Shown here: piece after piece, positions 1 to 64,000 of the stretch
Position numbering within the stretch: the stretch's first letter is position 1
Layout: each line of letters starts with the position of its first letter
Assembly (NCBI RefSeq): GCF_001469875.2
Contig: NZ_LOPW02000022.1
Span: 259,829 to 323,828, forward strand
Length of the DNA: 64,000 nt
From: Haloferax marisrubri
GTDB lineage: Archaea; Halobacteriota; Halobacteria; Halobacteriales; Haloferacaceae
Direction: 5' to 3'
The notes under the pieces: generated by a model
Databases searched by the model: none
Seen by the model: only the letters and a program-made list of their open reading frames with translations
What the model was told of the DNA's origin: nothing
Position numbers and translations under genes: made by a program

Positions 1-2
1 AG

Positions 3-95
3 AGAACCTTGTTTACCGGAATGGAATTGTCGGACTACCTCCTACTGTCGATTGTGATGCTGTTCGGCGAGAGTGGTTTCGACCCGCCGGGTTGA
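3..95 (+). CDS. Possible C-terminal fragment of a gene entering from the left
   Basis: A frame open from the window edge ends at a TGA at 93-95. It encodes about 30 residues, with a hydrophobic stretch (YLLLSIVMLF) and a C-terminal tail ending DPPG. An internal ATG at 21 could also start a 24-residue peptide. I do not recognise it. It may equally be chance, since nothing else supports coding. Confidence 0.25.
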   Translation, partial: RTLFTGMELSDYLLLSIVMLFGESGFDPPG

Positions 96-688
96 CGCGT
101 GTACCATTCTACGTGTGTCACTGATTCGGGAGCGATGCGTATCGTTCTCACACCGGGGTTTCGCTTGCTCTTGTCAATTTCTCGCCACTCGTCGGTCGTG
201 GGTGCAGTATTGAGGTTCAGCAGACAGCCGCTCTTCGTTCAATCACGGGATCTCCACTAATTTCGTTTGTAGTCACTCTCATACACCGAACTTGTGAGTA
301 GTCAACAAATAGGCTATTCAGTATGTGTTCAACTCAGATGACCACCATACTCAATGGCCACGGAGTGGCCACTGTGATTCGTAGTTAATATGTTCTACCA
401 TCTGAGATGGCCACTCCGTGGCCACCGAGGCAAGATAACCCCTCCAGCGGCTAATTATTGATAGGTATTTGTTATGTCAAAATACTCCTTCACTGACAGC
501 CAGCAGAGGTGTTCACTAAGACACCCATGATGAATGCAGCAGAAATTAGCCGCTATACGAAACCGCAGGATGGCAAGGGTATTTTAACAGAGCTTAAAGA
601 ATGGCGTCTGGTATGATATAGGCGGATAAACGACGACTGATGCTGAAAAAGCAGCGGTTCAAATAGTATGCGTCGACGTAGAGGAGCG
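96..688. other. Gene-poor AT-rich region with palindromes
   Basis: No convincing gene is visible. The region holds the nested inverted repeats at 333-424, described separately, and a 29-codon frame at 527-616 (starting MMNAAEISRY) that may be a relic. The tyrosine recombinase at 689 is transcribed towards this region, so its transcript ends here. An origin, partition site or recombination site of the element would fit the palindromes, but nothing shows which. Confidence 0.5.
333..424. repeat. Nested palindromes TGGCCAC-NNN-GTGGCCA
   Basis: TGGCCACGGAGTGGCCA at 355-371 is a 7-bp inverted repeat with a 3-base centre. At 408-424 lies TGGCCACTCCGTGGCCA, its exact reverse complement, so the pair also forms a large inverted repeat. 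A further pair, CTCAGATG (333-340) and CATCTGAG (399-406), is interleaved. Such spaced palindromes usually bind dimeric DNA-binding proteins. A ribbon-helix-helix regulator is encoded at 1735-2262, but the link between them is inference. Confidence 0.8.
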
Positions 689-1738
689 CTACCTACCTAT
701 GAGATCACGGATGAGGTCGTTGTAATTCTCCTCATCGTGATCATAGTTGTCCTTCGTGACGCTGGGGTGACTGTGGTTCATCGCCTTGCTACGCGTCTCC
801 AGCGAGAGTCCGCTCTTCTTCATTTTGTGGTTGAACGTGTGCCGGAGAGCGTGAGCAGTGACCTTGTGCATGACCTTGGTGTCGTTGTCGGTGTTCATCA
901 CTTCCTTTTGTCGCTCGGTCAGGTAGATCTCACCGAGCGTATCCTGAATCCCCGCTTCTTCGGCGGCATCTTTGAGGAATCTACTCAGTCCCTCGTTCGT
1001 TTCGATCTTTCCTCCCCCGTTCTCGCTGATGAAGAGATAGTCGCACTCTTCTGCTCCGGGCCGTGCGCTACGCTCCAGTTCGATCCATTGCCGGATGTTC
1101 ACTGCGAGCGCTTCGCTGATTGCGACCGTGTGCGACTTCCCTCCCTTTCCATCTCTCACGTGGAGTGTCAGTTCGTCAAGGTCGACGTCACTGATTTTTA
1201 ACTCCCGGATTTCTGCGTTTCGCAGGCCGGTTTCTGCTCCGATTGTCACGATCAGCTGGTTCCGGTGCGTTTCTATCGCGTCGTACAGCTTGTTCAGTTC
1301 GTCTTCCGTCAGGGGGACCCGGTTCATTGACTCCCGGGTCTTGTACCGGAACCCTCTAATCGGGATATCCCCGACGAATTCCGGCTTGATCTTGAGCTCA
1401 TCCGCTCGGTCAGAGTGCGCATGAAGGAACTTGTAAAGCGCTTTCACTGCGCTTCTCTTGTTCCGCACCGTCTCCATTCGATTACCTTTGACAGAGCACG
1501 ACGCAAGGTAATCGATAATGTCCTGCTTCTCGGCCCCGATGACGGAGGTTCCCTGCTCGTCGAGGAAGGCTGTAAACAGCCGGAGGGTGCAGGCTCGTCT
1601 CCGAGTGGTCGATGGGGCGAGTTTGATTCCGCTTTCTTTCAGGAGATATTCACGGACCTGGGGGTCCGTCACCCCCCATTCGTTTAGCTGTCGTTCTTCG
1701 ACTTGGTCAGGATGGTCGTAAGGGTCGTATCCCGTCAT
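689..1738 (-). CDS. Tyrosine recombinase / integrase (XerC/D-like)
   Basis: This 349-residue protein is a site-specific tyrosine recombinase. The N-terminal part (about 30-110) resembles the SAM-like core-binding domain. The catalytic domain shows Arg173 (TGLRNAEIREL), a lysine in the beta-hairpin (GKGGKS, about 198-201), the HxxR motif H296-R299 (HALRH), a histidine in NHSHPS (about 322-324) and the likely nucleophile Tyr332 (NYDH), so the active-site set looks complete. The start overlaps the stop of the upstream regulator by four bases (ATGA), which indicates translational coupling. It is the least similar of the three recombinases in this element and could serve resolution or inversion rather than integration. 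Family assignment is secure; its site is unknown. Confidence 0.93.
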   Translation of the reverse strand: MTGYDPYDHPDQVEERQLNEWGVTDPQVREYLLKESGIKLAPSTTRRRACTLRLFTAFLDEQGTSVIGAEKQDIIDYLASCSVKGNRMETVRNKRSAVKALYKFLHAHSDRADELKIKPEFVGDIPIRGFRYKTRESMNRVPLTEDELNKLYDAIETHRNQLIVTIGAETGLRNAEIRELKISDVDLDELTLHVRDGKGGKSHTVAISEALAVNIRQWIELERSARPGAEECDYLFISENGGGKIETNEGLSRFLKDAAEEAGIQDTLGEIYLTERQKEVMNTDNDTKVMHKVTAHALRHTFNHKMKKSGLSLETRSKAMNHSHPSVTKDNYDHDEENYNDLIRDLIGR

Positions 1739-2262
1739 GATTCGTTAGCAGTCTCGATCGCGTACTTCGGTTCCTGTGCAGGTTGGCGAGCGACTACACC
1801 TCTATCCACGAGCTTCTCCGCAGCTAGAAGTGCGCTCTGCCTCGAGATGTCGAGCGTTTCAGCGAGATCAGAAGGACGTGCTTGATCCCGCTCCTCGATC
1901 AGGGCCTGATGGACGTCGTTGATTGGTGCGTGATGCTCCGAGTCACTCTCCTCGTTGGTGTTTTCCTGGATGTTGAGGTCGTCCAATTGCGAAGAGAGCT
2001 CATCGACCTCTTCGTGGAGACTGTTCGCGATTTGTTTGACCCGATCAACGTTGATCGCGTGCTGTCCGTTAAGCACACGTGCGTGGTCGTCGATTGCGCT
2101 TCGCATACACATCGACAGGTTTCCAGCATGATGCTCGTCGGCGCATTCTTCGAGCTTTTCTTTGTGCCGATTAGTGAGACAAACCCGGGTCCGGACGAAT
2201 TCAGATTCGGAATTCTGACTTTCGTCTTCGACTCCGTCGTCTCGGTCGTTATCTTCCTTCAT
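1735..2262 (-). CDS. Predicted regulator: ribbon-helix-helix plus winged helix
   Basis: I chose the ATG at 2262 (175 residues), because the upstream extension begins with TTG and has low-complexity composition. After an acidic N-terminus, residues about 22-60 (starting VRTRVCLTN) look like a ribbon-helix-helix DNA-binding fold. A glutamate-rich linker follows. The C-terminal 50 residues (RPSDLAETLDISRQSALLAAEKL, then a VARQ...YAI wing) look like a MarR/ArsR-type winged helix. The gene overlaps the recombinase by four bases, so the pair is probably co-transcribed and the regulator may control recombinase expression or act as a directionality or partition factor. Both domains were assigned by eye only. 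The fused architecture is unusual. Confidence 0.6.
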   Translation of the reverse strand: MKEDNDRDDGVEDESQNSESEFVRTRVCLTNRHKEKLEECADEHHAGNLSMCMRSAIDDHARVLNGQHAINVDRVKQIANSLHEEVDELSSQLDDLNIQENTNEESDSEHHAPINDVHQALIEERDQARPSDLAETLDISRQSALLAAEKLVDRGVVARQPAQEPKYAIETANES

Positions 2263-2593
2263 TGCTTGTTCTTCGCCCTGAGCGGTCGCTGGCCTCTCAG
2301 GGGGTTGTCGCTGATTCGGTCGGTTGCGTTTGTGTGCATGTGTTTGGTTGGTGGTTTGCTTCAGGCGGCGCTGATTTGGCCCCAAACCGATCGACAGACT
2401 CTCGTCTATGAGTCCGGACCGAGAGGGTTGGAGGGCGTTCAGAGGGGACCGCCGTGACGGTACGCTCCTCAGGACGTCGACCCCGTCACTGCCGGTTCAC
2501 TATTGGCGAGCAGGGGACGTGCCATCTTGGCTGGTTAGAGATGCACCGTGGATGGTGGTGGCTTCGATAGGTGTGTTTCTGGTTTTGGAATCA
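2263..2593. other. Intergenic region upstream of the regulator-recombinase pair
   Basis: This gap of about 330 bases lies between the 3' end of the 295-residue recombinase and the chosen start of the regulator. It must contain the promoter of the regulator-recombinase pair on the minus strand, but I see no clear TATA box. A TTG-initiated extension of the regulator reaches 2385 and cannot be excluded. Nothing else is recognisable. Confidence 0.4.
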
Positions 2594-3481
2594 TTACAGC
2601 AGTTCGTCGGGATTGATGCCGTCAAGGAGGGCGTCGTGCTCGCTCCGAAGTTCCTCGGCGTCCATTTCTAGATAACCGAGCGTGGACCGAGTGTCACGGT
2701 GCCCCATTAGTTCCTTGATACGGTAGATGTCCGCCCCGTTCCGTCGGAGGCGATTCGCGAATGTCGCACGGAACCGATGGACGTTCACGTTGTCTACTCC
2801 CGCTCTCTCACCGAGTCGCTGGATGACTTGAAGGAGTCCACTCTTCGTGAGAACCCCCCCAGAACGTGAGGGGAAGACGGGATCTTCTGGTTCGGGATCG
2901 CGAATCTGTTTTAGTTTCTGTATGGCCTCGGCGCATCGCTGAGAGAATATGGCCGTGTACTCGTTGTGTTGCTTGGCCTCCTCGAAATGGGCGGTCCGAG
3001 CTTCGAGGTCGATGTCCTTGAACTGGAGTCTGCGGGCGGACGAATTTCGCGCACCCGAAGAGGCGAGGAAGAGTACGATAGCCTGGTCTCTGAGCGTATT
3101 CGCGTGATTGAGAATCTGACTCAGTTCTTCCTCGGTGTACGGGTTCGCTTTCTTCCGCTTTCGAGGGAGCAACGAATACTCTCCGAGCTCGTCTATATCT
3201 GCGAACTCGAAGTAGTATTCAATCGCTTTCTGGGTGTTGTTGATGTGACTATTAGAGTAGTCGTCGTCGATCATCTGAGCGCGAAACTCCATAACGTCGG
3301 CGTCGGTAGGTGACGTCGTACCGACGTCTTCGAGAAAGACTCGCGCCATCGTCACGTGCGCACGCGTAGTCTTCTGCGTGAACCCCTTCTTGATGCGGAG
3401 GAACGTCTCGAACTCGTTCATCAGCTCTTGGAGCTCTGTCTTATCGACGTTCGGTTCGGTGCCGTGGGATGTCGTACTCAT
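2594..3481 (-). CDS. Tyrosine recombinase (phage integrase family)
   Basis: The start is placed at 3481, where GGAGG precedes the ATG at good spacing (295 residues). Residues about 14-90 form the SAM-like N-terminal domain (SHINNTQKAIEYYF). The catalytic domain has Arg145 (SSGARNSS), a lysine candidate at about 170, H235-R238 (HRFR), H261 (LMGHRD) and Tyr270 (STLGY), so it appears active. It is clearly paralogous to the recombinase at 4501-5331: both share SHINNT, ASSG-R, T-SGLL and NGADI-KELM blocks. The transcript would run leftwards. It could cooperate with its paralog, or one of the two may belong to a second, nested element. Confidence 0.92.
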   Translation of the reverse strand: MSTTSHGTEPNVDKTELQELMNEFETFLRIKKGFTQKTTRAHVTMARVFLEDVGTTSPTDADVMEFRAQMIDDDYSNSHINNTQKAIEYYFEFADIDELGEYSLLPRKRKKANPYTEEELSQILNHANTLRDQAIVLFLASSGARNSSARRLQFKDIDLEARTAHFEEAKQHNEYTAIFSQRCAEAIQKLKQIRDPEPEDPVFPSRSGGVLTKSGLLQVIQRLGERAGVDNVNVHRFRATFANRLRRNGADIYRIKELMGHRDTRSTLGYLEMDAEELRSEHDALLDGINPDELL

Positions 3482-3855
3482 TGTCCCACCCTCCGAGTTG
3501 TGGATGCGGTGCTCCCGCGTCGGGAGGCTCGTACTTGGTGCCCGACTAATGGTGTAGCAGGACAATTCGTCGATTCTGTTGCTTGTATTAGGTCGGATTT
3601 CATGCGTTGTTTGTTCTGTCGTGGGTTAGTTGCGTTCCTGTGAACGAGCGTTGGAGGGCTCGTGAGGGCGTGGGCGTCAGCGGGTTTCGTTCGCGACCAC
3701 GCACCGCAAAGTCCGAGGGTTGTATATAAACATCTCCGTGATTTTCGGCATTCTGCGCGACGCGGGGAACTTCTGCATGGTGAATCCCTTGTGTTATTTA
3801 TGTGATTCTTGCCGTAGAGGACAAGTCCCGAATTAGTCCTCTACGTCAGTAATAA
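3482..3855. other. Divergent intergenic region with promoter signals
   Basis: The region separates the minus-strand recombinase from the plus-strand winged-helix gene. TATATAAA at 3723-3730 and TTATTTATG at 3794-3802 are good TATA candidates. A 19-codon frame at 3777-3836 (MVNPLCYLCDSCRRGQVPN) sits about 50 bases after the first box and has a CxxCxxC pattern, but it overlaps the operator-like repeat at 3813-3845 and may be accidental. No larger gene is visible. Confidence 0.45.
3813..3845. promoter_or_regulatory. Operator-like inverted repeat CGTAGAGGAC-N13-GTCCTCTACG
   Basis: The two 10-base arms (3813-3822 and 3836-3845) are perfect inverted copies separated by 13 bases. The repeat lies about 10-45 bases after the TATA-like TTATTTATG at 3794-3802, so it covers the expected transcription start of the following winged-helix gene. 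That position suits repression, most simply autoregulation. A transcribed hairpin is the alternative. Confidence 0.6.
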
Positions 3856-4500
3856 GTGACTACGTATCACGCTTCTATCGTGATGCGGAGCCGAACTGTC
3901 GAATTGGATGAGGTACTGACTGTCATGGATGGCGGAGACGATCCGGTTATGTCCACAGCAGAAGTAGCCTCCCGACTCCCAGTCGGACGAGACCGGACAC
4001 TTGACCTGCTACACGAACTCAAGAATAAAGGCGAAATTCGTTCGAAGGAGGTGGGTGCTAACGGTCTTATTTGGTGGGTGAGGCCGAAACACCCATCCCA
4101 AGCACCTCCGGCGAGCGAGGATGGAGAGGTGGAATCAGATCGAGACAGATTGCAAGTTGAGAAGAACATAGTAGCTAATGATCTCGAAGTTGTTGGCCAG
4201 ATTAAGAATCTGGACATTCCAGGGACAGATTCTGTCCGTGAGTTACGCCAAATCGCGATTCAGTGGGCATGTTATTATGTGATAAATAAACACAATACCT
4301 CGCTGGACTCTGCAACTGATTACGTGTTGTCGAGGTACCCTGGAGGCTACCAGTATCGCCGCACAGAAATGAAAGACCTCCTCCGCGGGAGTTTCTCCAG
4401 ACTATCGTTCATAGAAATAAAACAAGACGGCACGGTTCGCTACTCAGGTCATAAAAAAGACCGCGACAGGTACAGCGGGGTTGCCTGGAAGAAGTCCTGA
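3856..4500 (+). CDS. Winged-helix DNA-binding protein of the element
   Basis: This protein has 214 residues from a GTG at 3856, or 205 from the ATG at 3883; the later start leaves the inverted repeat wholly upstream and is a good alternative. The first 80 residues form a winged helix of a type common in haloarchaeal plasmids and viruses (MSTAEVASRLPVGRDRTLDL, then GLIWWVRP as the wing). The rest (about 100-214) is a basic C-terminal region ending in a lysine-rich tail, which I do not recognise. It is the only plus-strand gene in the element and lies between two recombinases transcribed away from or towards it. A repressor, excision control or plasmid-maintenance role is plausible but unproven. 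Confidence 0.65.
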   Translation: MTTYHASIVMRSRTVELDEVLTVMDGGDDPVMSTAEVASRLPVGRDRTLDLLHELKNKGEIRSKEVGANGLIWWVRPKHPSQAPPASEDGEVESDRDRLQVEKNIVANDLEVVGQIKNLDIPGTDSVRELRQIAIQWACYYVINKHNTSLDSATDYVLSRYPGGYQYRRTEMKDLLRGSFSRLSFIEIKQDGTVRYSGHKKDRDRYSGVAWKKS

Positions 4501-5331
4501 TTACAGGTCTTCTGCGTAGCGGTCGTACTGCTCGTCGAGTGCCTTACCGCTCAGATGCAGGTATTTCATCGTAGCTGTGATGTCCTCATGGCGCATGAGT
4601 TCCTTCACGACGGAGATGTCGGCCCCGTTTTCAATCATACTCGTCGCGAAGTAGTGTCGGAACATGTGAACAGTAACTCGCTGTTCGATGTTCGCGTCGC
4701 GCGCACGCCTACGGACGAGTTGCAGTAATCCGCTACGAGTCAAGCGCTGGTTCGTCCGGGAGAGAAATAGTGGATCATGTTCGACGGCGCGGTGAGAAAG
4801 ATAGGATTCGATCGAGTCGGCACAGCTCTGTGAGATGCGCGCGACACCTCCTTTGCCGAATTTGCCTTCCTGAATCCTGAGAACCCGTTCGTCAAGATCC
4901 GCGTCAGTAACGTTCAGATCACACAACTCCGTTGCCCGGACACCGCTTGATGCGAGTGTTTTGAGTATCGCATAATCCCGGTACGTGTTGCAGGTGTACA
5001 GCATACGCCGCACCTGACTCTTCGAGATTGTCTCAGGGAGCTTCTTCGGACGCTTCAGTCGCGTGAATTCGACTTCCTCACCGTGGAATCCGAAGTAGTA
5101 GGTGACCGCTTTCATCGTGTTGTTGATGTGACTGGGAGAGTACCCGTCGTCCATCATGCGCTCCTGGAACTCTTTCGCCTCGTCGGGGGAGGGACGGATG
5201 TCCTGGTACGCGTCCAGAAAGACCGCAGCCATCATTTTGTGTTGGTTCACCGTCTTTTCTCCGAGTCCCTGGTCGATTTTGAGATAGCGCGCAAAATCGG
5301 TTAATACGTCGTCTCGCTTTGTCTCATACAT
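4501..5331 (-). CDS. Tyrosine recombinase next to the tRNA junction (likely the integrase)
   Basis: This 276-residue enzyme has the complete catalytic set: Arg132 (SSGVRATEL), lysines in GKFGKGG (157/160), H222-R225 (HMFRH), H248 (LMRHED) and Tyr257 (MKYLHL). The N-terminal SAM-like domain spans about 5-85. Its start codon lies about 130 bases from the 3' end of the tRNA(CAU) gene, the usual place for an integrase that targets a tRNA 3' end, so I infer it mediates integration of this element. It is paralogous to the recombinase at 2594-3481. The 3' end abuts the stop of the convergent winged-helix gene with no gap. Confidence 0.93.
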   Translation of the reverse strand: MYETKRDDVLTDFARYLKIDQGLGEKTVNQHKMMAAVFLDAYQDIRPSPDEAKEFQERMMDDGYSPSHINNTMKAVTYYFGFHGEEVEFTRLKRPKKLPETISKSQVRRMLYTCNTYRDYAILKTLASSGVRATELCDLNVTDADLDERVLRIQEGKFGKGGVARISQSCADSIESYLSHRAVEHDPLFLSRTNQRLTRSGLLQLVRRRARDANIEQRVTVHMFRHYFATSMIENGADISVVKELMRHEDITATMKYLHLSGKALDEQYDRYAEDL

Positions 5332-5462
5332 TTTCGTTCACCTAGTGGTCGCCAAGAAAGCCCGGCTCGATGCCTTGTGGTCCGGTCCGGACGGACCCAA
5401 ACCAGTAGTTACTGCACGAGAGACGACTATCGCACCTCTACCGGATCGTGAAGAAGCCTCGA

Positions 5463-5537
5463 TGGGCCCTATGGGGTTCGAACCCATGACCACTCGGTTA
5501 TGAGCCGAGCGCTCTGACCAGACTGAGCTAAGGGCCC
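5463..5537 (-). tRNA. tRNA with CAU anticodon (Ile2 or elongator Met)
   Basis: The cloverleaf is complete: acceptor GGGCCCT pairs with AGGGCCC, the anticodon stem CTCGG/CCGAG encloses CTCATAA with anticodon CAT, the T-arm is GGGTTCGAACCCC, and the discriminator is A at 5463. A CAU anticodon serves initiator Met, elongator Met or Ile2 (agmatidine-modified). The CTTAGCTCAG D-arm and CTCATAA loop remind me of Ile2, but I cannot decide from sequence. The gene is intact although the mobile element abuts its 3' end, so the element must carry or restore the T-arm/acceptor sequence. Confidence 0.93.
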
Positions 5538-5586
5538 TCGGTCGATTCTTTCCCGTCGTCCCTCTTATGTCTTATCAGAAGCTGTC

Positions 5587-5618
5587 GCCGACGAATCGGA
5601 GACGAGACGCTCGTCGGC
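5587..5618 (-). other. Hairpin GCCGACGA/TCGTCGGC between two tRNA genes
   Basis: Two perfect 8-base arms enclose a 16-base loop rich in GACGAGAC. The hairpin lies in the spacer between tRNA-Asn and tRNA(CAU). It may be a processing or termination signal for tRNA-Asn. There is no T-tract, so a classical terminator is not supported. Confidence 0.5.
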
Positions 5619-5634
5619 GTGAGAAACGGAGAAG

Positions 5635-5707
5635 CGCCACCGCCAGGACTCGAACCTGGGACAACCTCGTTAACAGCGAGGTGCTCTACCAACTGAGCTA
5701 CGGCGGC
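5635..5707 (-). tRNA. tRNA-Asn(GUU)
   Basis: Acceptor GCCGCCG pairs with CGGTGGC (one G-U), anticodon stem CCTCG/CGAGG carries the loop CTGTTAA with anticodon GTT, T-arm is CCAGGTTCGAGTCCTGG, and the discriminator is G. It lies about 100 bases upstream of the tRNA(CAU) gene on the same strand, so the two may share a transcript. A perfect 8-bp hairpin (5587-5594 with 5611-5618) sits between them. No X-X'-X tail of the kind seen behind five other tRNAs is present. Confidence 0.95.
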
Positions 5708-5843
5708 TTTCGTCTGCACTCTCTCGTATTCGATGTTTCTTGATAGGGCTTTCGTTTTTAACCGACGGCTGGCGGATGCCACCGCCTGACGCGGTCGGGG
5801 GAGCACCGTCACGCTTTCGCCCGCCCGCGGGAAACCAGCGGGC

Positions 5844-7207
5844 ATGACGAACTCGGACCTCGACGCGGTCGTCGCCGCGGTCCGCGAGCGCATCGACCCC
5901 GACGAGGCGGAGCGTCGGGCGCTCGCGGCGGCCGCGGCGGCCCTCGAATCCCGCGTCCACGACGCCCTCGCGGACCTGCCGGTGGACGCCGACGCGCTCC
6001 AAGTCGGCAGCACCGCCCGCGGCACGTGGCTCTCGGGCGACCGCGACATCGACCTGTTCGTGCGCTTTCCCGCCGACCTCGACCGCGAGGAACTCGAGAC
6101 GTACGGCCTCGAAGTCGGCCACGCCGTCCTCCCCGACGGCCACGAGGAGTACGCCGAACACCCCTACGTGAAAGGCGACTACGACGGCTTCGACGTGGAC
6201 CTCGTTCCCTGTTACGACGTGCCCACCGCCTCGGACATCCGCTCGGCGGTCGACCGGACGCCGTTTCACAACGCCTACCTGACCGAGCGCCTCGACGACG
6301 ACCTCGCGGCCGACGTGCGCGTCTTCAAGCGATTTCTGAAGGGTATCGGTGCGTACGGGAGCGACCTCCGAACCGAGGGCTTCTCGGGCTATCTCGCCGA
6401 ACTCCTCGTCGTCGAACACGGCGGCTTCGAATCGTTGCTCCGGGCGGCCGCCGACTGGAGCCCGCAGGTCGAGTTCGACCCGGAGGACCACGGGACACGG
6501 AGCTTTTCGGACCCGCTCGTCGTCATCGACCCGACCGACCCCGAGCGGAACGTCGCCGCGGTCTGCTCGGCTGAGAACGTCGCCCGCCTCCAGCACTACG
6601 CTCGCGACCTGCTCGCTGACCCGCGCGAATCGCTCTTTTTCCGGCCTGACCCACCGGCGCTCGACGCCGACGGCGTTCGGAGCCACCTCGATCGACGCGG
6701 GACCACGGCCGTTGCCGTCGTCTTCGACTGCCCGGACCTCGTGGACGACCAGCTCTACCCACAGCTGAGAAAGTCGCTGACCGGCGTCGCCGACGGCCTC
6801 GATAGACGCGGCTTCGACGTGTTCCGGCGCGCGACGTTCGCCGACACCGAGACCGACGGCGAGGGGCAGGGCGAGGCGGTCCTCTTCGCCGAACTCTCGG
6901 TGGCCGAGCGTCCGGCGGTCGAGCGCCACGAGGGGCCGCCGGTCCACGTCCGCCAGCACGCCGAGGGGTTCTACGGCGCGTACGAGGACGGCGACGACCA
7001 CTACGGACCGTTCCTCGACGGCGACCGTTACGTGGTCGAGCGCGAACGGGAGTTCACCTCGGCGACCGGCTTCCTCGAAAGCGACGCGCTGTTCGACGTG
7101 GCGCTCGGAAAACACGTGGAATCGACGCTCAAAACGGACGGCTACGACGTGCTCGTCGGCGACGACGTGGCCGCGCTCGCCGAGTCGTTCGGCGCCGAGT
7201 TGGGTCG

Positions 7208-7229
<22 letters not shown>
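5844..7229 (+). CDS. cca: CCA-adding enzyme (tRNA nucleotidyltransferase, class I archaeal)
   Basis: This enzyme adds the 3'-terminal CCA to tRNAs; the tRNA genes in this window do not encode CCA. At 461 residues it has the usual archaeal length. The nucleotidyltransferase signature lies at residues 54-72 (VGSTARGTWLSGDRDIDLF), with catalytic Asp68 and Asp70; a third acidic residue is in FDVDLVPC near 113. The central and C-terminal parts match archaeal CCA enzymes, including SDPLVVIDPTDPERNVAA. The neighbourhood, divergent from two tRNA genes, fits its role but is probably incidental. Its 3' end overlaps the convergent deacetylase gene by 22 bases. Confidence 0.95.
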
Positions 7230-8220
<991 letters not shown>

Positions 8221-8221
<1 letters not shown>

Positions 8222-8652
8222 TATTCGAAGAGGGAGAAGTAGGTCTCGATATCCTCGGATTGGACCGTCCGCCGGTCGGCGTGGTGGGCGAGTTTGACGG
8301 CGGCGCTCGCCACGTTGACGGCGTAGTCTTCGAGGATATCGGCCAGGGCGATTCGAGCGTCCATCGCGACGCGGTAGCGGTCGTCGATTCGGAGGCGGGC
8401 GATGCGGTCGATGGGGGCGATAGGGAGGAAGAGTTCGTCGCGGTCGACGACCTGCTGGACGCCGAAGTCCTCGGCCATCAACGTCTTGCGACCGTCCGCC
8501 GTCGCCCGGTCGGCGGCGTCTATCGCGAGCTCGGCGCCGTGGTCCTGAATCCGGCGGGCGAGCGCCTCGGCGGCGCCGGCGCTCACTCGCAACTCACCTG
8601 CGTTCTGCCGGATAATCGCGTCTACCGGGGCGAACGGTAGCTCGACACTCAT
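8221..8652 (-). CDS. hstA: Archaeal histone, two fused histone folds
   Basis: This 143-residue DNA-binding protein contains two histone folds in tandem (about 1-66 and 74-143), each beginning with a P-L-P/A-PVD or PIAPIDR helix and ending in an R-T/K-x-ED signature (GRKTLMAEDF, RRTVQSEDIE). This doublet form is characteristic of haloarchaea. A TATAAT-like box at 8679-8684 on the minus strand is about 27-32 bases from the start, suggesting a short or absent leader. The stop shares a base with the deacetylase start, and the RPA gene lies 218 bases upstream on the same strand. The role in chromatin or as a transcription regulator is known for the family only in part. Confidence 0.93.
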
Positions 8653-8780
8653 ACCCACATATCGGGTCCGTGCGGCGTATAATCCTTTCCGTCGCGGCCC
8701 CTTCTGTATTTTATCGCACGCAGGGCTCCCGAGCGGTCGGATTTCGCTCTCAGAGCCCGCCGAAACCGGACGAACGATGA

Positions 8781-8800
8781 GTCGGGTTCGATAGCCCGAC
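8781..8800 (-). other. Hairpin GTCGGG/CCCGAC in the RPA-histone spacer
   Basis: Six-base perfect arms enclose an 8-base loop (ttcgatag). It lies between the end of the RPA gene (8871) and the histone promoter, so it could mark the RPA transcript end. No T-run follows on the minus strand. The spacer also contains a GTCGCGTCGTCG-type low-complexity repeat at 8835-8870. Confidence 0.35.
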
Positions 8801-8870
8801 GAGGACGGGGCGGTGGGCGACCGGCAGTCGTTTTGTCGCGTCGTCGCTCCGTCGCGTCGTCGCGTCGTCG

Positions 8871-10349
8871 TTACCGCTGTGCGCCGGTGTGAACTTCGAC
8901 CGCTTCGGCGCTGATGCGGCCGTCGGTCTCCGTGCCGGAGACCGTTACCTCGTCGCCGAGACCGAGGTCTGCGTCGGTGTCGACGGTCTTCGTCTGCGTG
9001 CCGTCGTCGAGGATGACCGGGGTCCCGGCCTGTACGACCGTCCCGGTGAACTCGACCGCCTCGCCCGCGGACTCGGTCGTGGTCGCGTCCGACGAGGACC
9101 CGCCGTTCGCGGCGGACGTGTCGTCGGACGACCCGGATGACCCGGACGAACCGGACGACCCGCCGCCGGAGAACGCGCCGAGGCCCTGGTCGCTCGGCGG
9201 ACTGGGTGCCGAATCGCCGGCGTCGGTGCCGGCCGCGCCCTCGGGGGCTTCGTCCATCACGGTGACCGACGACCGCCAGCCGGCGGAGGCTTCGAGGTCT
9301 TCCTGCCAGCCGTCTTTTATCTCCACGTCGGTGATGACGACGTAGTCCGCGAGGTCGACGTCGGCGTCGGCTTTCTCGCCCCAGAGTGCGACCCGGATGT
9401 CGCCGGTGCCGTCCTTGACGCGGATGTTTCGGACCTGCCCCTCGGAGCCGTCGTCGCGGTCGAAGGTGCGCTTGCCGTCGGCCTCGATGACGCCACCGGC
9501 GATGTCCACCGTCTGGCCGAGTTCGAGCGACTCGATATCGGTCGTCTCGGGGACGTACTCGATATCCTCGTCGATGACTTCGACCGCGCCGCGGGAGCCG
9601 ACGTGGAGTTCGAGCGAGCCGTCGCGCTCGCGGACGTAGCCGTCGACGACTTCGACCGACTGGCCGGTTTCGAGTTCCTCGGCGAGGTCCGCCCGCTCGT
9701 CCCAGAGCGTGACGCGGACGCGACCGGTCGGGTCGCCGACCGAGAGGTTCGAGACGCGGCCCTCGGTGCCGTCGTTGCGGTCGAACGTCCGGACGGTCCC
9801 GGTGTCCAGAATCTTGCCTTCGAGGTTCACGTCGGAGAGGCCGAGCGCGAGGTCCTCGACGCGGTAGGTGTCGAGCACCTGCACGTCGACCTCGGCGTCG
9901 AGGTCCTCTTCGACCTTGCTCGCGCTGACTTCGACGCCGTTGTAGCCGTCTTTCGGACGACCGCCGATGCGGAGGACGGTGCCGACTTCGAGGTTCTCCT
10001 TCGCGCCGGCGGCCATCTCGTCCCACAGCGAGACGCGGATGCGGCCGGTCTCGTCGGCGACCTCGATGTTGACGACCCGCCCGTCTTCGTCCTCGCCGTC
10101 GCGTTCGAACGTCCGAACCTCGCCGATGCTGACGACCTTGGCGAGGAACTTCACGTCCTCCATGCCGGGTTCGATGTCGGCGATGCCGTTGACCTCCTCG
10201 TCGCGCAGTTCGTGGGCGATGAGCATCGCCGCCGTCTCCTCGTCGGCGAGGCCGCCCATCTGTTCGACCTTGTCGTTGACCGCCGCTTCGAACTTCTCGA
10301 ACTCGACATCGGTGTCGAGGTCGTCGTAGACCTCCCGAATGACGCCCAT
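8871..10349 (-). CDS. rpa2: Replication protein A-like ssDNA-binding protein
   Basis: This 492-residue protein binds single-stranded DNA in replication and repair. Three OB folds are recognisable by a repeated pattern G-V-TF-R-DG-G-V-NI-V-D-TG-IRV-LW-E at about 70-150, 170-250 and 275-365. A Ser/Gly/Asp-rich linker (about 370-430) leads to a shorter fourth OB-like domain (about 440-490). I see no zinc finger. The length and domain order fit haloarchaeal Rpa2, essential in Haloferax volcanii as I recall. It sits alone rather than with an RPA-associated protein gene, as other haloarchaeal rpa genes do. Histone and deacetylase genes lie downstream on the same strand. Confidence 0.92.
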   Translation of the reverse strand: MGVIREVYDDLDTDVEFEKFEAAVNDKVEQMGGLADEETAAMLIAHELRDEEVNGIADIEPGMEDVKFLAKVVSIGEVRTFERDGEDEDGRVVNIEVADETGRIRVSLWDEMAAGAKENLEVGTVLRIGGRPKDGYNGVEVSASKVEEDLDAEVDVQVLDTYRVEDLALGLSDVNLEGKILDTGTVRTFDRNDGTEGRVSNLSVGDPTGRVRVTLWDERADLAEELETGQSVEVVDGYVRERDGSLELHVGSRGAVEVIDEDIEYVPETTDIESLELGQTVDIAGGVIEADGKRTFDRDDGSEGQVRNIRVKDGTGDIRVALWGEKADADVDLADYVVITDVEIKDGWQEDLEASAGWRSSVTVMDEAPEGAAGTDAGDSAPSPPSDQGLGAFSGGGSSGSSGSSGSSDDTSAANGGSSSDATTTESAGEAVEFTGTVVQAGTPVILDDGTQTKTVDTDADLGLGDEVTVSGTETDGRISAEAVEVHTGAQR

Positions 10350-10536
10350 CAGGCGTCACCTCCAGGAACGAAGCGCACGCGTCGCGGCAGACCAAACGTC
10401 GTACTCATACTATGGACGAACAGGGAAGGGTGGCGCTTAAGCGTTGTTTTCCTCCGGATTGGACCGCCGAACCGACCGCGCGAATCGAGCGACATAGCGG
10501 GGGTGGCCGCGGCCTCGAATTTGAACCTTCGGACCG

Positions 10537-11037
10537 TCAGGCGTCCACGTCGATGCGGGCGACCTCCCGGCGACCGTTCGCGTCGTCGTGGACGACGACC
10601 GCCCGGCCGGGAAGCCCGCTCTCGAACCGGAGCGTCGCCTCGTAGCCGCGGGCGACCGGCGATTCGGCGCAGTTCTTCGTGTCGGCCCGCTCGACGGCCT
10701 CGACGACGAGCGTGGCCGTGTCCGACTCCGCGTCGTAGTCGGCCCGCGCGAGTCGGGCGATGGAACACTCGGTCGCCCCCGAGACGCACCCGACGGCGGA
10801 GACGCCGGTCTCGGTCTCGGTCGCGAGCGCCCCGTTCGCCGGGCACGCGTCGGCGCGGACGGGCGTGAACGACCGCCCGACGAGTCGCGGACGGCGGGGC
10901 GTCTCCGTCGGCGTCGCCGACGCGGTCTCAGTCTCGGTGGTCGCGGACGACTGCTCCGCCGCGTCGTCGCCGCTCGCGCACCCCGCGAGCGAGGCGCACA
11001 GTCCGGCGGTTCCGAGGAGGAGCGCGCGTCGATTCAC
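10537..11037 (-). CDS. Predicted Tat lipoprotein, unknown function
   Basis: I start at the GTG at 11037 because it places NRRALLLGTAGLCASLAGC at the very N-terminus: a twin-arginine motif, a hydrophobic stretch and a lipobox cysteine, the usual form of haloarchaeal Tat lipoproteins. A threonine/glutamate-rich linker follows and a roughly 120-residue domain of unknown function with several cysteines (ACPAN, VGCVSG, ATECS, KNCAES). It is expected to be anchored to the outer face of the membrane. I do not recognise the domain. There is no obvious operon partner. Confidence 0.75.
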   Translation of the reverse strand: MNRRALLLGTAGLCASLAGCASGDDAAEQSSATTETETASATPTETPRRPRLVGRSFTPVRADACPANGALATETETGVSAVGCVSGATECSIARLARADYDAESDTATLVVEAVERADTKNCAESPVARGYEATLRFESGLPGRAVVVHDDANGRREVARIDVDA

Positions 11038-11267
11038 GTCCGGAGCTAGGCCCGCCGGCGAAAAAGTCCTTGCGTGCGGCACACGCGGTCGTCGAGGCGG
11101 CAGGGGCGGCGGAAATCAGCGCGAGAGACGACAGTTCGGTAGCGCTGGGGTCGGTGCGCGCGACCGGAGTTCGACGCCCGCCTCGTGCCGTGGTCCCGCG
11201 GTTCATTGGGAGTTCACATCGTAACCGTCTTAAGTAACCGTCGAGTACCGAAGAATGCAGCAAGACA

Positions 11268-11340
11268 GTCCTGATAGGGTAGTGGACTATCCTCCTGGCT
11301 TGCGGAGCCAGGGACCGGAGTTCAAATCTCCGTCAGGACG
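11268..11340 (+). tRNA. tRNA-Arg(GCG)
   Basis: Acceptor GTCCTGA pairs with TCAGGAC, anticodon stem CTGGC/GCCAG encloses TTGCGGA with anticodon GCG, T-arm is CCGGAGTTCAAATCTCCGT, and the discriminator is G. A TTAAGTAA box about 35 bases upstream is the likely TATA element. The 3' end, including the discriminator and nine trailer bases, is repeated downstream (see the tail feature). Confidence 0.95.
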
Positions 11341-11475
11341 TTTCTCTCTAGAACTACACGACGAGCGAAGCGAGGAGTCCGTTCCTCGTTGAAACTCCGT
11401 CTCGGAGATTTGAACAGGGAGCGACCGCAGGGAGCGAGTGAGTTCAAATCTCCGTCAGGACGTTTCTCTCTGGGA
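11318..11475 (+). repeat. tRNA-Arg tail with X-X'-X architecture
   Basis: The 32 bases at 11318-11349 (T-arm 3' half, acceptor 3' strand, discriminator and trailer) recur exactly at 11440-11471. Between them, CGGAGATTTGAAC at 11403-11415 is a perfect 13-base inverted copy of the T-arm segment at 11442-11454 and in the tRNA, and the preceding 30 bases (GTTC..GAAAC..CC) are an imperfect inverted copy of the trailer. The spacer 11354-11378 holds GACGAGCGAAGCGAGGAGTC. The arrangement is direct-inverted-direct, as behind four other tRNAs here. Confidence 0.85.
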
Positions 11476-11572
11476 CCGACCTTCGAGAGCCGTCTGTTCT
11501 CTCGATTCGGTTCACATTCTCTACGGAAACCTGAACGGCGAGCGACTTCGCTACGAGCGGGTTCAGCGCTCG

Positions 11573-12256
11573 TCAGGACTCGACGTGGGCGGCCAGTCCG
11601 AGGTCCAGTTCTTCGACCCCGTCGAGCACCATGTCGGCCATGCGGCGCGCCCCATGCTCGCTGAAGTGCGTGTCGTCGGCGATTCCGTCCGGATAGTTCG
11701 GGTGTTCGCCCGGTTCCAGATGGTTGTAGAGCGCCGTCGACGCTTCGGGACCGAGTTCCGCCAAGAGCGACCGCGTCCGCTCGTCCATGTCGATGAACGG
11801 AACGTCCCGGTCGCGCGCGACGGTTCTCGTCAGGTCGGCGTACTCGCGGTGGGTGTCTTTCGGGGCGCCGTCGTCGTCGAAGTGACGGCGCGCGATGGGC
11901 GTGAGCAACACGGGTGTCGCCCCTTGCTCGCGCGTCTCGCTGACGAACTTCCCGAGGTTATCGACGAACGCCGCCTCGGTCGTGTGCTGTTCTTTCGACG
12001 GCACCTCGTCGTTGTGGCCGAACTGGACGAACACGTAGTCGGTCTCGGTCAACTGGCGGACCACCGGACGCCAGCGGCCCTCCTCTAGAAACGTGCGGGT
12101 GCTGCGACCGTTTCGGGCGTGGTTCGCCACCGTAACGGCGTCGTCGAAGCGGTCGGCGAGGGGCATTCCCCACCCGGTCTCCGGGCGTTCGTTCGCCTCT
12201 TTATCCGCCATGGTGGAGTCCCCGACGAGATGGACGGTAATCGACTCGGACGACAT
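11573..12256 (-). CDS. SGNH/GDSL hydrolase, rhamnogalacturonan acetylesterase-like
   Basis: I start at the ATG at 12256 (227 residues), just before the first beta strand. Block I is GDSTMAD (Ser nucleophile near residue 12), block III is QFGHNDE near 85, and the C-terminal catalytic pair is in DDTHFSEHG (Asp and His near 205). The GDSTM and FGHND pattern is typical of rhamnogalacturonan acetylesterase-like carbohydrate esterases. There is no signal peptide, so it probably acts in the cytoplasm on an unknown acetyl ester, perhaps a sugar taken up from the environment. It converges on the tRNA-Arg tail. Confidence 0.85.
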   Translation of the reverse strand: MSSESITVHLVGDSTMADKEANERPETGWGMPLADRFDDAVTVANHARNGRSTRTFLEEGRWRPVVRQLTETDYVFVQFGHNDEVPSKEQHTTEAAFVDNLGKFVSETREQGATPVLLTPIARRHFDDDGAPKDTHREYADLTRTVARDRDVPFIDMDERTRSLLAELGPEASTALYNHLEPGEHPNYPDGIADDTHFSEHGARRMADMVLDGVEELDLGLAAHVES

Positions 12257-12431
12257 TTCGGTAGCGCTCGTCCGGGCGACGTATAGTGACACCGGTCGGG
12301 TCAATTGACGAGGAAAATCAGCTCCTAACCGTCGCTAACGGGAGCCTACCGGCGTCAAAATGCGAACCGCGAGGTCGGAGAAATCACGGAACGCCGAACG
12401 CTCTCGGCAGTCCTGACCGCGAAAAGCGAGT

Positions 12432-12656
12432 TTAGGCCTCGTCGTAGGGCGGTTCGAGGCTTGGCGACCGCTCGTCGTCCTCGCGGCGGCGGACCGACGA
12501 GGTCGTGCGCGACCGCTGTGGACGGGGACGAGGCGTCTCCTCGGACCGGGGCTTCGCGGCCCACGACCCGTGGCAGTCCCGACAGTAGTTGCCTTTGTAC
12601 GCCCGTGTGAACAGATACTGCTCACCGCAGCGGATACAAACCGGGGACTGGGTCAT
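12432..12656 (-). CDS. Small CxxC zinc finger protein
   Basis: This 74-residue protein has one zinc-ribbon-like unit at the N-terminus (CIRC at 7-10 and CRDC at 25-28) followed by an arginine/proline-rich tail. Haloarchaeal genomes encode many such very small zinc proteins of unknown function. The gene is divergent from the DUF309 gene. The shared intergenic region contains an inverted repeat ATGTG-CTAT-CACAT at 12693-12706, a possible operator. Confidence 0.7.
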   Translation of the reverse strand: MTQSPVCIRCGEQYLFTRAYKGNYCRDCHGSWAAKPRSEETPRPRPQRSRTTSSVRRREDDERSPSLEPPYDEA

Positions 12657-12692
12657 CGTTCGACACCTCGGACGAGGGTTTCGAGGGCATTC

Positions 12693-12706
12693 ATGTGCTA
12701 TCACAT
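12693..12706. promoter_or_regulatory. Inverted repeat ATGTG-CTAT-CACAT, possible operator
   Basis: Perfect 5-base arms lie between the divergent zinc-finger (start 12656) and DUF309 (start 12801) genes. A related palindrome, TATCGCATGTGATA, lies upstream of the zinc-ribbon gene at 60618-60752. A shared regulator of small zinc proteins is possible, but two sites are thin evidence. Confidence 0.35.
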
Positions 12707-12800
12707 CACATATGGTCCCGAGAGGGATAAGTATGCAAGGCCTACGGCTGGCGCACCCGCTCTTCGCGGACTCTTTACTCGTGGACGGCGAACGGTTTGC

Positions 12801-13412
12801 ATGGACGATTCGCTTCGCGCAGGCGTCGCCATCTACAACGCGGGCGCGTACCGAGCGGCCCACGGCGCGTGGGAGGCGAAGTGGCTGTCGCTCGACCGCG
12901 GGGGCGACGACGAGCGGTTCCTCCACGGGCTCATCCAGTTCACCGCGGCGGTCCACCACGCCCGCGACGGCAACGACTCGGGCGCGGTCGGCCTCGCTCA
13001 GAGTGCGCGGGAGTACCTCGACGGCCTCGCAGACGACTACCGCGGCGTCGACCTCGCCGAGGTGCGGGCGTTTCTCGCGCGCCTCGAAGCCGACCCCGAA
13101 GTCGCCGCCGACCCGCTGGCGCTCCGACTCGACGGGCGGGTCGTCACGTACGACGACCTCGATTTCGACGCGGTCGCCGTCGCGGCCGAGACGCTCGCGG
13201 AGGAACTGGACGGCTACGAGGAGGATGTCGTCGCCGACGCGGTCGGGTACGCCCGCGAGGAGGTCGCCGACGGGGCGCAGACGCAGTTCACCGCGATGGT
13301 GTTCGACTTCGTGCGAAACGAAGCCCAGCGCGGGCTGGTGTTTCAGCGGTTGAGCGAGCACGTCAGCCGGCGGCGACGGCGCGAAGACGACGTGAGCGAC
13401 CTGTTCGAGTGA
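12801..13412 (+). CDS. DUF309 family protein
   Basis: This 203-residue protein begins with the DUF309 helical hairpin (residues 5-75; IYNAGAYRAAHGAWEAKW, then FLHGLIQFTAAVHHARDGN), the signature of this family. The rest is helical and acidic, ending in an arginine-rich segment. DUF309 proteins are small cytoplasmic helical proteins without a settled function. The start at 12801 is used because the upstream extension crosses the divergent promoter region and has no domain. Confidence 0.85.
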   Translation: MDDSLRAGVAIYNAGAYRAAHGAWEAKWLSLDRGGDDERFLHGLIQFTAAVHHARDGNDSGAVGLAQSAREYLDGLADDYRGVDLAEVRAFLARLEADPEVAADPLALRLDGRVVTYDDLDFDAVAVAAETLAEELDGYEEDVVADAVGYAREEVADGAQTQFTAMVFDFVRNEAQRGLVFQRLSEHVSRRRRREDDVSDLFE

Positions 13413-13567
13413 GAAACGATGGTGGGCGTTTCGAACTCCTCAACAGGCGACGATTCGACTCTGTGCGGTCGATACAGGACGGAGACGAGGTTGCGATAGG
13501 GTTTCTCGGCGCGAGGGTGCGGGAATAAACAACGAGACGCTAGCAGCGGACTCACCCAATGAGTGGT

Positions 13568-13777
13568 TCAGAAATATGCCTCTTTGATTACGAGCAGTAG
13601 CCAGACTACCGGGGCGAGGGCAAGGAGCAGGCCGACGATGCCAATCAGATAGTTCCCCTCGACGAGTCCCCGAGCCCATCCCCTCCCGAGGTGAAACGTG
13701 AACAGGGCGAGGACGAGTAACACCACGGTGCGGAGCGAAACGCCCGAGCCCTCCGCACTAGAACCAGACGCGGACAT
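13568..13777 (-). CDS. Small membrane protein, two transmembrane segments
   Basis: This 69-residue protein has a polar N-terminus and hydrophobic segments at about 16-32 and 44-64 (LIGIVGLLLALAPVVWLLLV). It has no known domain. It stands alone between the DUF309 gene and azf, on the minus strand. Confidence 0.6.
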   Translation of the reverse strand: MSASGSSAEGSGVSLRTVVLLVLALFTFHLGRGWARGLVEGNYLIGIVGLLLALAPVVWLLLVIKEAYF

Positions 13778-13914
13778 ATCGTACTCGTTCTTGTCGGATT
13801 TCTATAAGTATTCTCCCGTCACGTTCGCACGCCTCCTGACCGGGCGTTTCACACGAGACTCATCTGAAGAATCGGTGTTCAACGGGGCCGAAAATCGAGG
13901 TTCCGACGACGCAA

Positions 13915-14703
13915 TCAGGCTTCGTCCAGCGGTTCGCCCTCGAAGGTGAACTCGGCGGAGTTGTCCTGCGGGTCGTAGCCGAGCACCGCGCGGGCGCGGT
14001 CGATGGAGTAGTACTTCCGGTCGTTGTCGGAGATGCCGTAGACGATTTCGTAGTCGTAGTCGGCCTCGATACAGCACTCGAAGAGGTGCGCGCAGTCGCG
14101 GTACGACAGCCACATGGCCTGCCCGCGCTCGTACTCCTTCGGCGGGTGGTGCTGGGTGAGGTTGCCGATGCGCACGTTCACGACCGAGATGTCGTGGTGG
14201 TCGTGGTAGTACCGGCCGAGCGTCTCGCCGGCGGCCTTGCTCACGCCGTAGAGGTTACTCGGGCGCGGCAGTTCCGTCCCGTCGAGTCGGAACTCGTGGT
14301 GCGGGCGGTACATGTCGGGCGTCCGGTCGGTGGTCTCGTACGCCCCGACGGCGTGGTTCGAGGAGGCGAACGCGAACTTCTCGACGCCCGCGTCGACCGC
14401 GGCGTCGAACATCTGTTGGGTGCCGTCGATGTTGTTCCGCAGGACGCTGTCCCACGGCGCTTCGGGGCGCGGGTCGCCCGCGAGGTGGATGACGGCCTCG
14501 ACGCCTTCCATGGCGTTTCGCACGGCGGTCTCGTCGGTGACGTCGGCGACGTACACCTCCGTGGGGTCGACCGAGTCGGGTATCTTCTCGTCGGAGAGTG
14601 GCTCGCGGTCCAGCAGCCGCCAGTCGTAGGCGTCGCCGATGTGCCCTAGTATCGCCTGGCCGACGCGCCCGCCAGCCCCCGTCAGCAAAACCGGCTGGTC
14701 CAT
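13915..14703 (-). CDS. azf: NAD-dependent glucose-6-phosphate dehydrogenase (Azf type)
   Basis: This extended short-chain dehydrogenase (262 residues) has the Rossmann motif TGAGGRVG at 8-15 and the catalytic YxxxK near residue 152 (YGVSKAAG), with SSNHAVG as the serine/threonine block. Length and sequence match the haloarchaeal Azf enzyme, which oxidises glucose 6-phosphate with NAD and feeds the oxidative pentose phosphate pathway; this enzyme was characterised in Haloferax volcanii. Related proteins are annotated as UDP-glucose 4-epimerase or uronate dehydrogenase, so the assignment rests on overall similarity as I remember it. The gene is divergent from the pterin aldolase gene. Confidence 0.85.
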   Translation of the reverse strand: MDQPVLLTGAGGRVGQAILGHIGDAYDWRLLDREPLSDEKIPDSVDPTEVYVADVTDETAVRNAMEGVEAVIHLAGDPRPEAPWDSVLRNNIDGTQQMFDAAVDAGVEKFAFASSNHAVGAYETTDRTPDMYRPHHEFRLDGTELPRPSNLYGVSKAAGETLGRYYHDHHDISVVNVRIGNLTQHHPPKEYERGQAMWLSYRDCAHLFECCIEADYDYEIVYGISDNDRKYYSIDRARAVLGYDPQDNSAEFTFEGEPLDEA

Positions 14704-14771
14704 TCGGTTCTACGTCCGGTAAGGGAGGCTAAGTAAGGACCGGTTCGCGCTCGCGCGACCCCTCAGACCGG

Positions 14772-14782
14772 CGAACTTTAAC
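14772..14782 (+). promoter_or_regulatory. BRE/TATA box of the pterin aldolase gene
   Basis: CGAACTTTAAC ends 22 bases before the ATG at 14805, the spacing of a leaderless haloarchaeal promoter. It supports the chosen start. Confidence 0.65.
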
Positions 14783-14804
14783 CCGGAGCGACGGAGTTTC
14801 CGGT

Positions 14805-15146
14805 ATGGTCACAGACCCGCAGACGGCCTGCTTCGAGGCGGGCATCAAGTTCGGGACGCTCTACCACCAGTTCGCCGGCACGCCGGTCTCGCCCGACAGC
14901 GCCCGGAGCCTCGAACGGGCCATGGCCGAGGCCATCGAGAACCAACCGTACTGCGAGTCGGTCTCCGTGCATATCCTCGACGACGCGCTGGAATCCGAAC
15001 TCTCCGAGTCGGCCGCCGACTACACGGAACTCACGGGCCGGTTCATGGAAGTCGAGATGGAAATCGACTACGAGGGCGTCCGCGTCCGGACGCGCATGGA
15101 GATGGAAGACGGCTACCCGCTGATGAAGCTCGTCTCGGTCGAATGA
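14805..15146 (+). CDS. mptD: MptD-type dihydroneopterin aldolase family protein
   Basis: This 113-residue protein matches the archaeal MptD family (DUF381), which cleaves dihydroneopterin to 6-hydroxymethyl-dihydropterin for folate or methanopterin synthesis. The family-like blocks are the N-terminal CFEAGIKFGTLYHQF with a conserved glutamate and the C-terminal YEGVRVRTRMEMEDGYPLMKL. The gene overlaps the NUDIX gene by four bases (ATGA), so the two are coupled. The partner might be the missing dihydroneopterin triphosphate phosphatase, but this is only a suggestion from context. Confidence 0.85.
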   Translation: MVTDPQTACFEAGIKFGTLYHQFAGTPVSPDSARSLERAMAEAIENQPYCESVSVHILDDALESELSESAADYTELTGRFMEVEMEIDYEGVRVRTRMEMEDGYPLMKLVSVE

Positions 15147-15613
15147 CTCGGCCGCGAAGCGCCGCCCGCGGACTCGTCGTCCGCGACGACGAACTCCTCA
15201 CGATTCAGTACCGAACCGACGGCGAGGACTGGTATGTCGCGCCCGGCGGCGGCCAACAGCGCGGCGAGTCGCTCGCGGAGACGGTCCGCCGGGAAGTGTA
15301 CGAGGAGACCGGCTACGAGGTCACCGTCGGGTCGCTCGCGTACGTCAGGGATTTCGTGCCCTCGACGCACTACGAAGACAGAGGCGACGACGACCATCAA
15401 GTGGACCACTTCTTCTGGTGCGAGCGGGTGAGCGACGAGCCGGACGACCCGACAGAGCGCGATTCGGTCCAGGTCGGCGTGCGGTGGCTCCCCCTCGACG
15501 AACTCGGGGAAGTCCGGTTCTTCCCCGGTCCGCTCGGCGACCGACTCAGCGATGGCGACCCCGACGAGCTGGGCGACGCACGCGACGGGGTCTACCTCGG
15601 CGACGTGGACTGA
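15143..15613 (+). CDS. NUDIX hydrolase
   Basis: This 156-residue protein has a complete NUDIX box at about 33-55: GGQQRGESLAETVRREVYEE followed by TG, matching Gx5Ex7REUxEExGU. These enzymes cleave a nucleoside diphosphate linked to another moiety, using Mg bound by the glutamates. The ATGA overlap with mptD means they are translated together. A role on dihydroneopterin triphosphate, as for bacterial FolQ, is possible. General housecleaning of oxidised nucleotides is the alternative. Confidence 0.9.
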   Translation: MTRPRSAARGLVVRDDELLTIQYRTDGEDWYVAPGGGQQRGESLAETVRREVYEETGYEVTVGSLAYVRDFVPSTHYEDRGDDDHQVDHFFWCERVSDEPDDPTERDSVQVGVRWLPLDELGEVRFFPGPLGDRLSDGDPDELGDARDGVYLGDVD

Positions 15614-15645
15614 GAATCCGCCCGCGACGACCGCGGAGTCGTTCG

Positions 15646-15677
15646 ATTTCACTTTCACTTTCGGGGTCGTTTTTAAA
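15646..15677 (+). promoter_or_regulatory. Promoter with TTTCACTTTCAC upstream element
   Basis: TTTTTAAA at 15670-15677 lies 25 bases before the ATG at 15702 and is a good TATA box. Directly upstream is TTTCACTTTCACT, which also precedes a second TATA box (50639-50644) upstream of ilvA. The start codon is therefore likely leaderless. Confidence 0.55.
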
Positions 15678-15701
15678 CCCCCACGCGCCGAACGTGTGAG
15701 C

Positions 15702-16148
15702 ATGAGTCAAAGCACGCTCGGCGACGACGACCTGTTCGGAGAGGCGGCGGCGGAGATGCGCGCCGACGTCGAGGAACACCTCGGCGAGGCCCGGTCGGCG
15801 CTGCCCGACCCGGACGACGTGTGGGACGCGGAGGCCGACAACGTCCTCGGCGTCCTCAACGGGCTCCGCTCCTCGCTCAACGTCGAGGGCGCGGCCGAGC
15901 ACGTCCGACAGGCCAAGAAGTGGTACGTCATCGGCCAGCGCGCCGAGGCGTTCGACGACCCGGAGGACCTCGAAACAGCCATCGAAGAGCTCGAAGAACT
16001 CATCGAGATGGTCGAGGAGGCCCACGAACTCGTCGGCGACCTCACCAACACGATGCCGCAGCTCCGCGGCGCGCTCACCGACGCCGCGGAGGCGGCGGAA
16101 GCGGCCGACGCGGACGACGACGAAGGCGAAGACGAAGAAGAGGAGTAA
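15702..16148 (+). CDS. Acidic helical protein, DUF5790-like
   Basis: This 148-residue protein opens with MSQSTLGDDDLFGEAAAEMR and is largely helical and strongly acidic, with a long heptad-like stretch (EDLETAIEELEELIEMVEEA, about 86-105) and a Glu/Asp tail. I believe it matches haloarchaeal DUF5790. The coiled-coil stretch suggests self-association. No enzymatic motif is visible. The start codon is fixed by the TATA box 25 bases upstream. Confidence 0.75.
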   Translation: MSQSTLGDDDLFGEAAAEMRADVEEHLGEARSALPDPDDVWDAEADNVLGVLNGLRSSLNVEGAAEHVRQAKKWYVIGQRAEAFDDPEDLETAIEELEELIEMVEEAHELVGDLTNTMPQLRGALTDAAEAAEAADADDDEGEDEEEE

Positions 16149-16194
16149 TCCGTAGACCGGCTCGCCGGTCCGGTCCTGTCCGGTCCGCGACCCG

Positions 16195-16917
16195 TCAGTC
16201 CAGTTGCCGGCGTTCGACCGCGTCGAGGAGCGACGCGAGCGAGTCGGCCGCGAGCGATTCCAGTTCCGCGCCGCGTTCGGCGTCACCCTCGGCGGGGTCG
16301 CCGACGACGCCGTTGCCGGTGAACTCGTCGGAGTCGTGCGCGAGGTTGACGCCCGAGACCCACTCACCCCAGCGGTCGGACCCCCCATCGCGGGCCTCGT
16401 CGATTCGGTCCTCGCGGACCAGTTCGGGGTGGGTGTGGCGGAGGAGCGCGGTTTCTAACGGGCCGCCGTGGCCCATGTCCGAGGAGTGGTCACCGACGGC
16501 GTCGAACCACGTGAACGTGACCGCGTAGACGTCGCCCGTCCGCGAGACGCGCCGACAGAGCTCCGCGAGCGCGTCGATGTTGCCGCCGTGGCCGTTGACG
16601 ACGACGACGCGGTCGAAGCCGTGGTGGGCGAGCGATTCGATAGTCTCGCGGACGTACGCGCGGAAGGTGTCCGGCGAGACCCAGAGCGTGCCGTCGAAGG
16701 CGCGGTGTTCCTCGGCGACGCCGACCGGGATGGTCGGGCCGACGACGACCTCGCCATCGAACGCCTCGGCACCCGCCTCGGCGACCGATTCAGCGTTGAG
16801 CGCGTCGGTGCCGAGCGGCGCGTGCGGGCCGTGCTGTTCCGTGCTTCCAACCGGGAGGAGCGCGAGGTCGGCGTCGAGGTCAGCGACCTCGGTCCAGGTG
16901 GCTTCGGAGAGTCGCAT
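16195..16917 (-). CDS. Creatininase family amidohydrolase (ArfB candidate)
   Basis: This 240-residue protein carries the creatininase metal site: GSTEQHGPHAPLGTD (about 23-37) with Glu, His and Asp ligands, NGHGGN near 109-114 and DMGHGGPLETA near 145. In archaea this family includes the 2-amino-5-formylamino-6-ribosylaminopyrimidinone 5'-phosphate deformylase ArfB of riboflavin/F420 synthesis. Other members are creatinine amidohydrolases and MftE peptidases. No riboflavin gene is adjacent, so the specific function is inference. Confidence 0.82.
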   Translation of the reverse strand: MRLSEATWTEVADLDADLALLPVGSTEQHGPHAPLGTDALNAESVAEAGAEAFDGEVVVGPTIPVGVAEEHRAFDGTLWVSPDTFRAYVRETIESLAHHGFDRVVVVNGHGGNIDALAELCRRVSRTGDVYAVTFTWFDAVGDHSSDMGHGGPLETALLRHTHPELVREDRIDEARDGGSDRWGEWVSGVNLAHDSDEFTGNGVVGDPAEGDAERGAELESLAADSLASLLDAVERRQLD

Positions 16918-16960
16918 GCGAAAAGAAGTGTCGTCCCCCTCCTTAGTGGTACGCGAAGCC

Positions 16961-18898
16961 TCAGTCGTCGCCGGCGTCGACCTCGGCCTGCCGACGGGCG
17001 GCGCGCTCGACGAACTCGTCGGGGAGCTGGTCGATTTCGCCGGCCTGAACCCCCCAGAGATGGGCGTAGAGGCCGTCGTCCGACAGGAGGTCGTCGTGGG
17101 TGCCGCGCTCGACGATGCGGCCGTCTTCGAGAACGAGAATCTGTTCTGCGTCCTTGATGGTCGACAGGCGGTGGGCGATGCTGAACGTCGTCCGGTCGGC
17201 CGTGAGTTCGTCCAAGGAGCGCTGGATGAGCATCTCGGTCTCGGTGTCCACGTCCGAGGTCGCCTCGTCGAGGACGAGGATGTCCGGGTCTTTCAGGATG
17301 GCGCGGGCGATGGAGACGCGCTGGCGCTGGCCGCCCGAGAGCTTCACGCCGCGCTCGCCGACCTTGGTGTCGTAGCCCTCGGGGAGGTTCGAGATGAACT
17401 CGTGGGCCTCGGCGGCCTTGGCGGCCGCGACGACCGCCTCGTCGTCGGCGTCGAACGTCCCGTAGGTGATGTTGTCGCGGACGGTCCCGTAGAACAGGAA
17501 CGTCTCCTGGCTGACGTAGGCGATGGACTCGCGGAGGCTGGAGATGGTCACGTCGCGCACGTCTTGGCCGTCGATGCTGACGCTCCCTTCGTCGGGGTCG
17601 TACATACGCATCAGGAGCTTGAGAATCGTCGATTTCCCCGCGCCCGTGGGACCGACGAGCGCGAGCGTCTCGCCGCCGTCGACCTCGAAGGAGATGTCCT
17701 CGACGATGGTCTCGCCGTCGCCGTAGCCGAAGGTCACGTCGTCGTACTCGACGCGGCCCTCGGAGACGGCGAGGTCGGGCGCGTCGGGCTGTTCGGCCAG
17801 TCGCGCGGGCTCGTCCATCAGGCCGAAGATGCGGGCGCTGGAGGCGTGGGCGCGCTGGTACATGTTGATAATCTGCCCGAACTGGGCCAGCGGCCAGACG
17901 AACTGCTGGGTGAGCAGGATGAACGTGACGAACTCACCGACCGCGAGGTCTCCGGTGAAGGGGCCGGGGCCCTGCCCGTTGATGACCCACAGGCCGCCGA
18001 CGACGAAGGTCAGGGTGAAGCCGATGCCCGCGAGGATTCGGAGCGCGGGGAAGAACTTGATACGGGTGTTGATGGCGTCCCAGTTGGCGTCGAAGTAGTC
18101 CATCGAGACGCCGTCGACGCGGTCGGACTCGTGAGGCTCGGCGTTGAACGTCTTGATGACTTGGATGCCGCCGAGGTTGTTCTCCAGCCGAGAGTTGAGT
18201 TTGCCGACCGACGAGCGCACGTCGGCGTACTTCGGCTGGATGATATCGACGAACTTCCACGTGAACAGCGCGATGAGCGGGACCGGCAACAGGGCGACGA
18301 GCGCGAGCTGCCAGTTGTACGACAGGAGGACGACCGCGATGGCGACGACCATCACGGAAAGGCGGAAAAACGAGTTCATCCCGTCGTTGAGGAACCGTTC
18401 GAGGCGGTTCACGTCGTTCGAGAGGATGGACATCATCTCGCCGGTCTGCTTGTCGGCGAAGAAGTCCATGTTGAGCAGTTGCATCCGGTCGTAGGTGTCG
18501 GTCCGAACGTCGTGTTGAATCTGCTGGGCGTAGGCGTTCCAGCCCCAGTTGCGGAGCCAGTGGAACAGCGCGCCGGCGGTGAAACTGAACACGATGATGC
18601 CGACGGCGAAGAAGAACTGACCGTCTCTGGCCGCGGGGACGTACGGCGCTATCCACGCCTCGGGGAGGAGAGGAAAGCCGGCCGCGAAGGACTTGTCCTG
18701 CCGGATGATGGCGTCGATGGCGAGGCCGAGGATGACCGGCGGCATGAGGTCGAGCACGCGGGCGGCGATGCTCGCGAGGACGCCCACGAGGAACTCGAAC
18801 GTGTTCTCGCGGCCGTACTCGGCGAACAGCCGCCGCATCGGGTTGTCGACCCGCGCTCGCTGGTCCTCGAACGGGTCGTCGTCGGTTTCAGGGGACAC
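16961..18898 (-). CDS. ABC exporter, fused membrane and ATPase domains
   Basis: This 645-residue half-transporter of the MsbA/multidrug type starts at a GTG. The N-terminal half has about six transmembrane helices in two pairs plus extended cytosolic loops (residues 35-345). The C-terminal ATPase has Walker A GPTGAGKS near 418, the signature LSGGQ near 520, Walker B ILVLDEATSD near 545 and an H-loop in SIAHRLS. It should work as a homodimer exporting lipids or hydrophobic compounds. The substrate cannot be read from the sequence. It is flanked by the creatininase gene downstream and a Tat beta-helix protein upstream on the same strand. Confidence 0.93.
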   Translation of the reverse strand: MSPETDDDPFEDQRARVDNPMRRLFAEYGRENTFEFLVGVLASIAARVLDLMPPVILGLAIDAIIRQDKSFAAGFPLLPEAWIAPYVPAARDGQFFFAVGIIVFSFTAGALFHWLRNWGWNAYAQQIQHDVRTDTYDRMQLLNMDFFADKQTGEMMSILSNDVNRLERFLNDGMNSFFRLSVMVVAIAVVLLSYNWQLALVALLPVPLIALFTWKFVDIIQPKYADVRSSVGKLNSRLENNLGGIQVIKTFNAEPHESDRVDGVSMDYFDANWDAINTRIKFFPALRILAGIGFTLTFVVGGLWVINGQGPGPFTGDLAVGEFVTFILLTQQFVWPLAQFGQIINMYQRAHASSARIFGLMDEPARLAEQPDAPDLAVSEGRVEYDDVTFGYGDGETIVEDISFEVDGGETLALVGPTGAGKSTILKLLMRMYDPDEGSVSIDGQDVRDVTISSLRESIAYVSQETFLFYGTVRDNITYGTFDADDEAVVAAAKAAEAHEFISNLPEGYDTKVGERGVKLSGGQRQRVSIARAILKDPDILVLDEATSDVDTETEMLIQRSLDELTADRTTFSIAHRLSTIKDAEQILVLEDGRIVERGTHDDLLSDDGLYAHLWGVQAGEIDQLPDEFVERAARRQAEVDAGDD

Positions 18899-18960
18899 GA
18901 CAACGGTTCAAGGGGCGCTCGCAGTAAAGTACTCGGGTGAAGGAGCGGGCCGCCGGTAGA

Positions 18961-19851
18961 TTAACACCGGGCGTTTCGGACCGTGTTCCGGGTCGAGCCG
19001 CCGGATTCGACGACCGGCTGTTGGCTGACACCGCAGAGGTCGTTCTGGATGAGTCGATTGCGGTGAGAGTCCTCCAGCGTGACGCCGTGGGCCGAGAGGC
19101 CGGTCGTCACGACGTTCCTGCGAAGCGCGTTGTGGTCGCTCCCCGCGAGTTCGAAGCCGGCGATGAGAATGTCCACCTCGTTCTCGACGAAGCGGTTTCG
19201 GTGGCTGTCGCGGAGTTGGAAGCCGGGACCACCGCCGTCGGCGAGGTTTCGTCGGAACACGTTTCGATTGCTTCCGACGAGTCGCACCTGAAAGTCCTCG
19301 GTCAGGAACTCGCAGTCGACGAACTCGTTTCGGTGCGAGTCCGCGAGCCTGAGCACGACGGGGCTGATGAGCGTACACGACTCGAACCGAGTCCGCGTGG
19401 TGCGTCTGAGAACGACGCCTTGCTCCCAGGTGAAAAAGCTCGTATTCCTCACCTCACAGCGCGCCGCGTCCGCGAGGACGAACTGCGAAATCGGGTCGGA
19501 CTGGTCGCCCGGATGGCCGACGACGCGCGAGTCGGCAATCGTCACCCGGTTCGAACCGATGACTCGACCGCCCTTCGTCAGCACGATGTCGGTTATCGAG
19601 ACGCGACTGCCCGAAATCGTCGTCTCGCCGACGACCGCGTATCCCCGGCCGTCGATGCGAACGTCGTCGGCGAGAATCTCCAGACAGTCGAGGTTGCCGT
19701 CGAGGACGTAGTTCCCCGGTTCGGTGACGCTCGCGCATCCCGAAAGCACCACCTCGTCGGTTCTCAGTTGCAACACGCCCGGCGCGAGCGCCGGAAGCGC
19801 GGCGAGGCCCAGTCCGCGAAGCGTCCTTCTCCTCGTGAGTCGAGTCGACAT
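18961..19851 (-). CDS. Secreted right-handed beta-helix protein with Tat signal
   Basis: The N-terminus (TRRRTLRGLGLAALPALAPG) is a twin-arginine signal. From about residue 60 the protein is a chain of 22-25-residue repeats with recurring -DSHRNRF-EN- units (SHRNEFVDCE, SNRNVFRRN, SHRNRFVENE, SDHNALRRN, SHRNRLIQND), the pattern of NosD/CASH-type parallel beta helices. Such proteins bind or modify surface polysaccharides, or act as periplasmic insertion factors; neither can be chosen here. It lies upstream of the ABC exporter on the same strand with a 62-base gap. Confidence 0.85.
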   Translation of the reverse strand: MSTRLTRRRTLRGLGLAALPALAPGVLQLRTDEVVLSGCASVTEPGNYVLDGNLDCLEILADDVRIDGRGYAVVGETTISGSRVSITDIVLTKGGRVIGSNRVTIADSRVVGHPGDQSDPISQFVLADAARCEVRNTSFFTWEQGVVLRRTTRTRFESCTLISPVVLRLADSHRNEFVDCEFLTEDFQVRLVGSNRNVFRRNLADGGGPGFQLRDSHRNRFVENEVDILIAGFELAGSDHNALRRNVVTTGLSAHGVTLEDSHRNRLIQNDLCGVSQQPVVESGGSTRNTVRNARC

Positions 19852-19971
19852 GACACCCGCTCAACTACAACACGTCGGCACAAATACAGATATTGTGAGA
19901 TACATACCAACTACGTATCAGTATTCGTGACGTACAGCAACTCCGACTGGCGGGGCTGTGCTGTGCCAGTC

Positions 19972-20006
19972 CGGGTGGGGCCGGGCTGGGCTGGGCTGGG
20001 ACGGGT
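19972..20006 (+). other. G-quadruplex-prone run
   Basis: GGGCTGGGCTGGGCTGGG at 19983-20000 is flanked by further G-triplets (GGGTGGGG before, ACGGG after). Four or more GGG tracts with two-base loops fit an intramolecular G-quadruplex. It lies just past the stop of the minus-strand gene ending at 20020, so the C-rich strand is the one transcribed. Confidence 0.6.
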
Positions 20007-20019
20007 GCGTCCGGGGCGC

Positions 20020-20289
20020 TCAGACGACTCGGTCTTCGACGTCGGGGTCGATGCCGGCCTCGACGAGGTCCTGTCGGACGCGCTCGCGAAGCGGGTCGGG
20101 AACCGTGTCGCGGCCGACGGGGACCGCGACTTCGCCGTCGCCTTTCACCTTCCAGTAGAGGACGCAGTCCGACGGCTCGTAGTACTCGATACTGTAGGCG
20201 TCGTCCGCCCCGCGGTAGTGGACCCGCGCGGCGAACTCCTCGGCGCGCCAGCCTTCGAGTTCGGAGAGCGCGGCGACGTGTGCTGTCAT
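20020..20289 (-). CDS. Conserved-looking small protein of unknown function
   Basis: This 89-residue protein contains WRAEEFAARVHYRGADDAYS and YYEPSDCVLYWKVKGDGEVA, giving alternating strands. It has no metal, membrane or catalytic motif that I know. It is 40 bases downstream of the DUF192 gene on the same strand, so it is probably co-transcribed. The acidic composition and codon use look like the host's. Confidence 0.65.
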   Translation of the reverse strand: MTAHVAALSELEGWRAEEFAARVHYRGADDAYSIEYYEPSDCVLYWKVKGDGEVAVPVGRDTVPDPLRERVRQDLVEAGIDPDVEDRVV

Positions 20290-20329
20290 AGTGGGGTCAA
20301 CGGCCGCCGGCCCTTCGGGCGTTTCGCTT

Positions 20330-20827
20330 CTACTCGGCTTCGACCCGGTCTCCCGCGTCGATGCCGGTCTCGTTCGTGTAGCCGTAGGGGAGTTCGAGGA
20401 CGTACTTCCCGGTTCCGCGGTAGCGGGTGAGGTCGGACTCGCTCGTCCCCTCGGGGTCGAGTTCGGCGTGGTGGATTCGCGTGATGGTGCCGTTTTCGGC
20501 GACGAAGACGATGTCCAGCGGGAAGTCCATGTCGCGCATCACGTAGGCGTAGGTGCCCGAGGAGTCGTGGACGAACCACATCCCCTCGTTTTCGGCGAGC
20601 GATTCGGTGTCGCTCAGGCCGGTAAAGCGCTTGGCGCGGGTGTCGGCGACGCGGGCGTTGACTGTCGCCAGCGTCTCGCCGGTCTCGTCGTCGACGACGG
20701 TGAGCGTGGTCCGTTCGTAGTCGTCGGTCGAGCCGGGGACGACTGCGGGGTTGGAGAGGTACGCGACGCTCGCGACCGCGACGACGACGGCGACGACGAG
20801 CAGCGCGGTTCGCGCGCGAGAGGTCAT
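20330..20827 (-). CDS. DUF192 family protein with N-terminal membrane anchor
   Basis: This 165-residue protein has an N-terminal hydrophobic segment (about 8-26) followed by the DUF192 beta-barrel domain (about 40-162). The domain shows RAKRFTGLS, the GMWFVHDSSG block and MRDMDFPLDIVFV, the family's most conserved parts. It is expected to face outwards, tethered to the membrane. The function of DUF192 is unresolved. It forms a likely operon with the 89-residue gene downstream. Confidence 0.88.
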   Translation of the reverse strand: MTSRARTALLVVAVVVAVASVAYLSNPAVVPGSTDDYERTTLTVVDDETGETLATVNARVADTRAKRFTGLSDTESLAENEGMWFVHDSSGTYAYVMRDMDFPLDIVFVAENGTITRIHHAELDPEGTSESDLTRYRGTGKYVLELPYGYTNETGIDAGDRVEAE

Positions 20828-20920
20828 TGCCAGACGTGACGGTCGCCGCGGGTCTAAGGGTTCCGGGGACCGGTCGAAACGAAAACCGTTATGAGCGCGA
20901 ACCGGTTCGATTGAGTTGCA

Positions 20921-20994
20921 GGGCTCGTGGTCTAGTTGGTTATGACGCGGCCTTTACAAGGCTGAGGTCGGTGGTTCGAATCCGCCCGAGCCCA
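20921..20994 (+). tRNA. tRNA-Val(UAC)
   Basis: Acceptor GGGCTCG pairs with CGAGCCC, anticodon stem CGGCC/GGCTG encloses TTTACAA with anticodon TAC, T-arm is CGGTGGTTCGAATCCGCC, and the discriminator is A. It is followed by the longest X-X'-X tail of the window, with two extra T-arm copies. Confidence 0.95.
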
Positions 20995-21162
20995 CTTCTG
21001 CCGACACAACACGACGAGCGGAGCGAGGAGTCTATGTCGGCTGAATGGGCGACGTGGATTCGAACCCGACGAGACGAGCGTAGCGAGTCTCGGTCCGGTT
21101 CGAATCCGCCCGAAGCACCGACTGCTATGTGAGCGACCGAGTTCGAATCCGCCCGACTCACA
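20973..21162 (+). repeat. tRNA-Val tail with inverted and direct T-arm copies
   Basis: X begins at GGTTCGAATCC in the tRNA (20973). GCCGACA (21000-21006) pairs perfectly with TGTCGGC (21035-21041). TGGGC and GGATTCGAACC (21056-21066) continue the inverted copy X' back to the T-arm. The spacer contains CACGACGAGCGGAGCGAGGAGT, almost the same as behind tRNA-Arg. A perfect inner hairpin CGAGAC/GTCTCG (21070-21075 and 21087-21092) has the loop GAGCGTAGCGA. Direct copies of X follow at 21097-21112 and 21141-21155. Confidence 0.85.
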
Positions 21163-21361
21163 CACTCTGTTGCATCACGAACAGCGACATCGGGACGCTA
21201 GCGGCGACGAGGCCGAACGCGCCGCCGACGAGCGGTTCGACACCCAGCGACGGGGCGAGGAGGTAGCCGCCGACGAACCCGAGCGGGTCGAACACTAACG
21301 CGAGGATGACGAGCTGTGCCGCGAAGGACTTCGACGTGAACCAGCGGGGGAGTACTGACAC
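21158..21361 (-). CDS. Small membrane protein
   Basis: This 67-residue protein from a GTG start has two hydrophobic segments (about 14-35 and 42-62). It has no known domain. Its last codons run into the end of the tRNA-Val tail. The gene is divergent from the VanZ-like gene. Confidence 0.55.
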   Translation of the reverse strand: MSVLPRWFTSKSFAAQLVILALVFDPLGFVGGYLLAPSLGVEPLVGGAFGLVAASVPMSLFVMQQSV

Positions 21362-21427
21362 GGTCGTCGAAAAATGTCTTCCACCTGCTATTTAGTTCCG
21401 TGTGGTCGCGTTCGGGGCCACGAGGAC

Positions 21428-21441
21428 GCGAACCCTTTTAG
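21428..21441 (+). promoter_or_regulatory. BRE/TATA box of the VanZ-like gene
   Basis: CGAACCCTTTTAGCC is centred about 32 bases before the GTG at 21467. It favours that GTG as a leaderless start over the upstream ATG at 21374. Confidence 0.55.
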
Positions 21442-21466
21442 CCGACGACGGACCCATCACCGAGTA

Positions 21467-21865
21467 GTGAACCCGGTCGCGCGACTCCGCGAAAGCCCCC
21501 GACGGGCGGCCGTCGCCCTCGGATACGCGCTCGTCGTCCTCGCGGCATCGGTCGTTCCGACGCCGCCGGGGAGCCTCGCACCGATGGGTCCGCTCGGACT
21601 CGTCGGCCTCGACAAGTGGGTTCACGCGGTCGGGTACGCCGGCCTCGGGTTCGCCTTCGCGTCCGCGGTGCGCGCGGAGGGGCGCAGAGAGGTCGTGGCG
21701 GCCGTCGTCACCGCCGGCGCGTTCGGCGCAGGCATCGAAGTCGTGCAGGCGGTGCTCCCGTACCGGTCGTTCGGCGTCGCCGACGCGGGGGCGAACCTCG
21801 CTGGCGCGGTCCTCGGCGGGGTCGTCTGGGTCGCGGCCGTCCGGGTCGCGGACGCTCGGGGGTAG
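21467..21865 (+). CDS. VanZ family membrane protein
   Basis: This protein has about 132 residues from the GTG at 21467, chosen for the promoter spacing and because the upstream extension looks non-coding. It has four hydrophobic segments. The VanZ-like core GLDKWVHAVGYAGLGF and PYRSFGVADAGANLAGAVLG match the family, including the conserved DK-H and D-N pattern. VanZ proteins are small polytopic membrane proteins of poorly known role (teicoplanin resistance in enterococci). No resistance cluster is nearby. Confidence 0.8.
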   Translation: MNPVARLRESPRRAAVALGYALVVLAASVVPTPPGSLAPMGPLGLVGLDKWVHAVGYAGLGFAFASAVRAEGRREVVAAVVTAGAFGAGIEVVQAVLPYRSFGVADAGANLAGAVLGGVVWVAAVRVADARG

Positions 21866-21909
21866 GGTTATCTCACCCCCTCTCCAAGGGGGCACGAACG
21901 GTGAAGGCA

Positions 21910-22578
21910 ATGGGCACGAGACGACTCATCCGGGCACTCGGTCTCGCGGGAATCGGCGTCGTCGGGACGTACCTCCTCGCGGTTCGACCGTGGCACAGAC
22001 GCTGGGGGACGACAGACGACGAGGCGACGGGCTGGCTCCCCGGCGACGACTTCGTCGGCGACGCGGACGTCTCCTCGACGCGGGCGATTACGATTACGGC
22101 CCCCGCGCGGGCGGTCTGGCCGTGGCTCGTCCAGTTGGGGCAGGACCGCGGCGGCTTCTACAGCTACGAGCGACTGGAGAACCTGTTCGGCCTGCAGATT
22201 CACAACGCGGACCGAATCCTCCCGCAACACCAGCGGCTCGACGTGGGCGACGAGATACGACTCGGCCCGCCGGGGTCGGGCGCGCCGTCGTTCCGCGTCG
22301 CGCTGGTCGAACCCGAGCGAAGCCTCGTGTTGAGCGCGCCGGGATGGGAGACCGGAGAGAGTCCGGCGACGTGGACCTTCGCGCTGCACGAGGTGGCACC
22401 CGGTGCGACGCGGCTGGTCATCAGATTCCGCGGGCGGTCGGAGACGCTCCGCGAGCGCGCGGTGAATCGGTTGGTCGTCGAGCCGGTCCAGTTCGCCATG
22501 GAGCGGAAGATGCTCAAAGGGATTCGTTCGCGGGCGGAGCGGGCGCGGGCGAGCGCGACGGGCGGCCGGCACCGCTGA
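21910..22578 (+). CDS. SRPBCC-fold protein with N-terminal membrane segment
   Basis: This 222-residue protein from the ATG at 21910 (a GTG at 21901 is an alternative) has one hydrophobic segment at about 7-22. A START/SRPBCC-like domain follows from about 50, with ITAPARAVWPWLVQLGQDRG, GFYSYERLENLFGLQIHNADRI and TWTFALHEV. Such proteins bind hydrophobic ligands in a helix-grip pocket. I recognise the pattern from haloarchaeal and actinobacterial annotations, but no ligand is known. It follows the VanZ-like gene by about 45 bases and could share its transcript. Confidence 0.72.
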   Translation: MGTRRLIRALGLAGIGVVGTYLLAVRPWHRRWGTTDDEATGWLPGDDFVGDADVSSTRAITITAPARAVWPWLVQLGQDRGGFYSYERLENLFGLQIHNADRILPQHQRLDVGDEIRLGPPGSGAPSFRVALVEPERSLVLSAPGWETGESPATWTFALHEVAPGATRLVIRFRGRSETLRERAVNRLVVEPVQFAMERKMLKGIRSRAERARASATGGRHR

Positions 22579-22639
22579 CCCAGCGCCGACGGGCGATTCG
22601 AAAGTCTTTTTGATGCGGTCCGGCTTCGGAAGAGTGCGA

Positions 22640-22713
22640 GCCGCCTTAGCTCAGACTGGGAGAGCACTCGACTGAAGATCGAGCTGTCCCCGGTTCAAAT
22701 CCGGGAGGCGGCA
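22640..22713 (+). tRNA. tRNA-Phe(GAA), copy 1
   Basis: Acceptor GCCGCCT pairs with AGGCGGC, anticodon stem CTCGA/TCGAG encloses CTGAAGA with anticodon GAA, T-arm is CCCCGGTTCAAATCCGGGA, and the discriminator is A. A second, identical gene lies at 24510-24583. CGAAAGTCTTTTTGATG upstream is the likely promoter. Confidence 0.95.
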
Positions 22714-22833
22714 TTTTCCTGCGAACTACCGAGGGAGCGTAGCGACCGAGTCGTGAGCAGTGAAAATGCAACCCGACCGGATTCTGAACCAGCGAGCAAC
22801 GCGCAGCGTTGCGAGTGAGGTTCAAATCCGGGA
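22692..22833 (+). repeat. tRNA-Phe copy 1 tail (X-X'-X)
   Basis: X runs from GGTTCAAATCC in the tRNA through the trailer. After a spacer with GGGAGCGTAGCGACCGAG comes the inverted copy at about 22751-22790, ending CCGGATTCTGAACC and containing GAAAATGC, which pairs with GCATTTTC of the trailer. A loop hairpin GCAACGC/GCGTTGC (22796-22802 and 22806-22812) follows, then the direct copy GGTTCAAATCCGGGA at 22819-22833. It is about 90% identical to the tail of copy 2. Confidence 0.85.
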
Positions 22834-23003
22834 CAGGACTCAAGAGTCACCTTCGGTCGGCGGCACCCGAATTCTCAACGACGCAATACGAACGACGCGG
22901 AATCCGGGGGGCTCGACCCCGGAGAGCCGGCTATACCGCACTACGGGATGCCGAGGCGTGCTTCAGAAGACTTATCCGCGTGAGGTCGTTGGATTCAAAG
23001 GCA

Positions 23004-23198
23004 ATGGCGAAAGGTAAGGTTGACTTCTTCAACGACACTGGCGGCTACGGTTTCATCTCTACTGACGACGCGGACGACGACGTGTTCTTCCACATGGAAG
23101 ATGTTGGCGGTCCGGACCTCGAAGAGGGTCAGGAAATCGAATTCGACATCGAGCAGGCCCCCAAGGGCCCCCGCGCGACGAACGTCACCCGCCTCTAA
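23004..23198 (+). CDS. cspA: Cold-shock domain protein, copy 1
   Basis: This 64-residue protein is a single cold-shock domain with both RNA-binding motifs (GGYGFIS at 13-19 and DVFFHM at 26-31). It binds single-stranded RNA or DNA and probably acts as an RNA chaperone. The second copy 160 bases downstream differs by one residue (Ile/Val at 45). Both have TTATCC exactly 32 bases before the ATG, suggesting the promoters were duplicated with the genes. It lies between two identical tRNA-Phe genes. Confidence 0.95.
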   Translation: MAKGKVDFFNDTGGYGFISTDDADDDVFFHMEDVGGPDLEEGQEIEFDIEQAPKGPRATNVTRL

Positions 23199-23357
23199 GC
23201 AGGCTTCCGTTCACCGCAGTACATTCACAGACTGACGAACTTTCTTCCGTTTTTCACGCCCGCGAGCGGCGGCGCTCGGCGGTGACGATGGGCCAGACCG
23301 AGCGACACCTGCGCATGCGGAAGGGTTATCCGTTCGTAGGGTCGTTGTACAATCGCA

Positions 23358-23552
23358 ATGGCGAAAGGTAAGGTCGACTTCTTCAACGACACTGGCGGCT
23401 ACGGTTTCATCTCTACTGACGACGCGGACGACGACGTGTTCTTCCACATGGAAGATGTTGGCGGTCCGGACCTCGAAGAGGGTCAGGAAGTGGAGTTCGA
23501 CATCGAACAGGCCCCCAAGGGCCCGCGCGCGACGAACGTCACGCGCCTGTAA
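23358..23552 (+). CDS. cspA: Cold-shock domain protein, copy 2
   Basis: It is identical to copy 1 except Val for Ile at residue 45, with nearly identical nucleotide sequence over the coding region. The same RNP1-like and RNP2-like motifs are present. The intergenic sequences of the two copies are unrelated except for the promoter element at the same distance. Recent duplication, or gene conversion acting on the coding regions, explains this best. Confidence 0.95.
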   Translation: MAKGKVDFFNDTGGYGFISTDDADDDVFFHMEDVGGPDLEEGQEVEFDIEQAPKGPRATNVTRL

Positions 23553-23734
23553 TTCGGTTTCCGAATTCAGTAACAGACGAATCGATTTCTGAGCGTTTTT
23601 TTACGCACCCCGAGCCGCGAGGCCGTGCTGTGCGAGTCCCCACCACGAGTAGACGCAGTCTCGACCGTGCGCGACGGACCCGCTGAACCCAGAAGGCTCT
23701 TATCCTCCCGTAGTTGTGCATCAAACGAACAACA

Positions 23735-24460
23735 ATGTCCGACGACGGGGAGCTCGAACCTCCCGCAGGAATGGACGACACCCATATCGGCGCGGGCGTC
23801 TTCGACGAGACGATGGGCCCAGGTTCGTCGTTTGCTCACCTTTACCGTGGGGAAATACACCGGATGAAGTCGTGGCGGGAGCGACTCGACCGGACCAGCA
23901 ACTGGGCGATTACGCTGATGGCCGGGATTCTGACGTGGTCGTTTTCCGCACAAACGCATCCACACTACATCATCCTTCTCGGGGTGGTGACGCTGAGCAT
24001 CTTCCTCTGTATCGAGGCCCGGCGCTTCCGTGCGTACGACATCTGGCGCTCTCGGGTCCGGATGATTCAACAGAACGTCTGGGCGTACGCGCTCGACCCG
24101 GACGGCGGCGTCCTCGACGAGGACTGGCGGAAGAAACTCGGCGAGGACTACCGCACGCCGAACATGAAAATCCCCTTCGAGGAGGCGTTGGCCCACCGGC
24201 TCCGCCGGGTGTACCTGCCGCTGTTCCTCGTGATGCTCGTCGCGTGGGTCATTCAGCTCACGGCCTACACGGACGGGACGACGCTCGTCGGGAGCGCCGG
24301 CATCGGCGGCGTCCCCGGCAACATCATCGTCGCGTTCGTCGCCGGGTTCTACGCGACCCTGCTCGGTATCTCGTTCCGCCCGCGCGAGTGGCACGTCAAC
24401 GGCGAACTCATCCCGAGCGACGTGACGGGATGGGAGGAGTCGGACTACGGCGGCTCGTAG
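23735..24460 (+). CDS. DUF2270 integral membrane protein
   Basis: This 241-residue protein from the ATG at 23735 contains the DUF2270 signature (HLYRGEIHRMKSWRERLDRT, about 36-55) followed by two transmembrane segments at about 58-90, a soluble loop with RMIQQNVWAYAL, and two more at about 150-210. Function is unknown; the family is widespread in haloarchaea. It stands alone before the second tRNA-Phe gene. Confidence 0.87.
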   Translation: MSDDGELEPPAGMDDTHIGAGVFDETMGPGSSFAHLYRGEIHRMKSWRERLDRTSNWAITLMAGILTWSFSAQTHPHYIILLGVVTLSIFLCIEARRFRAYDIWRSRVRMIQQNVWAYALDPDGGVLDEDWRKKLGEDYRTPNMKIPFEEALAHRLRRVYLPLFLVMLVAWVIQLTAYTDGTTLVGSAGIGGVPGNIIVAFVAGFYATLLGISFRPREWHVNGELIPSDVTGWEESDYGGS

Positions 24461-24509
24461 CGTCGCAATTCGAAATGGTTTTTTCGCTCCTGCGCGTCTG
24501 TCGAATCGC

Positions 24510-24583
24510 GCCGCCTTAGCTCAGACTGGGAGAGCACTCGACTGAAGATCGAGCTGTCCCCGGTTCAAATCCGGGAGGCGGCA
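24510..24583 (+). tRNA. tRNA-Phe(GAA), copy 2
   Basis: All 74 bases are identical to copy 1 at 22640. The upstream flank differs (CGAAATGGTTTTTTCGC as the likely promoter), while the downstream about 120 bases are a diverged copy of the same tail. The duplication therefore included the tRNA and its tail. Confidence 0.95.
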
Positions 24584-24740
24584 TTTTCCTGCGAACTACC
24601 GAGAGAGCGAAGCGACCGAGTCGTGAGCAGTGAAACTGCGACCCGACCGGACTCTGAACCAGCGAGCAAATCTTCGATTTGCGAGTGAGGTTCAAATCCG
24701 GGAGGAAACCGTTCTCAGACTGAGTTCAAATCCGCGACAA
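24562..24740 (+). repeat. tRNA-Phe copy 2 tail (X-X'-X) with covarying hairpin
   Basis: The tail follows the plan of copy 1. Its spacer is GAGAGCGAAGCGACCGAG, X' lies at about 24621-24660 (ending CCGGACTCTGAACC), and the direct copy begins at 24689. The loop hairpin is GCAAATC/GATTTGC (24666-24672 and 24676-24682) where copy 1 has GCAACGC/GCGTTGC: three paired positions changed on both strands. One further T-arm copy (GAGTTCAAATCCGCGAC) appears at about 24722. Confidence 0.85.
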
Positions 24741-24760
24741 AAACGAAACCGTCACCCCGC

Positions 24761-25585
24761 CTATGCCCGCGCCTCGTCGAGCCACGCGGGTTCCTCGACG
24801 GTCGTCGAGCCGACGCCCGTGAGCGAGTACTCCCACGACCCGGTCACCTCGGTCCCGTCGTCCATCCGCCCCGAGAACGCCCACGATTCGTGGCGCGAGA
24901 GGCCGTCTTCGTCGACGAGGACGGCGTACTCGAAGCTCGTGACCTCCAGATTCCCGGGCTCGCCCTGCGCCGCGGCCGAGCCGGCGAGAATCAGCGCCTC
25001 GTTCGCGTCCGACAGCTCGTAGCGCTCGACGGACACCCCGTCGAACGTCTCGGTGCCGGCGAACGTCAGGTCGTCGTCAGCGCCGTACGCGCGGGCCTGC
25101 GAGAGCGCGATGGCGGTGGCGAGAACCTCCGTCGAACCCTCGTAGGAGGTGTACGTTGCCTCGTCGTCCCCGCCGACGCGGACGTACGTCACGCCGTCGG
25201 CGACGTACTGCTCGACGCCGCCCGCGTCGGACTGGCCGTCGGTCGCCGATGTCGTGCGACTGTACGACCGCTCGGCGTCGAGGTCGGCGCGGAACTCGCG
25301 GGTGACCGCGGTTTCGGTCCCGTCCGCGTCGACACCGGTGTACGACCAACTGACGGTGAAGCTCCCGGCGTCGCGGAGGAGGCGCTCGGGGTCGCTCAAC
25401 TCGAAGTCGTCGCCGTCGGTCGACTCGCCGGTATCCGCGCTGTCACCGCCGTCGGTGGGGGCGTCGGTGTCGTCGGGGTCGGTGTCGGCGGTGTCGGCGG
25501 TCGGTGCGACGTCCGCACCGCCGGCACATCCGGCGAGGAGCACGAGGACCGCGACAATCAGGACTGGAATGCGGTTGGAATACAC
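24761..25585 (-). CDS. Predicted lipoprotein of unknown function (haloarchaeal type)
   Basis: This 274-residue protein from a GTG has a Sec-type signal (RIPVLIVAVLVLLAGC) with a lipobox cysteine near residue 20. A Thr/Asp-rich linker (25-60) follows, then a roughly 210-residue domain rich in beta strands with TVSWSYTGVDADGT, a VTREFRADLDAERSY block and TFDGVSVERYELS. I think it belongs to the large haloarchaeal lipoprotein family now called DUF7537, which resembles LolA/LppX-like barrels. That assignment is tentative. It should be anchored outside the cell. It converges on the tRNA-Phe tail. Confidence 0.75.
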   Translation of the reverse strand: MYSNRIPVLIVAVLVLLAGCAGGADVAPTADTADTDPDDTDAPTDGGDSADTGESTDGDDFELSDPERLLRDAGSFTVSWSYTGVDADGTETAVTREFRADLDAERSYSRTTSATDGQSDAGGVEQYVADGVTYVRVGGDDEATYTSYEGSTEVLATAIALSQARAYGADDDLTFAGTETFDGVSVERYELSDANEALILAGSAAAQGEPGNLEVTSFEYAVLVDEDGLSRHESWAFSGRMDDGTEVTGSWEYSLTGVGSTTVEEPAWLDEARA

Positions 25586-25688
25586 GACAACTGTACGACG
25601 AGTAGAATCTTAAGTAGGCACAGCAAATCGCGGTCGTATCGGCGCGCCCGGCGTCGAAACTGACGACTGAAAACCGTGAGCGGAGCGT

Positions 25689-26081
25689 TCAGGCGGTCAC
25701 CGACGCCGACTGCGGCACGTCGCGGTGCGAGACGCGGACCTCGACGCCCGACGGGGTGACGGAGACGGTCACGTCGTCGACGGTGCGTTCGTACTCTGCG
25801 GTGTGGGTGCCCGACCGGGAGATTCGGAGGCGCTTCGAGAGGAGGCCGGCGTCCACGAGCGGGTCGAGCTTTCGGTAGGTGGTCGAAAGCGGGAGGTCGC
25901 ACGCCTCGGAGAGTTCGCTCGCCGAGCAAGCGACGCCGTCGGTCGCGTCGAGGATGCGTCGGCAGTCGTCGTCTTCGAGAAGCGAGAAGAGCGCGTCGAC
26001 CGCGGCGTGGTCGTCGACGACGCGGGGTTCGGACGAGGCGGACGGAGAGCGGGTTGCGAAGGGGAACGAAGCCTGACTCAT
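25689..26081 (-). CDS. Winged-helix transcription regulator (paralog 1)
   Basis: This 130-residue protein has a winged helix from about 28 to 92: DALFSLLEDDDCRRILDATD, then SASELSEACDLPLSTTYRKLDPLVDAGLL and a wing SRSGTHTAEYER. It is clearly paralogous to the protein at 27982-28383 (shared LCDVPLSTVYRKLD-type recognition helix). The C-terminal 35 residues form short strands. Targets are unknown. It is adjacent to a Bat-type regulator and to FMN-binding and zinc-ribbon genes. Confidence 0.82.
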   Translation of the reverse strand: MSQASFPFATRSPSASSEPRVVDDHAAVDALFSLLEDDDCRRILDATDGVACSASELSEACDLPLSTTYRKLDPLVDAGLLSKRLRISRSGTHTAEYERTVDDVTVSVTPSGVEVRVSHRDVPQSASVTA

Positions 26082-26173
26082 ACTTCTGTAGAGCCACCGG
26101 ACGGGGACCAACGGACAACCACGATAGCGTGGGACGTTTATATACTCCCGACGACGCGGGGGCGGCGGAGTCG

Positions 26174-26821
26174 CTATCCCTCTTCGAGCACGTCGCCGAG
26201 CAGTTTCGTCAGGGCGGCGGCGAGGTGCTCCGAGAACGTCGATTGGTTGATGTCGAGTTCGGCCGCGACCTCGGTCGCGTTGGCCCCGCGCGGGCGCTCG
26301 AAGTAGCCCATTCCGTAGGCGGTCTGGAGGACTTCGAGTTGGCGGGTGGTGAGCTTCCCGCGGTCGACGAAGACGCTGTCGCCGGGGGCGTCGCCGGTGG
26401 GCGAGCGCACGAGGCGCTTGATGTCGAGGCCGGGGAAGCGGTCGCGAAGCTCGCCGATGACGGCCTGTAACTGCTCGTAGTCGGCGGCGTGGAAGACGAG
26501 CGTCAGACTGCCGCGCTGGGCGAAGTAGCGGTCGACCGGACAGCCGAACTCGCCGAGACACTCGCAGGGACAGTCGGCGCTCCCGTCGTGGGTGTAGCGG
26601 TAGAGATGCTTCGAGCCGTAGGAGAAGATGGGTTCGAGCGTGGACGCCTCCGGCGGGTCGTCGGCCTCGACGACGAACTCGGAGACGCTGACGTCGCCGG
26701 GGGTGGAGACGACGCTGGTCGAGACGGAATCGACGACGGAGTCCGTCGAATGGGCGACCGAGGCGACGGGGCAGACCGACGGCGAATCGAATTCGACCGT
26801 GGCGCGAATACCGGCGGGCAT
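26174..26821 (-). CDS. Bat/HTH_10-type transcription regulator with cysteine motif
   Basis: This 215-residue protein ends in an HTH_10 domain (about 155-213; LTTRQLEVLQTAYGMGYFERPR, then TEVAAELDINQSTFSEHLAAAL), typical of bacterio-opsin-activator-like haloarchaeal regulators. The centre has a cysteine cluster CPCECLGEFGCPVD near 84-97, which could bind a metal or respond to redox. Family members activate specific operons; the target is probably nearby but cannot be named. The neighbouring PNPOx-fold gene at 26908-27369 is on the same strand, 86 bases upstream. Confidence 0.85.
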   Translation of the reverse strand: MPAGIRATVEFDSPSVCPVASVAHSTDSVVDSVSTSVVSTPGDVSVSEFVVEADDPPEASTLEPIFSYGSKHLYRYTHDGSADCPCECLGEFGCPVDRYFAQRGSLTLVFHAADYEQLQAVIGELRDRFPGLDIKRLVRSPTGDAPGDSVFVDRGKLTTRQLEVLQTAYGMGYFERPRGANATEVAAELDINQSTFSEHLAAALTKLLGDVLEEG

Positions 26822-26907
26822 GTGTTACGTGCGGGCGACTCGGGGTTCGCCGGGGGACGCGGCGACCGCCGCGACGGGGGCCGCCCCGGAGGCGACGACC
26901 GCGGGCA

Positions 26908-27369
26908 TTACTGGTCGGACTCCGCGGGGTCCAGTTCGACGGCCCGGCCGCCGAGCGTCTCGGGGTCGAGTTCGAACAGTTGGATGTCGAGGTCGCGCTT
27001 CGTCTCGCCCCAGATTTCGAACAGCGGGCGCTTGGCCTTGCCGTACTGGACGATGCGTTCGACGGTCAACTCGTCGGGGTCGACGCGTTCGAGCGTCCCC
27101 TCGGCGATGATGCTCCGATAGCTCCCGTCGTTGGACTCGTGGACGACGAGTCGGGCCCGCGGCGACGACGTGAGGAACTGCCGCTTTTCGCTTTCGGGCG
27201 TGGAGACGAGTCGGAGATAGAAACGACCGCTCTCGCCGTCGTAGCCGTAGGAGATGGGTATCGCGTATGGTTCGTCCGCCTTCGCGAGCGAGAGGACGCC
27301 CGTCTCGTGACGGGACAGGACCTCGCGTATCTCGTCGGGCGAGAGTTCGGTCTGTTGGTCCAGAGACAT
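26908..27369 (-). CDS. Pyridoxamine 5'-phosphate oxidase-fold (FMN-binding) protein, copy 1
   Basis: This 153-residue split-barrel protein of the PNPOx-like superfamily has the N-terminal half VLSRHETGVLSLAKADEPYAIPISYGYDG, with the usual hydrophobic strand pattern, followed by RFYLRLVSTPESEKRQFL. Such proteins bind FMN, F420 or haem. The cofactor is not evident. A related protein is encoded at 29398-29853. Confidence 0.82.
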   Translation of the reverse strand: MSLDQQTELSPDEIREVLSRHETGVLSLAKADEPYAIPISYGYDGESGRFYLRLVSTPESEKRQFLTSSPRARLVVHESNDGSYRSIIAEGTLERVDPDELTVERIVQYGKAKRPLFEIWGETKRDLDIQLFELDPETLGGRAVELDPAESDQ

Positions 27370-27490
27370 CGGTTCGTACCACCAGACTCGCGGCCGACGT
27401 AATTACTGTTACTTCTCGGCGACGCCCGAGAGAGTCCAGTCGGGCGATATCGGCGGCCTCGGTCGCGACTCGGTCGCGGGCGTGAGTCGC

Positions 27491-27637
27491 TCAGGCGGCC
27501 GAGAAGGCGTCGGTCGTGAGCGCGGCGCTACAGATGACACAGCCGTTTTCGAGAAGGGCGTCGCGCATGGAGTCGTTGACCAGCATGGACTCCGCACACT
27601 CCGGGCAGACGAATGTGTAGTCCGCGCTGTCGCTCAT
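27491..27637 (-). CDS. Small zinc-ribbon protein (48 residues), copy 1
   Basis: This tiny protein has CPEC at 11-14 and CVIC at 33-36, separated by a helix (SMLVNDSMRDALLENG), ending DAFSAA. It closely resembles the 53-residue protein at 27750-27911. I believe both belong to a haloarchaeal zinc-ribbon family (DUF7560). The gene was found by reading the sequence: ATG at 27635-27637 and TGA at 27491-27493. Function is unknown, possibly a partner of the adjacent winged-helix regulators. Confidence 0.72.
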   Translation of the reverse strand: MSDSADYTFVCPECAESMLVNDSMRDALLENGCVICSAALTTDAFSAA

Positions 27638-27749
27638 ATGATTCGTAGTACGCGTGGCACACGTATATGTAGCCTACTGTTTTTCGAACGCCGGGGGCGC
27701 GACGGGACGAGCGCCTCGACCGGGCGCGGGCGCGACGAAAAAGTGAGAT

Positions 27750-27911
27750 TCACGCGGAACATGGAGCGAACGCCTCGGCCGAGGCGGGGCTCCCGCAGAT
27801 GGGACAGCCGCGTTCGAGGACCGCCGCGCGCATCCCGCCGTTGACGGCGAAGCCCTCGCCGCACTGCGGACACGTGAACTCGTAGTCGTCCGTCGTCGGC
27901 GTCGCGCTCAT
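27750..27911 (-). CDS. Small zinc-ribbon protein (53 residues), copy 2
   Basis: CPQC at 14-17 and CPIC at 36-39 flank a helix (FAVNGGMRAAVLERG); the C-terminus is AEAFAPCSA. It is paralogous to the 48-residue protein at 27491-27637. Its ATG overlaps the stop of a 24-codon frame (TGATG), which in turn overlaps the winged-helix gene, so the three would be translated in series. Confidence 0.75.
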   Translation of the reverse strand: MSATPTTDDYEFTCPQCGEGFAVNGGMRAAVLERGCPICGSPASAEAFAPCSA

Positions 27912-27985
27912 CAGTCCACCTCCGGCGAGGCGAGCGCCGTCTCGGTTCGCTCCGTCCGCCGCCCGACGACGCGAGTCGCGGTCAT
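27911..27985 (-). CDS. 24-residue micro-ORF between regulator and zinc ribbon
   Basis: It encodes MTATRVVGRRTERTETALAS plus four residues. The ATG overlaps the regulator's stop (ATGA) and the TGA overlaps the zinc-ribbon start (TGATG). The double overlap is what makes it noteworthy. It may be a real microprotein or only a coupling device for translation. No homologue is known to me. Confidence 0.4.
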   Translation of the reverse strand: MTATRVVGRRTERTETALASPEVD

Positions 27986-28383
27986 CGCGACCGACCCTCC
28001 TCGCCGTCTTCGCCGCCGTCGGTGGCGACCTGCCGGAACGCGAGCGACACGCCGGCGTCGTCGAACGAAAACGAGAGCGTGTCGAAGTTGGTCGCGAACT
28101 CCCGCGGGTGGTGCGTCGCGGTCTGGATGCGGAGTCGCTCGTCGAGAAGCGACGCCTCGGTGAGCAGGTCGAGCTTCCGGTAGACCGTCGACAGCGGCAC
28201 GTCACAGAGTTCGGCGCACTCCTGTGCGGTCCGCGGGGTCGCGTCGCAGGCGGCGAGGATTCGTCGGCTGTCACCGTCGCTGAGCGCCGAGAGGACCGCC
28301 GACGGCTCCGCGGCGACCTGCTGGCTTCGGTTCGGGTCGAGCGTCGATGCACCGCGGGCGGCGACTGCGGAAGAGGAGTTCAT
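27982..28383 (-). CDS. Winged-helix transcription regulator (paralog 2)
   Basis: I use the ATG at 28383 (133 residues). The winged helix spans about 30-95 (SAVLSALSDGDSRRILAACD, then ECAELCDVPLSTVYRKLDLL) and is followed by a strand-rich C-terminus. It is the paralog of the protein at 25689-26081. It heads a tightly overlapped unit with a 24-codon frame and a zinc-ribbon gene. The two paralogs bracket the Bat-type regulator, an FMN-binding protein and a zinc ribbon, which suggests a local duplication. Confidence 0.82.
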   Translation of the reverse strand: MNSSSAVAARGASTLDPNRSQQVAAEPSAVLSALSDGDSRRILAACDATPRTAQECAELCDVPLSTVYRKLDLLTEASLLDERLRIQTATHHPREFATNFDTLSFSFDDAGVSLAFRQVATDGGEDGEEGRSR

Positions 28384-28439
28384 ACTTCGATAGACGACCG
28401 ACAACGGGAGGTATCTCCTCCCGCGCTATCCGGGGAGGT

Positions 28440-29297
28440 TTAAGTACTCGACCCGTCGCCGGCTTCGAGTTGCGCCAGTCTGCGACGCACCGCGGGGTTC
28501 GAACTCGGCGCGAGAATGAAGTGACCCGCGCCCATCGTGAGGCTCCGCAGGTACCAGTAGACGACGCGCTCGACCGGGCGGAACCGCCCGTCGGTCAGCG
28601 CGACCGCGCCGCGCCACGCGTTCCGGCGGCCCTCGCGGAGCGTGAAAAACGACAGCGCCTCGTCCAGCCGCCCCAGCGACTCGTCGATGTCGGCGACGCC
28701 GTCGGCGTACCGCTCGGCGATGAGGTCCTGTTCCTCGTCGACGAGGCGGCGGAGGACCCGGTTGATGCGGCGGTGGTCGTCGTACTTCGCGGGGCGGTCG
28801 GGGTCGATGCCGACCTCGTGGAGCGCCAGCGCGAGGTCGTAGTTCACGTGCGCGTTGACGCCGAGCAGCACGTCCTGCACTACGAGCGACTCTCCGGCGA
28901 GCGCCGTCTCGAACGAGAGCTGCCACGGGTCGGGCACGTCGTCGTGGTCGCCGCGTTCGAAGGCGCGGAACGCCCGACGGTAGTGGTCCGCGAAGGTGAC
29001 GAGGTAGTCGGCGACCCACTCGGGGTCGGTGAACTCGTCGCCGCCGAGGCCGCGGTCGACCTCGGCGGTCACGCGGACGTAGATGGTCAGGAAGGCGGCG
29101 CGGCGGTCGCCGCGCTCGTACAGGAGCGATTCGAGCGCCGACAGGCGGTCGTGGGCGTCGGCGACATCGCGGAACGGAGCGTCCACGAGGGCGAGAACGT
29201 CCTTGCTCGCGTCGCGGACGACGCCCGCGAGCGACGGGTTCGGCGTCCGCACCGCGGCCGCGAGCTTTCTCCCCTCCTCGAACGTCGTCCGTCGCAT
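28440..29297 (-). CDS. DUF5995 family protein
   Basis: This 285-residue protein is mostly helical, with FLTIYVRVTAEVDRGL, a HVNYDLALALHEVG block near 165 (the part I associate with DUF5995) and DDHRRINRVLRRLVDEEQDL. The C-terminal WYLRSLTMGAGHFIL has a hydrophobic character. The conserved histidines and aspartates hint at metal binding. No reaction is known. It reads towards the winged-helix gene, 56 bases away. Confidence 0.7.
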   Translation of the reverse strand: MRRTTFEEGRKLAAAVRTPNPSLAGVVRDASKDVLALVDAPFRDVADAHDRLSALESLLYERGDRRAAFLTIYVRVTAEVDRGLGGDEFTDPEWVADYLVTFADHYRRAFRAFERGDHDDVPDPWQLSFETALAGESLVVQDVLLGVNAHVNYDLALALHEVGIDPDRPAKYDDHRRINRVLRRLVDEEQDLIAERYADGVADIDESLGRLDEALSFFTLREGRRNAWRGAVALTDGRFRPVERVVYWYLRSLTMGAGHFILAPSSNPAVRRRLAQLEAGDGSST

Positions 29298-29397
29298 GAG
29301 CTGAATTCTCAGACGGTCTCGGCTTCGATAACGATACCGGCGCGCGAAGGTCGTGACGGCCTCGATGGCCGCGACGGGCCACGCGGCGACCCGGCGC

Positions 29398-29853
29398 TCA
29401 CGCGTGCCGGCGCTGGAGACCGGACCGAGAGTCGATGCGAAGCTCCCAGCCGAGGATGTCCTGCATCGGTTCCGTCTCCGAGAACAGGGTCGGATACCAC
29501 GCGTTGTCTTCCAGCACCTCGCGGACGCGGTCCCAGTCGCCGTCGTCGACCCGCCGGAGTTCGCCGTCGACGACGACGCTCTCCCACTCGTCCCGCGAGG
29601 GGGCGTTCCAGACGGCGAAGCTCGCGCGGGCGGTCCGCTCGGCGAACTCGGTCTTCTTCGAGGACTCGCCGGGGCGGAGGAAGACGAAGTAGAGCCGCCC
29701 GCGCTCGGCGTCGTACCCGAACGAGAGGGGAATCCCGTAGGCGACACCCTCGTCGGCGAGCGAGAGGACGCCGACGCCCTCCTCGCGGAGCAGGCGGTCT
29801 ATCTCCTCCGACGGCATCTCGATTCGGTTGTGTTGGGCGAAGTCAGGGGCCAT
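29398..29853 (-). CDS. Pyridoxamine 5'-phosphate oxidase-fold (FMN-binding) protein, copy 2
   Basis: This 151-residue split-barrel protein shares the GVLSLADEG-YGIPLSFGYDAERGRLYFVFLRPGE pattern with the protein at 26908-27369, so the two are probably paralogs. It ends in a distinct SETEPMQDILGWELRIDSRS tail. It may bind a flavin or haem. No partner gene indicates a substrate. Confidence 0.82.
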   Translation of the reverse strand: MAPDFAQHNRIEMPSEEIDRLLREEGVGVLSLADEGVAYGIPLSFGYDAERGRLYFVFLRPGESSKKTEFAERTARASFAVWNAPSRDEWESVVVDGELRRVDDGDWDRVREVLEDNAWYPTLFSETEPMQDILGWELRIDSRSGLQRRHA

Positions 29854-29997
29854 GGGAAATATACGCACGGAGATGACATAAGCCTGCCAGCGAATCGGAG
29901 CGACCGGCGGCCGCCGACGCTCGGTCCTCGACCGGCGGCCTCGACGCGCGACGCGGGGCTTATCCCCGGCGGCGACGAACCGCGTGACGACACCCGG

Positions 29998-30798
29998 ATG
30001 ACGGTGAACACACTCCACCGGCCGACGCACCGCGACGCCCTCGTCCACCTCGAAGCCGCCTTCGAGCGCGGCGACATGGTGACGATATTCGGGCGGTGCA
30101 CGGTCGATTACGACGGCCGCGCGACGAGCGAGCTCGGTCCCGGCGACCGCCTCGTCGTCCTGAAGCCCGACGGCTCGATTCTGGTCCACACCGACGAGAA
30201 GCGGACGCCCGTCAACTGGCAACCTCCGGGATGCACCCACTCCGCGAGCGTGCGGGACGGCCGGCTTCGGGTCCGGAGCACGCGCACGAGTCCCGACGAG
30301 CGACTCGACGTGCATTTCGAGCGCGTCGAGCAGTGTTCGGCCTACGCGGTCAACGACCGGAGCGACCTCGAACTCGTCGGCAGCGAGGAGGACCTGCGCC
30401 AGCACATCCTCTCGGACCCCGACATCCTCGAACCGGGCTTCGAACCGCTCGAAACCGAGCGACAGAGCGACGCGGGCGCTATCGACATCTTCGGTGAAGA
30501 CGCCGACGGCGTCCCGGTCGTCGTGGAGCTGAAGCGCCGGCGCGTCGGTCCCTCGGCGGCGAGTCAACTCCGCCGGTACGTGGACGCGCTCCACCGGGAG
30601 TTCGGCGACGACGAGCCGATTCGCGGCGTCCTCGTCGCCCCCTCGGTGACGGAGCGAGCGGCGGACATGCTCGACCGCGAGGGACTGGAGTTCGTCGCGC
30701 TCGACCCCGAGACGGGCGAACCGCCGGTCGAGGAGGACGACGGAGAAGCCGAAGCGAGCGAAGAAGCAAACGACGGCGACGGCGGCGGCGACGCCTAA
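29998..30798 (+). CDS. nucS: Endonuclease NucS (EndoMS), mismatch-specific
   Basis: This 266-residue enzyme has the N-terminal DNA-binding beta domain (about 10-115) and a C-terminal PD-(D/E)xK-like nuclease domain. The catalytic residues are D163 (GAIDIFG), E177 and K179 (VVVELKRRR). NucS/EndoMS cleaves both strands at certain mismatches and replaces MutSL in many archaea and actinobacteria; it works with the sliding clamp. An acidic tail follows. The gene abuts the convergent amidotransferase gene with no bases between the stops (TAA/TCA). Confidence 0.93.
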   Translation: MTVNTLHRPTHRDALVHLEAAFERGDMVTIFGRCTVDYDGRATSELGPGDRLVVLKPDGSILVHTDEKRTPVNWQPPGCTHSASVRDGRLRVRSTRTSPDERLDVHFERVEQCSAYAVNDRSDLELVGSEEDLRQHILSDPDILEPGFEPLETERQSDAGAIDIFGEDADGVPVVVELKRRRVGPSAASQLRRYVDALHREFGDDEPIRGVLVAPSVTERAADMLDREGLEFVALDPETGEPPVEEDDGEAEASEEANDGDGGGDA

Positions 30799-31449
30799 TC
30801 AGTCCAGGTCGGCGGCGGCGACGAAGTTCTCGACGGTTTGAGCGGCCGTCACGTCGTCGAAGTCGCGGTCGGCGTCGGCGTCGGGCCAGCCGAAGTCGTC
30901 GGCGATGCGGTCGAGGAGGGCGACCGTGAACTCGGGGTGGTACTGGACCGTCCAGACGGGCGCGTCCTCGTGGCGCGTCGCGAGGTGGTCGTAGTAGTCC
31001 GCGGAGGCGACGGTCTCCATGCGGTCGCCGGGGGCGACGACGTAGTCGCCGTGGACCATGGGGATGCGCCCGGAGACGTCTTCGAACAGTGGGTCGTCGC
31101 CGAGGTCGACGTCGGCGATACCGCGGCGCTGGTCGCCGGCTTCGACGGTGCCGCCGAGGGCGTCGTTGACGAGTTGGTGGCCGAAGCAGACGCCGAGCGT
31201 GGGTAGTTCGCGGGCGACGAGGTCGCGGGCGAGCAGACGCGCGTCGTCGAGCCACGGCCGGTCGTCGGCCTCGTAGACGCCCGCGGTGCTCCCGGTGAGG
31301 ACGACGGCATCGACGTTCGAGAGCGTCGGGAGGCCGTCGTCGGGAAGCGAGTGAACGGTCCCCTCGCGGCCGTCGAGGGCGAGGTCGGCGAGCGCGTCGG
31401 TGAAGTACGCGGGGCCGTCCGCAGGCATGAGGTCGCAGACGAGCAGCAT
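30799..31449 (-). CDS. Class I glutamine amidotransferase-like protein
   Basis: This 216-residue protein has the amidotransferase triad: nucleophile C88 (GVCFGH), and the His-Glu pair in YHPEF near 170. It resembles the free-standing GMP-synthase-like amidotransferase group (VVLTGSTAGVYE for the oxyanion region), which includes proteins acting as gamma-glutamyl hydrolases or peptidases. No synthase partner is encoded nearby, so its acceptor is unknown. Confidence 0.87.
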   Translation of the reverse strand: MLLVCDLMPADGPAYFTDALADLALDGREGTVHSLPDDGLPTLSNVDAVVLTGSTAGVYEADDRPWLDDARLLARDLVARELPTLGVCFGHQLVNDALGGTVEAGDQRRGIADVDLGDDPLFEDVSGRIPMVHGDYVVAPGDRMETVASADYYDHLATRHEDAPVWTVQYHPEFTVALLDRIADDFGWPDADADRDFDDVTAAQTVENFVAAADLD

Positions 31450-31640
31450 CGTCCGGAGCGTGGCGACGGCGGCGCATAAGACTGTCTCCCGGCCGGGACA
31501 GTCCGCCCCTCTGCTGTCACCGGCTCGGGGGTGATGAATCGACAGCGGCCGGGGAGTGCGGGTCGATGGGGTTCGCAGACCCGAACAGAGCGAACCAGCG
31601 TGCCAGCCCCTGACACGACCGCGGCGGGCGAATGAAGCTT

Positions 31641-31654
31641 CGAAGCGTTTTTAG
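31641..31654 (+). promoter_or_regulatory. BRE/TATA box of the uL16 gene
   Basis: CGAAGCGTTTTTAG ends 31 bases before the ATG at 31686, giving a very short leader. The position supports the chosen start. Confidence 0.6.
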
Positions 31655-31685
31655 CCCGCCTGACCCTTCGGTTTCACAAGTAACC

Positions 31686-32216
31686 ATGTCAGACAAACCC
31701 GCCTCTATGTACCGGGAGATTACGAACCCGGCGTACACCCGACGCGAGTACATCACGGGTATCCCCGGTTCGAAGATCGCACAGCACAACATGGGCGACC
31801 TGCAGGCCGACCCCGAGGACTACCCCGTCCAGATCAGCCTGAAGGTCGAAGAGGAAGTGCAGATTCGCCACGGTTCGCTCGAGTCCGCGCGTCTGTCTGC
31901 CAACCGCCTCATGCTCAAGCACGCGGGCGAAAAGCAGTACAAGATGATTCTGCGCAAGTTCCCGCACCACGTCATCCGCGAGAACAAGCAGGCGACCGGT
32001 GCGGGTGCGGACCGTGTCTCCGACGGGATGCGCCAGTCGTTCGGGAAGGTCGTCGGGACCGCCGCTCGCATCCCCAAGGGCGAGACGGTGTTCACCATCT
32101 ACTGCGACGTCGAGGACGCCGCGACCGCGAAGGACGCCTTCCGCCGCGCGTACAACAAGATGTCGCCGCCGTGCCGCATCGTCGTCGAGCGCGGCGAAGA
32201 GCTGCTCGTCGCGTAA
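31686..32216 (+). CDS. rpl10e: Ribosomal protein uL16 (L10e)
   Basis: This 176-residue large-subunit ribosomal protein matches archaeal L10e throughout, including the N-terminal [20 protein letters not shown], the central HHVIRENK and the [14 protein letters not shown] loop that reaches towards the peptidyl-transferase/tRNA region. It is in single-gene context, as usual for this protein in haloarchaea. The start is fixed by homology and by the promoter spacing. Confidence 0.96.
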
Positions 32217-32301
32217 GTTCGCGACCTCGCGCCGGCGCGTGCTCGGAACGCGCCTCGCCTCGAACCCACCATTTTTCCCCCGGGACCCCGCCTCGTAGCG
32301 T

Positions 32302-33174
32302 ATGCTTCGGTTGGCGGTCACCACCTCCAGCGAGACGTTCGAGCGAATGCGCGGTCCGCTCGGCGACCGCGGCATCGACGTGGGGCACCTCCGCGCCAAG
32401 GAGTTCGCGCTCGACCTCTCGACGCCGCCGGCCGAGTCGTTCGACGTCGGGTTCGTCTACCCCACCCGCCCGATGGAGGGCGGTGTCGTCACCGCCAGAC
32501 ACGACATCCCGTGGGTGAACACGCGCGAGGACGTGCTCACCTCGCGGAACAAAGCGGGCGTCATCGCGGCGCTCGAACGCGCCGGCCTGCCGGTCCCGCG
32601 GAGCGTCTGCGTCTCGAACCCGGCGGACGAGTCCGACCTGCTCGACGCCGTCGAGTCGGCGGGCCTCGACTACCCGGTCGTCGTCAAGCCGAACTCGACC
32701 ACGCGGGGCGTCGGTATCGCAAAGGCCCACGACCCGGACTCGCTTTCGGGGCACACGGACGTGCTGGGCCTCGTCCACGACTTCCGGGCGACCGGCGACA
32801 AGTCGTTCCTGATTCAGGAGTGGCTCCCGGAGGCGCGGGACTACCGGGCGATGGTGCTCGACGGCGAGGTCGTCGGCGCGGTGGAGCGCCGCCTGTCGGA
32901 CGGCGCGCGCGAGGGCGGGCGCTGGAAGCACAACGTCCACCGCGGCGCGGAGGCGGTCGGCGTGGACCTCCCGAAGCGACACCGCGACCTCGCAGAGTCG
33001 GTCGCCGACGAGTTGGGCATTCGCTATCTCGGGGTTGACCTGCTCGAATCCGACGGGGGGGTCGTCGTCTCGGAGACGAACGCCCGGCCGACCATCGACG
33101 ACGACGCGAAGTACGACGACGGCTTTTTCGACCGACTGGCGGCGCTCGTCGAGCGGGTCGCAAAGAAGTCTTGA
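32302..33174 (+). CDS. RimK-like ATP-grasp ligase
   Basis: This 290-residue protein has the ATP-grasp fold. An N-terminal Rossmann-like part (1-75) is followed by TSRNKAGVIAALERAGLPVP, the ATP-lid YPVVVKPNSTTRGVGI near 128-143, FLIQEWLPEARDYRAMVL and the metal-binding SETNARPTID near 257. RimK-type enzymes add glutamate or other amino acids to C-terminal or side-chain carboxylates. The substrate is not identifiable; modification of a ribosomal protein or a cofactor is possible given the neighbouring uL16 gene, but this is weak evidence. Confidence 0.9.
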   Translation: MLRLAVTTSSETFERMRGPLGDRGIDVGHLRAKEFALDLSTPPAESFDVGFVYPTRPMEGGVVTARHDIPWVNTREDVLTSRNKAGVIAALERAGLPVPRSVCVSNPADESDLLDAVESAGLDYPVVVKPNSTTRGVGIAKAHDPDSLSGHTDVLGLVHDFRATGDKSFLIQEWLPEARDYRAMVLDGEVVGAVERRLSDGAREGGRWKHNVHRGAEAVGVDLPKRHRDLAESVADELGIRYLGVDLLESDGGVVVSETNARPTIDDDAKYDDGFFDRLAALVERVAKKS

Positions 33175-33198
33175 GCGGGCCGCGGCGAAGTCGAGTCG

Positions 33199-33561
33199 TT
33201 ACTCGACGTCGATTGCGGCGGAGTCCTCGGCGCGGTCGAACGTGACCTGCAGGACGCCGTTGTTGAAGGTGGCCGATGCGGAGTGCTCGTCGACGCGGGC
33301 CGGGAGGCGGATGCGTTCGTCGTACTCGCGGCGGTCACCGGCGGCGCTGATAGTCAGCGTCTCACCGTCGCACTTGAGGTCGATGGCGTCTTTGTCGACG
33401 CCCGGGAGGTCCGCGACGAGTCGGAGTGTAGAGCCCTCATCGTACACGTCGATGTGGGTCTCGGAGGCGAATCCGGCGTCGCCTCCGGTCATGTCGTTCA
33501 TCATCCGTTCGATTTCGTCGAAGATGTTGTCGAACGGGTCGTCGCGGTCGTCTCTGACCAT
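33199..33561 (-). CDS. Hsp20/alpha-crystallin small heat-shock protein
   Basis: The start at 33561 gives 120 residues. A short acidic N-terminus precedes the alpha-crystallin domain (about 33-118), with VYDEGSTLRLVADLPGVDKD, LTISAAGDRREYDERIRLP and the A-x-x-x-NGVL motif (ATFNNGVLQV). It should form oligomers holding unfolded proteins. The C-terminal I-x-I motif usual in the family is at most degenerate (AAIDVE). Confidence 0.92.
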   Translation of the reverse strand: MVRDDRDDPFDNIFDEIERMMNDMTGGDAGFASETHIDVYDEGSTLRLVADLPGVDKDAIDLKCDGETLTISAAGDRREYDERIRLPARVDEHSASATFNNGVLQVTFDRAEDSAAIDVE

Positions 33562-33775
33562 GGGGGCCGCTATGAAATCGGAGGATAAAACGTTTCTGCC
33601 TGTGACAGTCACGTGGCAGCGAATCGCCAGTATTCGACCGCGAGCGACCGTCTCCGGCCTGACAGCTCGACCCCGGGCGGGCGTGTCAATCTCCGCCCGT
33701 GTCTGAGCGGTTGTGTTTGTTTCTGTAGCGATAGTGATTGCGAATGAAAGGTAACGTTCGATTCAGTCGGATTTA

Positions 33776-33790
33776 CCGAAACAGATATAG
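33776..33790 (+). promoter_or_regulatory. Promoter of the type I GAPDH gene
   Basis: CCGAAACAGATATAG is a BRE/TATA candidate about 40 bases before the ATG at 33830, implying a short leader of roughly 15-20 bases. No binding-site repeat is obvious in the leader. Confidence 0.45.
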
Positions 33791-33829
33791 CCTTGCGCCC
33801 GGCATATCAATACGGATACTACTCGAACA

Positions 33830-34881
33830 TGAGTGAAAAATCCTACCTCAGCGCGGGCGAGAACGTGGATGAATCGGACGTGGTGCGGGTGGCACTCAAC
33901 GGCTTCGGCCGCATCGGCCGGAACATCTTCCGTGCCGTCCTCGACAACCCGAAGGTCGAACTGGTCGCCATCAACGACGTCATGGACTTCGACGACATGG
34001 CGTACCTCGCGAAGTACGACTCCGTCATGGGCCGACTCGACGGCGTCGTTCGAGACGGCGACTCGCTGTCCATCGGCGACACCTCGGTGGGCCTCTACAA
34101 CGTCCAGTCCCCCGCGGAGCTTCCGTGGGGCGAACTCGACGTGGACGTGGCACTCGAATGTACGGGCATCTTCCGCACGAAGGAAGACGCCTCCGCACAC
34201 CTCGAAGCGGGCGCGGACAAGGTCGTCATCTCCGCGCCGCCGAAGGGCGACGAGCCGGTCAAGCAGATCGTCTACGGCGTCAACCACGACGAGTACGACG
34301 GCGAGGACATCGTCTCGAACGCCTCCTGTACGACCAACTCCGTCACGCCGGTCGCGAAGGTGCTCGACGAGGAGTTCGGCATCGAGAACGGTCTCCTGAC
34401 GACCGTCCACGCCTACACGGGCAGCCAGAACCTCATCGACAGCCCCCACGCGAAGCAGCGCCGCGGGCGCGCCGCCGCCGAGAACATCGTCCCGACGACG
34501 ACCGGCGCGGCGCAGGCGGCCACCGAGATTCTGCCCCAGCTCGACGGCAAGCTCGACGGCATGGCGATTCGCGTCCCCGTGCCGAACGGCTCGCTCACCG
34601 AGCTCGTCGTCCGCCTCGAGGACAAGCCCTCCGTCGAGGAGATCAACGACGCCTTCCGCGCCGCGGCCGACTCCGGCCCCCTCGCGGGCGTCCTCGGTTA
34701 CACCGACGACGAGGTCACCTCGCGTGACATCCTCGGCCTGCCGTTCTCCAGCACCGTCGACCTCAACACGACGAACCAGGTCAACGACGGCGGCCTCTAC
34801 AAGATTCTGACGTGGTACGACAACGAGTTCGGCTTCTCCAACCGGATGCTCGACGTCGCCCACTTCGTCACTCACCAGTAG
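33830..34881 (+). CDS. gapI: Glyceraldehyde-3-phosphate dehydrogenase, type I (bacterial-like)
   Basis: This 350-residue enzyme oxidises glyceraldehyde 3-phosphate to 1,3-bisphosphoglycerate. The N-terminal Rossmann motif is NGFGRIGRN at 24-32, the catalytic cysteine is C167 (SCTTN), and WYDNEFG closes the active site near 329. This is the bacterial-type enzyme, used for glycolysis in Haloferax volcanii as I recall, whereas the archaeal type II enzyme encoded at 37142-38209 serves gluconeogenesis. Pgk follows after 75 bases on the same strand, so the two consecutive enzymes are probably co-transcribed. A bacterial origin by ancient transfer is generally assumed. Confidence 0.95.
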
Positions 34882-34956
34882 ACGCCTCCACGAATCGCCC
34901 GCGGTTTCAGCGCGAGCTACCCACCACTAAGTAATCCCTCCACGTTCTTCCACCCG

Positions 34957-36162
34957 ATGTTCAAGACCCTCGACGACCTCGACCCGGAGCAACGCGTACT
35001 CGTCCGACTCGACCTCAACTCGCCGGTCGAAGACGGCGACGTCCAAGACAACCGACGGTTCGACCGCCACGCGGAGACCGTCCGCGAACTCGCCGAGGCC
35101 GGCCATCGCGTCGTCCTCATGGCCCATCAGGGTCGCCCCGGCGGCGACGACTTCGTCTCGCTCGAACAGCACGCCGACATCCTCGCGAGCCACATCGACC
35201 GCGACGTCGGATTCGTCGCTGACACCTACGGCGACGACGCCATCGCCGCCATCGACGCGCTCGACGCGGGCGAGGTGCTCCTCCTCGAAAACACGCGGAT
35301 GTGCGACGAGGAACTCCCCGAGGAGGACCCCGAGGTCAAGGCCGACACCGAGTTCGTCCAGTCGCTCGCCGAGCACGTCGACGCCTACGTCAACGACGCC
35401 TACTCGGCGGCCCACCGCTCGCACGCCTCTTTGGTCGGCTTCCCGCTCGTGTTACCCGCCTACGCGGGTCGCGTGATGCAGACGGAGTACGAGGCCAACT
35501 CCGCTATCGCCACCCGCGAGTTCGACGGGCAGGTGACGATGGTCGTCGGCGGGACGAAGGCCACCGACGTCATCGACGTGATGAACAACCTCGGTGAGAA
35601 GGTCGACCAGTTCCTGCTCGGCGGCATCGCCGGCGAGTTGTTCCTCCGCGCGGCCGGCAACGACGTCGGCTTCGACCTCGAGGGCATGGACTTCTTCGAC
35701 GACCAGTGGGAGGAAAACCGCGAGACCATCGAGTCGCTCCTCGACGAGCGCGGCGACCAGATTAAGCTCGCCGTCGACCTCGCCTACGAGGACGAGACCG
35801 ACGACCGCGGCGAAATCGCGGTCGCCAACATCACGGAGAAGGACCGCGCGTACCTCGACGTGGGCTCGATGACGGTCGACGAGTACGACCCCATCATCCG
35901 CGACTCCGAGGCCGTCTTCGTGAAGGGCGCGCTCGGCCTGTTCGAAGACGAGCGCTTCGCGGTCGGCACGACCGGCGTCCTCCGCGCCATCGCCGAGACC
36001 GACTGCTTCTCCGTCGTCGGCGGCGGCGACACCTCCCGCGCCATCGAGATGTACGGCATGGACGAAGACGACTTCGGCCACGTCTCCATCGCCGGCGGCG
36101 CGTACATCCGCGCGCTGACCGGCGCGCCGCTGGCCGGCGTCGAGGCGCTGCAGCAGGACTGA
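34957..36162 (+). CDS. pgk: Phosphoglycerate kinase
   Basis: This 401-residue enzyme transfers phosphate from 1,3-bisphosphoglycerate to ADP. Matches across the whole length include RLDLNSPVEDGDVQDNRR near the N-terminus, MAHQGRPGG, the LLLENTRMCDEE block, VNDAYSAAHRSHAS and the C-terminal VVGGGDTSRAI nucleotide-binding loop. It lies just behind the type I GAPDH gene, which makes its substrate. Confidence 0.96.
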   Translation: MFKTLDDLDPEQRVLVRLDLNSPVEDGDVQDNRRFDRHAETVRELAEAGHRVVLMAHQGRPGGDDFVSLEQHADILASHIDRDVGFVADTYGDDAIAAIDALDAGEVLLLENTRMCDEELPEEDPEVKADTEFVQSLAEHVDAYVNDAYSAAHRSHASLVGFPLVLPAYAGRVMQTEYEANSAIATREFDGQVTMVVGGTKATDVIDVMNNLGEKVDQFLLGGIAGELFLRAAGNDVGFDLEGMDFFDDQWEENRETIESLLDERGDQIKLAVDLAYEDETDDRGEIAVANITEKDRAYLDVGSMTVDEYDPIIRDSEAVFVKGALGLFEDERFAVGTTGVLRAIAETDCFSVVGGGDTSRAIEMYGMDEDDFGHVSIAGGAYIRALTGAPLAGVEALQQD

Positions 36163-36170
36163 AGCCGCGC

Positions 36171-36470
36171 TCAGGAATCCGCGTTCTTTTCTGCGACGAT
36201 ACCGGCGGCACCCTCGACGAGGAAGACCACGCCGGCTGCGAAGACGACGAGCGTCAAGACCGCGGTGAGAGCCCCGCCTGACGGGAACGAACCAGCGGCG
36301 CGGACCGCGAGTGTGTGGGATGCGCTGTACGACGCACCCCCGACGAGCACCGCGCCACCGAAGACAGTTTGTCGGTCACTAGTTTCGAGGACGAGAACAG
36401 CCGATTCAGCCGCATCTGTCGGCTCGTCGTCGCGGGTGTCGTCACCGTCGCGGTTTGGGTCGCCGCTCAT
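36171..36470 (-). CDS. Small membrane protein of unknown function
   Basis: This 99-residue protein has a polar N-terminal 30 residues and two hydrophobic segments at about 36-58 and 66-90 (ALTAVLTLVVFAAGVVFLVEG). No family is recognised. Its stop lies nine bases from the pgk stop (convergent). Confidence 0.6.
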   Translation of the reverse strand: MSGDPNRDGDDTRDDEPTDAAESAVLVLETSDRQTVFGGAVLVGGASYSASHTLAVRAAGSFPSGGALTAVLTLVVFAAGVVFLVEGAAGIVAEKNADS

Positions 36471-36576
36471 ACCCCGGCCTCCGAGTCGATGGCGAAGTGA
36501 GACATACCGGCGACACCGAGCGCTTGAATAAAAGTGTCACCCAACGTTGATAGCCGACGCCGCCGAACCGACGCGC

Positions 36577-37065
36577 ATGAAACTCGGTGTCGTCTCCGAC
36601 ACGCACGACAACCTCGACTACGTCGAAGCCGCGGTCTCGCACTTCGAATCAGAGGGCGTTGACGCGGTCGTCCACTGCGGCGACATCGTCGCGCCCTTCT
36701 CGGCCGCGCCGTTCGACGCGGCGTTCGACTTCCACGCCGTCCGCGGCAACAACGACGGCGAGTGGGCGCTCCGCGAGGCGGTGGAATCGTTCGGCACCTA
36801 CCACGACGACTTCGCACATCTGACCCTCGACGGCCAAGAGATAGCGGTCTACCACGGCACCGAGGCCGGACTGGTGGATGCCCTCGTTGACTCGGGGACG
36901 TACGACTTCGTCCTGCGCGGCCACACCCACGAGCGAGTGGTCGAACACCGCGGAAAGACGACGCACATCAACCCCGGCGGCCTGCCGATTCCCGGCGCTG
37001 ACGACGAGTTCCACGTCGCGGTCGTGGACCTGGACACCGGAAACGTGGCGTCGCGGTCGCTCTGA
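36577..37065 (+). CDS. YfcE/MJ0936-type metallophosphoesterase
   Basis: This 162-residue protein carries the calcineurin-like metal motifs in order: SDTHDN at 7-12, CGDIV near 34-38, GNND near 58-61, HGTE near 93, GHTH near 114-117 and the final HINPGG near 125. Members hydrolyse phosphodiesters such as cyclic nucleotides with Mn or Ni. The physiological substrate is unknown. The start at 36577 puts MKLGVVSDTH at the N-terminus. Confidence 0.9.
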   Translation: MKLGVVSDTHDNLDYVEAAVSHFESEGVDAVVHCGDIVAPFSAAPFDAAFDFHAVRGNNDGEWALREAVESFGTYHDDFAHLTLDGQEIAVYHGTEAGLVDALVDSGTYDFVLRGHTHERVVEHRGKTTHINPGGLPIPGADDEFHVAVVDLDTGNVASRSL

Positions 37066-37141
37066 GAGCGGAACCGAGTGGGGTGAAAAGCCGCGGCCGC
37101 ACCGAACCGAACTGCACCGAACTGAGCAGGCGATTCGTCGA

Positions 37142-38209
37142 TTAGTCGTCGGCGAACTCCGCGCGCGCCTGCTCAGCGAATCCAGACGGGCTACCGGAGA
37201 TACCGATGCCGAGCGTCTGGTCCGTGAGTTCCATGCTCGTCTGCTGGTCTTCGACGTCGAACATCGCGCGGATGGCGTCGACGTTCTCGGGAATCACGTC
37301 GGACTGCTGGTGGATGGCCTGGAACAGGTAGAGGTCCCGGCCGTTGACGCCGATGGACTCGCCCCACACGCAGTTCTCCCACATGTCGCCGCGCGGGCGG
37401 CCCGCGTCGAGCGCGAAGTCCATGAGCTTACCCGCGCCGTCGATGCCCATCCCCTCCGGGATGACGTAGACGCGGTTCTCGCCTTCGAGCAGTTGCCGGA
37501 CGTGCGCGCCGGTCACGTCGTCTTCGAGCGTGACGTTGAGCGCGTGGACGTGCATCAGCGTCGCCGGGACCTTCAGTCCGAGCGTGTCGATTTCGAGGTC
37601 GGGGAAGATGGTCTTCACGTCGGGGCCGTGGTGAGAAGGAATCTTGATCGGGTTCGGCAGGATGTCGTTTATCGGTCCACGGGAGTTCTGACCGGGGTCG
37701 CCGCCGCGGCGGACGAGCGTCGCCCGGACCTTCTCGACGCCGTACTCGGCTTCGAGCGGCGCGATGATGCGCGAGAGGCCGGTCGTGTTACAGGAGACGA
37801 CGCGGACGTAGTCGGCGTCGCGGGCGGCGTCGAAGTTGGCCCGCGCGTTGAAGCTCACGTCGGCCACGTCGGCGTCCTCGCCGCCTTGGAAGATAGCGGG
37901 CGTGTGGTGCGTCTCGTACAGTTCGCGGTTCTCCGCGCCGATACCCGACGGCGTGCAGTCGACGATGACGTCCGCCTTGGCAACCAGTTCGTCCACCTCG
38001 CCGGCGAGGTCGACGCCGGCCTCGGAGAACAGCGGTGAACGTTCGGGAATCGCGGCGTACATCGGGTAGCCGCGTTCGCCCGCGGTGTGCGCTTCGAAGT
38101 TGGGCTGGGTCTTGGCCACGCCGATGAGTTCCATGTCGGACTGCGCATCGACCGCGTCGGCGACGCGCTTTCCGATTGTGCCGTAGCCGTTGACACCCAC
38201 TCGTATCAT
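37142..38209 (-). CDS. gapII: Glyceraldehyde-3-phosphate dehydrogenase, type II (archaeal)
   Basis: This 355-residue archaeal-type phosphorylating GAPDH has the Rossmann motif [10 protein letters not shown] at 7-16, the catalytic C140 (SCNTTGLSR), and the family blocks [16 protein letters not shown] and [10 protein letters not shown]. Type II enzymes in haloarchaea are reported to act mainly in gluconeogenesis, complementing the glycolytic type I enzyme encoded 4 kb away. Having both in one neighbourhood allows opposite control. The promoter region contains a CGAAATAACTA box and an upstream palindrome (38259-38273). Confidence 0.95.
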
Positions 38210-38231
38210 GAGAGACAAACGACCGGGCCCG

Positions 38232-38273
38232 ACCATAGTTATTTCGATGGTTAATACTGAGAAATTAACTCTC
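38232..38273 (-). promoter_or_regulatory. Promoter and candidate operator of gapII
   Basis: On the minus strand CGAAATAACTATGG (BRE/TATA) ends about 22 bases before the ATG at 38209, fitting a leaderless transcript. Just upstream GAGAAATTAACTCTC (38259-38273, plus strand) is a 15-base imperfect palindrome with perfect GAGA/TCTC arms, and TTAATACTGAGAAATTAA (38251-38268) overlaps it. An activator or repressor responding to carbon source could bind here. Confidence 0.5.
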
Positions 38274-38398
38274 AAGCGAGTGAGTCGCTCGATTACCTCC
38301 GAGGCGAGTGAACCACCCGATTCGGGACGACGGGGCGGAAACCGAGCGTGGAGAGCCGGATGGGAACGCCTAACAGCGCCGGCGGCGCAGGTGTCCAC

Positions 38399-39358
38399 AT
38401 GACCGAAGCCGACGCCGACCTCCGCGCCGCCAGCGAGACGGCGGTCCGACAGTGTCTCGACCTCCAGCCCGACGAGTCGCTCGTCGTCGTCACCGACGAC
38501 AAGCGCGAGCGCATCGGCGAGGCGCTCTACGAGGTCGCCAGCGAGGTGACCGACGACGCGACTATCGTCCGCTACCCGCCGGGGAACCAACACGGCGAGG
38601 AGCCGCCCGCGCCGGTCGCCGCCGCCATGCAGGCCTGCGACGCCTTCCTCGCGCCGACGACGAAGAGCCTGAGCCACACCCGCGCCCGCGGCGACGCCTG
38701 CGACGCCGGCGCCCGCGGCGCGACGCTGCCGGGCATCACCGAGGAGGTGTTCGTCACCGGCCTCGACGCCGACTACGACGCCATCTACGACCACAGCGCG
38801 GCGATGCTCGACGCCGTCGGCGACGCCGACGAACTCCGCGTCACGACCGAGAAGGGCACGGACATCACGTTCGTCCGCGGCGACCGGGAGTGGCTCGCCG
38901 ACACCGGCGCAATCGCGGAGGCCGGCTCGTTTTCGAACCTCCCCGCGGGCGAAATCTTCCTCAGCCCCGCGTCCGCGACGGGCACCTACGTCGTCGACGG
39001 GACGATGATGCCCCACGGCCTCCTCGACGAGGGACAGGAACTCCGCTTCGAGGTCGAAGACGGCTACGTCACCGAGATTTCGGACGACGACATCCGCGAG
39101 CAGGTCGAGGCCGCCGCGGAGGAAGTCGGGCGAGACGCCTACAACCTCGCCGAAATCGGCATCGGCACCAACGTCGGCGTGACCGACCTCGTCGGCTCCG
39201 TCCTGCTCGACGAGAAGGCCGCCGGCACGGTCCACATCGCCATCGGCGACGACGCCGGCATCGGCGGCGACACCGACGCGCCGCTCCACCTCGACGGCAT
39301 CATCCGCGAGCCGACGGTGTACGCCGACGGCGAGGAAGTCGACCTGCCGCAGCCCTGA
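38399..39358 (+). CDS. M29-like aminopeptidase family protein
   Basis: This 319-residue protein resembles the leucyl aminopeptidase (thermophilic, M29) family. It begins with an N-terminal domain ([19 protein letters not shown]). The C-terminal part has [40 protein letters not shown] and [14 protein letters not shown], which supply the acidic and histidine metal ligands. It is shorter than canonical M29 enzymes (about 370-410). It may cleave small peptides. The exact specificity is unknown. Confidence 0.82.
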
Positions 39359-39488
39359 GCAACCCTGAGCGGGCGTACACCGCGCCCGCGGTGGGTCGGT
39401 CCGTTCGCCGAACGAGCGTCCTGCCACCGACTCCCACGCCGAAACGGAGAAAGGCGGCTTTTTACGGCCTGATGGGCTAGCGACCCGT

Positions 39489-40145
39489 ATGAGCCTACCC
39501 GACGCCGGCGAGCGCGTCCCCCTCTCCTGTCCGACGTGTTCGCCCGACGAACCCACCGTTCACGAGGTGCTGAAGCCCGGCGGTCACTCGACCGTCCGGT
39601 GTACCGAATGCAGCCACGTCCACAAGGAGAAAGTCGAGATTCCAGACGAAACCGAGATGAACGTCGTCGTCTCGCAGGACGGCGACTCCGTCTCGACCGA
39701 AGTGCCCGTGCCGGTCGGCACGACCATCGAGGTCGGCGACGAGTTCATCGTCGACACGCCCGAGGCGATTCAGCTCGTGCGCATCACGGGCATCGAAGTC
39801 GGCCCCGAACAGCGCGCCGACGAGGCCGAAGTCGCGGACGTGAAGACCGTCTGGACCCGCGTCGTCGACAACGTCGCGGTCAACGTCACCATCCACCCGA
39901 AGGACGGCAAGCGCGAGGACACCCGCAGCGTCACCGTCAACGTCCCCGGCGACTACGAGTTCGTCGTCGGCGAGACCGAGGCGTTCGGCGACGAGGAGGT
40001 CGAAATCGAAGGCCTCGTCGTCCGCTCGGACGCCCCCGAGTACCGCCACGGCAAACTCGACCACCCCGGCGACATGGTGTACGCGAAGGACGCAAAGCGC
40101 GTCTACGCCCGCGACCAGACCTCGACCGCGTGGTCGGCCTGGTAA
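39489..40145 (+). CDS. HVO_0476-like zinc finger protein
   Basis: This 218-residue protein has an N-terminal zinc ribbon with CPTC (14-17) and CTEC (38-41), followed by a conserved beta-rich domain ([54 protein letters not shown]). This is the family named after Haloferax volcanii HVO_0476. The basic role is unknown; the ribbon and OB-like C-terminal part suggest nucleic-acid binding. Confidence 0.85.
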
Positions 40146-40242
40146 GGGCGAATCCGACGCCGAAGCACTCCGCCCCGCCGACGCCGAACGGCACCGCCCG
40201 CCCAACGCACGACCTTTTGATTCCCGGCCCGTCGGTTCGACC

Positions 40243-41181
40243 ATGCCTACCCGCGACCGGTCGCAGTCGTCGGTCGAATCGCTCGCGCTCCTGTGGGCCG
40301 CCCGCGAGAGCGGCGTCATCGACGCGCTCACGACGAGCGCCGGCACCGCCGAAGCCGTGGCCGAGACCGCCGATATCGAGCCCCGTGCGGCCCGCATCAC
40401 CGTCGGGGCGCTGGCCGCGATGGGCTTCATCAAGCGCGTCGGCGACGAGTACGAGATAACCAACCGCGCGCTCGGCTTCCTCGCCAAGCGCGACGTGCGC
40501 TCCATCGGTCGCCTCCCGCACGCGCTCGACCGCTTTTCGCTCTACGCCGACCTCCCGGAGACGATGGCGTCCGGCGAGTCGCCTGCGTTCCCGGACGACT
40601 GGCTTCGGAACCGGCTCGGCGCGCACGACGCCACCGAAGAATCGGTCGTCCGGGCCTGCGTGACCGCCGCGGTCCGCGAGGCACCCGACGCGACGCGCGT
40701 CCTCGACCTCGGCGGCGCGTCGGGCGTCTTCGCCCGCGAGTTCCGCGCCCGCGGTTGCGACGTGACGCTCGTCGACGACGCCGAGACCGTCGAAGTCGTC
40801 CGACCGCTCCTCTCCCGTGCCGGCGTGGACCTCGTCGCGGGCGACCCGACCGACCCACCGGTATCGGGCTTCGGAGTGGTCTTCGTCGGCGACGCCTTCG
40901 CCGGGCGCGACCCGGACGACGCACGGGCGCTCGTCTCGGGCGCGCACGACGCCCTCGAACCCGGCGGGTCGGCGGTGTTCGTCGATAGCCTGCACGGCCG
41001 GTGTTCGACCGACGCGACGGCCGGGCGAGCGGTGGACGCGCTCGCGGCCGGCCGCGGCGACCTCTACGACGAGGAGACGGTTCGCTCGTGGGTCGAATCG
41101 GCCGGATTCGACGGCTGTACGGTCCGAGACGTGCCGGGGACCGACCTGCAGGCGGTCGTCGGCGAGCGTGCGGTTGATTAG
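40243..41181 (+). CDS. SAM-dependent methyltransferase with N-terminal winged helix
   Basis: This 312-residue protein has an N-terminal dimerisation/winged-helix part (SLALLWAARESGVIDALTTS, about 10-80), as in O-methyltransferases of the acetylserotonin type. The SAM-binding motif I is VLDLGGASGVFAREF near 152-166, and a C-terminal segment ends VPGTDLQAVVG. The acceptor is unknown. It precedes the isoaspartyl methyltransferase-like gene by 21 bases, so they may share a transcript. Confidence 0.85.
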   Translation: MPTRDRSQSSVESLALLWAARESGVIDALTTSAGTAEAVAETADIEPRAARITVGALAAMGFIKRVGDEYEITNRALGFLAKRDVRSIGRLPHALDRFSLYADLPETMASGESPAFPDDWLRNRLGAHDATEESVVRACVTAAVREAPDATRVLDLGGASGVFAREFRARGCDVTLVDDAETVEVVRPLLSRAGVDLVAGDPTDPPVSGFGVVFVGDAFAGRDPDDARALVSGAHDALEPGGSAVFVDSLHGRCSTDATAGRAVDALAAGRGDLYDEETVRSWVESAGFDGCTVRDVPGTDLQAVVGERAVD

Positions 41182-41202
41182 TGCCCACCTCCGAGTTCGA
41201 CT

Positions 41203-41937
41203 ATGGACAACTCGGTGCTGCGCGACGACATGGTCGACGGCTTGGAGCACTCGCTGGAGTCGCTCCCGGAGGCCGTCTCCATCGCCATGCGCAGCGTCCC
41301 GCGACACGAGTTCGTCACCGACTCGCCGTACCAGAACCGCCCGACGGAGCACCGCGACACGAACACGACCATCCTCGCGCCGACGACGGTCGCGCGCCTG
41401 CTCTCCGCGCTCGACCCGCAACCGGACGACGAGGTGCTCGTCGTCGGCGCGGGCGTCGGCTACACCGCCGCGGTCCTCGCCGAAATCGTCGGTGACGCCC
41501 GCGTCCACGCGGTCGACATCACGCGCTCGCTCGTCTACGAGGCGCGCGAGAACCTCCAGCGCGCCGGCTACGGCGGCGTCCTCGTGGACTGCCGCGACGG
41601 CGCGGAGGGGCTGGCCGACTACGCGCCTTTCGACCGCATCCTCGTCGAGGCCTCGGCGGTTCGCCCGCCCGCGCGACTCCTCACGCAACTCGCCGACGGC
41701 GGCCGACTCGTCATGCCGAAAGGGGTCGGCGAGCAGACGCTCGTCGCCATCGAGGACGGCGAGGTGGCCGAGTCGTTCGGCCCGCTGTCGTTCAAACCGC
41801 TGCTCGTGGACGGCGAACAGACGGGGAGCATCGTCAGAAACCGGACGCGCCGCGAGGACCCCGAGTACGAGGGACGGAGCTGGCACGCCGGCCACGGCTG
41901 GGAACAAGACTGGATAGACTGGGGCGGTCGCGGGTAG
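41203..41937 (+). CDS. pcm: Protein-L-isoaspartate O-methyltransferase
   Basis: This 244-residue enzyme repairs isoaspartyl residues in aged proteins by methylation. Family features are AMRSVPRHEFV near 28-38, the TTILAPTTVARLLSAL block, SAM motif VVGAGVGYTAAVLAEI near 82-97 and DRILVEASA. The C-terminal end (LVMPKGVGEQTL) fits PCMT. It follows the other methyltransferase closely. Confidence 0.88.
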   Translation: MDNSVLRDDMVDGLEHSLESLPEAVSIAMRSVPRHEFVTDSPYQNRPTEHRDTNTTILAPTTVARLLSALDPQPDDEVLVVGAGVGYTAAVLAEIVGDARVHAVDITRSLVYEARENLQRAGYGGVLVDCRDGAEGLADYAPFDRILVEASAVRPPARLLTQLADGGRLVMPKGVGEQTLVAIEDGEVAESFGPLSFKPLLVDGEQTGSIVRNRTRREDPEYEGRSWHAGHGWEQDWIDWGGRG

Positions 41938-42056
41938 CCGAGTAGGGCCGAGTCCTCGACGTAGCGGCCGGCGTGACAGTCACGTTTCTCCGGGGCCGAG
42001 AACCGCCGGCTCACGATTTAGCCGCCGAGCGCGTAGTTAGCAACGGTGAATCAACC

Positions 42057-42332
42057 ATGGAGAAGAACGTCGGCGGCTACGACCGCATCGCGCGCGCCGT
42101 CCTCGGACCGGTGCTCATCATCGTCGGGGCGGCGGGTCTCGCGGGCTTCCTGACCATCGCGGCGGGGACCCTCGGACTCGTCGTCGCGGTCGCGGCGCTC
42201 CTCGTCGGAGCGGTCCTCGCGACCACGGCGGTCACCCAGAAGTGCCCGCTCAACGAGCTGTTGGGCTTCAACACCTACGAGGGCGCGGCGACGACCGAGA
42301 CCGAATCCGCGGGCAAGCCGCGCGCGCAGTAA
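42057..42332 (+). CDS. DUF2892 membrane protein
   Basis: This 91-residue protein begins with MEKNVGGYDRIARAVLG, the DUF2892 start, and has two transmembrane segments (about 14-32 and 38-58) followed by CPLNELLGFNTY, a conserved cysteine motif. Members are sometimes linked to rhodanese or sulfur-transfer proteins. No such partner is seen here. Confidence 0.87.
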   Translation: MEKNVGGYDRIARAVLGPVLIIVGAAGLAGFLTIAAGTLGLVVAVAALLVGAVLATTAVTQKCPLNELLGFNTYEGAATTETESAGKPRAQ

Positions 42333-42460
42333 GCTTTTCTTCGACCCGATACTCGAACCCGGCCGCGACCGACGAGGGCGGAAATACCGACCTTCCCATT
42401 ATCAGATACGATAGCTAGCGGGGAACAGTTTTTGCATCGCTCCAGAGACCAGCGGTAGCG

Positions 42461-43798
42461 ATGACGCCACCACTCCCGACGCGGGAACAGCTCCCGGACG
42501 ACCTGCTCGAGCGGGCCAACTGGGTCGGGTGGCGAACACAGACGTGCGACGGTGGGGAGACGGTGGTTCCCCGAGACGCGGCCCACGGCGGGCCCGCATC
42601 AGCGACCGACGCTTCAACGTGGGCGACGTTCGACGAGGCGCTCGCGTCCGCGCGGGACGGCCGCGCCGACGGGGTAGGATTCGTTTTCACCGACGACGAC
42701 CCGTTCGTCGGTATCAAACTCGACAAGTGCCGCGACGGCGAGACCGGAGCGGCCGACGGGTGGGCGCGGGCGGTCGTCGACCGACTCGACTCCTACACCG
42801 AACTGAACTCCTCGGGAACGGGCTACCGCGTTATCGTCCGCGGGACGCTCCCGTCGGGAAGCGCCCGAGCCGAGTCCCTCGAACTCTCAGACGATGCGCG
42901 GTTCTGCCCCGTGACCGGAGACCGCGTCGACGGCACGCCCGCGGCGGTCGCAGAACGGGGCGACGCCCTTGCGGCGATTCACGGCGCGTACTTCGAAGCC
43001 GACCCGGAACCGTCGCCGACGCCGCCGGTCGAGCCGGCCACCGCAATCGACTCGGCCAACCCAGTCGCTCCGAGTTCGGACCGAACGCCCGCCGACGCGC
43101 GTCTCGACGAGATGAGCGGCCCGGGCAACGACCTCGCGGACGACGAGGTCGTCCGCCGCGCCTCGAACGCCGTGAACGCCGTGAAGTTCACCCACCTGTG
43201 GCGGGGCGACGCCGGCGGCTACGACGACCACGACGAGGCGGACGCGGCGCTGTGTTCGATTCTCGCGTTCTGGACCGCCGGCGACGCGCGACAGATGTGC
43301 CGCCTGTTTCGGGACTCCGGGCTCTTCCGACCGAAGTGGGACGAAGTCGCCCACGCCGATGGCTCGACCTACGGCGCGAAGACGGTCCAGCGAGCGATTC
43401 GGGAGACGAGTGAGTACTACGACCCGTCCGGCCGGTCCAGCGCGGTTCGGCGGTCGCCGACGCCGTCGGACGACGACCGAAAGCGGGACGAACGCGCCGA
43501 CGACGCGGCGAGTGAACCGCAGGAATCGAATGAACCGCAAGGACCGCACGGGCCGCCGCCGACCGCCGCGTCCCCGGTCGGCGAGCGCGGGGCGTTCGAC
43601 CGTTTCAACGAACTCCGGGCGCGGCTCGACGACGTCGTCGGCGAAAACGAGCGACTCCGCGACGAACTCGAAGCCGAGCGCGAGCGACGGCGCGACCTCG
43701 AAGCGAGCGTGGGCGACGGCGGAGAAGAAGCGGGAGGCGGAGAGACGGACGAACGCTCGGGACGCGGCTGGTCGCTGTTCGGCTGGCTTCGGTCGTGA
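42461..43798 (+). CDS. NrS-1-type primase-polymerase relic
   Basis: The 445-residue protein has an N-terminal region resembling the prim-pol domain of phage NrS-1-type polymerases (RANWVGWRTQ, GVGFVFTDDDPFVGIKLDKC, SYTELNSSGTGYRVIVRG) and a middle helix-bundle region (about 230-325; KFTHLWRGDAGGYDDHDEAD, LCSILAFWTAGDARQM, LFRPKWDEV). A charged linker and coiled coil (about 380-420) follow. The family usually has GIDLD at the catalytic site. Here it reads GIKLD, so one of the two metal-binding aspartates is replaced by lysine and polymerase activity is doubtful. No viral gene surrounds it. A domesticated factor is the likely explanation. Confidence 0.72.
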   Translation: MTPPLPTREQLPDDLLERANWVGWRTQTCDGGETVVPRDAAHGGPASATDASTWATFDEALASARDGRADGVGFVFTDDDPFVGIKLDKCRDGETGAADGWARAVVDRLDSYTELNSSGTGYRVIVRGTLPSGSARAESLELSDDARFCPVTGDRVDGTPAAVAERGDALAAIHGAYFEADPEPSPTPPVEPATAIDSANPVAPSSDRTPADARLDEMSGPGNDLADDEVVRRASNAVNAVKFTHLWRGDAGGYDDHDEADAALCSILAFWTAGDARQMCRLFRDSGLFRPKWDEVAHADGSTYGAKTVQRAIRETSEYYDPSGRSSAVRRSPTPSDDDRKRDERADDAASEPQESNEPQGPHGPPPTAASPVGERGAFDRFNELRARLDDVVGENERLRDELEAERERRRDLEASVGDGGEEAGGGETDERSGRGWSLFGWLRS

Positions 43799-43847
43799 GC
43801 GTCTCGTGAGCGTCGCTACGGTCGCTGTGTTCTGAGCGAAGTCGAAG

Positions 43848-44951
43848 TCACGATTTGAGTCCGCTTCCGGTGAGCGGCACGACCACGTCGGCGTCGCGGT
43901 CGAGGACGCCCGAGAGCCGCAGTTCGCGGAGCGCCGCGGGCGCGACGGCGCAGGTCGGCTCCGTGTAGAAGCCGTGGCGGTGGAGCCTGTCGAGTTCGTC
44001 TTCGACCGCGTCGGACGACAGCGCGATGGCGTCGCCGCCGGTGTCGGCGAGCGCCTCGTGAATCTCGGCCTCGCGGACGGGTTCGAGAATCTGGATGCCG
44101 TCGGCCACGTCGTTGGTCTCGTCGGGCGTGTGGTGACGGGCGTCGGCGATGGGCGAGTAGCCGGCGGCCTGCGCGCCGTACAGTTCGGGCATTCGGTCGG
44201 TCCAGCCCGCCTCGTAGAGCGCGCGGAAGCCGCGGTACGCGCCGAGGAAGAGCGTCCCGTGGCCGAGCGGCGTGACGACCGCGTCGGGGACCGACCAGTC
44301 GCGCTGGGCGGCGATTTCGTAGGCGACGGTGGCCGTGCCCGCGAAGAACGCGGGGTTCCACGCGTGGCTCGCGTACCACGCGTCGTCGGCCTCGACTGCC
44401 TCGACGCAGGCGTCGGTCACGTCCTGTCTGGAGCCCTCGATTCGGACCGGCTTGGCCCCGGCGCGCTCGATGGCGCGGACCTTCGAGGGCTTGACCGACG
44501 CGGGCACGTAGATTTCGGCGTCGATGCCGGCGCGGGCGGCGTAGGTGGCGACGGCGGCCCCCGCGTTGCCCGAGGAGTCCTCGACGACCCGCTCGACGCC
44601 GAGTTCGGACGCGAGAGACAGCATCGTCGTCGCGCCGCGGTCCTTGAACGAACCGGAGGGGAAGACGTACTCCAGTTTGAACGAGGCCTCCCACTCCGCC
44701 GCGTCGACGAGGGGTGTCATCCCCTCGCCGAGGCTGGCGTGCGGCTCCGTCGGGAGGAACTCGTCGAACGCCCAGAGGCCGTCGCGGTAGTCGAGGTCGG
44801 CGTCGTCGGGGGTGGCCGCGGACGGTGACGGGTCGGCCGCGAAGTCCAGCGGCTCGCCGCAGGTACAGCGCCAGCGCCACGCGTCGTAGGTCTCGCCGCA
44901 AGCGTCGCACGCGAGTCGGAGCCGAGCGGGGAGGTCGGGTGGTGTCGTCAT
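43848..44951 (-). CDS. thrC: Threonine synthase-like PLP enzyme
   Basis: This 367-residue fold-type II PLP enzyme starts with a zinc ribbon (CDACGETY...CTCGEP, 15-32), often seen in archaeal threonine synthases. The PLP lysine is in FPSGSFKDRGA near 102, the phosphate loop is SSGNAGAAVATY near 125 and the C-terminal end has VPLTGSGLK. It probably converts O-phosphohomoserine to threonine, but haloarchaea encode several paralogs, some of which act on other substrates. The threonine deaminase gene is 6 kb away. Confidence 0.85.
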   Translation of the reverse strand: MTTPPDLPARLRLACDACGETYDAWRWRCTCGEPLDFAADPSPSAATPDDADLDYRDGLWAFDEFLPTEPHASLGEGMTPLVDAAEWEASFKLEYVFPSGSFKDRGATTMLSLASELGVERVVEDSSGNAGAAVATYAARAGIDAEIYVPASVKPSKVRAIERAGAKPVRIEGSRQDVTDACVEAVEADDAWYASHAWNPAFFAGTATVAYEIAAQRDWSVPDAVVTPLGHGTLFLGAYRGFRALYEAGWTDRMPELYGAQAAGYSPIADARHHTPDETNDVADGIQILEPVREAEIHEALADTGGDAIALSSDAVEDELDRLHRHGFYTEPTCAVAPAALRELRLSGVLDRDADVVVPLTGSGLKS

Positions 44952-44991
44952 GGTGAGGGTGTGAATCGAGTGGGATAGAGCGGAGTCTGTG

Positions 44992-45948
44992 TCAGTACGT
45001 GTCGAGGTCGATGCCGACAGAGCAGACGTACTCGCCGGAGGCGACCTGCGGGAGGCGGCGCGCCCGCCAGAAGATGCCGTCGTGGTCGGCGGTGACGCGG
45101 GCTTTGAGCTTGCCGAACACGTCCGTCACCTCGAACACCACGTCGCCGGCGGAGACGCGCTCGCCGAGGTCGCGCTTGAACCGGACGAGGCCGCCGACCG
45201 GCGAGCCGTACTGGTCGAAGCCGCGGGCGCGGGTCTGGGCTTCGAGTTCCACGTCGCCGTCGAGGAAGTCGTAGCCGCGGAGGACGTTGTAGACGCCGCG
45301 GACGCCCTTCTCGATGCTCTCTTCGTCCCAGCCGACACAGCCGCCGAGTTCGGGGTCGATGGTCGGAATCCCGGCGTCGGGGCCGGCGCGGGCGAGTTGG
45401 CCGTCGGGGCCCTTCTGGTCGAGGACGTACCCGCAGCCGAACGTCTTGGCGAGTCGGAGGCACTTCGCGTGCATCCGGTGGTGGCGACCGCAGCGGACGC
45501 GGACCTCGTCTATCATCCGGCTCGTCGAGCCCTGATGGAGGTCGACGATGAGGTCGGCGTCGCGGGCGGCGGCGAACGTCGCGGCCGCGATGCGCTCCGA
45601 GGAGGTGCCGCGCTCGTCGCCGGGGTACGCCCGGTTCATCTTCGTGTCGTCTATCGGGTTGCGGTGCTGTGCGACCTGGAAGGCGTGGTAGTTGACGATG
45701 CCGACGACGAGAATCGTTCCGGAAATCTCCGCGGGGTCGAGCTGCGGGACGACCCGCTGGATGACGCCGACGCCGTTGAGTTCGTCTCCGTCCGAGGCCG
45801 CCTGCATGTAGAGCGTCTTGCCCGACGACGCGCCGTTGATGACGGCGACGGGCAGGCCGACGCTCCCGCCGTCGCGGGACTCGCCGACTTCGAGGCGACC
45901 CACGTCCATCTCCCCGGGGGCCGCGCTCGCCGTTCCCAAGGTAATCAT
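44992..45948 (-). CDS. Succinylglutamate desuccinylase/aspartoacylase family (M14-like)
   Basis: This 318-residue zinc carboxypeptidase-like protein starts at the ATG at 45948. The metal site is formed by NYHAFQVAQHRNPIDD (a divergent H-x-x-E region with NPID, near 85-100) and DLHQGSTSRMID near 138 (His ligand). A GxxxD-E motif lies in DPELGGCVGWDEESIEKG. A C-terminal biotinyl-like barrel is suggested by GERVSAGDVVFEVTDVFGK. Substrates could be N-acyl amino acids, such as ectoine or polyamine derivatives. It lies 40 bases upstream of the threonine synthase-like gene on the same strand. Confidence 0.84.
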   Translation of the reverse strand: MITLGTASAAPGEMDVGRLEVGESRDGGSVGLPVAVINGASSGKTLYMQAASDGDELNGVGVIQRVVPQLDPAEISGTILVVGIVNYHAFQVAQHRNPIDDTKMNRAYPGDERGTSSERIAAATFAAARDADLIVDLHQGSTSRMIDEVRVRCGRHHRMHAKCLRLAKTFGCGYVLDQKGPDGQLARAGPDAGIPTIDPELGGCVGWDEESIEKGVRGVYNVLRGYDFLDGDVELEAQTRARGFDQYGSPVGGLVRFKRDLGERVSAGDVVFEVTDVFGKLKARVTADHDGIFWRARRLPQVASGEYVCSVGIDLDTY

Positions 45949-46020
45949 ACCGCCAACCTCGGACCGGCCTCCCTTTAGGGGTTCGGTCCGCTGAGGCCCC
46001 CCGAGGAAAGCGTTGCCGCT

Positions 46021-46338
46021 ATGGTCTCGCGGCCGCAACCGCCGACCGTGACAGACGACGTTCCCGAACGACCGCCGACGGGGGGACTGGTGCAGGCGCT
46101 CGACGTGCCGCGAAACGCCGCTATCGGGGCGGCCGTCGGTCTCGCCTTGGCCGTCGTCGCCTATCTCTTTCGGGTCCTCGAGCTGTTCGGCCCGTTCGCC
46201 GGCACCCGCGAGTACCCGATACTCGGGCCCGAGGGCTGGTTTCTCATCCTCGCGTTCGTTCTCGCCTCCGCGACGGCGCTCCTCGTCGCGACGGCGCTGA
46301 CGCTCGTCTCGGCGTATCGGCTGAGTAAAACGCTGTAA
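46021..46338 (+). CDS. Small membrane protein (two transmembrane segments)
   Basis: This 105-residue protein has a proline-rich N-terminus (1-28) and hydrophobic segments at about 33-55 and 72-98. I do not recognise its family with certainty; it resembles small haloarchaeal DUFs. It is divergent from the M14-like gene (start 45948), so the 72 bases between hold two promoters. Confidence 0.65.
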   Translation: MVSRPQPPTVTDDVPERPPTGGLVQALDVPRNAAIGAAVGLALAVVAYLFRVLELFGPFAGTREYPILGPEGWFLILAFVLASATALLVATALTLVSAYRLSKTL

Positions 46339-46365
46339 AACGCCCCGTTCCGGCGGTCGATTCGC

Positions 46366-47574
46366 CTACTCGTCGAACTCGCGCTCGTCGCCGACGAGTT
46401 CGCCCAGTCGCTCCGCCCCGGCGCGGGTGCCCTTGGCGATGATGAGGTCGCCGCCGTGGAGCCGCGTTTCCGACCCCGGCGAGACCACCCATTCGCGGCC
46501 GCCGGCCCGGCGGACCGCGATGACGCGCATCCCCGTCTCGGACTTGACGCGCCGGTCGCCGAGGGTCGCCTCCGCGAGGTCGCTTGCGGGGGCGACCCGC
46601 AGACGGATGATGACCTCGTCGGACTCCTTGACCGCGGCGGCGACGACCGGGTGGGCGTCGATGCCGCGGAGGACGCCCTCGGCGATTTCGAGCGCGGCGT
46701 CGGAAATCATCTCCGTCGCGCCCGCGAGTTGGACGAGTCCGCGGAGCGACACGGGGTCTTCGACCCGGCTTGCCGCGCGGAGCGTCCACGCCTCGAACCG
46801 AGACTTGAGCGCGTCCACCTCGGCTTCGAGCTCTTCGACTTCCTCGGCGACGCCCTCGCTGTCGAACAGCACCGCGCCGTAGGCGAGGTCGACGGCGAGT
46901 TCGCTCATGTCCTTCATCAGGACGATGGAGTCGACGGCGCGTTCGAGGTCCTCGATGGTCGGCTCGGGGACGTCCGGCGGGTCGTACCGGAGGCCGGTGG
47001 CGGCCTCGTGGACGGTCTGGAGGCCGTCGTCGCGGCCGCGGAGGAGGAGCACGTCGCCGGCGCGGAGCGTCGTCTCGTGGTCGGGGTTCGTCACCCACTC
47101 GCCGGCGCGGTGGATGGCGACGACGCGGACGCCCGTCTCGGTCTCCATGTTGATGTCGCCGAGCGCGCGGCCCGCGTAGGGCGACTCGTCGGTGAGTTCG
47201 CACCGAATCGTCGTCTCGACCGCCTCGGGGAGCGCGGCGCGGATGGCGTCCGGGAGGCCGATGTCCTCGATGACGACCTTGGCGATGTCGCCCGCGGCGT
47301 CGGAAATCTTCTCCGCCGCGCCGACGACGCCGAGGACGGGCGCGAGTTCCTCCGCGTCCTCGGGACTGCGGGCGGCCATCATCAGGCTCATGCGCGCCTG
47401 CAGTTGGAGGATGTCCATCCGCTCTTCGAGGTCGAGGACCTCGGCCGCGAGGTCGTCGTTCGCGTGGAGGACGGCGGAGTACGAGAGGTCGATGAGTAAC
47501 TCCGCGGTGTCTTTCATCTCGGCGAGGACGGCCTTGACGCTGACAGGCTCGTACTCGATGTCCTCCGGATTCAT
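46366..47574 (-). CDS. Duplicated PhoU-TrkA_C regulator of a potassium channel or transporter
   Basis: The start at 47574 gives 402 residues built from two repeats: PhoU-like helices (about 10-95) and a TrkA_C (RCK-C) domain (about 100-185), then again helices (205-300) and a second TrkA_C (310-400). The repeated MKDTAELLIDLSYSAVLH / MKDMSELAVDLAYGAVLF, GAAEKISDAAGDIA / GATEMISDAALEIA and ETGVRVVAI / ETGMRVIAV segments show the duplication plainly. TrkA_C domains bind small ligands such as c-di-AMP or ATP and gate potassium systems. No channel gene is adjacent. Confidence 0.9.
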   Translation of the reverse strand: MNPEDIEYEPVSVKAVLAEMKDTAELLIDLSYSAVLHANDDLAAEVLDLEERMDILQLQARMSLMMAARSPEDAEELAPVLGVVGAAEKISDAAGDIAKVVIEDIGLPDAIRAALPEAVETTIRCELTDESPYAGRALGDINMETETGVRVVAIHRAGEWVTNPDHETTLRAGDVLLLRGRDDGLQTVHEAATGLRYDPPDVPEPTIEDLERAVDSIVLMKDMSELAVDLAYGAVLFDSEGVAEEVEELEAEVDALKSRFEAWTLRAASRVEDPVSLRGLVQLAGATEMISDAALEIAEGVLRGIDAHPVVAAAVKESDEVIIRLRVAPASDLAEATLGDRRVKSETGMRVIAVRRAGGREWVVSPGSETRLHGGDLIIAKGTRAGAERLGELVGDEREFDE

Positions 47575-47872
47575 GCGCCCGCCTTCACGACGGGACGGCA
47601 AAAGGCTTGCCAGGAGTAGTGGTGCCACCGTGGTTCGAGAGAACTACGTCGCCGGCGCATATGACTTCGCGGGTCCCCCAGAACGGCGCGCGCGGCGCGT
47701 TCGAGAGTCCCGTATAAGGGCACCGAGAACAACGACGATTGTCGAACACTATTTTAGACACCGACTACCCACGAAACCGACAGACGGGGCTGCCTTTGTA
47801 TGTGTATGGCGGTCGATAACATATGAGTGAAAACGATAACGCTTTTTTGATATGGTAGGCAACGTTCTGGGT
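47575..47872. other. Divergent promoter region between the TrkA_C and citrate synthase genes
   Basis: No gene is visible. CGATAACGCTTTTTTGATATGG (47834-47855) is the probable citrate synthase promoter. CGTATAAGGG near 47711 and ACTATTTTAGAC near 47748 could serve another start. A small hairpin GGC-AAAAGGCTT-GCC lies at 47599-47613 near the start of the TrkA_C gene. Confidence 0.45.
47834..47855 (+). promoter_or_regulatory. Promoter of citrate synthase
   Basis: The T-rich box TTTTTTGATA ends about 20 bases before the ATG at 47873, favouring that ATG (leaderless) over the in-frame ATG at 47852, which would lie inside the promoter. Confidence 0.6.
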
Positions 47873-49012
47873 ATGTCAGGCGAACTGAAGCGGGGGCTGG
47901 AAGGTGTGCTGGTCACCGAATCGAAGCTCAGTTTCATCGACGGCGACGCGGGACAACTCGTTTACTGCGGGTACGATATCGAAGACCTCGCACGGGACGC
48001 AAGCTACGAGGAGGTACTCTACCTTCTGTGGCACGGGGAGCTTCCGACGAGCGAGGAACTCGACGCGTTCTCCGACGAACTCGCGGCCCACCGCGGCCTC
48101 GACGACGGCGTTCTCGACGTGACACGCGAACTCGCCGAGCAGGACGAGTCGCCGATGGCGGCGCTCCGAACGCTCGTCTCGTCGCTGTCGGCGTACGACG
48201 AAAACGCCGACTTCGAGGACGTGACCGACCGCGAGGTCAACCTCGAGAAGGCAAAGCGCATCACGGCGAAGATGCCGTCGGTGCTCGCGGCCTACGCTCG
48301 CTTCCGTCGCGGCGACGACTACGTCGAACCCGACGAGAGCCTGAATCACGCGGCGAACTTCCTCTACATGCTCAACGGCGAGGAGCCGAACGAGGTGCTC
48401 GCCGAGACGTTCGACATGGCGCTCGTGCTGCACGCCGACCACGGTCTGAACGCGTCCACGTTCTCCGCGATGGTCACGTCCTCGACGCTCTCTGACCTCT
48501 ACAGCGCGGTCACGTCCGCTATCGGCACGCTCTCGGGGTCGCTCCACGGCGGCGCGAACGCGAACGTCATGCGGATGCTGAAGGACGTCGACGACAGCGA
48601 CATGGACCCGACCGAGTGGGTCAAAGACGCCCTCGACCGCGGCGAGCGCGTCGCCGGGTTCGGTCACCGCGTCTACAACGTGAAGGACCCCCGCGCGAAG
48701 ATTCTCGGCGCGAAGTCCGAGGCGCTCGGCGAGGCCGCCGGCGACATGAAGTGGTACGAGATGTCGGTCGCCATCGAGGAGTACATCGGCGAGGAGAAGG
48801 GTCTCGCGCCGAACGTGGACTTCTACTCCGCCTCGACGTACTACCAGATGGGCATCCCCATCGACCTCTACACCCCCATCTTCGCCGTCTCGCGCGTCGG
48901 TGGCTGGATCGCGCACGTCCTCGAACAGTACGATGACAACCGCCTCATCCGCCCGCGCGCCCGCTACACCGGCGAGAAGGACCTCGACTTCCCGTCGGTC
49001 GACGAGCGATAG
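47873..49012 (+). CDS. citZ: Citrate synthase
   Basis: This 379-residue enzyme condenses acetyl-CoA and oxaloacetate. Family motifs are SFIDGDAGQLVYCGYDIEDL near the N-terminus, active-site histidine in LHADHGLNASTF near 192, SGSLHGGANANVM near 225 (second histidine), RVAGFGHRVY near 270 and the aspartate in NVDFYSAS near 322. It is the first step of the TCA cycle. The length equals that of the Haloferax volcanii enzyme as I remember it. It stands alone. Confidence 0.95.
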   Translation: MSGELKRGLEGVLVTESKLSFIDGDAGQLVYCGYDIEDLARDASYEEVLYLLWHGELPTSEELDAFSDELAAHRGLDDGVLDVTRELAEQDESPMAALRTLVSSLSAYDENADFEDVTDREVNLEKAKRITAKMPSVLAAYARFRRGDDYVEPDESLNHAANFLYMLNGEEPNEVLAETFDMALVLHADHGLNASTFSAMVTSSTLSDLYSAVTSAIGTLSGSLHGGANANVMRMLKDVDDSDMDPTEWVKDALDRGERVAGFGHRVYNVKDPRAKILGAKSEALGEAAGDMKWYEMSVAIEEYIGEEKGLAPNVDFYSASTYYQMGIPIDLYTPIFAVSRVGGWIAHVLEQYDDNRLIRPRARYTGEKDLDFPSVDER

Positions 49013-49096
49013 GCGACGAGTCGCACGCGACTTTTTTCCGTCCCGACGACCCGCCGGAGCGACGCGTCGTCCCCCGACCGCTCCCGCGTTCCCCGC

Positions 49097-50488
49097 TCAG
49101 TCGTCTTCGCCCGCGTCGTCGACGCCGACGCTCCCGCGTTCGACCATGAGCGCGTCGGCGTGGCCCGCCCAGTCGGCGTAGTAGAACGCCGCGAGCACGA
49201 ACAGCCCCATCCACGTGAACGACAGGACGATGCCGATTCGCGCGCCGAGCGGGCCGTAGCCGAACACCTCGACCAGCAGGTAGGACGCGCCGACGAAGAA
49301 GCCGAACACCCCGGTCAGCCGGGCGACGAAGGGGATTCGCGTCGCGCCCGCGCCCTGCAGCGACCCGGAGAGCCCGACGAAGAGCGCCAGTCCCGGCGCG
49401 GCGAGGCCGTAGGCGACGGCGAACTTCACGGCCCATTCGAGGTCCGCGCCGCCGCCGGAGCCGACGAGGGCGACGACGGGTTCGGTGAACGCCGCGAGGA
49501 AGAGCCCGATGCCGCCGACCGTGACGACCGACAGGAGCGCAACCGCGCCGCCCTGATACCGCGCGGCCTCGCTGTCGCCCGCCCCGAGCGCCTGCCCGAC
49601 GAGGACGCTGGCGGCGACGTTGTAGCCGCGCGCCAGCGGGCTTGCGACCTGCTGGTAGACCCGGCGGCCGATTTGGAAGCCGGCGTTGACGGCGTCGCCG
49701 AAGCCGAGGAGGAGGGCGTTGAACGGGAACTCAGCGAGTTCGGCGGCGATGCCCTCGCCGACCCGCGGGGTGGCGATGCGCACGAGTTGGCCGGCGACCG
49801 TCCGGTCGCGGGGGCGGACCAGCGAGGTCGGCGACGCGGGGCGGGCGAGCGCGACCAGAAGCAGTCCCGCCGAGAGGACGTTGGCGGTCGAGGTGGCGAG
49901 GCCCACGCCCAGCACGCCGAGCGCCGGCAGACCGACGAGGCCGAAGCCGAGACCGACCGACAGCCCGATGTTGACGACGTTGGCGAAGACGTTGACCAGC
50001 ATCGGCGTCCGGGTGTCGCCGACGCCCTGAAGCGACCGCGAACCGACGAGCGAGACCAGTCGCGCGGGCGAGGTGGCGAAGATGACCGCGAGGTACGTCG
50101 TGCCCAGTTCCACGGCCCGGTCGCTCGCGGGGAACGCGCCGATGGCCGCCTCGCCCAGCGTGAACCCGAAAATCAGGAAGGGGACGCCCGCGAGGAACGC
50201 GAGGAGGAGCGCCGTCGAGATGGCCTCGCTCCGGTTGGCGTCCGCGCCGCTTCCCGTGTCCTGACTGGAGAGCGCAATCGCGCCGCCGCCGAGGCCGAGA
50301 CCGATGCGGAGCGGGAACCGAGCGTAGAGGTCGGCGAGACCGATAGCGACGACGGCGGCCGGGGAGAGCGCCGCGGTGACGGCCACGTCCACGGTCCGCA
50401 TCGCCGTCTGTGCGGTCTGCTCGGCCATCACCGGCCACGCGAGCGAGAAGATGCGCTTCCAGACCCGCCGGAGGCGACCGAGGTTCAT
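49097..50488 (-). CDS. MATE family efflux protein
   Basis: This 463-residue protein has about twelve transmembrane helices arranged as two similar halves. It begins with the usual AWPVMAEQTAQTAMRTVDVA segment near 17, and has a second-half counterpart around GFGDAVNAGFQIGRRVYQQVASP. MATE proteins export cationic drugs or metabolites using Na or H gradients. No regulator is adjacent. It is divergent from the threonine deaminase gene. Confidence 0.9.
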   Translation of the reverse strand: MNLGRLRRVWKRIFSLAWPVMAEQTAQTAMRTVDVAVTAALSPAAVVAIGLADLYARFPLRIGLGLGGGAIALSSQDTGSGADANRSEAISTALLLAFLAGVPFLIFGFTLGEAAIGAFPASDRAVELGTTYLAVIFATSPARLVSLVGSRSLQGVGDTRTPMLVNVFANVVNIGLSVGLGFGLVGLPALGVLGVGLATSTANVLSAGLLLVALARPASPTSLVRPRDRTVAGQLVRIATPRVGEGIAAELAEFPFNALLLGFGDAVNAGFQIGRRVYQQVASPLARGYNVAASVLVGQALGAGDSEAARYQGGAVALLSVVTVGGIGLFLAAFTEPVVALVGSGGGADLEWAVKFAVAYGLAAPGLALFVGLSGSLQGAGATRIPFVARLTGVFGFFVGASYLLVEVFGYGPLGARIGIVLSFTWMGLFVLAAFYYADWAGHADALMVERGSVGVDDAGEDD

Positions 50489-50846
50489 GCCGAGGCCACG
50501 GACCTCGCGCAGTTGACGGTACCGGAAGCGGCGGTCCCGTCGGGCACGCTCGATGCGACACGCGAATGACGAGCGTCATACGCGGGTACCGGGTCGTCGC
50601 TGTCGTGCGGTTTCACTTTCACTCCGGGTGGGGGACGTTTATATGCACGGGGACCAGAAAGACAGTTGCACGTCACACGCGTGCATTCCCCCTTTCCCCT
50701 TTCACCGACCGGCGAGCGACGGCCACGGCGGCGCGGTGACGGCCCCGAATCCGGATTCTCAACCGACGACCATGAGGGTTGACATCACGCCCCTGATACC
50801 GATAGATTCCCGAACGATTAAACACAGACACGGGCGATTTCCGACC
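50489..50846. other. Divergent region upstream of threonine deaminase, two candidate promoters
   Basis: TTTCACTTTCACTCCGGGTG and TTTATATG (50639-50646) form a strong promoter about 200 bases before the ilvA start. GAACGATTAAACAC (50810-50823) is a second, proximal box giving a leaderless start at 50847. If the distal one is used, a leader of about 180 bases would be made, free of an obvious gene. It could carry a regulatory RNA or short peptide, for instance for isoleucine control, but I see no convincing structure. Confidence 0.5.
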
Positions 50847-52058
50847 ATGCTCACGCTTGACGACGTACGCGCCGCCCGCGAGCGCGTCGAAGCGGTCGCC
50901 CGACGGACACCGCTGGAGTACTCGCACACCTTCTCGGAGATGACGGGTGCCGAGGTGTACCTGAAGCTCGAAAACACCCAGCGCACGGGGTCGTTCAAGA
51001 TTCGCGGCGCGACGAACCGCATCACGACGCTCTCCGAGGAGGAGAAGGACGCGGGCGTCGTGACCGCGAGCGCCGGCAACCACGCCCAGGGCGTCGCGCT
51101 CGCGGCGTCGCGGGCGGGCGTGAACTCGAAAATCGTCATGCCCGAGTACGCGCCGATTTCCAAGGTGAAAGCGACCGAGCGCTACGGCGGCGACGTGGTG
51201 CTCTACGGCAACGACTACGACGAGGCGCAAGCGAAAGCCCACGAAATCGAGGCGGAGGAGGGCCGGACCTACGTCCACGCCTTCGACGACGAGTACGTCA
51301 TGGCCGGACAGGGAACTATCGGCCTCGAAATCGCGGAGGACTGCCCCGACCTCGACACCGTGGTCGTCCCCATCGGCGGCGGCGGCCTCATCTCCGGCAT
51401 CTCGACGGCCATCAAAGAGCAGTACCCCGACGCCCGCGTCATCGGCGTGCAGGCGGAACAGGCCTCCAGCGCCGCGGACTCGCTGAACAAGGGGTCGATT
51501 CAGACCATCGACGAGGTGGACACCATCGCCGACGGCATCGCCGTCCGCAGAATCGGCGACAAGCCCTTCGAGGTCATCCGCGAGCGCGTGGACGAGGTCG
51601 TCACCGTCTCCGACGAGGAAATCGCGGTGGCGCTCACCTACCTGCTCGAACGCTCGAAGACGCTGGTCGAGGGCGCGGGGGCCGTCGCGCTCGCGGCGCT
51701 GGTCTTCCAGAAGTTCGACTACGAGGAGGACGAGGTCGTCGTCCCCGCGCTGTGCGGCGGCAACATCGACATGAACACGCTGACGACCGTCGTGATGCGC
51801 GGGCTCGTCGAGACGGGTCGGTACCTCAAGATTCGGACCGAACTGAAGGACCGCCCCGGCTCGCTCGAACAGCTCATCGGGATTATCGCCGCGGAGAAGG
51901 CGAACATCTACGCCGTCAGGCACGACCGCACCTCTCGGAAAATCGCGCTGAACGCGACCGAGGTCGAAATCGACCTCGAAATGCGCGGGCCGAACCACGT
52001 CGATTCGCTCCTCGGCGAACTCCGCGACGCGGGCTACGACGTGGAAGTCCTCGACTGA
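50847..52058 (+). CDS. ilvA: Threonine ammonia-lyase (deaminase) with ACT domain
   Basis: The start at 50847 gives 403 residues. The PLP lysine lies in TGSFKIRGATNR near 50, the phosphate loop is SAGNHAQGVAL near 76 and the glycine-rich loop is PIGGGGLISGIS near 180. The C-terminal 80 residues (RTELKDRPGSLEQLIGIIAA, about 325-403) form an ACT domain, usually the site of allosteric control by isoleucine or valine. It makes 2-oxobutanoate for isoleucine synthesis or threonine breakdown. The upstream region could allow two transcription starts. Confidence 0.93.
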   Translation: MLTLDDVRAARERVEAVARRTPLEYSHTFSEMTGAEVYLKLENTQRTGSFKIRGATNRITTLSEEEKDAGVVTASAGNHAQGVALAASRAGVNSKIVMPEYAPISKVKATERYGGDVVLYGNDYDEAQAKAHEIEAEEGRTYVHAFDDEYVMAGQGTIGLEIAEDCPDLDTVVVPIGGGGLISGISTAIKEQYPDARVIGVQAEQASSAADSLNKGSIQTIDEVDTIADGIAVRRIGDKPFEVIRERVDEVVTVSDEEIAVALTYLLERSKTLVEGAGAVALAALVFQKFDYEEDEVVVPALCGGNIDMNTLTTVVMRGLVETGRYLKIRTELKDRPGSLEQLIGIIAAEKANIYAVRHDRTSRKIALNATEVEIDLEMRGPNHVDSLLGELRDAGYDVEVLD

Positions 52059-52106
52059 CCGCGTGGCCGGAGGCGGACTTCGAGTCCCGCGTTCGAAGCC
52101 GGGCGC

Positions 52107-52313
52107 TCAGGCGAGTCGCGTGAGGCCGATAAACACGAGGAGCGCGCCGATGCCTCGGTAGAGCCAGACGGGCGGGGCGGACTCCTCGGACCCGTCGGAA
52201 GACGAGCGGCGGAGGAACTCGAACCCGAACGCGTGGATTCGCGCCGGGAAGACGAGGTACGCGACGCCGAGCGCCACGACCCCGACGGAGCCGACCTGCC
52301 ACAGGAGGTTCAT
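52107..52313 (-). CDS. Small membrane protein
   Basis: This 68-residue protein has hydrophobic segments at about 4-22 and 48-66. AYLVFPARIHAFGFEFLRRSS lies between them, and the C-terminus ends FIGLTRLA. Similar short haloarchaeal membrane proteins are common. No function is known to me. Confidence 0.6.
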   Translation of the reverse strand: MNLLWQVGSVGVVALGVAYLVFPARIHAFGFEFLRRSSSDGSEESAPPVWLYRGIGALLVFIGLTRLA

Positions 52314-52531
52314 GTGCTAAATCCGAACTGTTCCGGCATATGCCCGTCGGTCGGGTCGGCGCGTCGGCGGCCGGAGTTCGCCCGAGACGGGCGCGTTGCG
52401 GGAGTGTGAGCACGTTTCTGGCTCCGGCGAACACTCGCCTTTTTACCCGGACGATTATGTCGAATTCGGGCGATAGACACCGTCTACGATGATTTTCACT
52501 TCGTGGGAAGCATGCGGGGTTTGACCCTCCC

Positions 52532-52552
52532 CCAATACGAAGGCCTTTAAGA
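52532..52552 (+). promoter_or_regulatory. Promoter of the cydAB genes
   Basis: CGAAGGCCTTTAAGAGG is a BRE/TATA candidate about 60-70 bases before the ATG at 52614, leaving a leader of about 40 bases. The intergenic region is C-rich between the box and the start. Confidence 0.45.
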
Positions 52553-52613
52553 GGGGACACCCCGCCTCCCGCTCCCCGGTTCGCCCCGTCGTCAGCGACC
52601 CCGCACCCCAACC

Positions 52614-54038
52614 ATGCTCGACCCAGTCATCGCCAGCCGGCTGCAGTTCGCGCTCACGACCATCGTCCACATCATCTTCCCCGTGATGAGCATGGGCCTC
52701 GCGCCCTTCCTCATCTACTTCACGTGGAAGGACATCCGCACCGACGACCCGGTGTACGAACAGCTCAGGCGGTTCTGGACGAAGATTTTCGCCGTCTCGT
52801 TCGTCGTCGGCACCGTGACCGGCATCGTCCTCGAATTCGAGTTCGGGACGAACTTCGCGGCGTTCTCGACGGCGGCCGGCGAACTGTTCGGCGGCCCGCT
52901 GGCCACCGAGGGGATGATGGCGTTCATGCTCGAAGCGACGTTCCTCGGGGTGTTCGTCTTCGGCCGCGAGAAGGTCTCCGACGCGCTCTACATGGTTTCG
53001 GCCGTCGCCGTCGGCCTCGGCACGTGGCTCTCGGCGGTGTGGATTCTCGTCGCCAACTCGTGGATGCAGACGCCGCGAGGGTACGAACTCGCGCGCGAGA
53101 GCGGCCAGCTCGTCGTCTCGCTCGTCGACCCCATCGCGGCGTACGCCAACCCGCGGTTTCCGTGGATGTTCGTCCACATGCAGAACGCCGCGGTGCTGTC
53201 GGTCGCGCTGTTCATGGCCGGCGTCGCGGCGTACCACGTCTGGCAGCGCGGCATCAGCGCCGAGGACGACCGCGAGGACGCGCGCTTCTGGCGGAAGACG
53301 CTCAAAATCGCGCTCGTCGTCCTGCTCGTGACCGCGCCGTTTCAGGCGATTCACGGCGACGCCTACGGCCGGCACGTCTACGAGACCCAGCCGCAGAAGT
53401 TCGCCGCCATGGAGGCCGTCTGGGAGACCGACAGCTACGTCCCCGAGTACATCTTCGCCATCCCGACGAGCCTCGAACACATCACCGACCCGCGCGCCAA
53501 GGAACTGCTCGGAATCGGGATTCCCGGCGGGGCGTCGTGGCTGGCGAGCGGGGGTGACCCCCAAGCCGAAATCACCGGCCTGAACGAGTTCGACACGGAG
53601 GCTCCGCCGGTCGCCATCGTCTTCTGGTCGTTCCGGCTCATGGTCGCCGCGGGGTTCTGGTTCATCCTGTTGGCCTTCTGGGCGGCCTATCGCTGGTGGA
53701 CCGACGACCTGTACGACGACGACCTGTTGCACAAGGCGTTCGTCGGGTCGTCGCTCCTCGGCATCTTCGCCGTCGAGGTCGGCTGGATAGTCACCGAGGT
53801 GGGACGACAGCCGTGGGTCATCCAAGGCGTCCTCAGGACGAGCGAGGGCGTCTCGCCGGGTCTCACCGGCTTCGAGGCGACGCTCACGCTCGTCGGCTTC
53901 GCCGTCGTGTACACCGGCCTGCTCGCGCTCTACACCTACGTGATTCGCCGCATCATCCGCGAGGGACCGCCGAGCATCGACGACACGGAGGCGGGTGCGG
54001 AGGCCGCCTCGCCCGCGGGGGTGACCGGCGATGACTGA
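52614..54038 (+). CDS. cydA: Cytochrome bd-type terminal oxidase subunit I
   Basis: This 474-residue membrane protein with about nine helices is the subunit carrying the haems of a bd-type quinol oxidase. RLQFALTTIVHIIFPVMSMG (axial histidine near 18), the GRQPW motif near 400 and the conserved EFGTNFAAFS region near 80 are characteristic. The Q-loop is short, as in archaeal and CIO-type enzymes. It reduces O2 with electrons from menaquinol and is usually expressed under low oxygen. The stop overlaps the start of cydB by eight bases. Confidence 0.93.
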   Translation: MLDPVIASRLQFALTTIVHIIFPVMSMGLAPFLIYFTWKDIRTDDPVYEQLRRFWTKIFAVSFVVGTVTGIVLEFEFGTNFAAFSTAAGELFGGPLATEGMMAFMLEATFLGVFVFGREKVSDALYMVSAVAVGLGTWLSAVWILVANSWMQTPRGYELARESGQLVVSLVDPIAAYANPRFPWMFVHMQNAAVLSVALFMAGVAAYHVWQRGISAEDDREDARFWRKTLKIALVVLLVTAPFQAIHGDAYGRHVYETQPQKFAAMEAVWETDSYVPEYIFAIPTSLEHITDPRAKELLGIGIPGGASWLASGGDPQAEITGLNEFDTEAPPVAIVFWSFRLMVAAGFWFILLAFWAAYRWWTDDLYDDDLLHKAFVGSSLLGIFAVEVGWIVTEVGRQPWVIQGVLRTSEGVSPGLTGFEATLTLVGFAVVYTGLLALYTYVIRRIIREGPPSIDDTEAGAEAASPAGVTGDD

Positions 54039-55029
54039 CTACGGCGCGTTCGCCACGGACCCGCTTTTCGGCCTGCCGCTGCAGGAGCTGTGGTTTGGGC
54101 TCGTCTTCTTCATCCTCGGGATGTTCCTGTTCCTCGACGGCTTCGACTTCGGCGTCGGGGCCATCTTCGCGACCCGCGACGACGACGAGGAACGCGAGAC
54201 GCTTCTGGCCGCCATCGGGCCTTTCTGGGACGGCAACGAGGTGTGGCTCGTCGTCTTCGGCGGCGCGCTGTTCGCCGCGTTCCCGGCGGTGTACGCGAAC
54301 CTCTTCAGCCGCCACTACCTGCTCATGTTCGCCATCCTCGGGGCGCTCATCCTCCGCGGACTCGCCCCCGAGATGTACGAACAGCGCCACGACGAGGCGT
54401 GGCAGACGTGGTGGGGGCGGGCGTTCGTCGTCGGCAGCGTGAGCACGCCCTTTTTGCTCGGCGTGTTCGCCGCCCACTGGCTCCTCGGCGTCGAGTCGCT
54501 CCTGTCGCTACCCGGTGTCGTCGTCGGCCTCGCCGTCGTCGCGCTCACCGTCGTCGCCGGGGTCGGCTTCCTCGCCATGAAGACCCGCGGGAGCCTCCAG
54601 CGCGACGTGGCCGACTACGGCCCGCGTGCGATAGCGGCCTATCTCGCGCTCGTCGTCGTCACGCTCGCCTACCTCGTCGCCGTCCGCCCCGACCTCGGCG
54701 TTCTCGCGCCGGTGCCGCTGGCGCTCGTCGCCGTCAGCCTCGCCGCCGCCGCGGGCTATCTGCTCGCGCTCCGCGACGGGCGCTACACGCTCGCGTTCGG
54801 GGCCGTGCCGGTCCTCGTGTTCGCGTTCGTCGCGCTCGTGGCGACGCTCATGTTCCCCCTGGCCGACCCCGCGACCGGGCTGACCGTCGCGGACGCCATC
54901 ATCTCCGTGCTCCCGCTGAACATCATGAGCGTCGCGTCGGCGCTCCTCCTGCCGCTCGTGTTCACCTACTTCGGCATCCTCTACTCGACGTTCAGCGGGC
55001 CCATCGAAACCGGTGAATCGTACTCCTGA
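54031..55029 (+). CDS. cydB: Cytochrome bd-type terminal oxidase subunit II
   Basis: This 332-residue partner of CydA has about eight transmembrane helices. It begins LPLQELWFGLVFFILGMFLF, followed by FLDGFDFGVGAIF and IGPFWDGNEVWLVVFGGALF, the family's most conserved segments. The 8-base overlap with cydA shows translational coupling. No CydX or CydDC gene follows, as is usual in archaea. Confidence 0.94.
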   Translation: MTDYGAFATDPLFGLPLQELWFGLVFFILGMFLFLDGFDFGVGAIFATRDDDEERETLLAAIGPFWDGNEVWLVVFGGALFAAFPAVYANLFSRHYLLMFAILGALILRGLAPEMYEQRHDEAWQTWWGRAFVVGSVSTPFLLGVFAAHWLLGVESLLSLPGVVVGLAVVALTVVAGVGFLAMKTRGSLQRDVADYGPRAIAAYLALVVVTLAYLVAVRPDLGVLAPVPLALVAVSLAAAAGYLLALRDGRYTLAFGAVPVLVFAFVALVATLMFPLADPATGLTVADAIISVLPLNIMSVASALLLPLVFTYFGILYSTFSGPIETGESYS

Positions 55030-55068
55030 CCGACTGCAATTCACCTCCCACTACCAACCAATCCACCC

Positions 55069-55275
55069 ATGGCTACGCTCCCCAACACCAAACCCACCGC
55101 CGAATCGCTCACCAAACCGCTGACCCTCCTCGGCCTCGGACTGGTCGTCGTCAGCGTCGCCGTCGCGGGGATCGCGCTCCGAGACGGCGACGTGGTCACC
55201 GCGCTCGGGATGGGGCTGTTGTTCGCCTCGGGCGTCCTCACGACCGGCATCAGCCTCTCCGGGAAGTCGGTGTAA
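55069..55275 (+). CDS. Small membrane protein behind cydAB
   Basis: This 68-residue protein has two hydrophobic segments (about 18-38 and 44-62; LLGLGLVVVSVAVAGIALRD). It lies 40 bases after cydB on the same strand. It could be a small oxidase-associated subunit, analogous to but unrelated in sequence to bacterial CydX. This is inference from position only. Confidence 0.6.
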   Translation: MATLPNTKPTAESLTKPLTLLGLGLVVVSVAVAGIALRDGDVVTALGMGLLFASGVLTTGISLSGKSV

Positions 55276-55359
55276 CCCGACGGACTGCGGCGGGGAGGTC
55301 CCGCCGTTGACCCGGTCGTTCCACCCTATTTTATCACGTCGTGGCGAAATCCACCGCGT

Positions 55360-55746
55360 ATGAAGCGCGTCATCGAAACCGACGAAGCGCCGGCCGCGGT
55401 CGGTGCGTACAGTCAGGCGACGACCAACGGCTCGCTGCTCTACACGGCGGGACAGATTCCGCTGACGCCGGACGGCGAACTCCTCGACGACGAGGACATC
55501 GCGACGCAGACGACGCAGTCGCTCGACAACGTGATGGCTATCCTCGCGGAGGCCGGCGCGGACGCGACCGACGTGCTGAAGACGACCGTGTTCCTCGCCG
55601 ACATCGACGACTTCGACGAGATGAACGAGACGTACGCGACCTACTTCGACGAGGAACCGCCGGCCCGCTCGGCGGTCGAGGTCGGCAATCTGCCGAAGGG
55701 CGTCGGCGTCGAAATCGAGGCCGTCGCCGTCGTCGACGAGGAGTAA
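55360..55746 (+). CDS. ridA: RidA family 2-iminopropanoate deaminase
   Basis: This 128-residue protein has the RidA signature: IETDEAPAAVGAYSQATTNG at the N-terminus, YTAGQIPLTPDGEL near 28-41, QTTQSLDNVMAILAEAGADA and the arginine-containing PPARSAVEVGNLPKGVGVEI at the trimer active site near 107. It hydrolyses reactive imines released by PLP enzymes such as threonine deaminase, whose gene is in this window. No operon with it exists. Confidence 0.93.
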   Translation: MKRVIETDEAPAAVGAYSQATTNGSLLYTAGQIPLTPDGELLDDEDIATQTTQSLDNVMAILAEAGADATDVLKTTVFLADIDDFDEMNETYATYFDEEPPARSAVEVGNLPKGVGVEIEAVAVVDEE

Positions 55747-55747
55747 C

Positions 55748-55954
55748 GTGGCCCGCCGCGTCCGGTCCGCGCTCGCGTGGGGCGCAGCGAGCCTCCTCCT
55801 CGTGGGCGTCCTCGCGCAGGGCGCGGTCCTCCTCGGACTCGGTATCGACGCGTCGTTCGGGGCGGTCGCCGCGGTGGCGGTCGCGTCCGGCGTCGCCGTC
55901 GCGTCCGTGACATACGTCATCGAACCACGACTCGAACGGAAAGGAAGGGCTTAA
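55748..55954 (+). CDS. Small membrane protein, likely co-transcribed with ridA
   Basis: From a GTG one base after the ridA stop, this is a 68-residue protein with an N-terminal arginine cluster and two hydrophobic segments (about 8-28 and 36-56). It ends with IEPRLERKGRA. The stop codon lies inside the TTAAAT box that probably serves as the tRNA-Ser promoter. Function is unknown. Confidence 0.65.
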   Translation: MARRVRSALAWGAASLLLVGVLAQGAVLLGLGIDASFGAVAAVAVASGVAVASVTYVIEPRLERKGRA

Positions 55955-55983
55955 ATTATCCAGGCGGGAACGTTGCGTTGTAA

Positions 55984-56064
55984 GCCAGGATGGCCGAGCG
56001 GTAAGGCGCACGCCTGGAAAGCGTGTTCCCTCTGGGATCGGGGGTTCAAATCCCTCTCCTGGCG
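55984..56064 (+). tRNA. tRNA-Ser(GGA)
   Basis: Acceptor GCCAGGA pairs with TCCTGGC, anticodon stem CACGC/GCGTG encloses CTGGAAA with anticodon GGA, a long variable arm is present, T-arm is GGGGGTTCAAATCCCTC, and the discriminator is G. GGGCTTAAATTATCC upstream is the promoter. A tail with inverted and direct copies follows. Confidence 0.94.
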
Positions 56065-56219
56065 CTTCTCTGGAAACTACTACTCCGAGCGATGCGTCTC
56101 GGCGCATCGCGGATAGCAGTTTTCGTGAAGCGTTTCTGAGAGGGGTTTGAACCAGGGAGCGAAGCGAACAGAGTGAGCAGAGTGACTGAGGTTCAAATCC
56201 CGCTCCTGGCGCTTCTCTG
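56043..56219 (+). repeat. tRNA-Ser tail with X-X'-X architecture
   Basis: The 30 bases at 56043-56072 (T-arm to trailer) recur at 56190-56219 with one change. GGGTTTGAACC (56143-56153), preceded by AGCAGTTTTCGTGAAGCG, is the inverted copy of the T-arm and trailer. At the turn, GCGATGCG/CGCATCGC (56089-56096 and 56103-56110) forms a perfect 8-bp hairpin. The loop between X' and X contains GGGAGCGAAGCGAACAGAG. The plan matches the Arg, Val and Phe tails. Confidence 0.85.
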
Positions 56220-56488
56220 AAAATCCACATCTTCGACCCTGACCCCCCGCTGAAAACACCAACTCGAACTCCCACCCCTCGCACCCGAGGCACATAGTCT
56301 CTCTCTCAATCGCCGGACGGCGGGAACCAGCGGCGGAGTCTATCGCCTCGCCAGCCAAGAACAATGTACGTCGAAACTGGCAGGGCACCCCCAGTTCGAC
56401 GCGACCCAAGGCACCACCACCAGAAGCGACCGTATCAACTGTTCGGACAAAACATTCATCCCCATGGGATACGATACCACGATTGACA

Positions 56489-56671
56489 ATGCCTGACACC
56501 AAGACCGGCCGCGAGAAGAAGGGCCTCAACAAGCGGACCCAACTCACCGAGCGGCTGTACGAACGAGAGTTATCGGTGTTAGATGAAGACGACGACGAGC
56601 CCCCGCTCGACGCCGCGAACGACGACACCGGCGGCGAGTTCCTCGCGGACGAACTCCCCGAGGACGACTGA
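56489..56671 (+). CDS. Short acidic protein, DUF5786-like
   Basis: This 60-residue protein starts MPDTKTGREKKGLNKRTQLT, basic at first, then acidic (LDEDDDEPPLDAANDD). I believe it is the haloarchaeal DUF5786 family. It is probably cytoplasmic and flexible. Function is unknown. The 270 bases before it, behind the tRNA-Ser tail, contain nothing I recognise. Confidence 0.7.
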   Translation: MPDTKTGREKKGLNKRTQLTERLYERELSVLDEDDDEPPLDAANDDTGGEFLADELPEDD

Positions 56672-56728
56672 CGGCGCGGCCGACGCGGCCTCCGACCACG
56701 CGAATTTTTATCGGGCGCAACAGAACGT

Positions 56729-57127
56729 GTGAGCGTGCAACACCGCGCGAACTACGCGACCGTGTTTATCGGGTCGCACCTCCACCCCGAAGGAGAGACG
56801 CTGGACCTCGACTGGGCGGACGACGCCGGAAACGAGACGGCGACGTTCGAGTTCGACGTGCCGACCGACGACCCCAGAGAGCCGTATCTCGGCATCCAAG
56901 CGTTCGACGTGGGCGAGTACGGCCACGAGATTCGAATCAACGGCGACTCGCTTTCGGGGTTCGACATCCCGCCGGGTGACGGCTGGCAGTACTGGGTCGA
57001 TACCGTCACGGGCGCGAGTCTCGCCGAAGGCACGAACACCATCCGAGTCGTTCGCGACGACGAGGGCGACGACGCGTTCGCCGTCGGAACGGTGACCGTC
57101 CACTGGAAAGAGCCGGTCGAGGAGTAG
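56729..57127 (+). CDS. Beta-sandwich protein of unknown function (haloarchaeal DUF)
   Basis: This 132-residue protein starts at a GTG about 24 bases after TTTTTATC (leaderless). The sequence alternates strands: LDLDWADDAGNETATFEFDV, YGHEIRINGDSLSGFDIPPG, ASLAEGTNTIRVVRD and FAVGTVTVHWKE. This pattern resembles carbohydrate-binding-like jelly-roll domains. No signal peptide is present. It may belong to the DUF7383 group; I am not certain. Confidence 0.65.
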   Translation: MSVQHRANYATVFIGSHLHPEGETLDLDWADDAGNETATFEFDVPTDDPREPYLGIQAFDVGEYGHEIRINGDSLSGFDIPPGDGWQYWVDTVTGASLAEGTNTIRVVRDDEGDDAFAVGTVTVHWKEPVEE

Positions 57128-57271
57128 CGTATAAAGCGGTGCGACCGGGACACGATTGTGGTGTGAAATGACGTACCACAGTAATCCCCCGAACACCGCT
57201 GAAAGCGCCTCAGTCGCGCGGTTACCGGGATATCACGGCGAACGCTCGTCGTTCAGTCGTCGATTCGTCGG

Positions 57272-57286
57272 CGAAGCTTTTTTATA
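57272..57286 (+). promoter_or_regulatory. Heat-shock-type promoter of the thermosome gene
   Basis: CGAAGCTTTTTTATA: a CGAA BRE directly before TTTATA, as described for haloarchaeal cct genes. The TATA box ends 26 bases before the ATG at 57312, so the transcript is nearly leaderless. Confidence 0.65.
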
Positions 57287-57311
57287 GAATCACAAACAAT
57301 CAAGGCCTGTC

Positions 57312-58985
57312 ATGAGCCAGCGAATGCAGCAGGGTCAGCCGATGATCATCATGGGCGAGGATGCACAGCGCGTCAAGGACCGCGACGCGCAGGCGTACAA
57401 CATCCGCGCCGCACGAGCAGTCGCCGAGGCGGTACGTTCCACACTCGGCCCGAAAGGGATGGACAAGATGCTCGTCGATTCGATGGGCGACGTCACCATC
57501 ACGAACGACGGCGTCACCATCCTCAAGGAGATGGACATCGACAACCCGACGGCCGAGATGATCGTCGAAGTCGCCGAGACGCAGGAGGACGAAGCCGGCG
57601 ACGGAACGACGACGGCGGTCGCCATCGCGGGTGAACTCCTGAAGAACGCCGAGGACCTCCTCGAACAGGACATCCACCCGACGGCCATCATCCGCGGCTT
57701 CAACCTCGCCTCCGAGAAGGCGCGCGAGGAAATCGACGACATCGCAGAGCGCGTCGACCCCGACGACGAGGAACTCCTGAAGAAGGTCGCCGAAACCTCC
57801 ATGACGGGCAAGAGCTCCGAACTCAACAAGGAGCTTCTCGCGGACCTCATCGTCCGCGCCGTCCGTCAGGTCACCGTCGAAGCCAACGACGGCTCCCACG
57901 TCGTCGACCTCGAGAACATCTCCATCGAGACGCAGACCGGTCGCTCCGCGTCCGAGTCCGAACTCCTCACCGGTGCCGTCATCGACAAGGACCCCGTCCA
58001 CGACGACATGCCGGTCCAGTTCGACGAGGCCGACGTGCTGCTGCTCAACGAGCCCGTCGAGGTCGAGGAGACCGACATCGACACGAACGTCTCCATCGAG
58101 AGCCCCGACCAGCTCCAGAAGTTCCTCGACCAGGAAGAGGCCCAGCTGAAGGCGAAGGTCGACCAGATCGTCGACTCCGGCGCTGACGTGGTCTTCTGTC
58201 AGAAGGGCATCGACGACCTCGCCCAGCACTACCTCGCAAAGCAGGGCATCCTCGCGGTCCGCCGGACGAAGAAGTCCGACATCCGCTTCCTCAAGAACAT
58301 CACCGGTGCGGCGGTCGTCTCCGACCTCGACTCCATCGAGGCCGCCGACCTCGGTCGCGCCTCCGTCCGCCGCGACGAGGCCGACGAACTGTTCTACGTC
58401 GAGGGCATCGGCGACGACGTCCACGGCGTCACGCTCCTGCTCCGCGGCTCCACCGACCACGTGGTCGACGAACTCGAACGCGGCGTCCAGGACGCCCTCG
58501 ACGTCGTCGCGTCCACGGTCGCCGACGGTCGCGTGCTCGCCGGCGGCGGCGCTATCGAGGTCGAACTCGCCTCGCGCCTCCGCAACTACGCAGACTCCGT
58601 CTCCGGGCGCGAGCAGCTCGCCGTCGAGGCGTTCGCCGACGCGCTCGAACTCGTCCCGCGCGTGCTCGCCGAGAACGCCGGTCTCGACTCCATCGACACG
58701 CTCGTCGACCTCCGCGCGGCTCACGAAGAAGGTCAGGTCCGCGCCGGTCTGAACGTCTTCACCGGCGAGGTCGAAGACGCCTTCGAGGCTGGCGTCGTCG
58801 AGACGGCCCACGCGAAGGAGCAGGCCGTCGCCTCCGCCTCCGAAGCCGCCAACCTCGTCCTCAAGATAGACGACATCATCGCGGCCGGTGACCTCTCCAC
58901 CGGCGGCGACGACGACGACGAGGGCGGCGCACCCGGCGGCATGGGTGGCATGGGCGGCATGGGCGGTATGGGCGGCGCGATGTGA
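57312..58985 (+). CDS. cct2: Thermosome (group II chaperonin) subunit
   Basis: This 557-residue subunit of the hetero-oligomeric archaeal chaperonin folds proteins in an ATP-driven cavity. Matching motifs are the ATP-binding [17 protein letters not shown] near 41-57, [15 protein letters not shown] near 99 and the C-terminal [14 protein letters not shown] near 412. The tail has the repeated GGM motif typical of haloarchaeal subunits. The symbol is inferred from length and the remembered neighbourhood. Haloferax has three subunits, and only one is here. Confidence 0.95.
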
Positions 58986-59287
58986 AGATCGGCTAACGAC
59001 TTCACACCCCATCCCCCGACGCCTGCACCGCGCGACGAATCTCTCACTTTTTAACGAAGACGGCTGTCGACCTCCGATGAGCCGCGGCTGGACCATCCGA
59101 ACGACGGCACGCGGCGGAGACCAACCGACGAGCGTCGTTGCACCGCTCCCTGACAGACGGGCGAGCGCCGACCCCGTTGCGCCACCGACTGCTTAGAAGT
59201 TGGATAATTATCTCACTTTCCCAGATACACTTGCAGTTGTGTTCAGAAATGGAACGAACTAAGTAGCAGGTACGGCAACGTGTCTCC
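58986..59287. other. Region behind the thermosome gene
   Basis: It holds CTCACTTTTTAACG (59043-59056), followed 20 bases later by the ATG of a possible 39-residue protein (59077-59196). GATAATTATCTCACTTTCCC and the weak box CGAACTAAGTAG (about 59254-59265) then serve the ornithine cyclodeaminase-family gene. No terminator hairpin is evident after the thermosome stop. Confidence 0.45.
59077..59196 (+). CDS. Possible 39-residue small protein
   Basis: Reading frame MSRGWTIRTTARGGDQPTSV... ending in TAG, 29 bases after a TTTTTAA box: the spacing of a leaderless gene. Composition is basic and low in acidic residues, unlike most proteins here, so it may be non-coding sequence under a promoter. Confidence 0.3.
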   Translation: MSRGWTIRTTARGGDQPTSVVAPLPDRRASADPVAPPTA

Positions 59288-60283
59288 ATGCGCAAGACGC
59301 TGCTGTTGAACAAGGACGACGTTCACGAGAACGTCCAGATGCCGGAGCTCATCTCGGCCATCGAGGACGCCTTCGCCGCCTACGAGTCCGGCGACGCCCA
59401 GATGCCGCCGAAGTCCTACATCGACCTGCCGCAGTACAACGGCGACTTCCGGTCGATGCCCGCCTACCTCGACGCGGGCGACTGGGACGCCGCGGGCATC
59501 AAGTGGGTCAACGTCCACCCCGACAACGGCGACAAGTACGACCTGCCCACCGTCATGGGCACGATGATCTACTCCGACCCCGAGAACGCCTTCCCGCTGG
59601 CGCTCCTCGACGGGACGGAACTCACGATGCTCCGCACCGGCGCGGCCGCGGCCGTCGCCACCGACTACCTCGCCGTGGAGGACGCCACCTCGATGGGTAT
59701 CGTCGGCGCGGGCGTCCAGTCGTACACGCAACTCCGCGCCATCAGCGAGGTCCGCGACATCGAGGAAGTCGTCGTCTCCGACCTCGACGAGGAGCGCGTC
59801 GCCGACTTCATCGACGCCTTCGAAGACGAGTTCGACATCCGCGCCGGCTCCATCGAGGAGGCCGCGAGCTGTGACGTGCTGTCGACCGTGACGCCCGTCG
59901 AGTCGCCCATCGTCCCGCGCGACGCGGTCGGCGACCACACCCACATCAACGCGATGGGTGCCGACGCCGAGGGCAAACACGAACTCGCCGACGACGTGCT
60001 CTTAGACGCCAAGCTCGTCATCGACGACCACGCTCAGACCACCCACTCCGGCGAAATCAACGTCCCGTACCACGAGGGCGTCCTCACCGACGACGACATC
60101 TACGGCGCAATCGGCGACATCGTCCTCGGCAACCTCGACGGCCGCACCGACGCCGACGGCATCAGCGTCTTCGACTCCACGGGACTGGCGATTCAGGACG
60201 TCGCGGCGGCCCACGTCGCCTACGAACACGCGTTCGAAAACGACAACGGCTACGCGTTCGACCTCCTCGGTCTCGCCGAGTAA
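59288..60283 (+). CDS. ala: Ornithine cyclodeaminase / alanine dehydrogenase family enzyme
   Basis: This 331-residue member of the mu-crystallin/OCD family has the Rossmann motif MGIVGAGVQSYTQL near 138 and the substrate-site blocks MPPKSYIDLPQYNGDFR (38-54) and GAAAAVATDYLAVEDA. The family includes archaeal alanine dehydrogenase, ornithine cyclodeaminase and ketimine reductases. The archaeal Ala enzyme is the closest I recall, but substrates cannot be assigned. It stands between the thermosome and a small membrane protein gene. Confidence 0.88.
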   Translation: MRKTLLLNKDDVHENVQMPELISAIEDAFAAYESGDAQMPPKSYIDLPQYNGDFRSMPAYLDAGDWDAAGIKWVNVHPDNGDKYDLPTVMGTMIYSDPENAFPLALLDGTELTMLRTGAAAAVATDYLAVEDATSMGIVGAGVQSYTQLRAISEVRDIEEVVVSDLDEERVADFIDAFEDEFDIRAGSIEEAASCDVLSTVTPVESPIVPRDAVGDHTHINAMGADAEGKHELADDVLLDAKLVIDDHAQTTHSGEINVPYHEGVLTDDDIYGAIGDIVLGNLDGRTDADGISVFDSTGLAIQDVAAAHVAYEHAFENDNGYAFDLLGLAE

Positions 60284-60342
60284 GGTCGCCCGACGCGACG
60301 CCGCTGGCATTCATCGTTCTCTTTTGGGTCCGATGCCCCGAG

Positions 60343-60561
60343 CTACGGGCTCGGGCCGCGCTGCGCGTTGAGGTAGCCGAACACCTTCGAGAGGACGTAG
60401 ACGATGGCGATGAAGGGCAAGAACGGGACCAGCAGGACGACGAGGATGAGAAGCATCGTCCACCCGATGGAGTCCATCTCGCTGTCGGGGCGCATTCGGG
60501 ACCCCGGCGTGACGGTGTGATAGGCCTTCTGTGCGAGGCTCAGCGAGTCGTCTTCGCTCAT
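60343..60561 (-). CDS. Small membrane protein with one long hydrophobic segment
   Basis: This 72-residue protein has a polar half (MSEDDSLSLAQKAYHTVTPG) and a hydrophobic stretch WTMLLILVVLLVPFLPFIAI at about 34-53, long enough to cross twice through the two prolines. I think it is a haloarchaeal DUF (DUF7535). The start codon lies inside CTATCACATG, which also occurs near two zinc-protein genes. Confidence 0.65.
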   Translation of the reverse strand: MSEDDSLSLAQKAYHTVTPGSRMRPDSEMDSIGWTMLLILVVLLVPFLPFIAIVYVLSKVFGYLNAQRGPSP

Positions 60562-60617
60562 GTGATAGTGTTAGTTCGACGAGACGATAAGTCGAACGAC
60601 GGACTGGGGGGCCGACC

Positions 60618-60752
60618 TCACCAATGCCGGTACTTCGCCCGCTCTTCGGTCGCGCCGCAGTCGGGGCACTCGTACGTCCGTCTGTCTTCGAGGTCGGTCC
60701 GTTTCTCGTCGTCGACGCGGTACATCTCGACTTCGCACGCCTTGCACAGCAT
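60618..60752 (-). CDS. Small zinc-ribbon protein, 44 residues
   Basis: It was found by reading the minus strand: ATG at 60750-60752 and TGA at 60618-60620. CKAC at 3-6 and CPDC at 29-32 form one zinc ribbon; the tail ends KYRHW. Such short ribbons are frequent in haloarchaea. TATCGCATGTGATA, an imperfect palindrome, lies about ten bases upstream (60761-60774). Confidence 0.7.
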   Translation of the reverse strand: MLCKACEVEMYRVDDEKRTDLEDRRTYECPDCGATEERAKYRHW

Positions 60753-60760
60753 ACACCTAT

Positions 60761-60774
60761 TATCGCATGTGATA
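60761..60774. promoter_or_regulatory. Palindrome TATCGCATGTGATA upstream of a zinc-ribbon gene
   Basis: The 14-base near-palindrome (one mismatched pair) starts nine bases before the ATG of the zinc-ribbon gene on the minus strand, at the place where transcription would begin. It resembles the inverted repeat at 12693-12706. Confidence 0.35.
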
Positions 60775-60892
60775 CCGTAAATCTAGGGTGAGCTCTGATA
60801 AATAGGACTCTTGGCGGGTCTATGGGCCTCGTATCGGTGCGTATCAGCGGTGAAAATTGGGATTCGATTGGCGCGCGGCGCGGTGCGCCCGG

Positions 60893-63769
60893 CTATTCGA
60901 GGTGGACCGCGGGGCGGAACGGAATCGCCTTCGAGGCGCGGTCGGCGGGGTCGACGATGTCGGGGTCGTCCTCGGCGAACACCTCGACCTCGGCGTCGAA
61001 CTCGCGGGCGAGGAAGTCGGCGGCGCGTTCGTAGGTGCCGGCCTCGTCCAGTTCGAGTTGCGCGCGGAGCGTCGATTCGTCGCGCCCGCGGGTCTGGTCG
61101 ACGAGGTCCTGCACGAGGTCGTTCACGTCGTTACCCTTCTCGCGCAGGTCGGGGTCCTGCATGACCTGTCCCATGATTGCACCGACGTTGTCGCCGTTTT
61201 CGACGACCGTCTCGAACACGTCGCGCTTCCAGTCGGCGGCGACGTAGACCCGGATGGTGTCGGGGTCGGAGTCGGTCACGTCGATGATGTCGCGCACGTC
61301 CTCGGTCAGGCGCTCGACCTGTCGCTCTTCGAGTTCGACCGACTCGTCTTCGAACTCGGTGTCCGGTTCGGGCCACGGCGCGTCCTCGGCGGGCGTGCCG
61401 GTCAACTGCTCGTGCAGTTCGTTCGTCATGAACGGGATAAAGGGCGCGAGCAGGCGCAGGCGCGTCTCGAGGACCGTCCGGAGCGTCCACTTCGCGGCCG
61501 GGCGGTCGAGGTCGGTCCGGCGGCGGTACCACCGAAGCGACTCCTCGAAGTTGTAGAACGCCGCCTGACTGGCCGAGCGCGTCTCGGACTCGTCCATCGC
61601 GGTCGTCACGTCGCGGACGGTGTCCTGCAGTTTCGACAGGAGCCAGCGGTCGACCGTCTCCAGTTCGGGCCGCTCGTCCGGACCGGGGTCGGCGATAATC
61701 TCCTGTGCGCGGTTCCAGAAGCGTTCGAGTTGGTCGTGGACCGAACCGACGAGGTCGTCGCGCCAGTCGTAGTCCTGCCACGGTTCCGCGGAGTTGAGCA
61801 GGAAGAAGCGGACGGTGTCCGCGCCGTACTCGCCGATGGCCTCGCCGGGGAGGACGACGTGACCCTTCGACGACGACATCTTCTGACCTTCGAGCAGGCC
61901 CATGCCCATGATGACGATGCCCTGCGGCCACTGCGGCTCGTCGAACAGTTCGCCGTGGTGGAACTGGTAGAACGTCAGGTGGTTCGTGATGAGGTCGTTA
62001 CCGGAGAACCGGTAGTCGACGGGGTACCAGTAGTCCCACTCCTCGCGGAGGTCGAGCGCCTTCTCCGGTGCGTCCTCCACGGCCTCGGGACCGTAGAACA
62101 GCGCGTCGAAGAAGTCCTGCGTGAGTTCCTCGGTCGGAATCTCCTGCAGGCGGTGGGCGATGGTGTAGTACGCCATGTAGATAGTCGAGTCCGAGAGGGG
62201 CTCGATGACGAACTGGTCGTCCCACGGCAGGCGGGTGCCGAGGCCGTAGTTGCGGATACACGGCCACCCGTTGAGCCAGTCGATGGTGTGGTGGTACTCG
62301 TCGCGGGTGTTCTCGGGGATGGCGTCCAGCCCGTCGGCCACGTCGTGGGCGAGCTGTTTCCAGTCCTCGTCGTCGTACGAGAGGAACCACGTGTCCTGTT
62401 CGGCGACGACGACGTCGCCGCCACAGCGGCAGACGACCTCCTCGGAGAACTCCTGCATCACGTCGAACTGGCCGGCCTCGACGCCGTCGGCCTTGTAGTC
62501 GTCGCGGACCTCCTCGACGAGGCCGCCGGCGTAGTCGCCGTAGAACTCCTTGAGCCGACCCGCGTGGAACTCCTTGTTGTAGAGGTCCTTCGTCGCCTTT
62601 TCGAGCGCGGGGTCGTCCGAGGACTCGATGCCGCGGTTCTCGACGGCCGACTTCGCGGGAATCTCGCCGTACGTGTCGTCATCGGAGTCGATGTCGAGAA
62701 TCGGAATCGGCTCGATGTCGGCCACGTCGGCGGGGTCGATGCCGAACGATTCGAGGTAGTCGGTGTCGGCCTTTGCCTCCTGCAGTGCCACGTAGTCGTC
62801 GGGGCTGTGGGCCGGGACCGACATGACGACGCCCGTCGCGTTGTCGGCGTCGACGAAGTCGGCCGGCAGGACGAGCACGTCGTCGCCGGTGACGGGGTTT
62901 TCGACCGTCTGGCCGACGAGTTCGGCACCCTCGACGGTTTCGAGAACCTTCACGTCGCGGGCCTGATATTCGAGTTTGTCGGCCGCGTACTCGGAGACGA
63001 ACCACGTCTCGCCGTCGACTTCGGCGACCACGTAGGTCGCCTCGGGGTCGATGTAGGCGTTGGTCACGCCGTGGACCGTCTCGGGGCGCAGGGTCGCCAT
63101 CGGGACGACCACGCCGCCGCCGTCTCGCTCCCAGCCGAAGCGGACCAGCGTGTACTCCTGGAACTCCGCGTTCTCGCCTTCGAGCAGGTCGTGGGTCGTG
63201 ACCGGCTGTTCCTCGTTCGTACAGAACTTGACGGGGTGGAGGCCCTTCTCCAGTCGCCCGCGCTCGCGGAGCGTCCGGTACTGCCACTCGACGAACTTCG
63301 AGTAGCGCTCGTTGTTCGTGGTGAACTCGCGCCGCCAGTCAACAGACAGGCCGAGCGACTGCATCCCCTTCTTGTAGTGTTCCTCGATGAAGTACCGCGC
63401 CCAGCCCATGGGCGATTCGAGGTCCGAAAGCGTGTCCTCGGGGACGTTGTAGGTGTCGGTCAGCACCGAGAGCTGTTTCTCCTCGCGGTTTTTCAGGCGC
63501 TCCACCGCGCCGATGATGGGCGTGCCGGTGACGTGCCACGCGATGGGAAACAGGACGTTGTCGCCCTGCTGTCGTCGGTAGCGAGCGTACACGTCGGGAA
63601 CGGTGTACGTCCGCGCGTGCCCGATGTGCATCCCGCCGCTGGGGTACGGATAAGGCACCGTCACGAACGTCGCGTCGTCGGCGTCTGCGTCCGGGTCGGC
63701 CTCGTATCGGCCGGTCTCGGACCAGCGCTCCCGCCAACGCGCTTCGAGTTCCTGCGGGTCGTAGTCCAT
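60893..63769 (-). CDS. leuS: Leucyl-tRNA synthetase
   Basis: This 958-residue class I synthetase has HIGH as PSGGMHIGHAR near 44-54 and KMSKS as GQKMSSSKGHV near 636. The large editing domain lies between about 230 and 420 (TLRPETVHGVTNAYIDPEAT; VVMSVPAHSPDDYVAL). The anticodon-binding domain and C-terminal extension follow. The start at 63769 (MDYDPQELEARW) is fixed by homology; an upstream extension of 50 codons looks non-coding. It charges tRNA-Leu and proofreads it. No neighbouring gene is linked. Confidence 0.96.
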   Translation of the reverse strand: MDYDPQELEARWRERWSETGRYEADPDADADDATFVTVPYPYPSGGMHIGHARTYTVPDVYARYRRQQGDNVLFPIAWHVTGTPIIGAVERLKNREEKQLSVLTDTYNVPEDTLSDLESPMGWARYFIEEHYKKGMQSLGLSVDWRREFTTNNERYSKFVEWQYRTLRERGRLEKGLHPVKFCTNEEQPVTTHDLLEGENAEFQEYTLVRFGWERDGGGVVVPMATLRPETVHGVTNAYIDPEATYVVAEVDGETWFVSEYAADKLEYQARDVKVLETVEGAELVGQTVENPVTGDDVLVLPADFVDADNATGVVMSVPAHSPDDYVALQEAKADTDYLESFGIDPADVADIEPIPILDIDSDDDTYGEIPAKSAVENRGIESSDDPALEKATKDLYNKEFHAGRLKEFYGDYAGGLVEEVRDDYKADGVEAGQFDVMQEFSEEVVCRCGGDVVVAEQDTWFLSYDDEDWKQLAHDVADGLDAIPENTRDEYHHTIDWLNGWPCIRNYGLGTRLPWDDQFVIEPLSDSTIYMAYYTIAHRLQEIPTEELTQDFFDALFYGPEAVEDAPEKALDLREEWDYWYPVDYRFSGNDLITNHLTFYQFHHGELFDEPQWPQGIVIMGMGLLEGQKMSSSKGHVVLPGEAIGEYGADTVRFFLLNSAEPWQDYDWRDDLVGSVHDQLERFWNRAQEIIADPGPDERPELETVDRWLLSKLQDTVRDVTTAMDESETRSASQAAFYNFEESLRWYRRRTDLDRPAAKWTLRTVLETRLRLLAPFIPFMTNELHEQLTGTPAEDAPWPEPDTEFEDESVELEERQVERLTEDVRDIIDVTDSDPDTIRVYVAADWKRDVFETVVENGDNVGAIMGQVMQDPDLREKGNDVNDLVQDLVDQTRGRDESTLRAQLELDEAGTYERAADFLAREFDAEVEVFAEDDPDIVDPADRASKAIPFRPAVHLE

Positions 63770-63981
63770 ATCCGTGGTAGTGGCACCCCGGCCTAAAATA
63801 ACTCCTATACTCGACTTGCGCGGCTGTCTGATTGCGGCAGATATTGCCTCACGATGGCACGGGACAGACGAGAGAATCGAGATGCAAAACGAAGACGGAG
63901 AAACGAAAACGGGGAACACCCATCACGAGGGGACCAATCTCGGGCGGCGAGTCAGAGACGCGTGCGAGCGACGACGACCGC

Positions 63982-64000
63982 TCAGTCGATGTCGATGCGG
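63982..64000 (-). CDS. Possible C-terminal end of a gene running off the right edge
   Basis: On the minus strand the last bases read ...RIDID followed by TGA at 63982-63984. An acidic C-terminus is typical here, so this may be the end of a gene beyond the window. Too little is visible to identify it. Confidence 0.3.

Follow-up and report, generated by a model that had tools for sequence, protein, structure and literature searches.

What process leaves copies of a tRNA's own 3' part, one of them inverted, behind tRNA genes? The question is raised by a 64-kb stretch of the Haloferax marisrubri genome (the window, at its full length), for which an earlier note had claimed that five tRNA genes share a tail of direct, inverted and direct copies (X-X'-X) of the T-arm region. 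Both the coordinates and the plan hold. Behind tRNA-Arg, tRNA-Val, both tRNA-Phe and tRNA-Ser we found X, a hairpin, X', a loop and again X, while the tRNA-Met and the tRNA-Asn of the window are without such a tail. A search of the whole window with Rfam 15 at gathering score returned the seven tRNAs as its only matches, and the tails fall in no known RNA family. The features of the five tails are as follows.

11268-11340, + strand: tRNA-Arg(gcg); the source of X is 11320-11340, from the T-loop to the 3' end
11341-11402, + strand: first Arg unit, trailer and P1 stretch with GAGCGAAGCGA (11363-11373)
11403-11415, + strand: Arg X', inverted T-arm copy, from the repeat search
11416-11441, + strand: Arg loop from X' to X (AGGGAGCG...GAGTGA)
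11442-11462, + strand: Arg direct copy X; the repeat runs on through the trailer to 11476
11530-11579, + strand: older, decayed Arg X'-loop-X relic, X' at 11530-11536 and X at 11561-11579, by eye
20921-20995, + strand: tRNA-Val(tac)
20996-21046, + strand: P1 stretch of the Val unit with GAGCGGAGCGA (21016-21026)
21047-21066, + strand: Val X', made up of a GGGCG box, a 4-nt insert and GGATTCGAACC
21067-21096, + strand: Val loop with GAGCGTAGCGA (21076-21086), a tandem-GA hairpin with a GTA triloop
21097-21113, + strand: Val direct copy X 1, from the repeat search
21141-21156, + strand: Val direct copy X 2, from the repeat search
22640-22713, + strand: tRNA-Phe(gaa) copy 1
22777-22790, + strand: Phe 1 X', with one extra base
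22819-22833, + strand: Phe 1 direct copy X, from the repeat search
24510-24583, + strand: tRNA-Phe(gaa) copy 2
24647-24660, + strand: Phe 2 X'
24689-24703, + strand: Phe 2 direct copy X 1, from the repeat search
24724-24733, + strand: Phe 2 direct copy X 2, from the repeat search
55984-56065, + strand: tRNA-Ser(gga)
56138-56153, + strand: Ser X'
56154-56189, + strand: Ser loop with GAGCGAAGCGA (56157-56167)
56190-56223, + strand: Ser direct copy X including the trailer, 94% identical to 56043-56076

An ungapped repeat finder recovered direct repeats of 37 nt at 95% for Arg and 34 nt at 94% for Ser, together with inverted arms of 25 nt at 80% (Arg), 16 nt at 94% (Ser) and 11 nt without mismatch (Val). 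The inverted Phe copy is missing from this output because it carries one extra base (CCGGATTCTGAACC). The motif GAGCGNAGCGA, which had been assigned to the spacer, has six sites in the window and all of them lie in tails; the Ser site, however, is in the loop, and Val has the motif in both loop and spacer. Since it occurs at 65 sites in the genome (88 for the overlapping reversed form), we consider it a general motif of this genome and discarded it as a tRNA-exclusive signal.

Tails of this kind are frequent in the genome of the window. Direct copies (score of at least 13) were found downstream of 27 of the 49 tRNAs on the Rfam list, from which at least tRNA-Pro(cgg) is absent, and inverted copies (score of at least 11) downstream of 19; the other 22 had no direct copy downstream. 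Sixty dinucleotide shuffles of each tail gave no direct score above 12. For inverted copies, the shuffles of one tail reached 13 and those of four tails 12, so that in a single tail a score at the inverted threshold may by itself be due to chance. Of 31 tRNAs with 400 nt on both sides, none had such copies upstream, compared with 20 with direct and 15 with inverted copies downstream. In a survey of one phylum, in which palindromic sites score on both strands, at least three strand hits of the X'-loop-X pattern were present in 49 of the 53 genomes of the window's order (Halobacteriales) and in 0 of the 241 others, where no genome had more than two. Three hits were required, and single hits left unused, because the pattern also fits some tRNA-Ser bodies (C22:90101 in the own genome). 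Two other genomes have 44 pattern sites, of which 42 were located 34-551 nt behind a tRNA and the remaining two by tRNA 3'-end sequences, with no sign of the dispersed targets of a MITE, PATE or SMR. The controls proposed beforehand, comparisons with other genomes, shuffles and upstream flanks, all gave a positive outcome, in counts that are not independent, the sequences being related. Searches of the open-licence literature listed no paper that we recognised as a description of these arrays.

The repeating unit has a characteristic size and one fixed edge. The tRNA set comprised 159 tRNAs, including 110 aragorn matches in 42 loci, a few of which are probably spurious calls within genes; for genome G279, 37 of the 42 Rfam tRNAs were taken in. 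In the direct-copy set (178 copies) the unit is about 118 nt long, with an interquartile range of 104-128. Direct copies start sharply at G53/T54 in the T-loop and extend to the end of the tRNA: identity is 0.99 at position 53, 0.74 at 52 and 0.36 at 51, and falls off past 73 (155 of the 178 copies, the 23 without TTC at the expected place being excluded). Relics of tRNA-Phe are broken off at the same point of the T-loop, after exclusion of three of seven rows that were cut by locus ends. Under strict scoring, an inverted copy precedes only 83 of the 178 direct copies. The P1 families are mostly confined to one tRNA (321 same-isotype vs 16 different-isotype pairs, as raw counts not scaled to the possible pairs), and the loop end types are common to different tRNAs.

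Pairing of X' is centred on the T-loop and T-stem and drops after position 65 (149 of 178 units, with a score of at least 8). The claim that X' reaches the acceptor and trailer in each case therefore went too far; the exact match of Arg stops at the T-stem, with only an 80% match beyond. When aligned with tRNAs of other isotypes, X' scored higher on its own tRNA than on the mean of the swaps in 158 of 178 units and 21 of 22 isotypes, and higher than on every swap in only 66 units; the own X' of Asp was below the swap, and for Phe 33% of swaps equalled or exceeded the own score. A simpler comparison by the best position of a 7-nt box, which we consider poorly designed, was weak: at least six matches in 0.14 of own and 0.06 of swapped cases, and an own score that beat all swaps for 6.7% of the 178 units. 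Where tRNA-Val varies in its T-loop, and where neighbouring paralogues of tRNA-Phe 2 kb apart differ there, the X copies carry the local variant; X' does so in 14 of the 20 Val cases that were scored. In the variant count, two 'AAATCC' copies under GACTCC belong to L078 (a neighbouring tRNA-Phe and the tail behind it), and one AAATCC X' (GGATTCTGAACC) was put under GAATCC by the pattern. X copies follow the local tRNA, and X' does so less strictly. The swap alignment and the controls support the earlier view of a recurring process that links every tail with the tRNA it follows.

Unit content differs between genomes. The 122-bp Arg unit is present in the window and in three other species and absent from H. 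prahovense (L058), while two more carry a different unit; at this one aligned locus, repeat-mediated deletion could also produce the empty site. Among Haloferax genomes, units are reordered and P1 and loop parts recombined, as typed by eye. X identity by rank from the tRNA is 0.875 (110 copies), 0.860 (48), 0.786 (17) and 0.793 (3), and in 48 arrays the first X was better than the last in 33, worse in 8 and tied in 7.

Hairpins in the units favour one strand. After exclusion of repeated bodies and those outside 60-170 nt, 146 unit bodies were kept, of which 113 have tandem GA/GA hairpins on the tRNA strand (maximum of 9 in shuffles), 21 have AG/AG and 5 have TC/TC hairpins. Plain Watson-Crick hairpins show no excess in these bodies (195 vs 197 shuffled), and a stricter tandem-GA scan found only one hairpin in the window tails. 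At their tips, the tandem-GA hairpins have GNA loops in 36%, GNYA in 8.6%, GNRA in 1.1% and UNCG in none. Tandem G-A pairs and cGNAg or cGNNAg loops, GCGAAGC among them, are stable in DNA, whereas RNA prefers GNRA and UNCG; the GNA loops and tandem G-A pairs on the tRNA strand thus suit single-stranded DNA. Folded as such, the tRNA strand was better in 110 of 146 bodies and the other strand in 35. Wobble asymmetry picks no strand (12/545 vs 10/701; 3 vs 1 in a second scan). In 110 unique X'/X pairs, kept after removal of repeats and of scores below 7, the boxes pair and the tips vary; extra or missing bases occur in part of the pairs and 30 of 110 are perfect over the aligned span. In the pairing profile of the 149 units, the T-loop part of X'/X is mostly paired.

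Based on these features, we propose that each tail is an array of short non-coding units inserted at the T-loop, in which X'-loop-X may act as a folded attachment site similar to attC, and we give this reading a probability of about 0.45. A unit would comprise the tRNA 3' part from T54, the trailer hairpin P1, X' and the loop. It would enter the tRNA gene between G53 and T54 and restore the 3' end with its own copy, displacing the old 3' end downstream, where it would persist as a direct X copy; the newest unit would adjoin the tRNA. Pairing of X' with X would form a hairpin of the tRNA strand, the putative attachment site on folded single-stranded DNA, on which a tyrosine-type recombinase would act in trans. 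Active mobility, the order of insertion, the single-stranded step and the recombinase with its identity are what we infer from the sequences.

A Pfam search of the 19 window ORFs near the five tails revealed no integrase, and the integrases of the window adjoin tRNA-Met. The tyrosine recombinase P0001 beside tRNA-Met was rejected as a universal enzyme: matches at E<=0.001 were obtained in 22 of 40 genomes, strong ones only in the own genome and G306. We found no recombinase for the units and no circular form, and a plasmid search with the Arg tail gave no match. Among the matches listed in a viral scan (80 of at least 120 stretches), we examined 21 rows above 50% GC; many resembled phage tRNA-Ser by eye, and one haloarchaeal-looking contig carries its own tRNA.

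An unlikely alternative is that the tails are ordinary scars of viruses and plasmids that integrated at tRNA 3' ends and were later deleted to remnants, X being an old att site and X' derived from attP arms. X has the extent of tRNA att sites, locus L330 contains about 2.06 kb with two ORFs between X copies, and H. gibbonsii LR2-5 is reported to carry elements integrated at tRNAs as well as 11 partial tRNAs, of which several lie beside a full tRNA (PMC7921747). Random deletion would not be expected to yield such a narrow unit size, the two-hairpin plan, shared families of loop ends or, in most units, an own-specific X'. Independent att remnants, which the earlier note had named as a refutation, are matched by the att-like X; the recurring inverted arm and the small non-coding units are unlike ordinary att scars.

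Selection on RNA is a still less probable explanation: the tail would be transcribed together with the tRNA, its hairpins would serve termination, 3' processing or control of folding, and pairing with X would be selected. The hairpins do lie on the tRNA strand, 2 of the 11 pairs in one P1 family (7 sequences) have changed on both sides, and hairpins are reported upstream of 503 termination sites in H. volcanii (PMC7237163). As to the suggested folding switch, RNA folds of the tRNA with its first unit show pairing of the T-arm with the tail for 8 of the 28 own cases; in Arg, however, X' is taken by the downstream X and the cloverleaf remains intact. Against an RNA role, many tRNAs are without a tail, and so are some orthologues; unit content and order vary between species, and the tip loops are rarely GNRA and never UNCG. 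We regard it as quite improbable that the inverted and direct copies were written in place by template switching where replication is blocked in the T-arm, itself nearly a palindrome, although this would explain copies that match the local tRNA even in paralogues 2 kb apart. Stems are almost all Watson-Crick (580 pairs with 3 G-T and 9 other mismatches), as copying would give, in a scan that itself seeds on Watson-Crick stems. This repair, put forward earlier as a cause, fits less well with loop ends from shared families, a fixed 5' edge and whole units gained, reordered and recombined between species, and, although T-arms are universal, none of the 241 genomes of the phylum outside the order has more than two strand hits.

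The proposed insertion units are most readily compared with integron cassettes. The attC site is described as having paired boxes, extrahelical bases, an unpaired central spacer and a variable tip (PMC2727003). In both systems, units form arrays; the sites between them fold as imperfect hairpins in integrons and may do so in the tails, with tips that vary. One arm has extra or missing bases (in part of the tail units), and the best-preserved copies lie beside the anchor. The tails differ in that they are anchored on a tRNA gene, the letters of the site are those of the local T-arm, the tRNA strand folds better than its complement and the centre of the site is usually paired. In addition, no integrase gene (intI) was seen beside the arrays, the tRNA-Met integrases being patchy in the order, and apart from the L330 stretch the units are non-coding, without gene-bearing cassettes. 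Like the tRNA-targeting elements of archaeal tyrosine recombinases, the tails have direct repeats of the tRNA 3' part flanking an insert and leave the tRNA intact; unlike them, the units are gene-free, tandem and in most cases with an inverted T-arm copy, and by their size have no room for an own integrase gene and kilobase-sized cargo. The attP site of CTX-phi is a single strand that folds into a recombination site used by Xer recombinases, as we propose for the tails, which differ in having no phage genes and a tRNA gene rather than dif as target. MITEs, PATEs and SMRs of Haloquadratum (PMC3119063) are mobile haloarchaeal repeats that share with the tails a short, non-coding sequence with palindromes; the tails differ by a fixed target in the tRNA T-loop, direct repeats of the target 3' end and target-matched letters.

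A wider reading, which we hold only tentatively and consider rather doubtful, is that of an integron-like system present throughout the order and based on tRNA genes, in which a recombinase in trans would insert folded single-stranded units at the T-loop with the self-matching T-arm hairpin as attachment site, and arrays could take up genes, perhaps as in L330. If insertion units are the correct explanation, most haloarchaeal genomes would hold many small arrays that have so far been read as tRNA remnants or overlooked, and folded single-stranded DNA would have a further use as a recombination site beside integrons. The tRNA genes would then be a natural cassette platform in archaea, with a bearing on the attraction of integrases to tRNAs, the evolution of tRNA trailers and the way 'partial tRNAs' are annotated. 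As a laboratory organism, Haloferax volcanii allows a direct test of the question.

We found the direct-inverted-direct tail described in the earlier note behind all five plus-strand tRNA genes of the window (Arg, Val, two Phe and Ser). The window has seven tRNA genes, and tRNA-Met and tRNA-Asn are without such a tail. Downstream of the tRNA come the trailer with a hairpin stretch (P1), an inverted T-arm copy (X'), a loop usually bearing its own hairpin, a direct copy (X) of the T-arm, acceptor 3' strand and trailer, and at times another unit, a unit being taken from T54 of the tRNA 3' part to the next X. Rfam recognised only the tRNAs in the window. The genome comprises 3.9 Mb in 26 contigs, and the protein adjoining tRNA-Val is 97-99% identical to counterparts in several named Haloferax species, on which basis we treat the genome as Haloferax. 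Other features of the window are as follows.

689-1738, minus strand: ORF with Pfam Phage_integrase, first of three consecutive ORFs beside tRNA-Met
2594-3565, minus strand: second ORF, Pfam Phage_integrase
4501-5331, minus strand: third ORF, Pfam Phage_integrase
8221-10395, minus strand: 724-aa reading frame; archaeal histone domain close to the C-terminus

The ORFs by tRNA-Met are presumably a recombinase trio, RIT-like in appearance.

The tails exceed chance and are specific to their own tRNA. When the final 27 nt of each of the 49 Rfam tRNAs in this genome were compared with the 400 nt downstream (cut-offs: direct score ≥13, inverted ≥11), direct copies were found behind 27, inverted copies behind 19 and both behind 18. 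With each tail shuffled 60 times, no direct score rose above 12; the highest inverted score was 13 for a single tail and 12 for four. Upstream of 31 tRNAs there were no copies of either kind (0/31 each), compared with 20/31 direct and 15/31 inverted downstream of the same tRNAs. The copy outscored every swapped tail in 19/49 cases for direct but only 5/49 for inverted copies. For G279, a genome from another family, 37 of the 42 tRNAs were examined: 19 had direct and 17 inverted copies, with all swaps beaten by 16 and 6, respectively. The earlier note had named a lack of excess in other genomes as refuting its claim; when tested, an excess was present. Across this genome and related loci, 178 direct copies lie behind 110 of 159 tRNA calls, with a median unit length of 118.5 nt (IQR 104-128). 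In 158/178 units and 21/22 isotypes, X' scored higher against its own tRNA than against other isotypes on average, and in 66/178 units it outscored every other isotype (mean score 9.8 for own, 7.6 for swapped and 5.8 for shuffled); under stricter scoring an inverted copy precedes only 83/178 direct copies.

Among tRNA-Val orthologues, X carries the local T-loop/T-stem variant in 32/34 copies for GAATCC, 15/15 for GAACCC, 5/5 for GATTCC, 2/4 for GACTCC (the two non-matching copies belong to an adjacent tRNA-Phe) and 1/2 for AAATCC. For X' the local variant is found in 14/20 (7/9, 3/6, 2/2, 2/2 and 0/1, in the same order). H. larsenii and H. elongans each have a pair of tRNA-Phe genes, some 2 kb from one another, with unlike T-stems. 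Judged by eye, the X copies of each tail match their own gene, and in both species the X' nearest the variant gene retains the sister form. This would be expected of a unit brought from elsewhere, and also of gene conversion of X.

The pattern GATTYGAA-N22..52-GTTCRAATC was sought in 294 genomes of the window's phylum. Within the window's order it occurs in 52/53 genomes, with at least 3 strand hits in 49/53 and a maximum of 33; elsewhere in the phylum it occurs in 8/241, with 3 strand hits in 0/241. The reversed pattern gave one match apiece in 4 of the 294 genomes. In G279 and a second genome, G060, 42/44 sites lie 34-551 nt 3' of a tRNA on the same strand, and sites involve 29/84 tRNAs. The other two, together with one site in the window's genome, lie beside a tRNA-Trp-like 3' end, a tRNA 3'-end remnant (both named by eye) and tRNA-Pro(cgg).

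Six lines of evidence speak for insertion of the units: a sharp edge, an empty site, polarity, shuffling, interrupted tRNA-Phe relics and one long intervening stretch. Profiled over 155 of the 178 direct copies, identity between tRNA and copy stands at 0.99 for position 53, against 0.74 for 52 and 0.36 for 51; it also drops past 73. At the tRNA-Arg locus, a 122-bp unit is present in the window and in three other species but missing from H. prahovense, which keeps the tRNA and its trailer. Another unit stands in its place in H. gibbonsii and H. massiliensis. H. marinum has an inverted copy only, and within 500 nt direct copies are lacking in H. larsenii, H. elongans and H. mucosum. In 48 arrays, copies nearer the tRNA resemble it more (33 better, 8 worse, 7 ties). 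The tRNA-Val tails of 15 genomes of the genus draw on at least five P1 types and at least four loop types, classified by eye, which are paired and ordered in many ways; for instance, V2 precedes V3 in one species and follows it in two. An intact T-arm is missing from four tRNA-Phe relics; in two of these, at about 16614 in L079 and about 11940 in L081 (coordinates reversed, on the reverse strand), a hairpin interrupts the T-loop and X follows. In one further genome of the genus, X copies of a tRNA-Val array flank a low-GC stretch (L330, 645-2703; about 2.06 kb, 43% GC), possibly a gene-bearing unit; its two ORFs, neither a recombinase, have weak DUF4145/AriA-like and PIN-like matches, both below cut-offs. 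By eye, the tRNA-Phe tail of locus L059 seems to contain part of a Val unit, inverted, which would seem to reflect exchange between tails of different tRNAs.

Hairpins with an internal tandem GA/GA were found in 113/146 unique unit bodies (175 hairpins), against at most 9 bodies in 20 dinucleotide shuffles. TC/TC, the form of the other strand, occurred in 5, AG/AG in 21 and five further types in 0-1. Tails of the window itself are less clear-cut: one of their hairpins passes a stricter tandem-GA scan. Tip loops of the tandem-GA hairpins are GNA in 36%, GNYA in 8.6%, GNRA in 1.1% and UNCG in none. The GNA/GNNA loop class in general favours DNA. Plain Watson-Crick hairpins in unit bodies showed no excess (195 vs a shuffled mean of 197), and their GNA tip share was 12.8% vs 2.4% in shuffles. 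GCGAAGC is described in PMC6582339 as an extraordinarily stable DNA hairpin. Folded as single-stranded DNA, the tRNA strand was the stabler in 110 of the 146 bodies and the other strand in 35. Folded singly, the Arg tail surpassed shuffles only mildly: as DNA one strand gave z -1.98 and the other -1.64, and tRNA-Arg together with its tail, as RNA, gave -2.97. In one P1 family of 7 sequences, both sides changed at 2/11 pairs. As a separate observation, GAGCGNAGCGA, which is almost mirror-symmetric and includes GCGNAGC, has 65 sites in the window's genome, often outside tRNA tails as well.

Ordinary att scars would account for X but not for the steady unit plan or X', and we consider them an unlikely source of the tails. 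That the tails function as RNA is slightly less probable still: such a device accounts for the strand and the pairing, yet leaves the patchy, reshuffled occurrence and the DNA-type loops unexplained. Template switching, the most doubtful of these, would produce copies matching the local tRNA, but neither shared loop ends, nor a fixed edge, nor the limit to one clade follows from it.

Beyond the demonstrated units, with their fixed edge, one presence/absence site, varied contents and orders, preservation polarity, tRNA tracking and tRNA-strand hairpins, we propose insertion by a putative recombinase. Acting on a unit in single-stranded or extruded form, it would recognise the hairpin folded from X' and X and would join the unit at the tRNA T-arm, itself a hairpin; X' would have to match the local T-arm because it would form half of the attachment site. 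The nearest working parallel would be attC, the folded attachment site of integron cassettes, although, set against the attC features given in PMC2727003, the X'/X centre here is usually paired. The units do not qualify as integrons on integrase or on gene cargo, and 19 ORFs near the tails include no integrase. In open-licence papers, our search recognised no description of the inverted copy or the arrays. A report on H. gibbonsii LR2-5 (PMC7921747) lists 11 partial tRNAs, several adjoining a full tRNA; these may be X copies that were taken for remnants.

Follow-up and report, generated by a model that had tools for sequence, protein, structure and literature searches.

The phage NrS-1 primase-polymerase (prim-pol) N300 (PDB 6a9w, 6jon, 7rr3, 7rr4; PMC8718748) combines a prim-pol domain with a helix-bundle domain (HBD), whose residues R249, K251 and Y261 are required for primer initiation but dispensable for extension. 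The PrimPol-PV1 supergroup (PMC5862659) comprises AEPs of mobile elements with a relaxed motif II histidine, which they share with the dead clade described below; they keep the motif I acids nearly universally, which the dead clade does not. The integrative conjugative element ICETh2 of Thermus thermophilus carries a prim-pol (Ppol; PMC9751324) that has been linked to limiting invading DNA, a defence role cited in PMC8718748. Ppol is reported as an active enzyme of a different family and not as a dead, domesticated copy.

The conjugation primases TraC of RP4 and Sog of ColIb belong to a different primase superfamily. Being element-encoded and conjugation-linked (PMC4595007), they offer a parallel in function to the active relatives; the protein described here is predicted to be inactive and lies off any element. 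In the open-access literature we found no description of the locus between the DUF2892 and threonine synthase (thrC) genes or of the haloarchaeal stand-alone prim-pol family, nor of prim-pol pseudoenzymes that selection has retained at a constant position in a cellular genome.

Protein layout and active site

The window, i.e. the whole 64,000-nucleotide stretch of Haloferax marisrubri DNA that was analysed, contains the following features at this locus:

42057..42332, + strand: DUF2892 (YgaP-like_TM) gene, bordering the insertion site on the left and abutting thrC in 7 Haloferax without the prim-pol gene
42398..42460, + strand: promoter-proximal region resembling that of the active Haloferax relatives L041/L044 (upstream alignment)
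42461..43798, + strand: whole gene, ATG to TGA, for a stand-alone protein of 445 aa with a putatively degenerate prim-pol domain, HBD and coiled coil; eight syntenic open orthologs
42485..42994, + strand: prim-pol (AEP) domain, about aa 9-178 (phmmer to NrS-1 N300; AF2 pLDDT mostly 84-94)
42710..42730, + strand: motif I GIKLDKC, K86-x-D88 instead of D-x-D (alignment with NrS-1 and orthologs)
42806..42829, + strand: NSSGTGYR, degenerate SPS dNTP loop and R123 for motif II His115 (NrS-1 alignment)
43229..43426, + strand: HBD, Pfam NrS1-1_pol-like_HBD, aa 257-322 (Pfam match, omega 0.22)
43583..43714, + strand: 44-residue helix, aa 375-418, predicted parallel coiled coil (4-3 heptad pattern; AlphaFold model)
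43760..43795, + strand: C-terminal tail GRGWSLFGWLRS, near-invariant among dead orthologs and also in active Haloferax relatives
43848..44951, - strand: threonine synthase gene, bordering the insertion site on the right (Pfam; synteny comparison)

Sequence and fold searches both recover the NrS-1 prim-pol, in agreement with the family assignment made in the preliminary description. The window protein matches the NrS-1 N300 structures in phmmer at 4e-32 and the Pfam NrS-1 HBD at 2.3e-28 (98.3 bits, cut-off 27.9), and PHROG DNA primase families are found with E-values down to 3e-66. The AlphaFold model has a mean pLDDT of 76, with values of mostly 84-95 in the folded domains; searched with this model, Foldseek retrieves 6jon, 7rr4 and 6a9w (NrS-1 N300) at 6e-20 and next the pRN1 primase. 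The prim-pol fold is predicted to be intact, and the order and fold of prim-pol and HBD are those of NrS-1. In contrast to NrS-1, which has an SF3-type helicase C-terminus, no helicase domain is seen by Pfam or in the AlphaFold model; instead, the HBD is followed by a disordered linker, the 44-residue helix and a short aromatic and basic tail, and the gene lies at a cellular core locus. The heptad positions of the helix are L385-L389-V392-N396-L399-L403, with L385 and L399 invariant among the 30 family members compared, and the protein may dimerise via the parallel coiled coil. Coiled coil and tail are conserved between dead and active forms. After the variable linker, the aromatic/basic tail reads WSLFGWLRS in Haloferax and is SVWGRTKRLFG-like elsewhere; it could act as a signal for secretion or for docking to a partner.

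The active-site residues were read from an alignment with NrS-1 (PMC8718748). Lys86 (codon 42716-42718, in GIKLD) replaces the first aspartate of motif I, while D88 remains; at this position NrS-1 and every one of the 43 relatives with intact motifs show G[VI]DLD or IDLD. The substitution had been noted before, together with the claim that everything else in the domain is retained, which does not hold: the motif II histidine (NrS-1 His115) is R123, the dNTP loop S108-P109-S110 of NrS-1 corresponds to N116-S117-S118, TKVP (motif TKxP) has become TVVP with valine for the conserved lysine, and LELY has become LELS, with Ser143 for a tyrosine conserved among active relatives. E141 is retained and invariant. 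The helix bundle is indeed kept, with R290, K292 and Y304 aligning with R249, K251 and Y261 of NrS-1; the K251 equivalent is alanine in two of the eight orthologs. As most of these residues are preserved, DNA binding through the HBD is plausible. With the prim-pol fold and the HBD in place, and the DxD pair, the motif II histidine and the SPS loop missing, the window protein would be a pseudoenzyme relative of NrS-1-type prim-pols and not a working prim-pol.

Orthologs, insertion history and selection

Eight Haloferax genomes, the window's included, carry the gene at the same site with complete flanking synteny, which bears out the proposed core position between the DUF2892 gene and threonine synthase. 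Besides the window's genome, the named carriers are H. sulfurifontis, massiliensis, gibbonsii, prahovense, denitrificans and sp. Q22, and the flanking proteins are mostly 93-100% identical to the window's. None of the eight orthologs retains both DxD aspartates and the histidine or shows GIDLD with intact motifs, and one DxD aspartate is left in each: motif I is K-x-D in one, E-x-D in two, T-x-D in one and D-x-G in four. The lysine, whose fixation at the locus had been considered, is thus replaced by glutamate or threonine, or the second aspartate is lost instead, and this variation rules out Lys86 as a fixed functional substitution. The motif II histidine (arginine in seven, glutamine in one), the TKxP lysine and the LELY tyrosine are missing from all eight, with LELS in every one. 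Losses common to all orthologs indicate that the inactivation predates the diversification of this Haloferax group, while the differing fates of the two DxD aspartates suggest that metal binding is no longer under selection.

A polymerase or primase that is still active through a rewired metal site, formed by the remaining aspartate and Glu141, could account for the invariance of E141 and for the one DxD aspartate left in each ortholog, and the motif II histidine is relaxed in PrimPol-PV1 enzymes as well (PMC5862659). We consider this very improbable, as a DxD to LxL change abolishes the activity of PolpTN2 (PMC5862659), changes of S108 cripple NrSPol (PMC8718748), and the aspartate that is lost differs by lineage, a pattern to be expected once metal binding is no longer selected.

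In seven other Haloferax genomes the site is empty, with DUF2892 directly abutting thrC and no intervening gene. Together with the eight syntenic carriers, this is most simply accounted for by a single ancestral insertion. In the tree the eight dead copies form one clade (support 100/100), sister to the active Haloferax element copies L041/L044 (90/83) and within a Haloferax clade (100/98). The best reading of these comparisons is a single insertion at a core site, followed by inactivation and then by domestication. The gene had been called an orphan, which is true at the locus but not genome-wide: the window's genome has two further paralogs with intact motifs elsewhere, and seven of the eight carriers hold at least one. 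In the remaining genome, G007, the dead gene is present and neither an active paralog nor a coupling ATPase was detected.

To quantify selection, omega was computed over four phylogenetically independent ortholog pairs and compared with 300 neutral simulations that used the gene's own four-fold-site spectrum. The dead gene has an omega of 0.44 against a neutral mean of 1.26, with none of the simulations as low, and no stops were observed where 3.7 would be expected under neutrality. By domain, omega is 0.22 for the HBD, 0.39 for the prim-pol domain (0.39-0.50 across the estimates made), 0.47 for coil and tail, 0.56 for the disordered region and 0.69 for the linker; in the active sister copies it is 0.21 for the prim-pol domain and 0.09 for the HBD. 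Constraint on the dead catalytic domain is relaxed but real, and the HBD is the most constrained part. With one core-site insertion, clade-wide catalytic loss and later purifying selection, the exaptation suggested in the preliminary description is well supported.

Pseudogene decay was rejected on the neutral simulation. A trapped element gene in slow decay, with no present function, was already disfavoured and appears improbable: the catalytic site has eroded differently in each lineage, linker and disordered region are weakly constrained (omega 0.56-0.69) and divergence is fast, but all eight orthologs are open with in-frame indels only, the omega values of the gene and particularly of its HBD are far from neutral, and coiled coil, tail and proximal promoter are conserved.

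Averaged over the eight orthologs, protein identity is 78%, compared with 93-99% for the neighbouring proteins, and dS is 0.29, about twice the 0.10-0.15 of the neighbours. The window sequence falls with G007 in the left-flank tree, a grouping absent from the gene tree. The doubled dS and this conflict point to a contribution of recombination or weaker codon constraint to the divergence, with a hint of allele exchange at the locus; positive selection is not claimed.

Relatives on conjugative and integrated elements

Stand-alone relatives were classed as active when they have intact motifs (G[VI]DLD and the motif II histidine), by sequence alone; all 43 copies of this class keep both, two from the window's genome included. 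The direct homologs on haloarchaeal plasmids and integrated elements (e.g. Natrinema DC36, Halorussus limi and Haloferax lucentense plasmids) are 43-57% identical to the window protein and share its architecture at 390-470 aa. They differ from the window gene in keeping G[VI]DLD and SPSGTGxH, in their VirD4/VirB4-like neighbours and often in iteron-like repeats, none of which the latter has. The active relatives on Natrinema, Halorussus, Halorubrum and Haloferax plasmids are annotated 'hypothetical protein', and the genes just upstream of them conjugal transfer, TraM recognition or VirB4; the Pfam matches of the neighbouring ATPases are TraG-D_C, TrwB_AAD_bind, T4SS-DNA_transf and CagE_TrbE_VirB, several of them scoring no better than around the cut-off.

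In the fetched loci, a VirD4/VirB4-like ATPase lies near 40 of the 43 active copies; one of the three copies lacking it (L051) is at a contig end. Outside the Haloferax type, 30 of 36 active copies follow the ATPase gene in the same orientation, at 320-450 bp from its end. No such ATPase was found near any of the eight dead loci. From the number of coupling-ATPase loci per genome, zero to about four, chance linkage was estimated at 1-2%. The active Haloferax-type copies have a convergent TraG/VirD4-like gene within about 1-6 kb and adjoin ordinary chromosomal genes, e.g. for an amidase or a dehydroquinase. They probably sit near the edge of the element, a location from which a gene would easily be left behind. 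The source is not viral, contrary to what had been assumed: the nearest relatives are the conjugative plasmid and integrated-element proteins, the best relatives on viral contigs are at most 41% identical, and matches to phage records span only the N-terminal region of primase-helicases.

In the window's genome (L050, contig C16), a fragmented coupling-ATPase gene lies upstream of a paralog missing the usual first residues, and in L098 (G004, C24) two frames share an active-type prim-pol gene that has been split; these loci have the appearance of elements in decay. L042 (G005) is a copy of the Haloferax type with intact motifs and seven TACACCC/GGGTGTA repeats, and no coupling-type ATPase was found in its genome.

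Such iteron-like repeats, two to seven within 350 bp upstream, occur at all seven active Haloferax-type copies (L040-L046), but at none of the eight dead copies. They were first spotted by eye and then checked by an unbiased 8-mer test against 200 shuffles. In three of the seven copies the enrichment exceeds every shuffle, and in a fourth only five shuffles are not exceeded; it fails in the other three, where the repeats are more divergent. The repeats of other genera differ from those of the Haloferax type and are specific to the element; many of the gaps ahead of the active prim-pol gene contain them, others do not. Between the coupling-ATPase and prim-pol genes, many haloarchaeal plasmids also have a conserved CCAACTAGTATAG...GGGG...CCGTTGG element (L061-L092; e.g. 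L063:6601-6967). An exact-pattern search of Haloferax genomes reported no CCAACTAGTATAG, though an exact pattern may miss close variants; alignment places it upstream of an H. lucentense plasmid copy. The gap is a possible replication origin or transfer origin (oriT), which would make the active protein the primase of the element. Upstream of the dead genes only about 60 bp of proximal sequence resemble L041/L044, and the iterons further upstream are absent.

A second putatively inactivated copy is found in H. larsenii and H. elongans (L047, L048; L048:6413-7795). It reads GVALD, with the first aspartate changed to alanine, and DSA or DLA for SPS, while the histidine is kept. It occupies another chromosomal site, collinear between the two species over 7.5 kb at 92.5% identity, branches elsewhere within the Haloferax clade and has an omega of 0.17. 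In H. elongans, as read from the ORFs, its neighbour on one side is a sensor kinase-like gene; on the other, a glutamate dehydrogenase-like gene follows at a distance of one or two ORFs. The linker of these copies contains a His/Asp-rich repeat (HDHSD...). Neither copy has a VirD4/VirB4-like ATPase nearby or the TACACCC/GGGTGTA repeats upstream. The inactivation appears independent of that at the DUF2892-thrC locus, and parallel capture and inactivation make an accident less likely.

Possible role of the retained protein

We propose that the gene for a stand-alone prim-pol of a haloarchaeal conjugative or integrated element became stranded between DUF2892 and thrC in an ancestor shared by one Haloferax group, and that it kept its proximal promoter there but not the conjugation genes and iterons. 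Catalysis would have been lost early, with the DxD then eroding differently per sublineage, and purifying selection would have retained the gene afterwards, most strongly in the HBD. The product would fold as a prim-pol, bind template DNA via the HBD and dimerise via the coiled coil, but be unable to polymerise. As a trans-dominant competitor, it may occupy priming sites or pair in heterodimers with the active primase of related elements that enter the cell, and may thereby dampen their replication or establishment.

Origin, inactivation and retention appear in, or follow directly from, the sequence comparisons; interference with the priming of related elements would act by DNA binding and dimerisation. 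The conserved HBD and coiled coil are the parts a competitor needs and argue for interference, as do the element origin, the repeated occurrence and the fast divergence expected of a conflict gene. Against it, at least five of the eight carriers also hold an active Haloferax-type copy, so that the dead copy does not exclude such elements, the fast evolution may reflect relaxed constraint, G007 lacks an active paralog, and two orthologs have lost the K251 equivalent. The whole account, from capture through early inactivation and retention to trans-dominant interference, is therefore put forward tentatively, at somewhat less than an even chance.

A host role unrelated to mobile elements, i.e. 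a non-catalytic protein binding ssDNA or forks, or a regulatory one (fork protection, repair scaffold, transcription control), is a serious rival, even if we consider it rather unlikely. It would explain why G007 retains the dead gene and why the HBD is the domain under the strongest constraint. Archaea keep inactivated polymerase paralogs, which also counts for it. The confinement of the gene to one Haloferax group, with seven congeners lacking it, argues against such a role, and a divergence much faster than that of neighbouring housekeeping genes would be unusual for a core replication function. The protein might also serve the elements by modulating active prim-pols as a subunit without catalysis of its own (control of copy number, priming help). 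The intact-motif paralogs in most carriers and the common coiled coil and tail, which would permit hetero-dimers, are consistent with this, but it seems improbable with the gene in host core synteny and not on elements, and kept in G007 beside no active paralog.

PADLOC matched no defence model, and hence no known defence family, to the window protein. Interference with conjugative elements would fit the origin of the gene better than the anti-viral role considered previously. That Haloferax has at least twice independently captured, disabled and kept a conjugative-element prim-pol in its core chromosome as a dominant-negative inhibitor of related elements, with the primase of the element turned against plasmids and ICEs in a way unlike catalogued defence systems, is a wider claim that we regard as doubtful.

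If interference is true, cells can make an immunity factor out of the primase by which a mobile element replicates, a reading that can be tested in Haloferax, an archaeal genus amenable to genetics. The overlooked 'hypothetical' family couples a stand-alone NrS-1-type prim-pol with conjugation ATPases and iteron-like regions across haloarchaea, and is a lead on how conjugative elements prime DNA.
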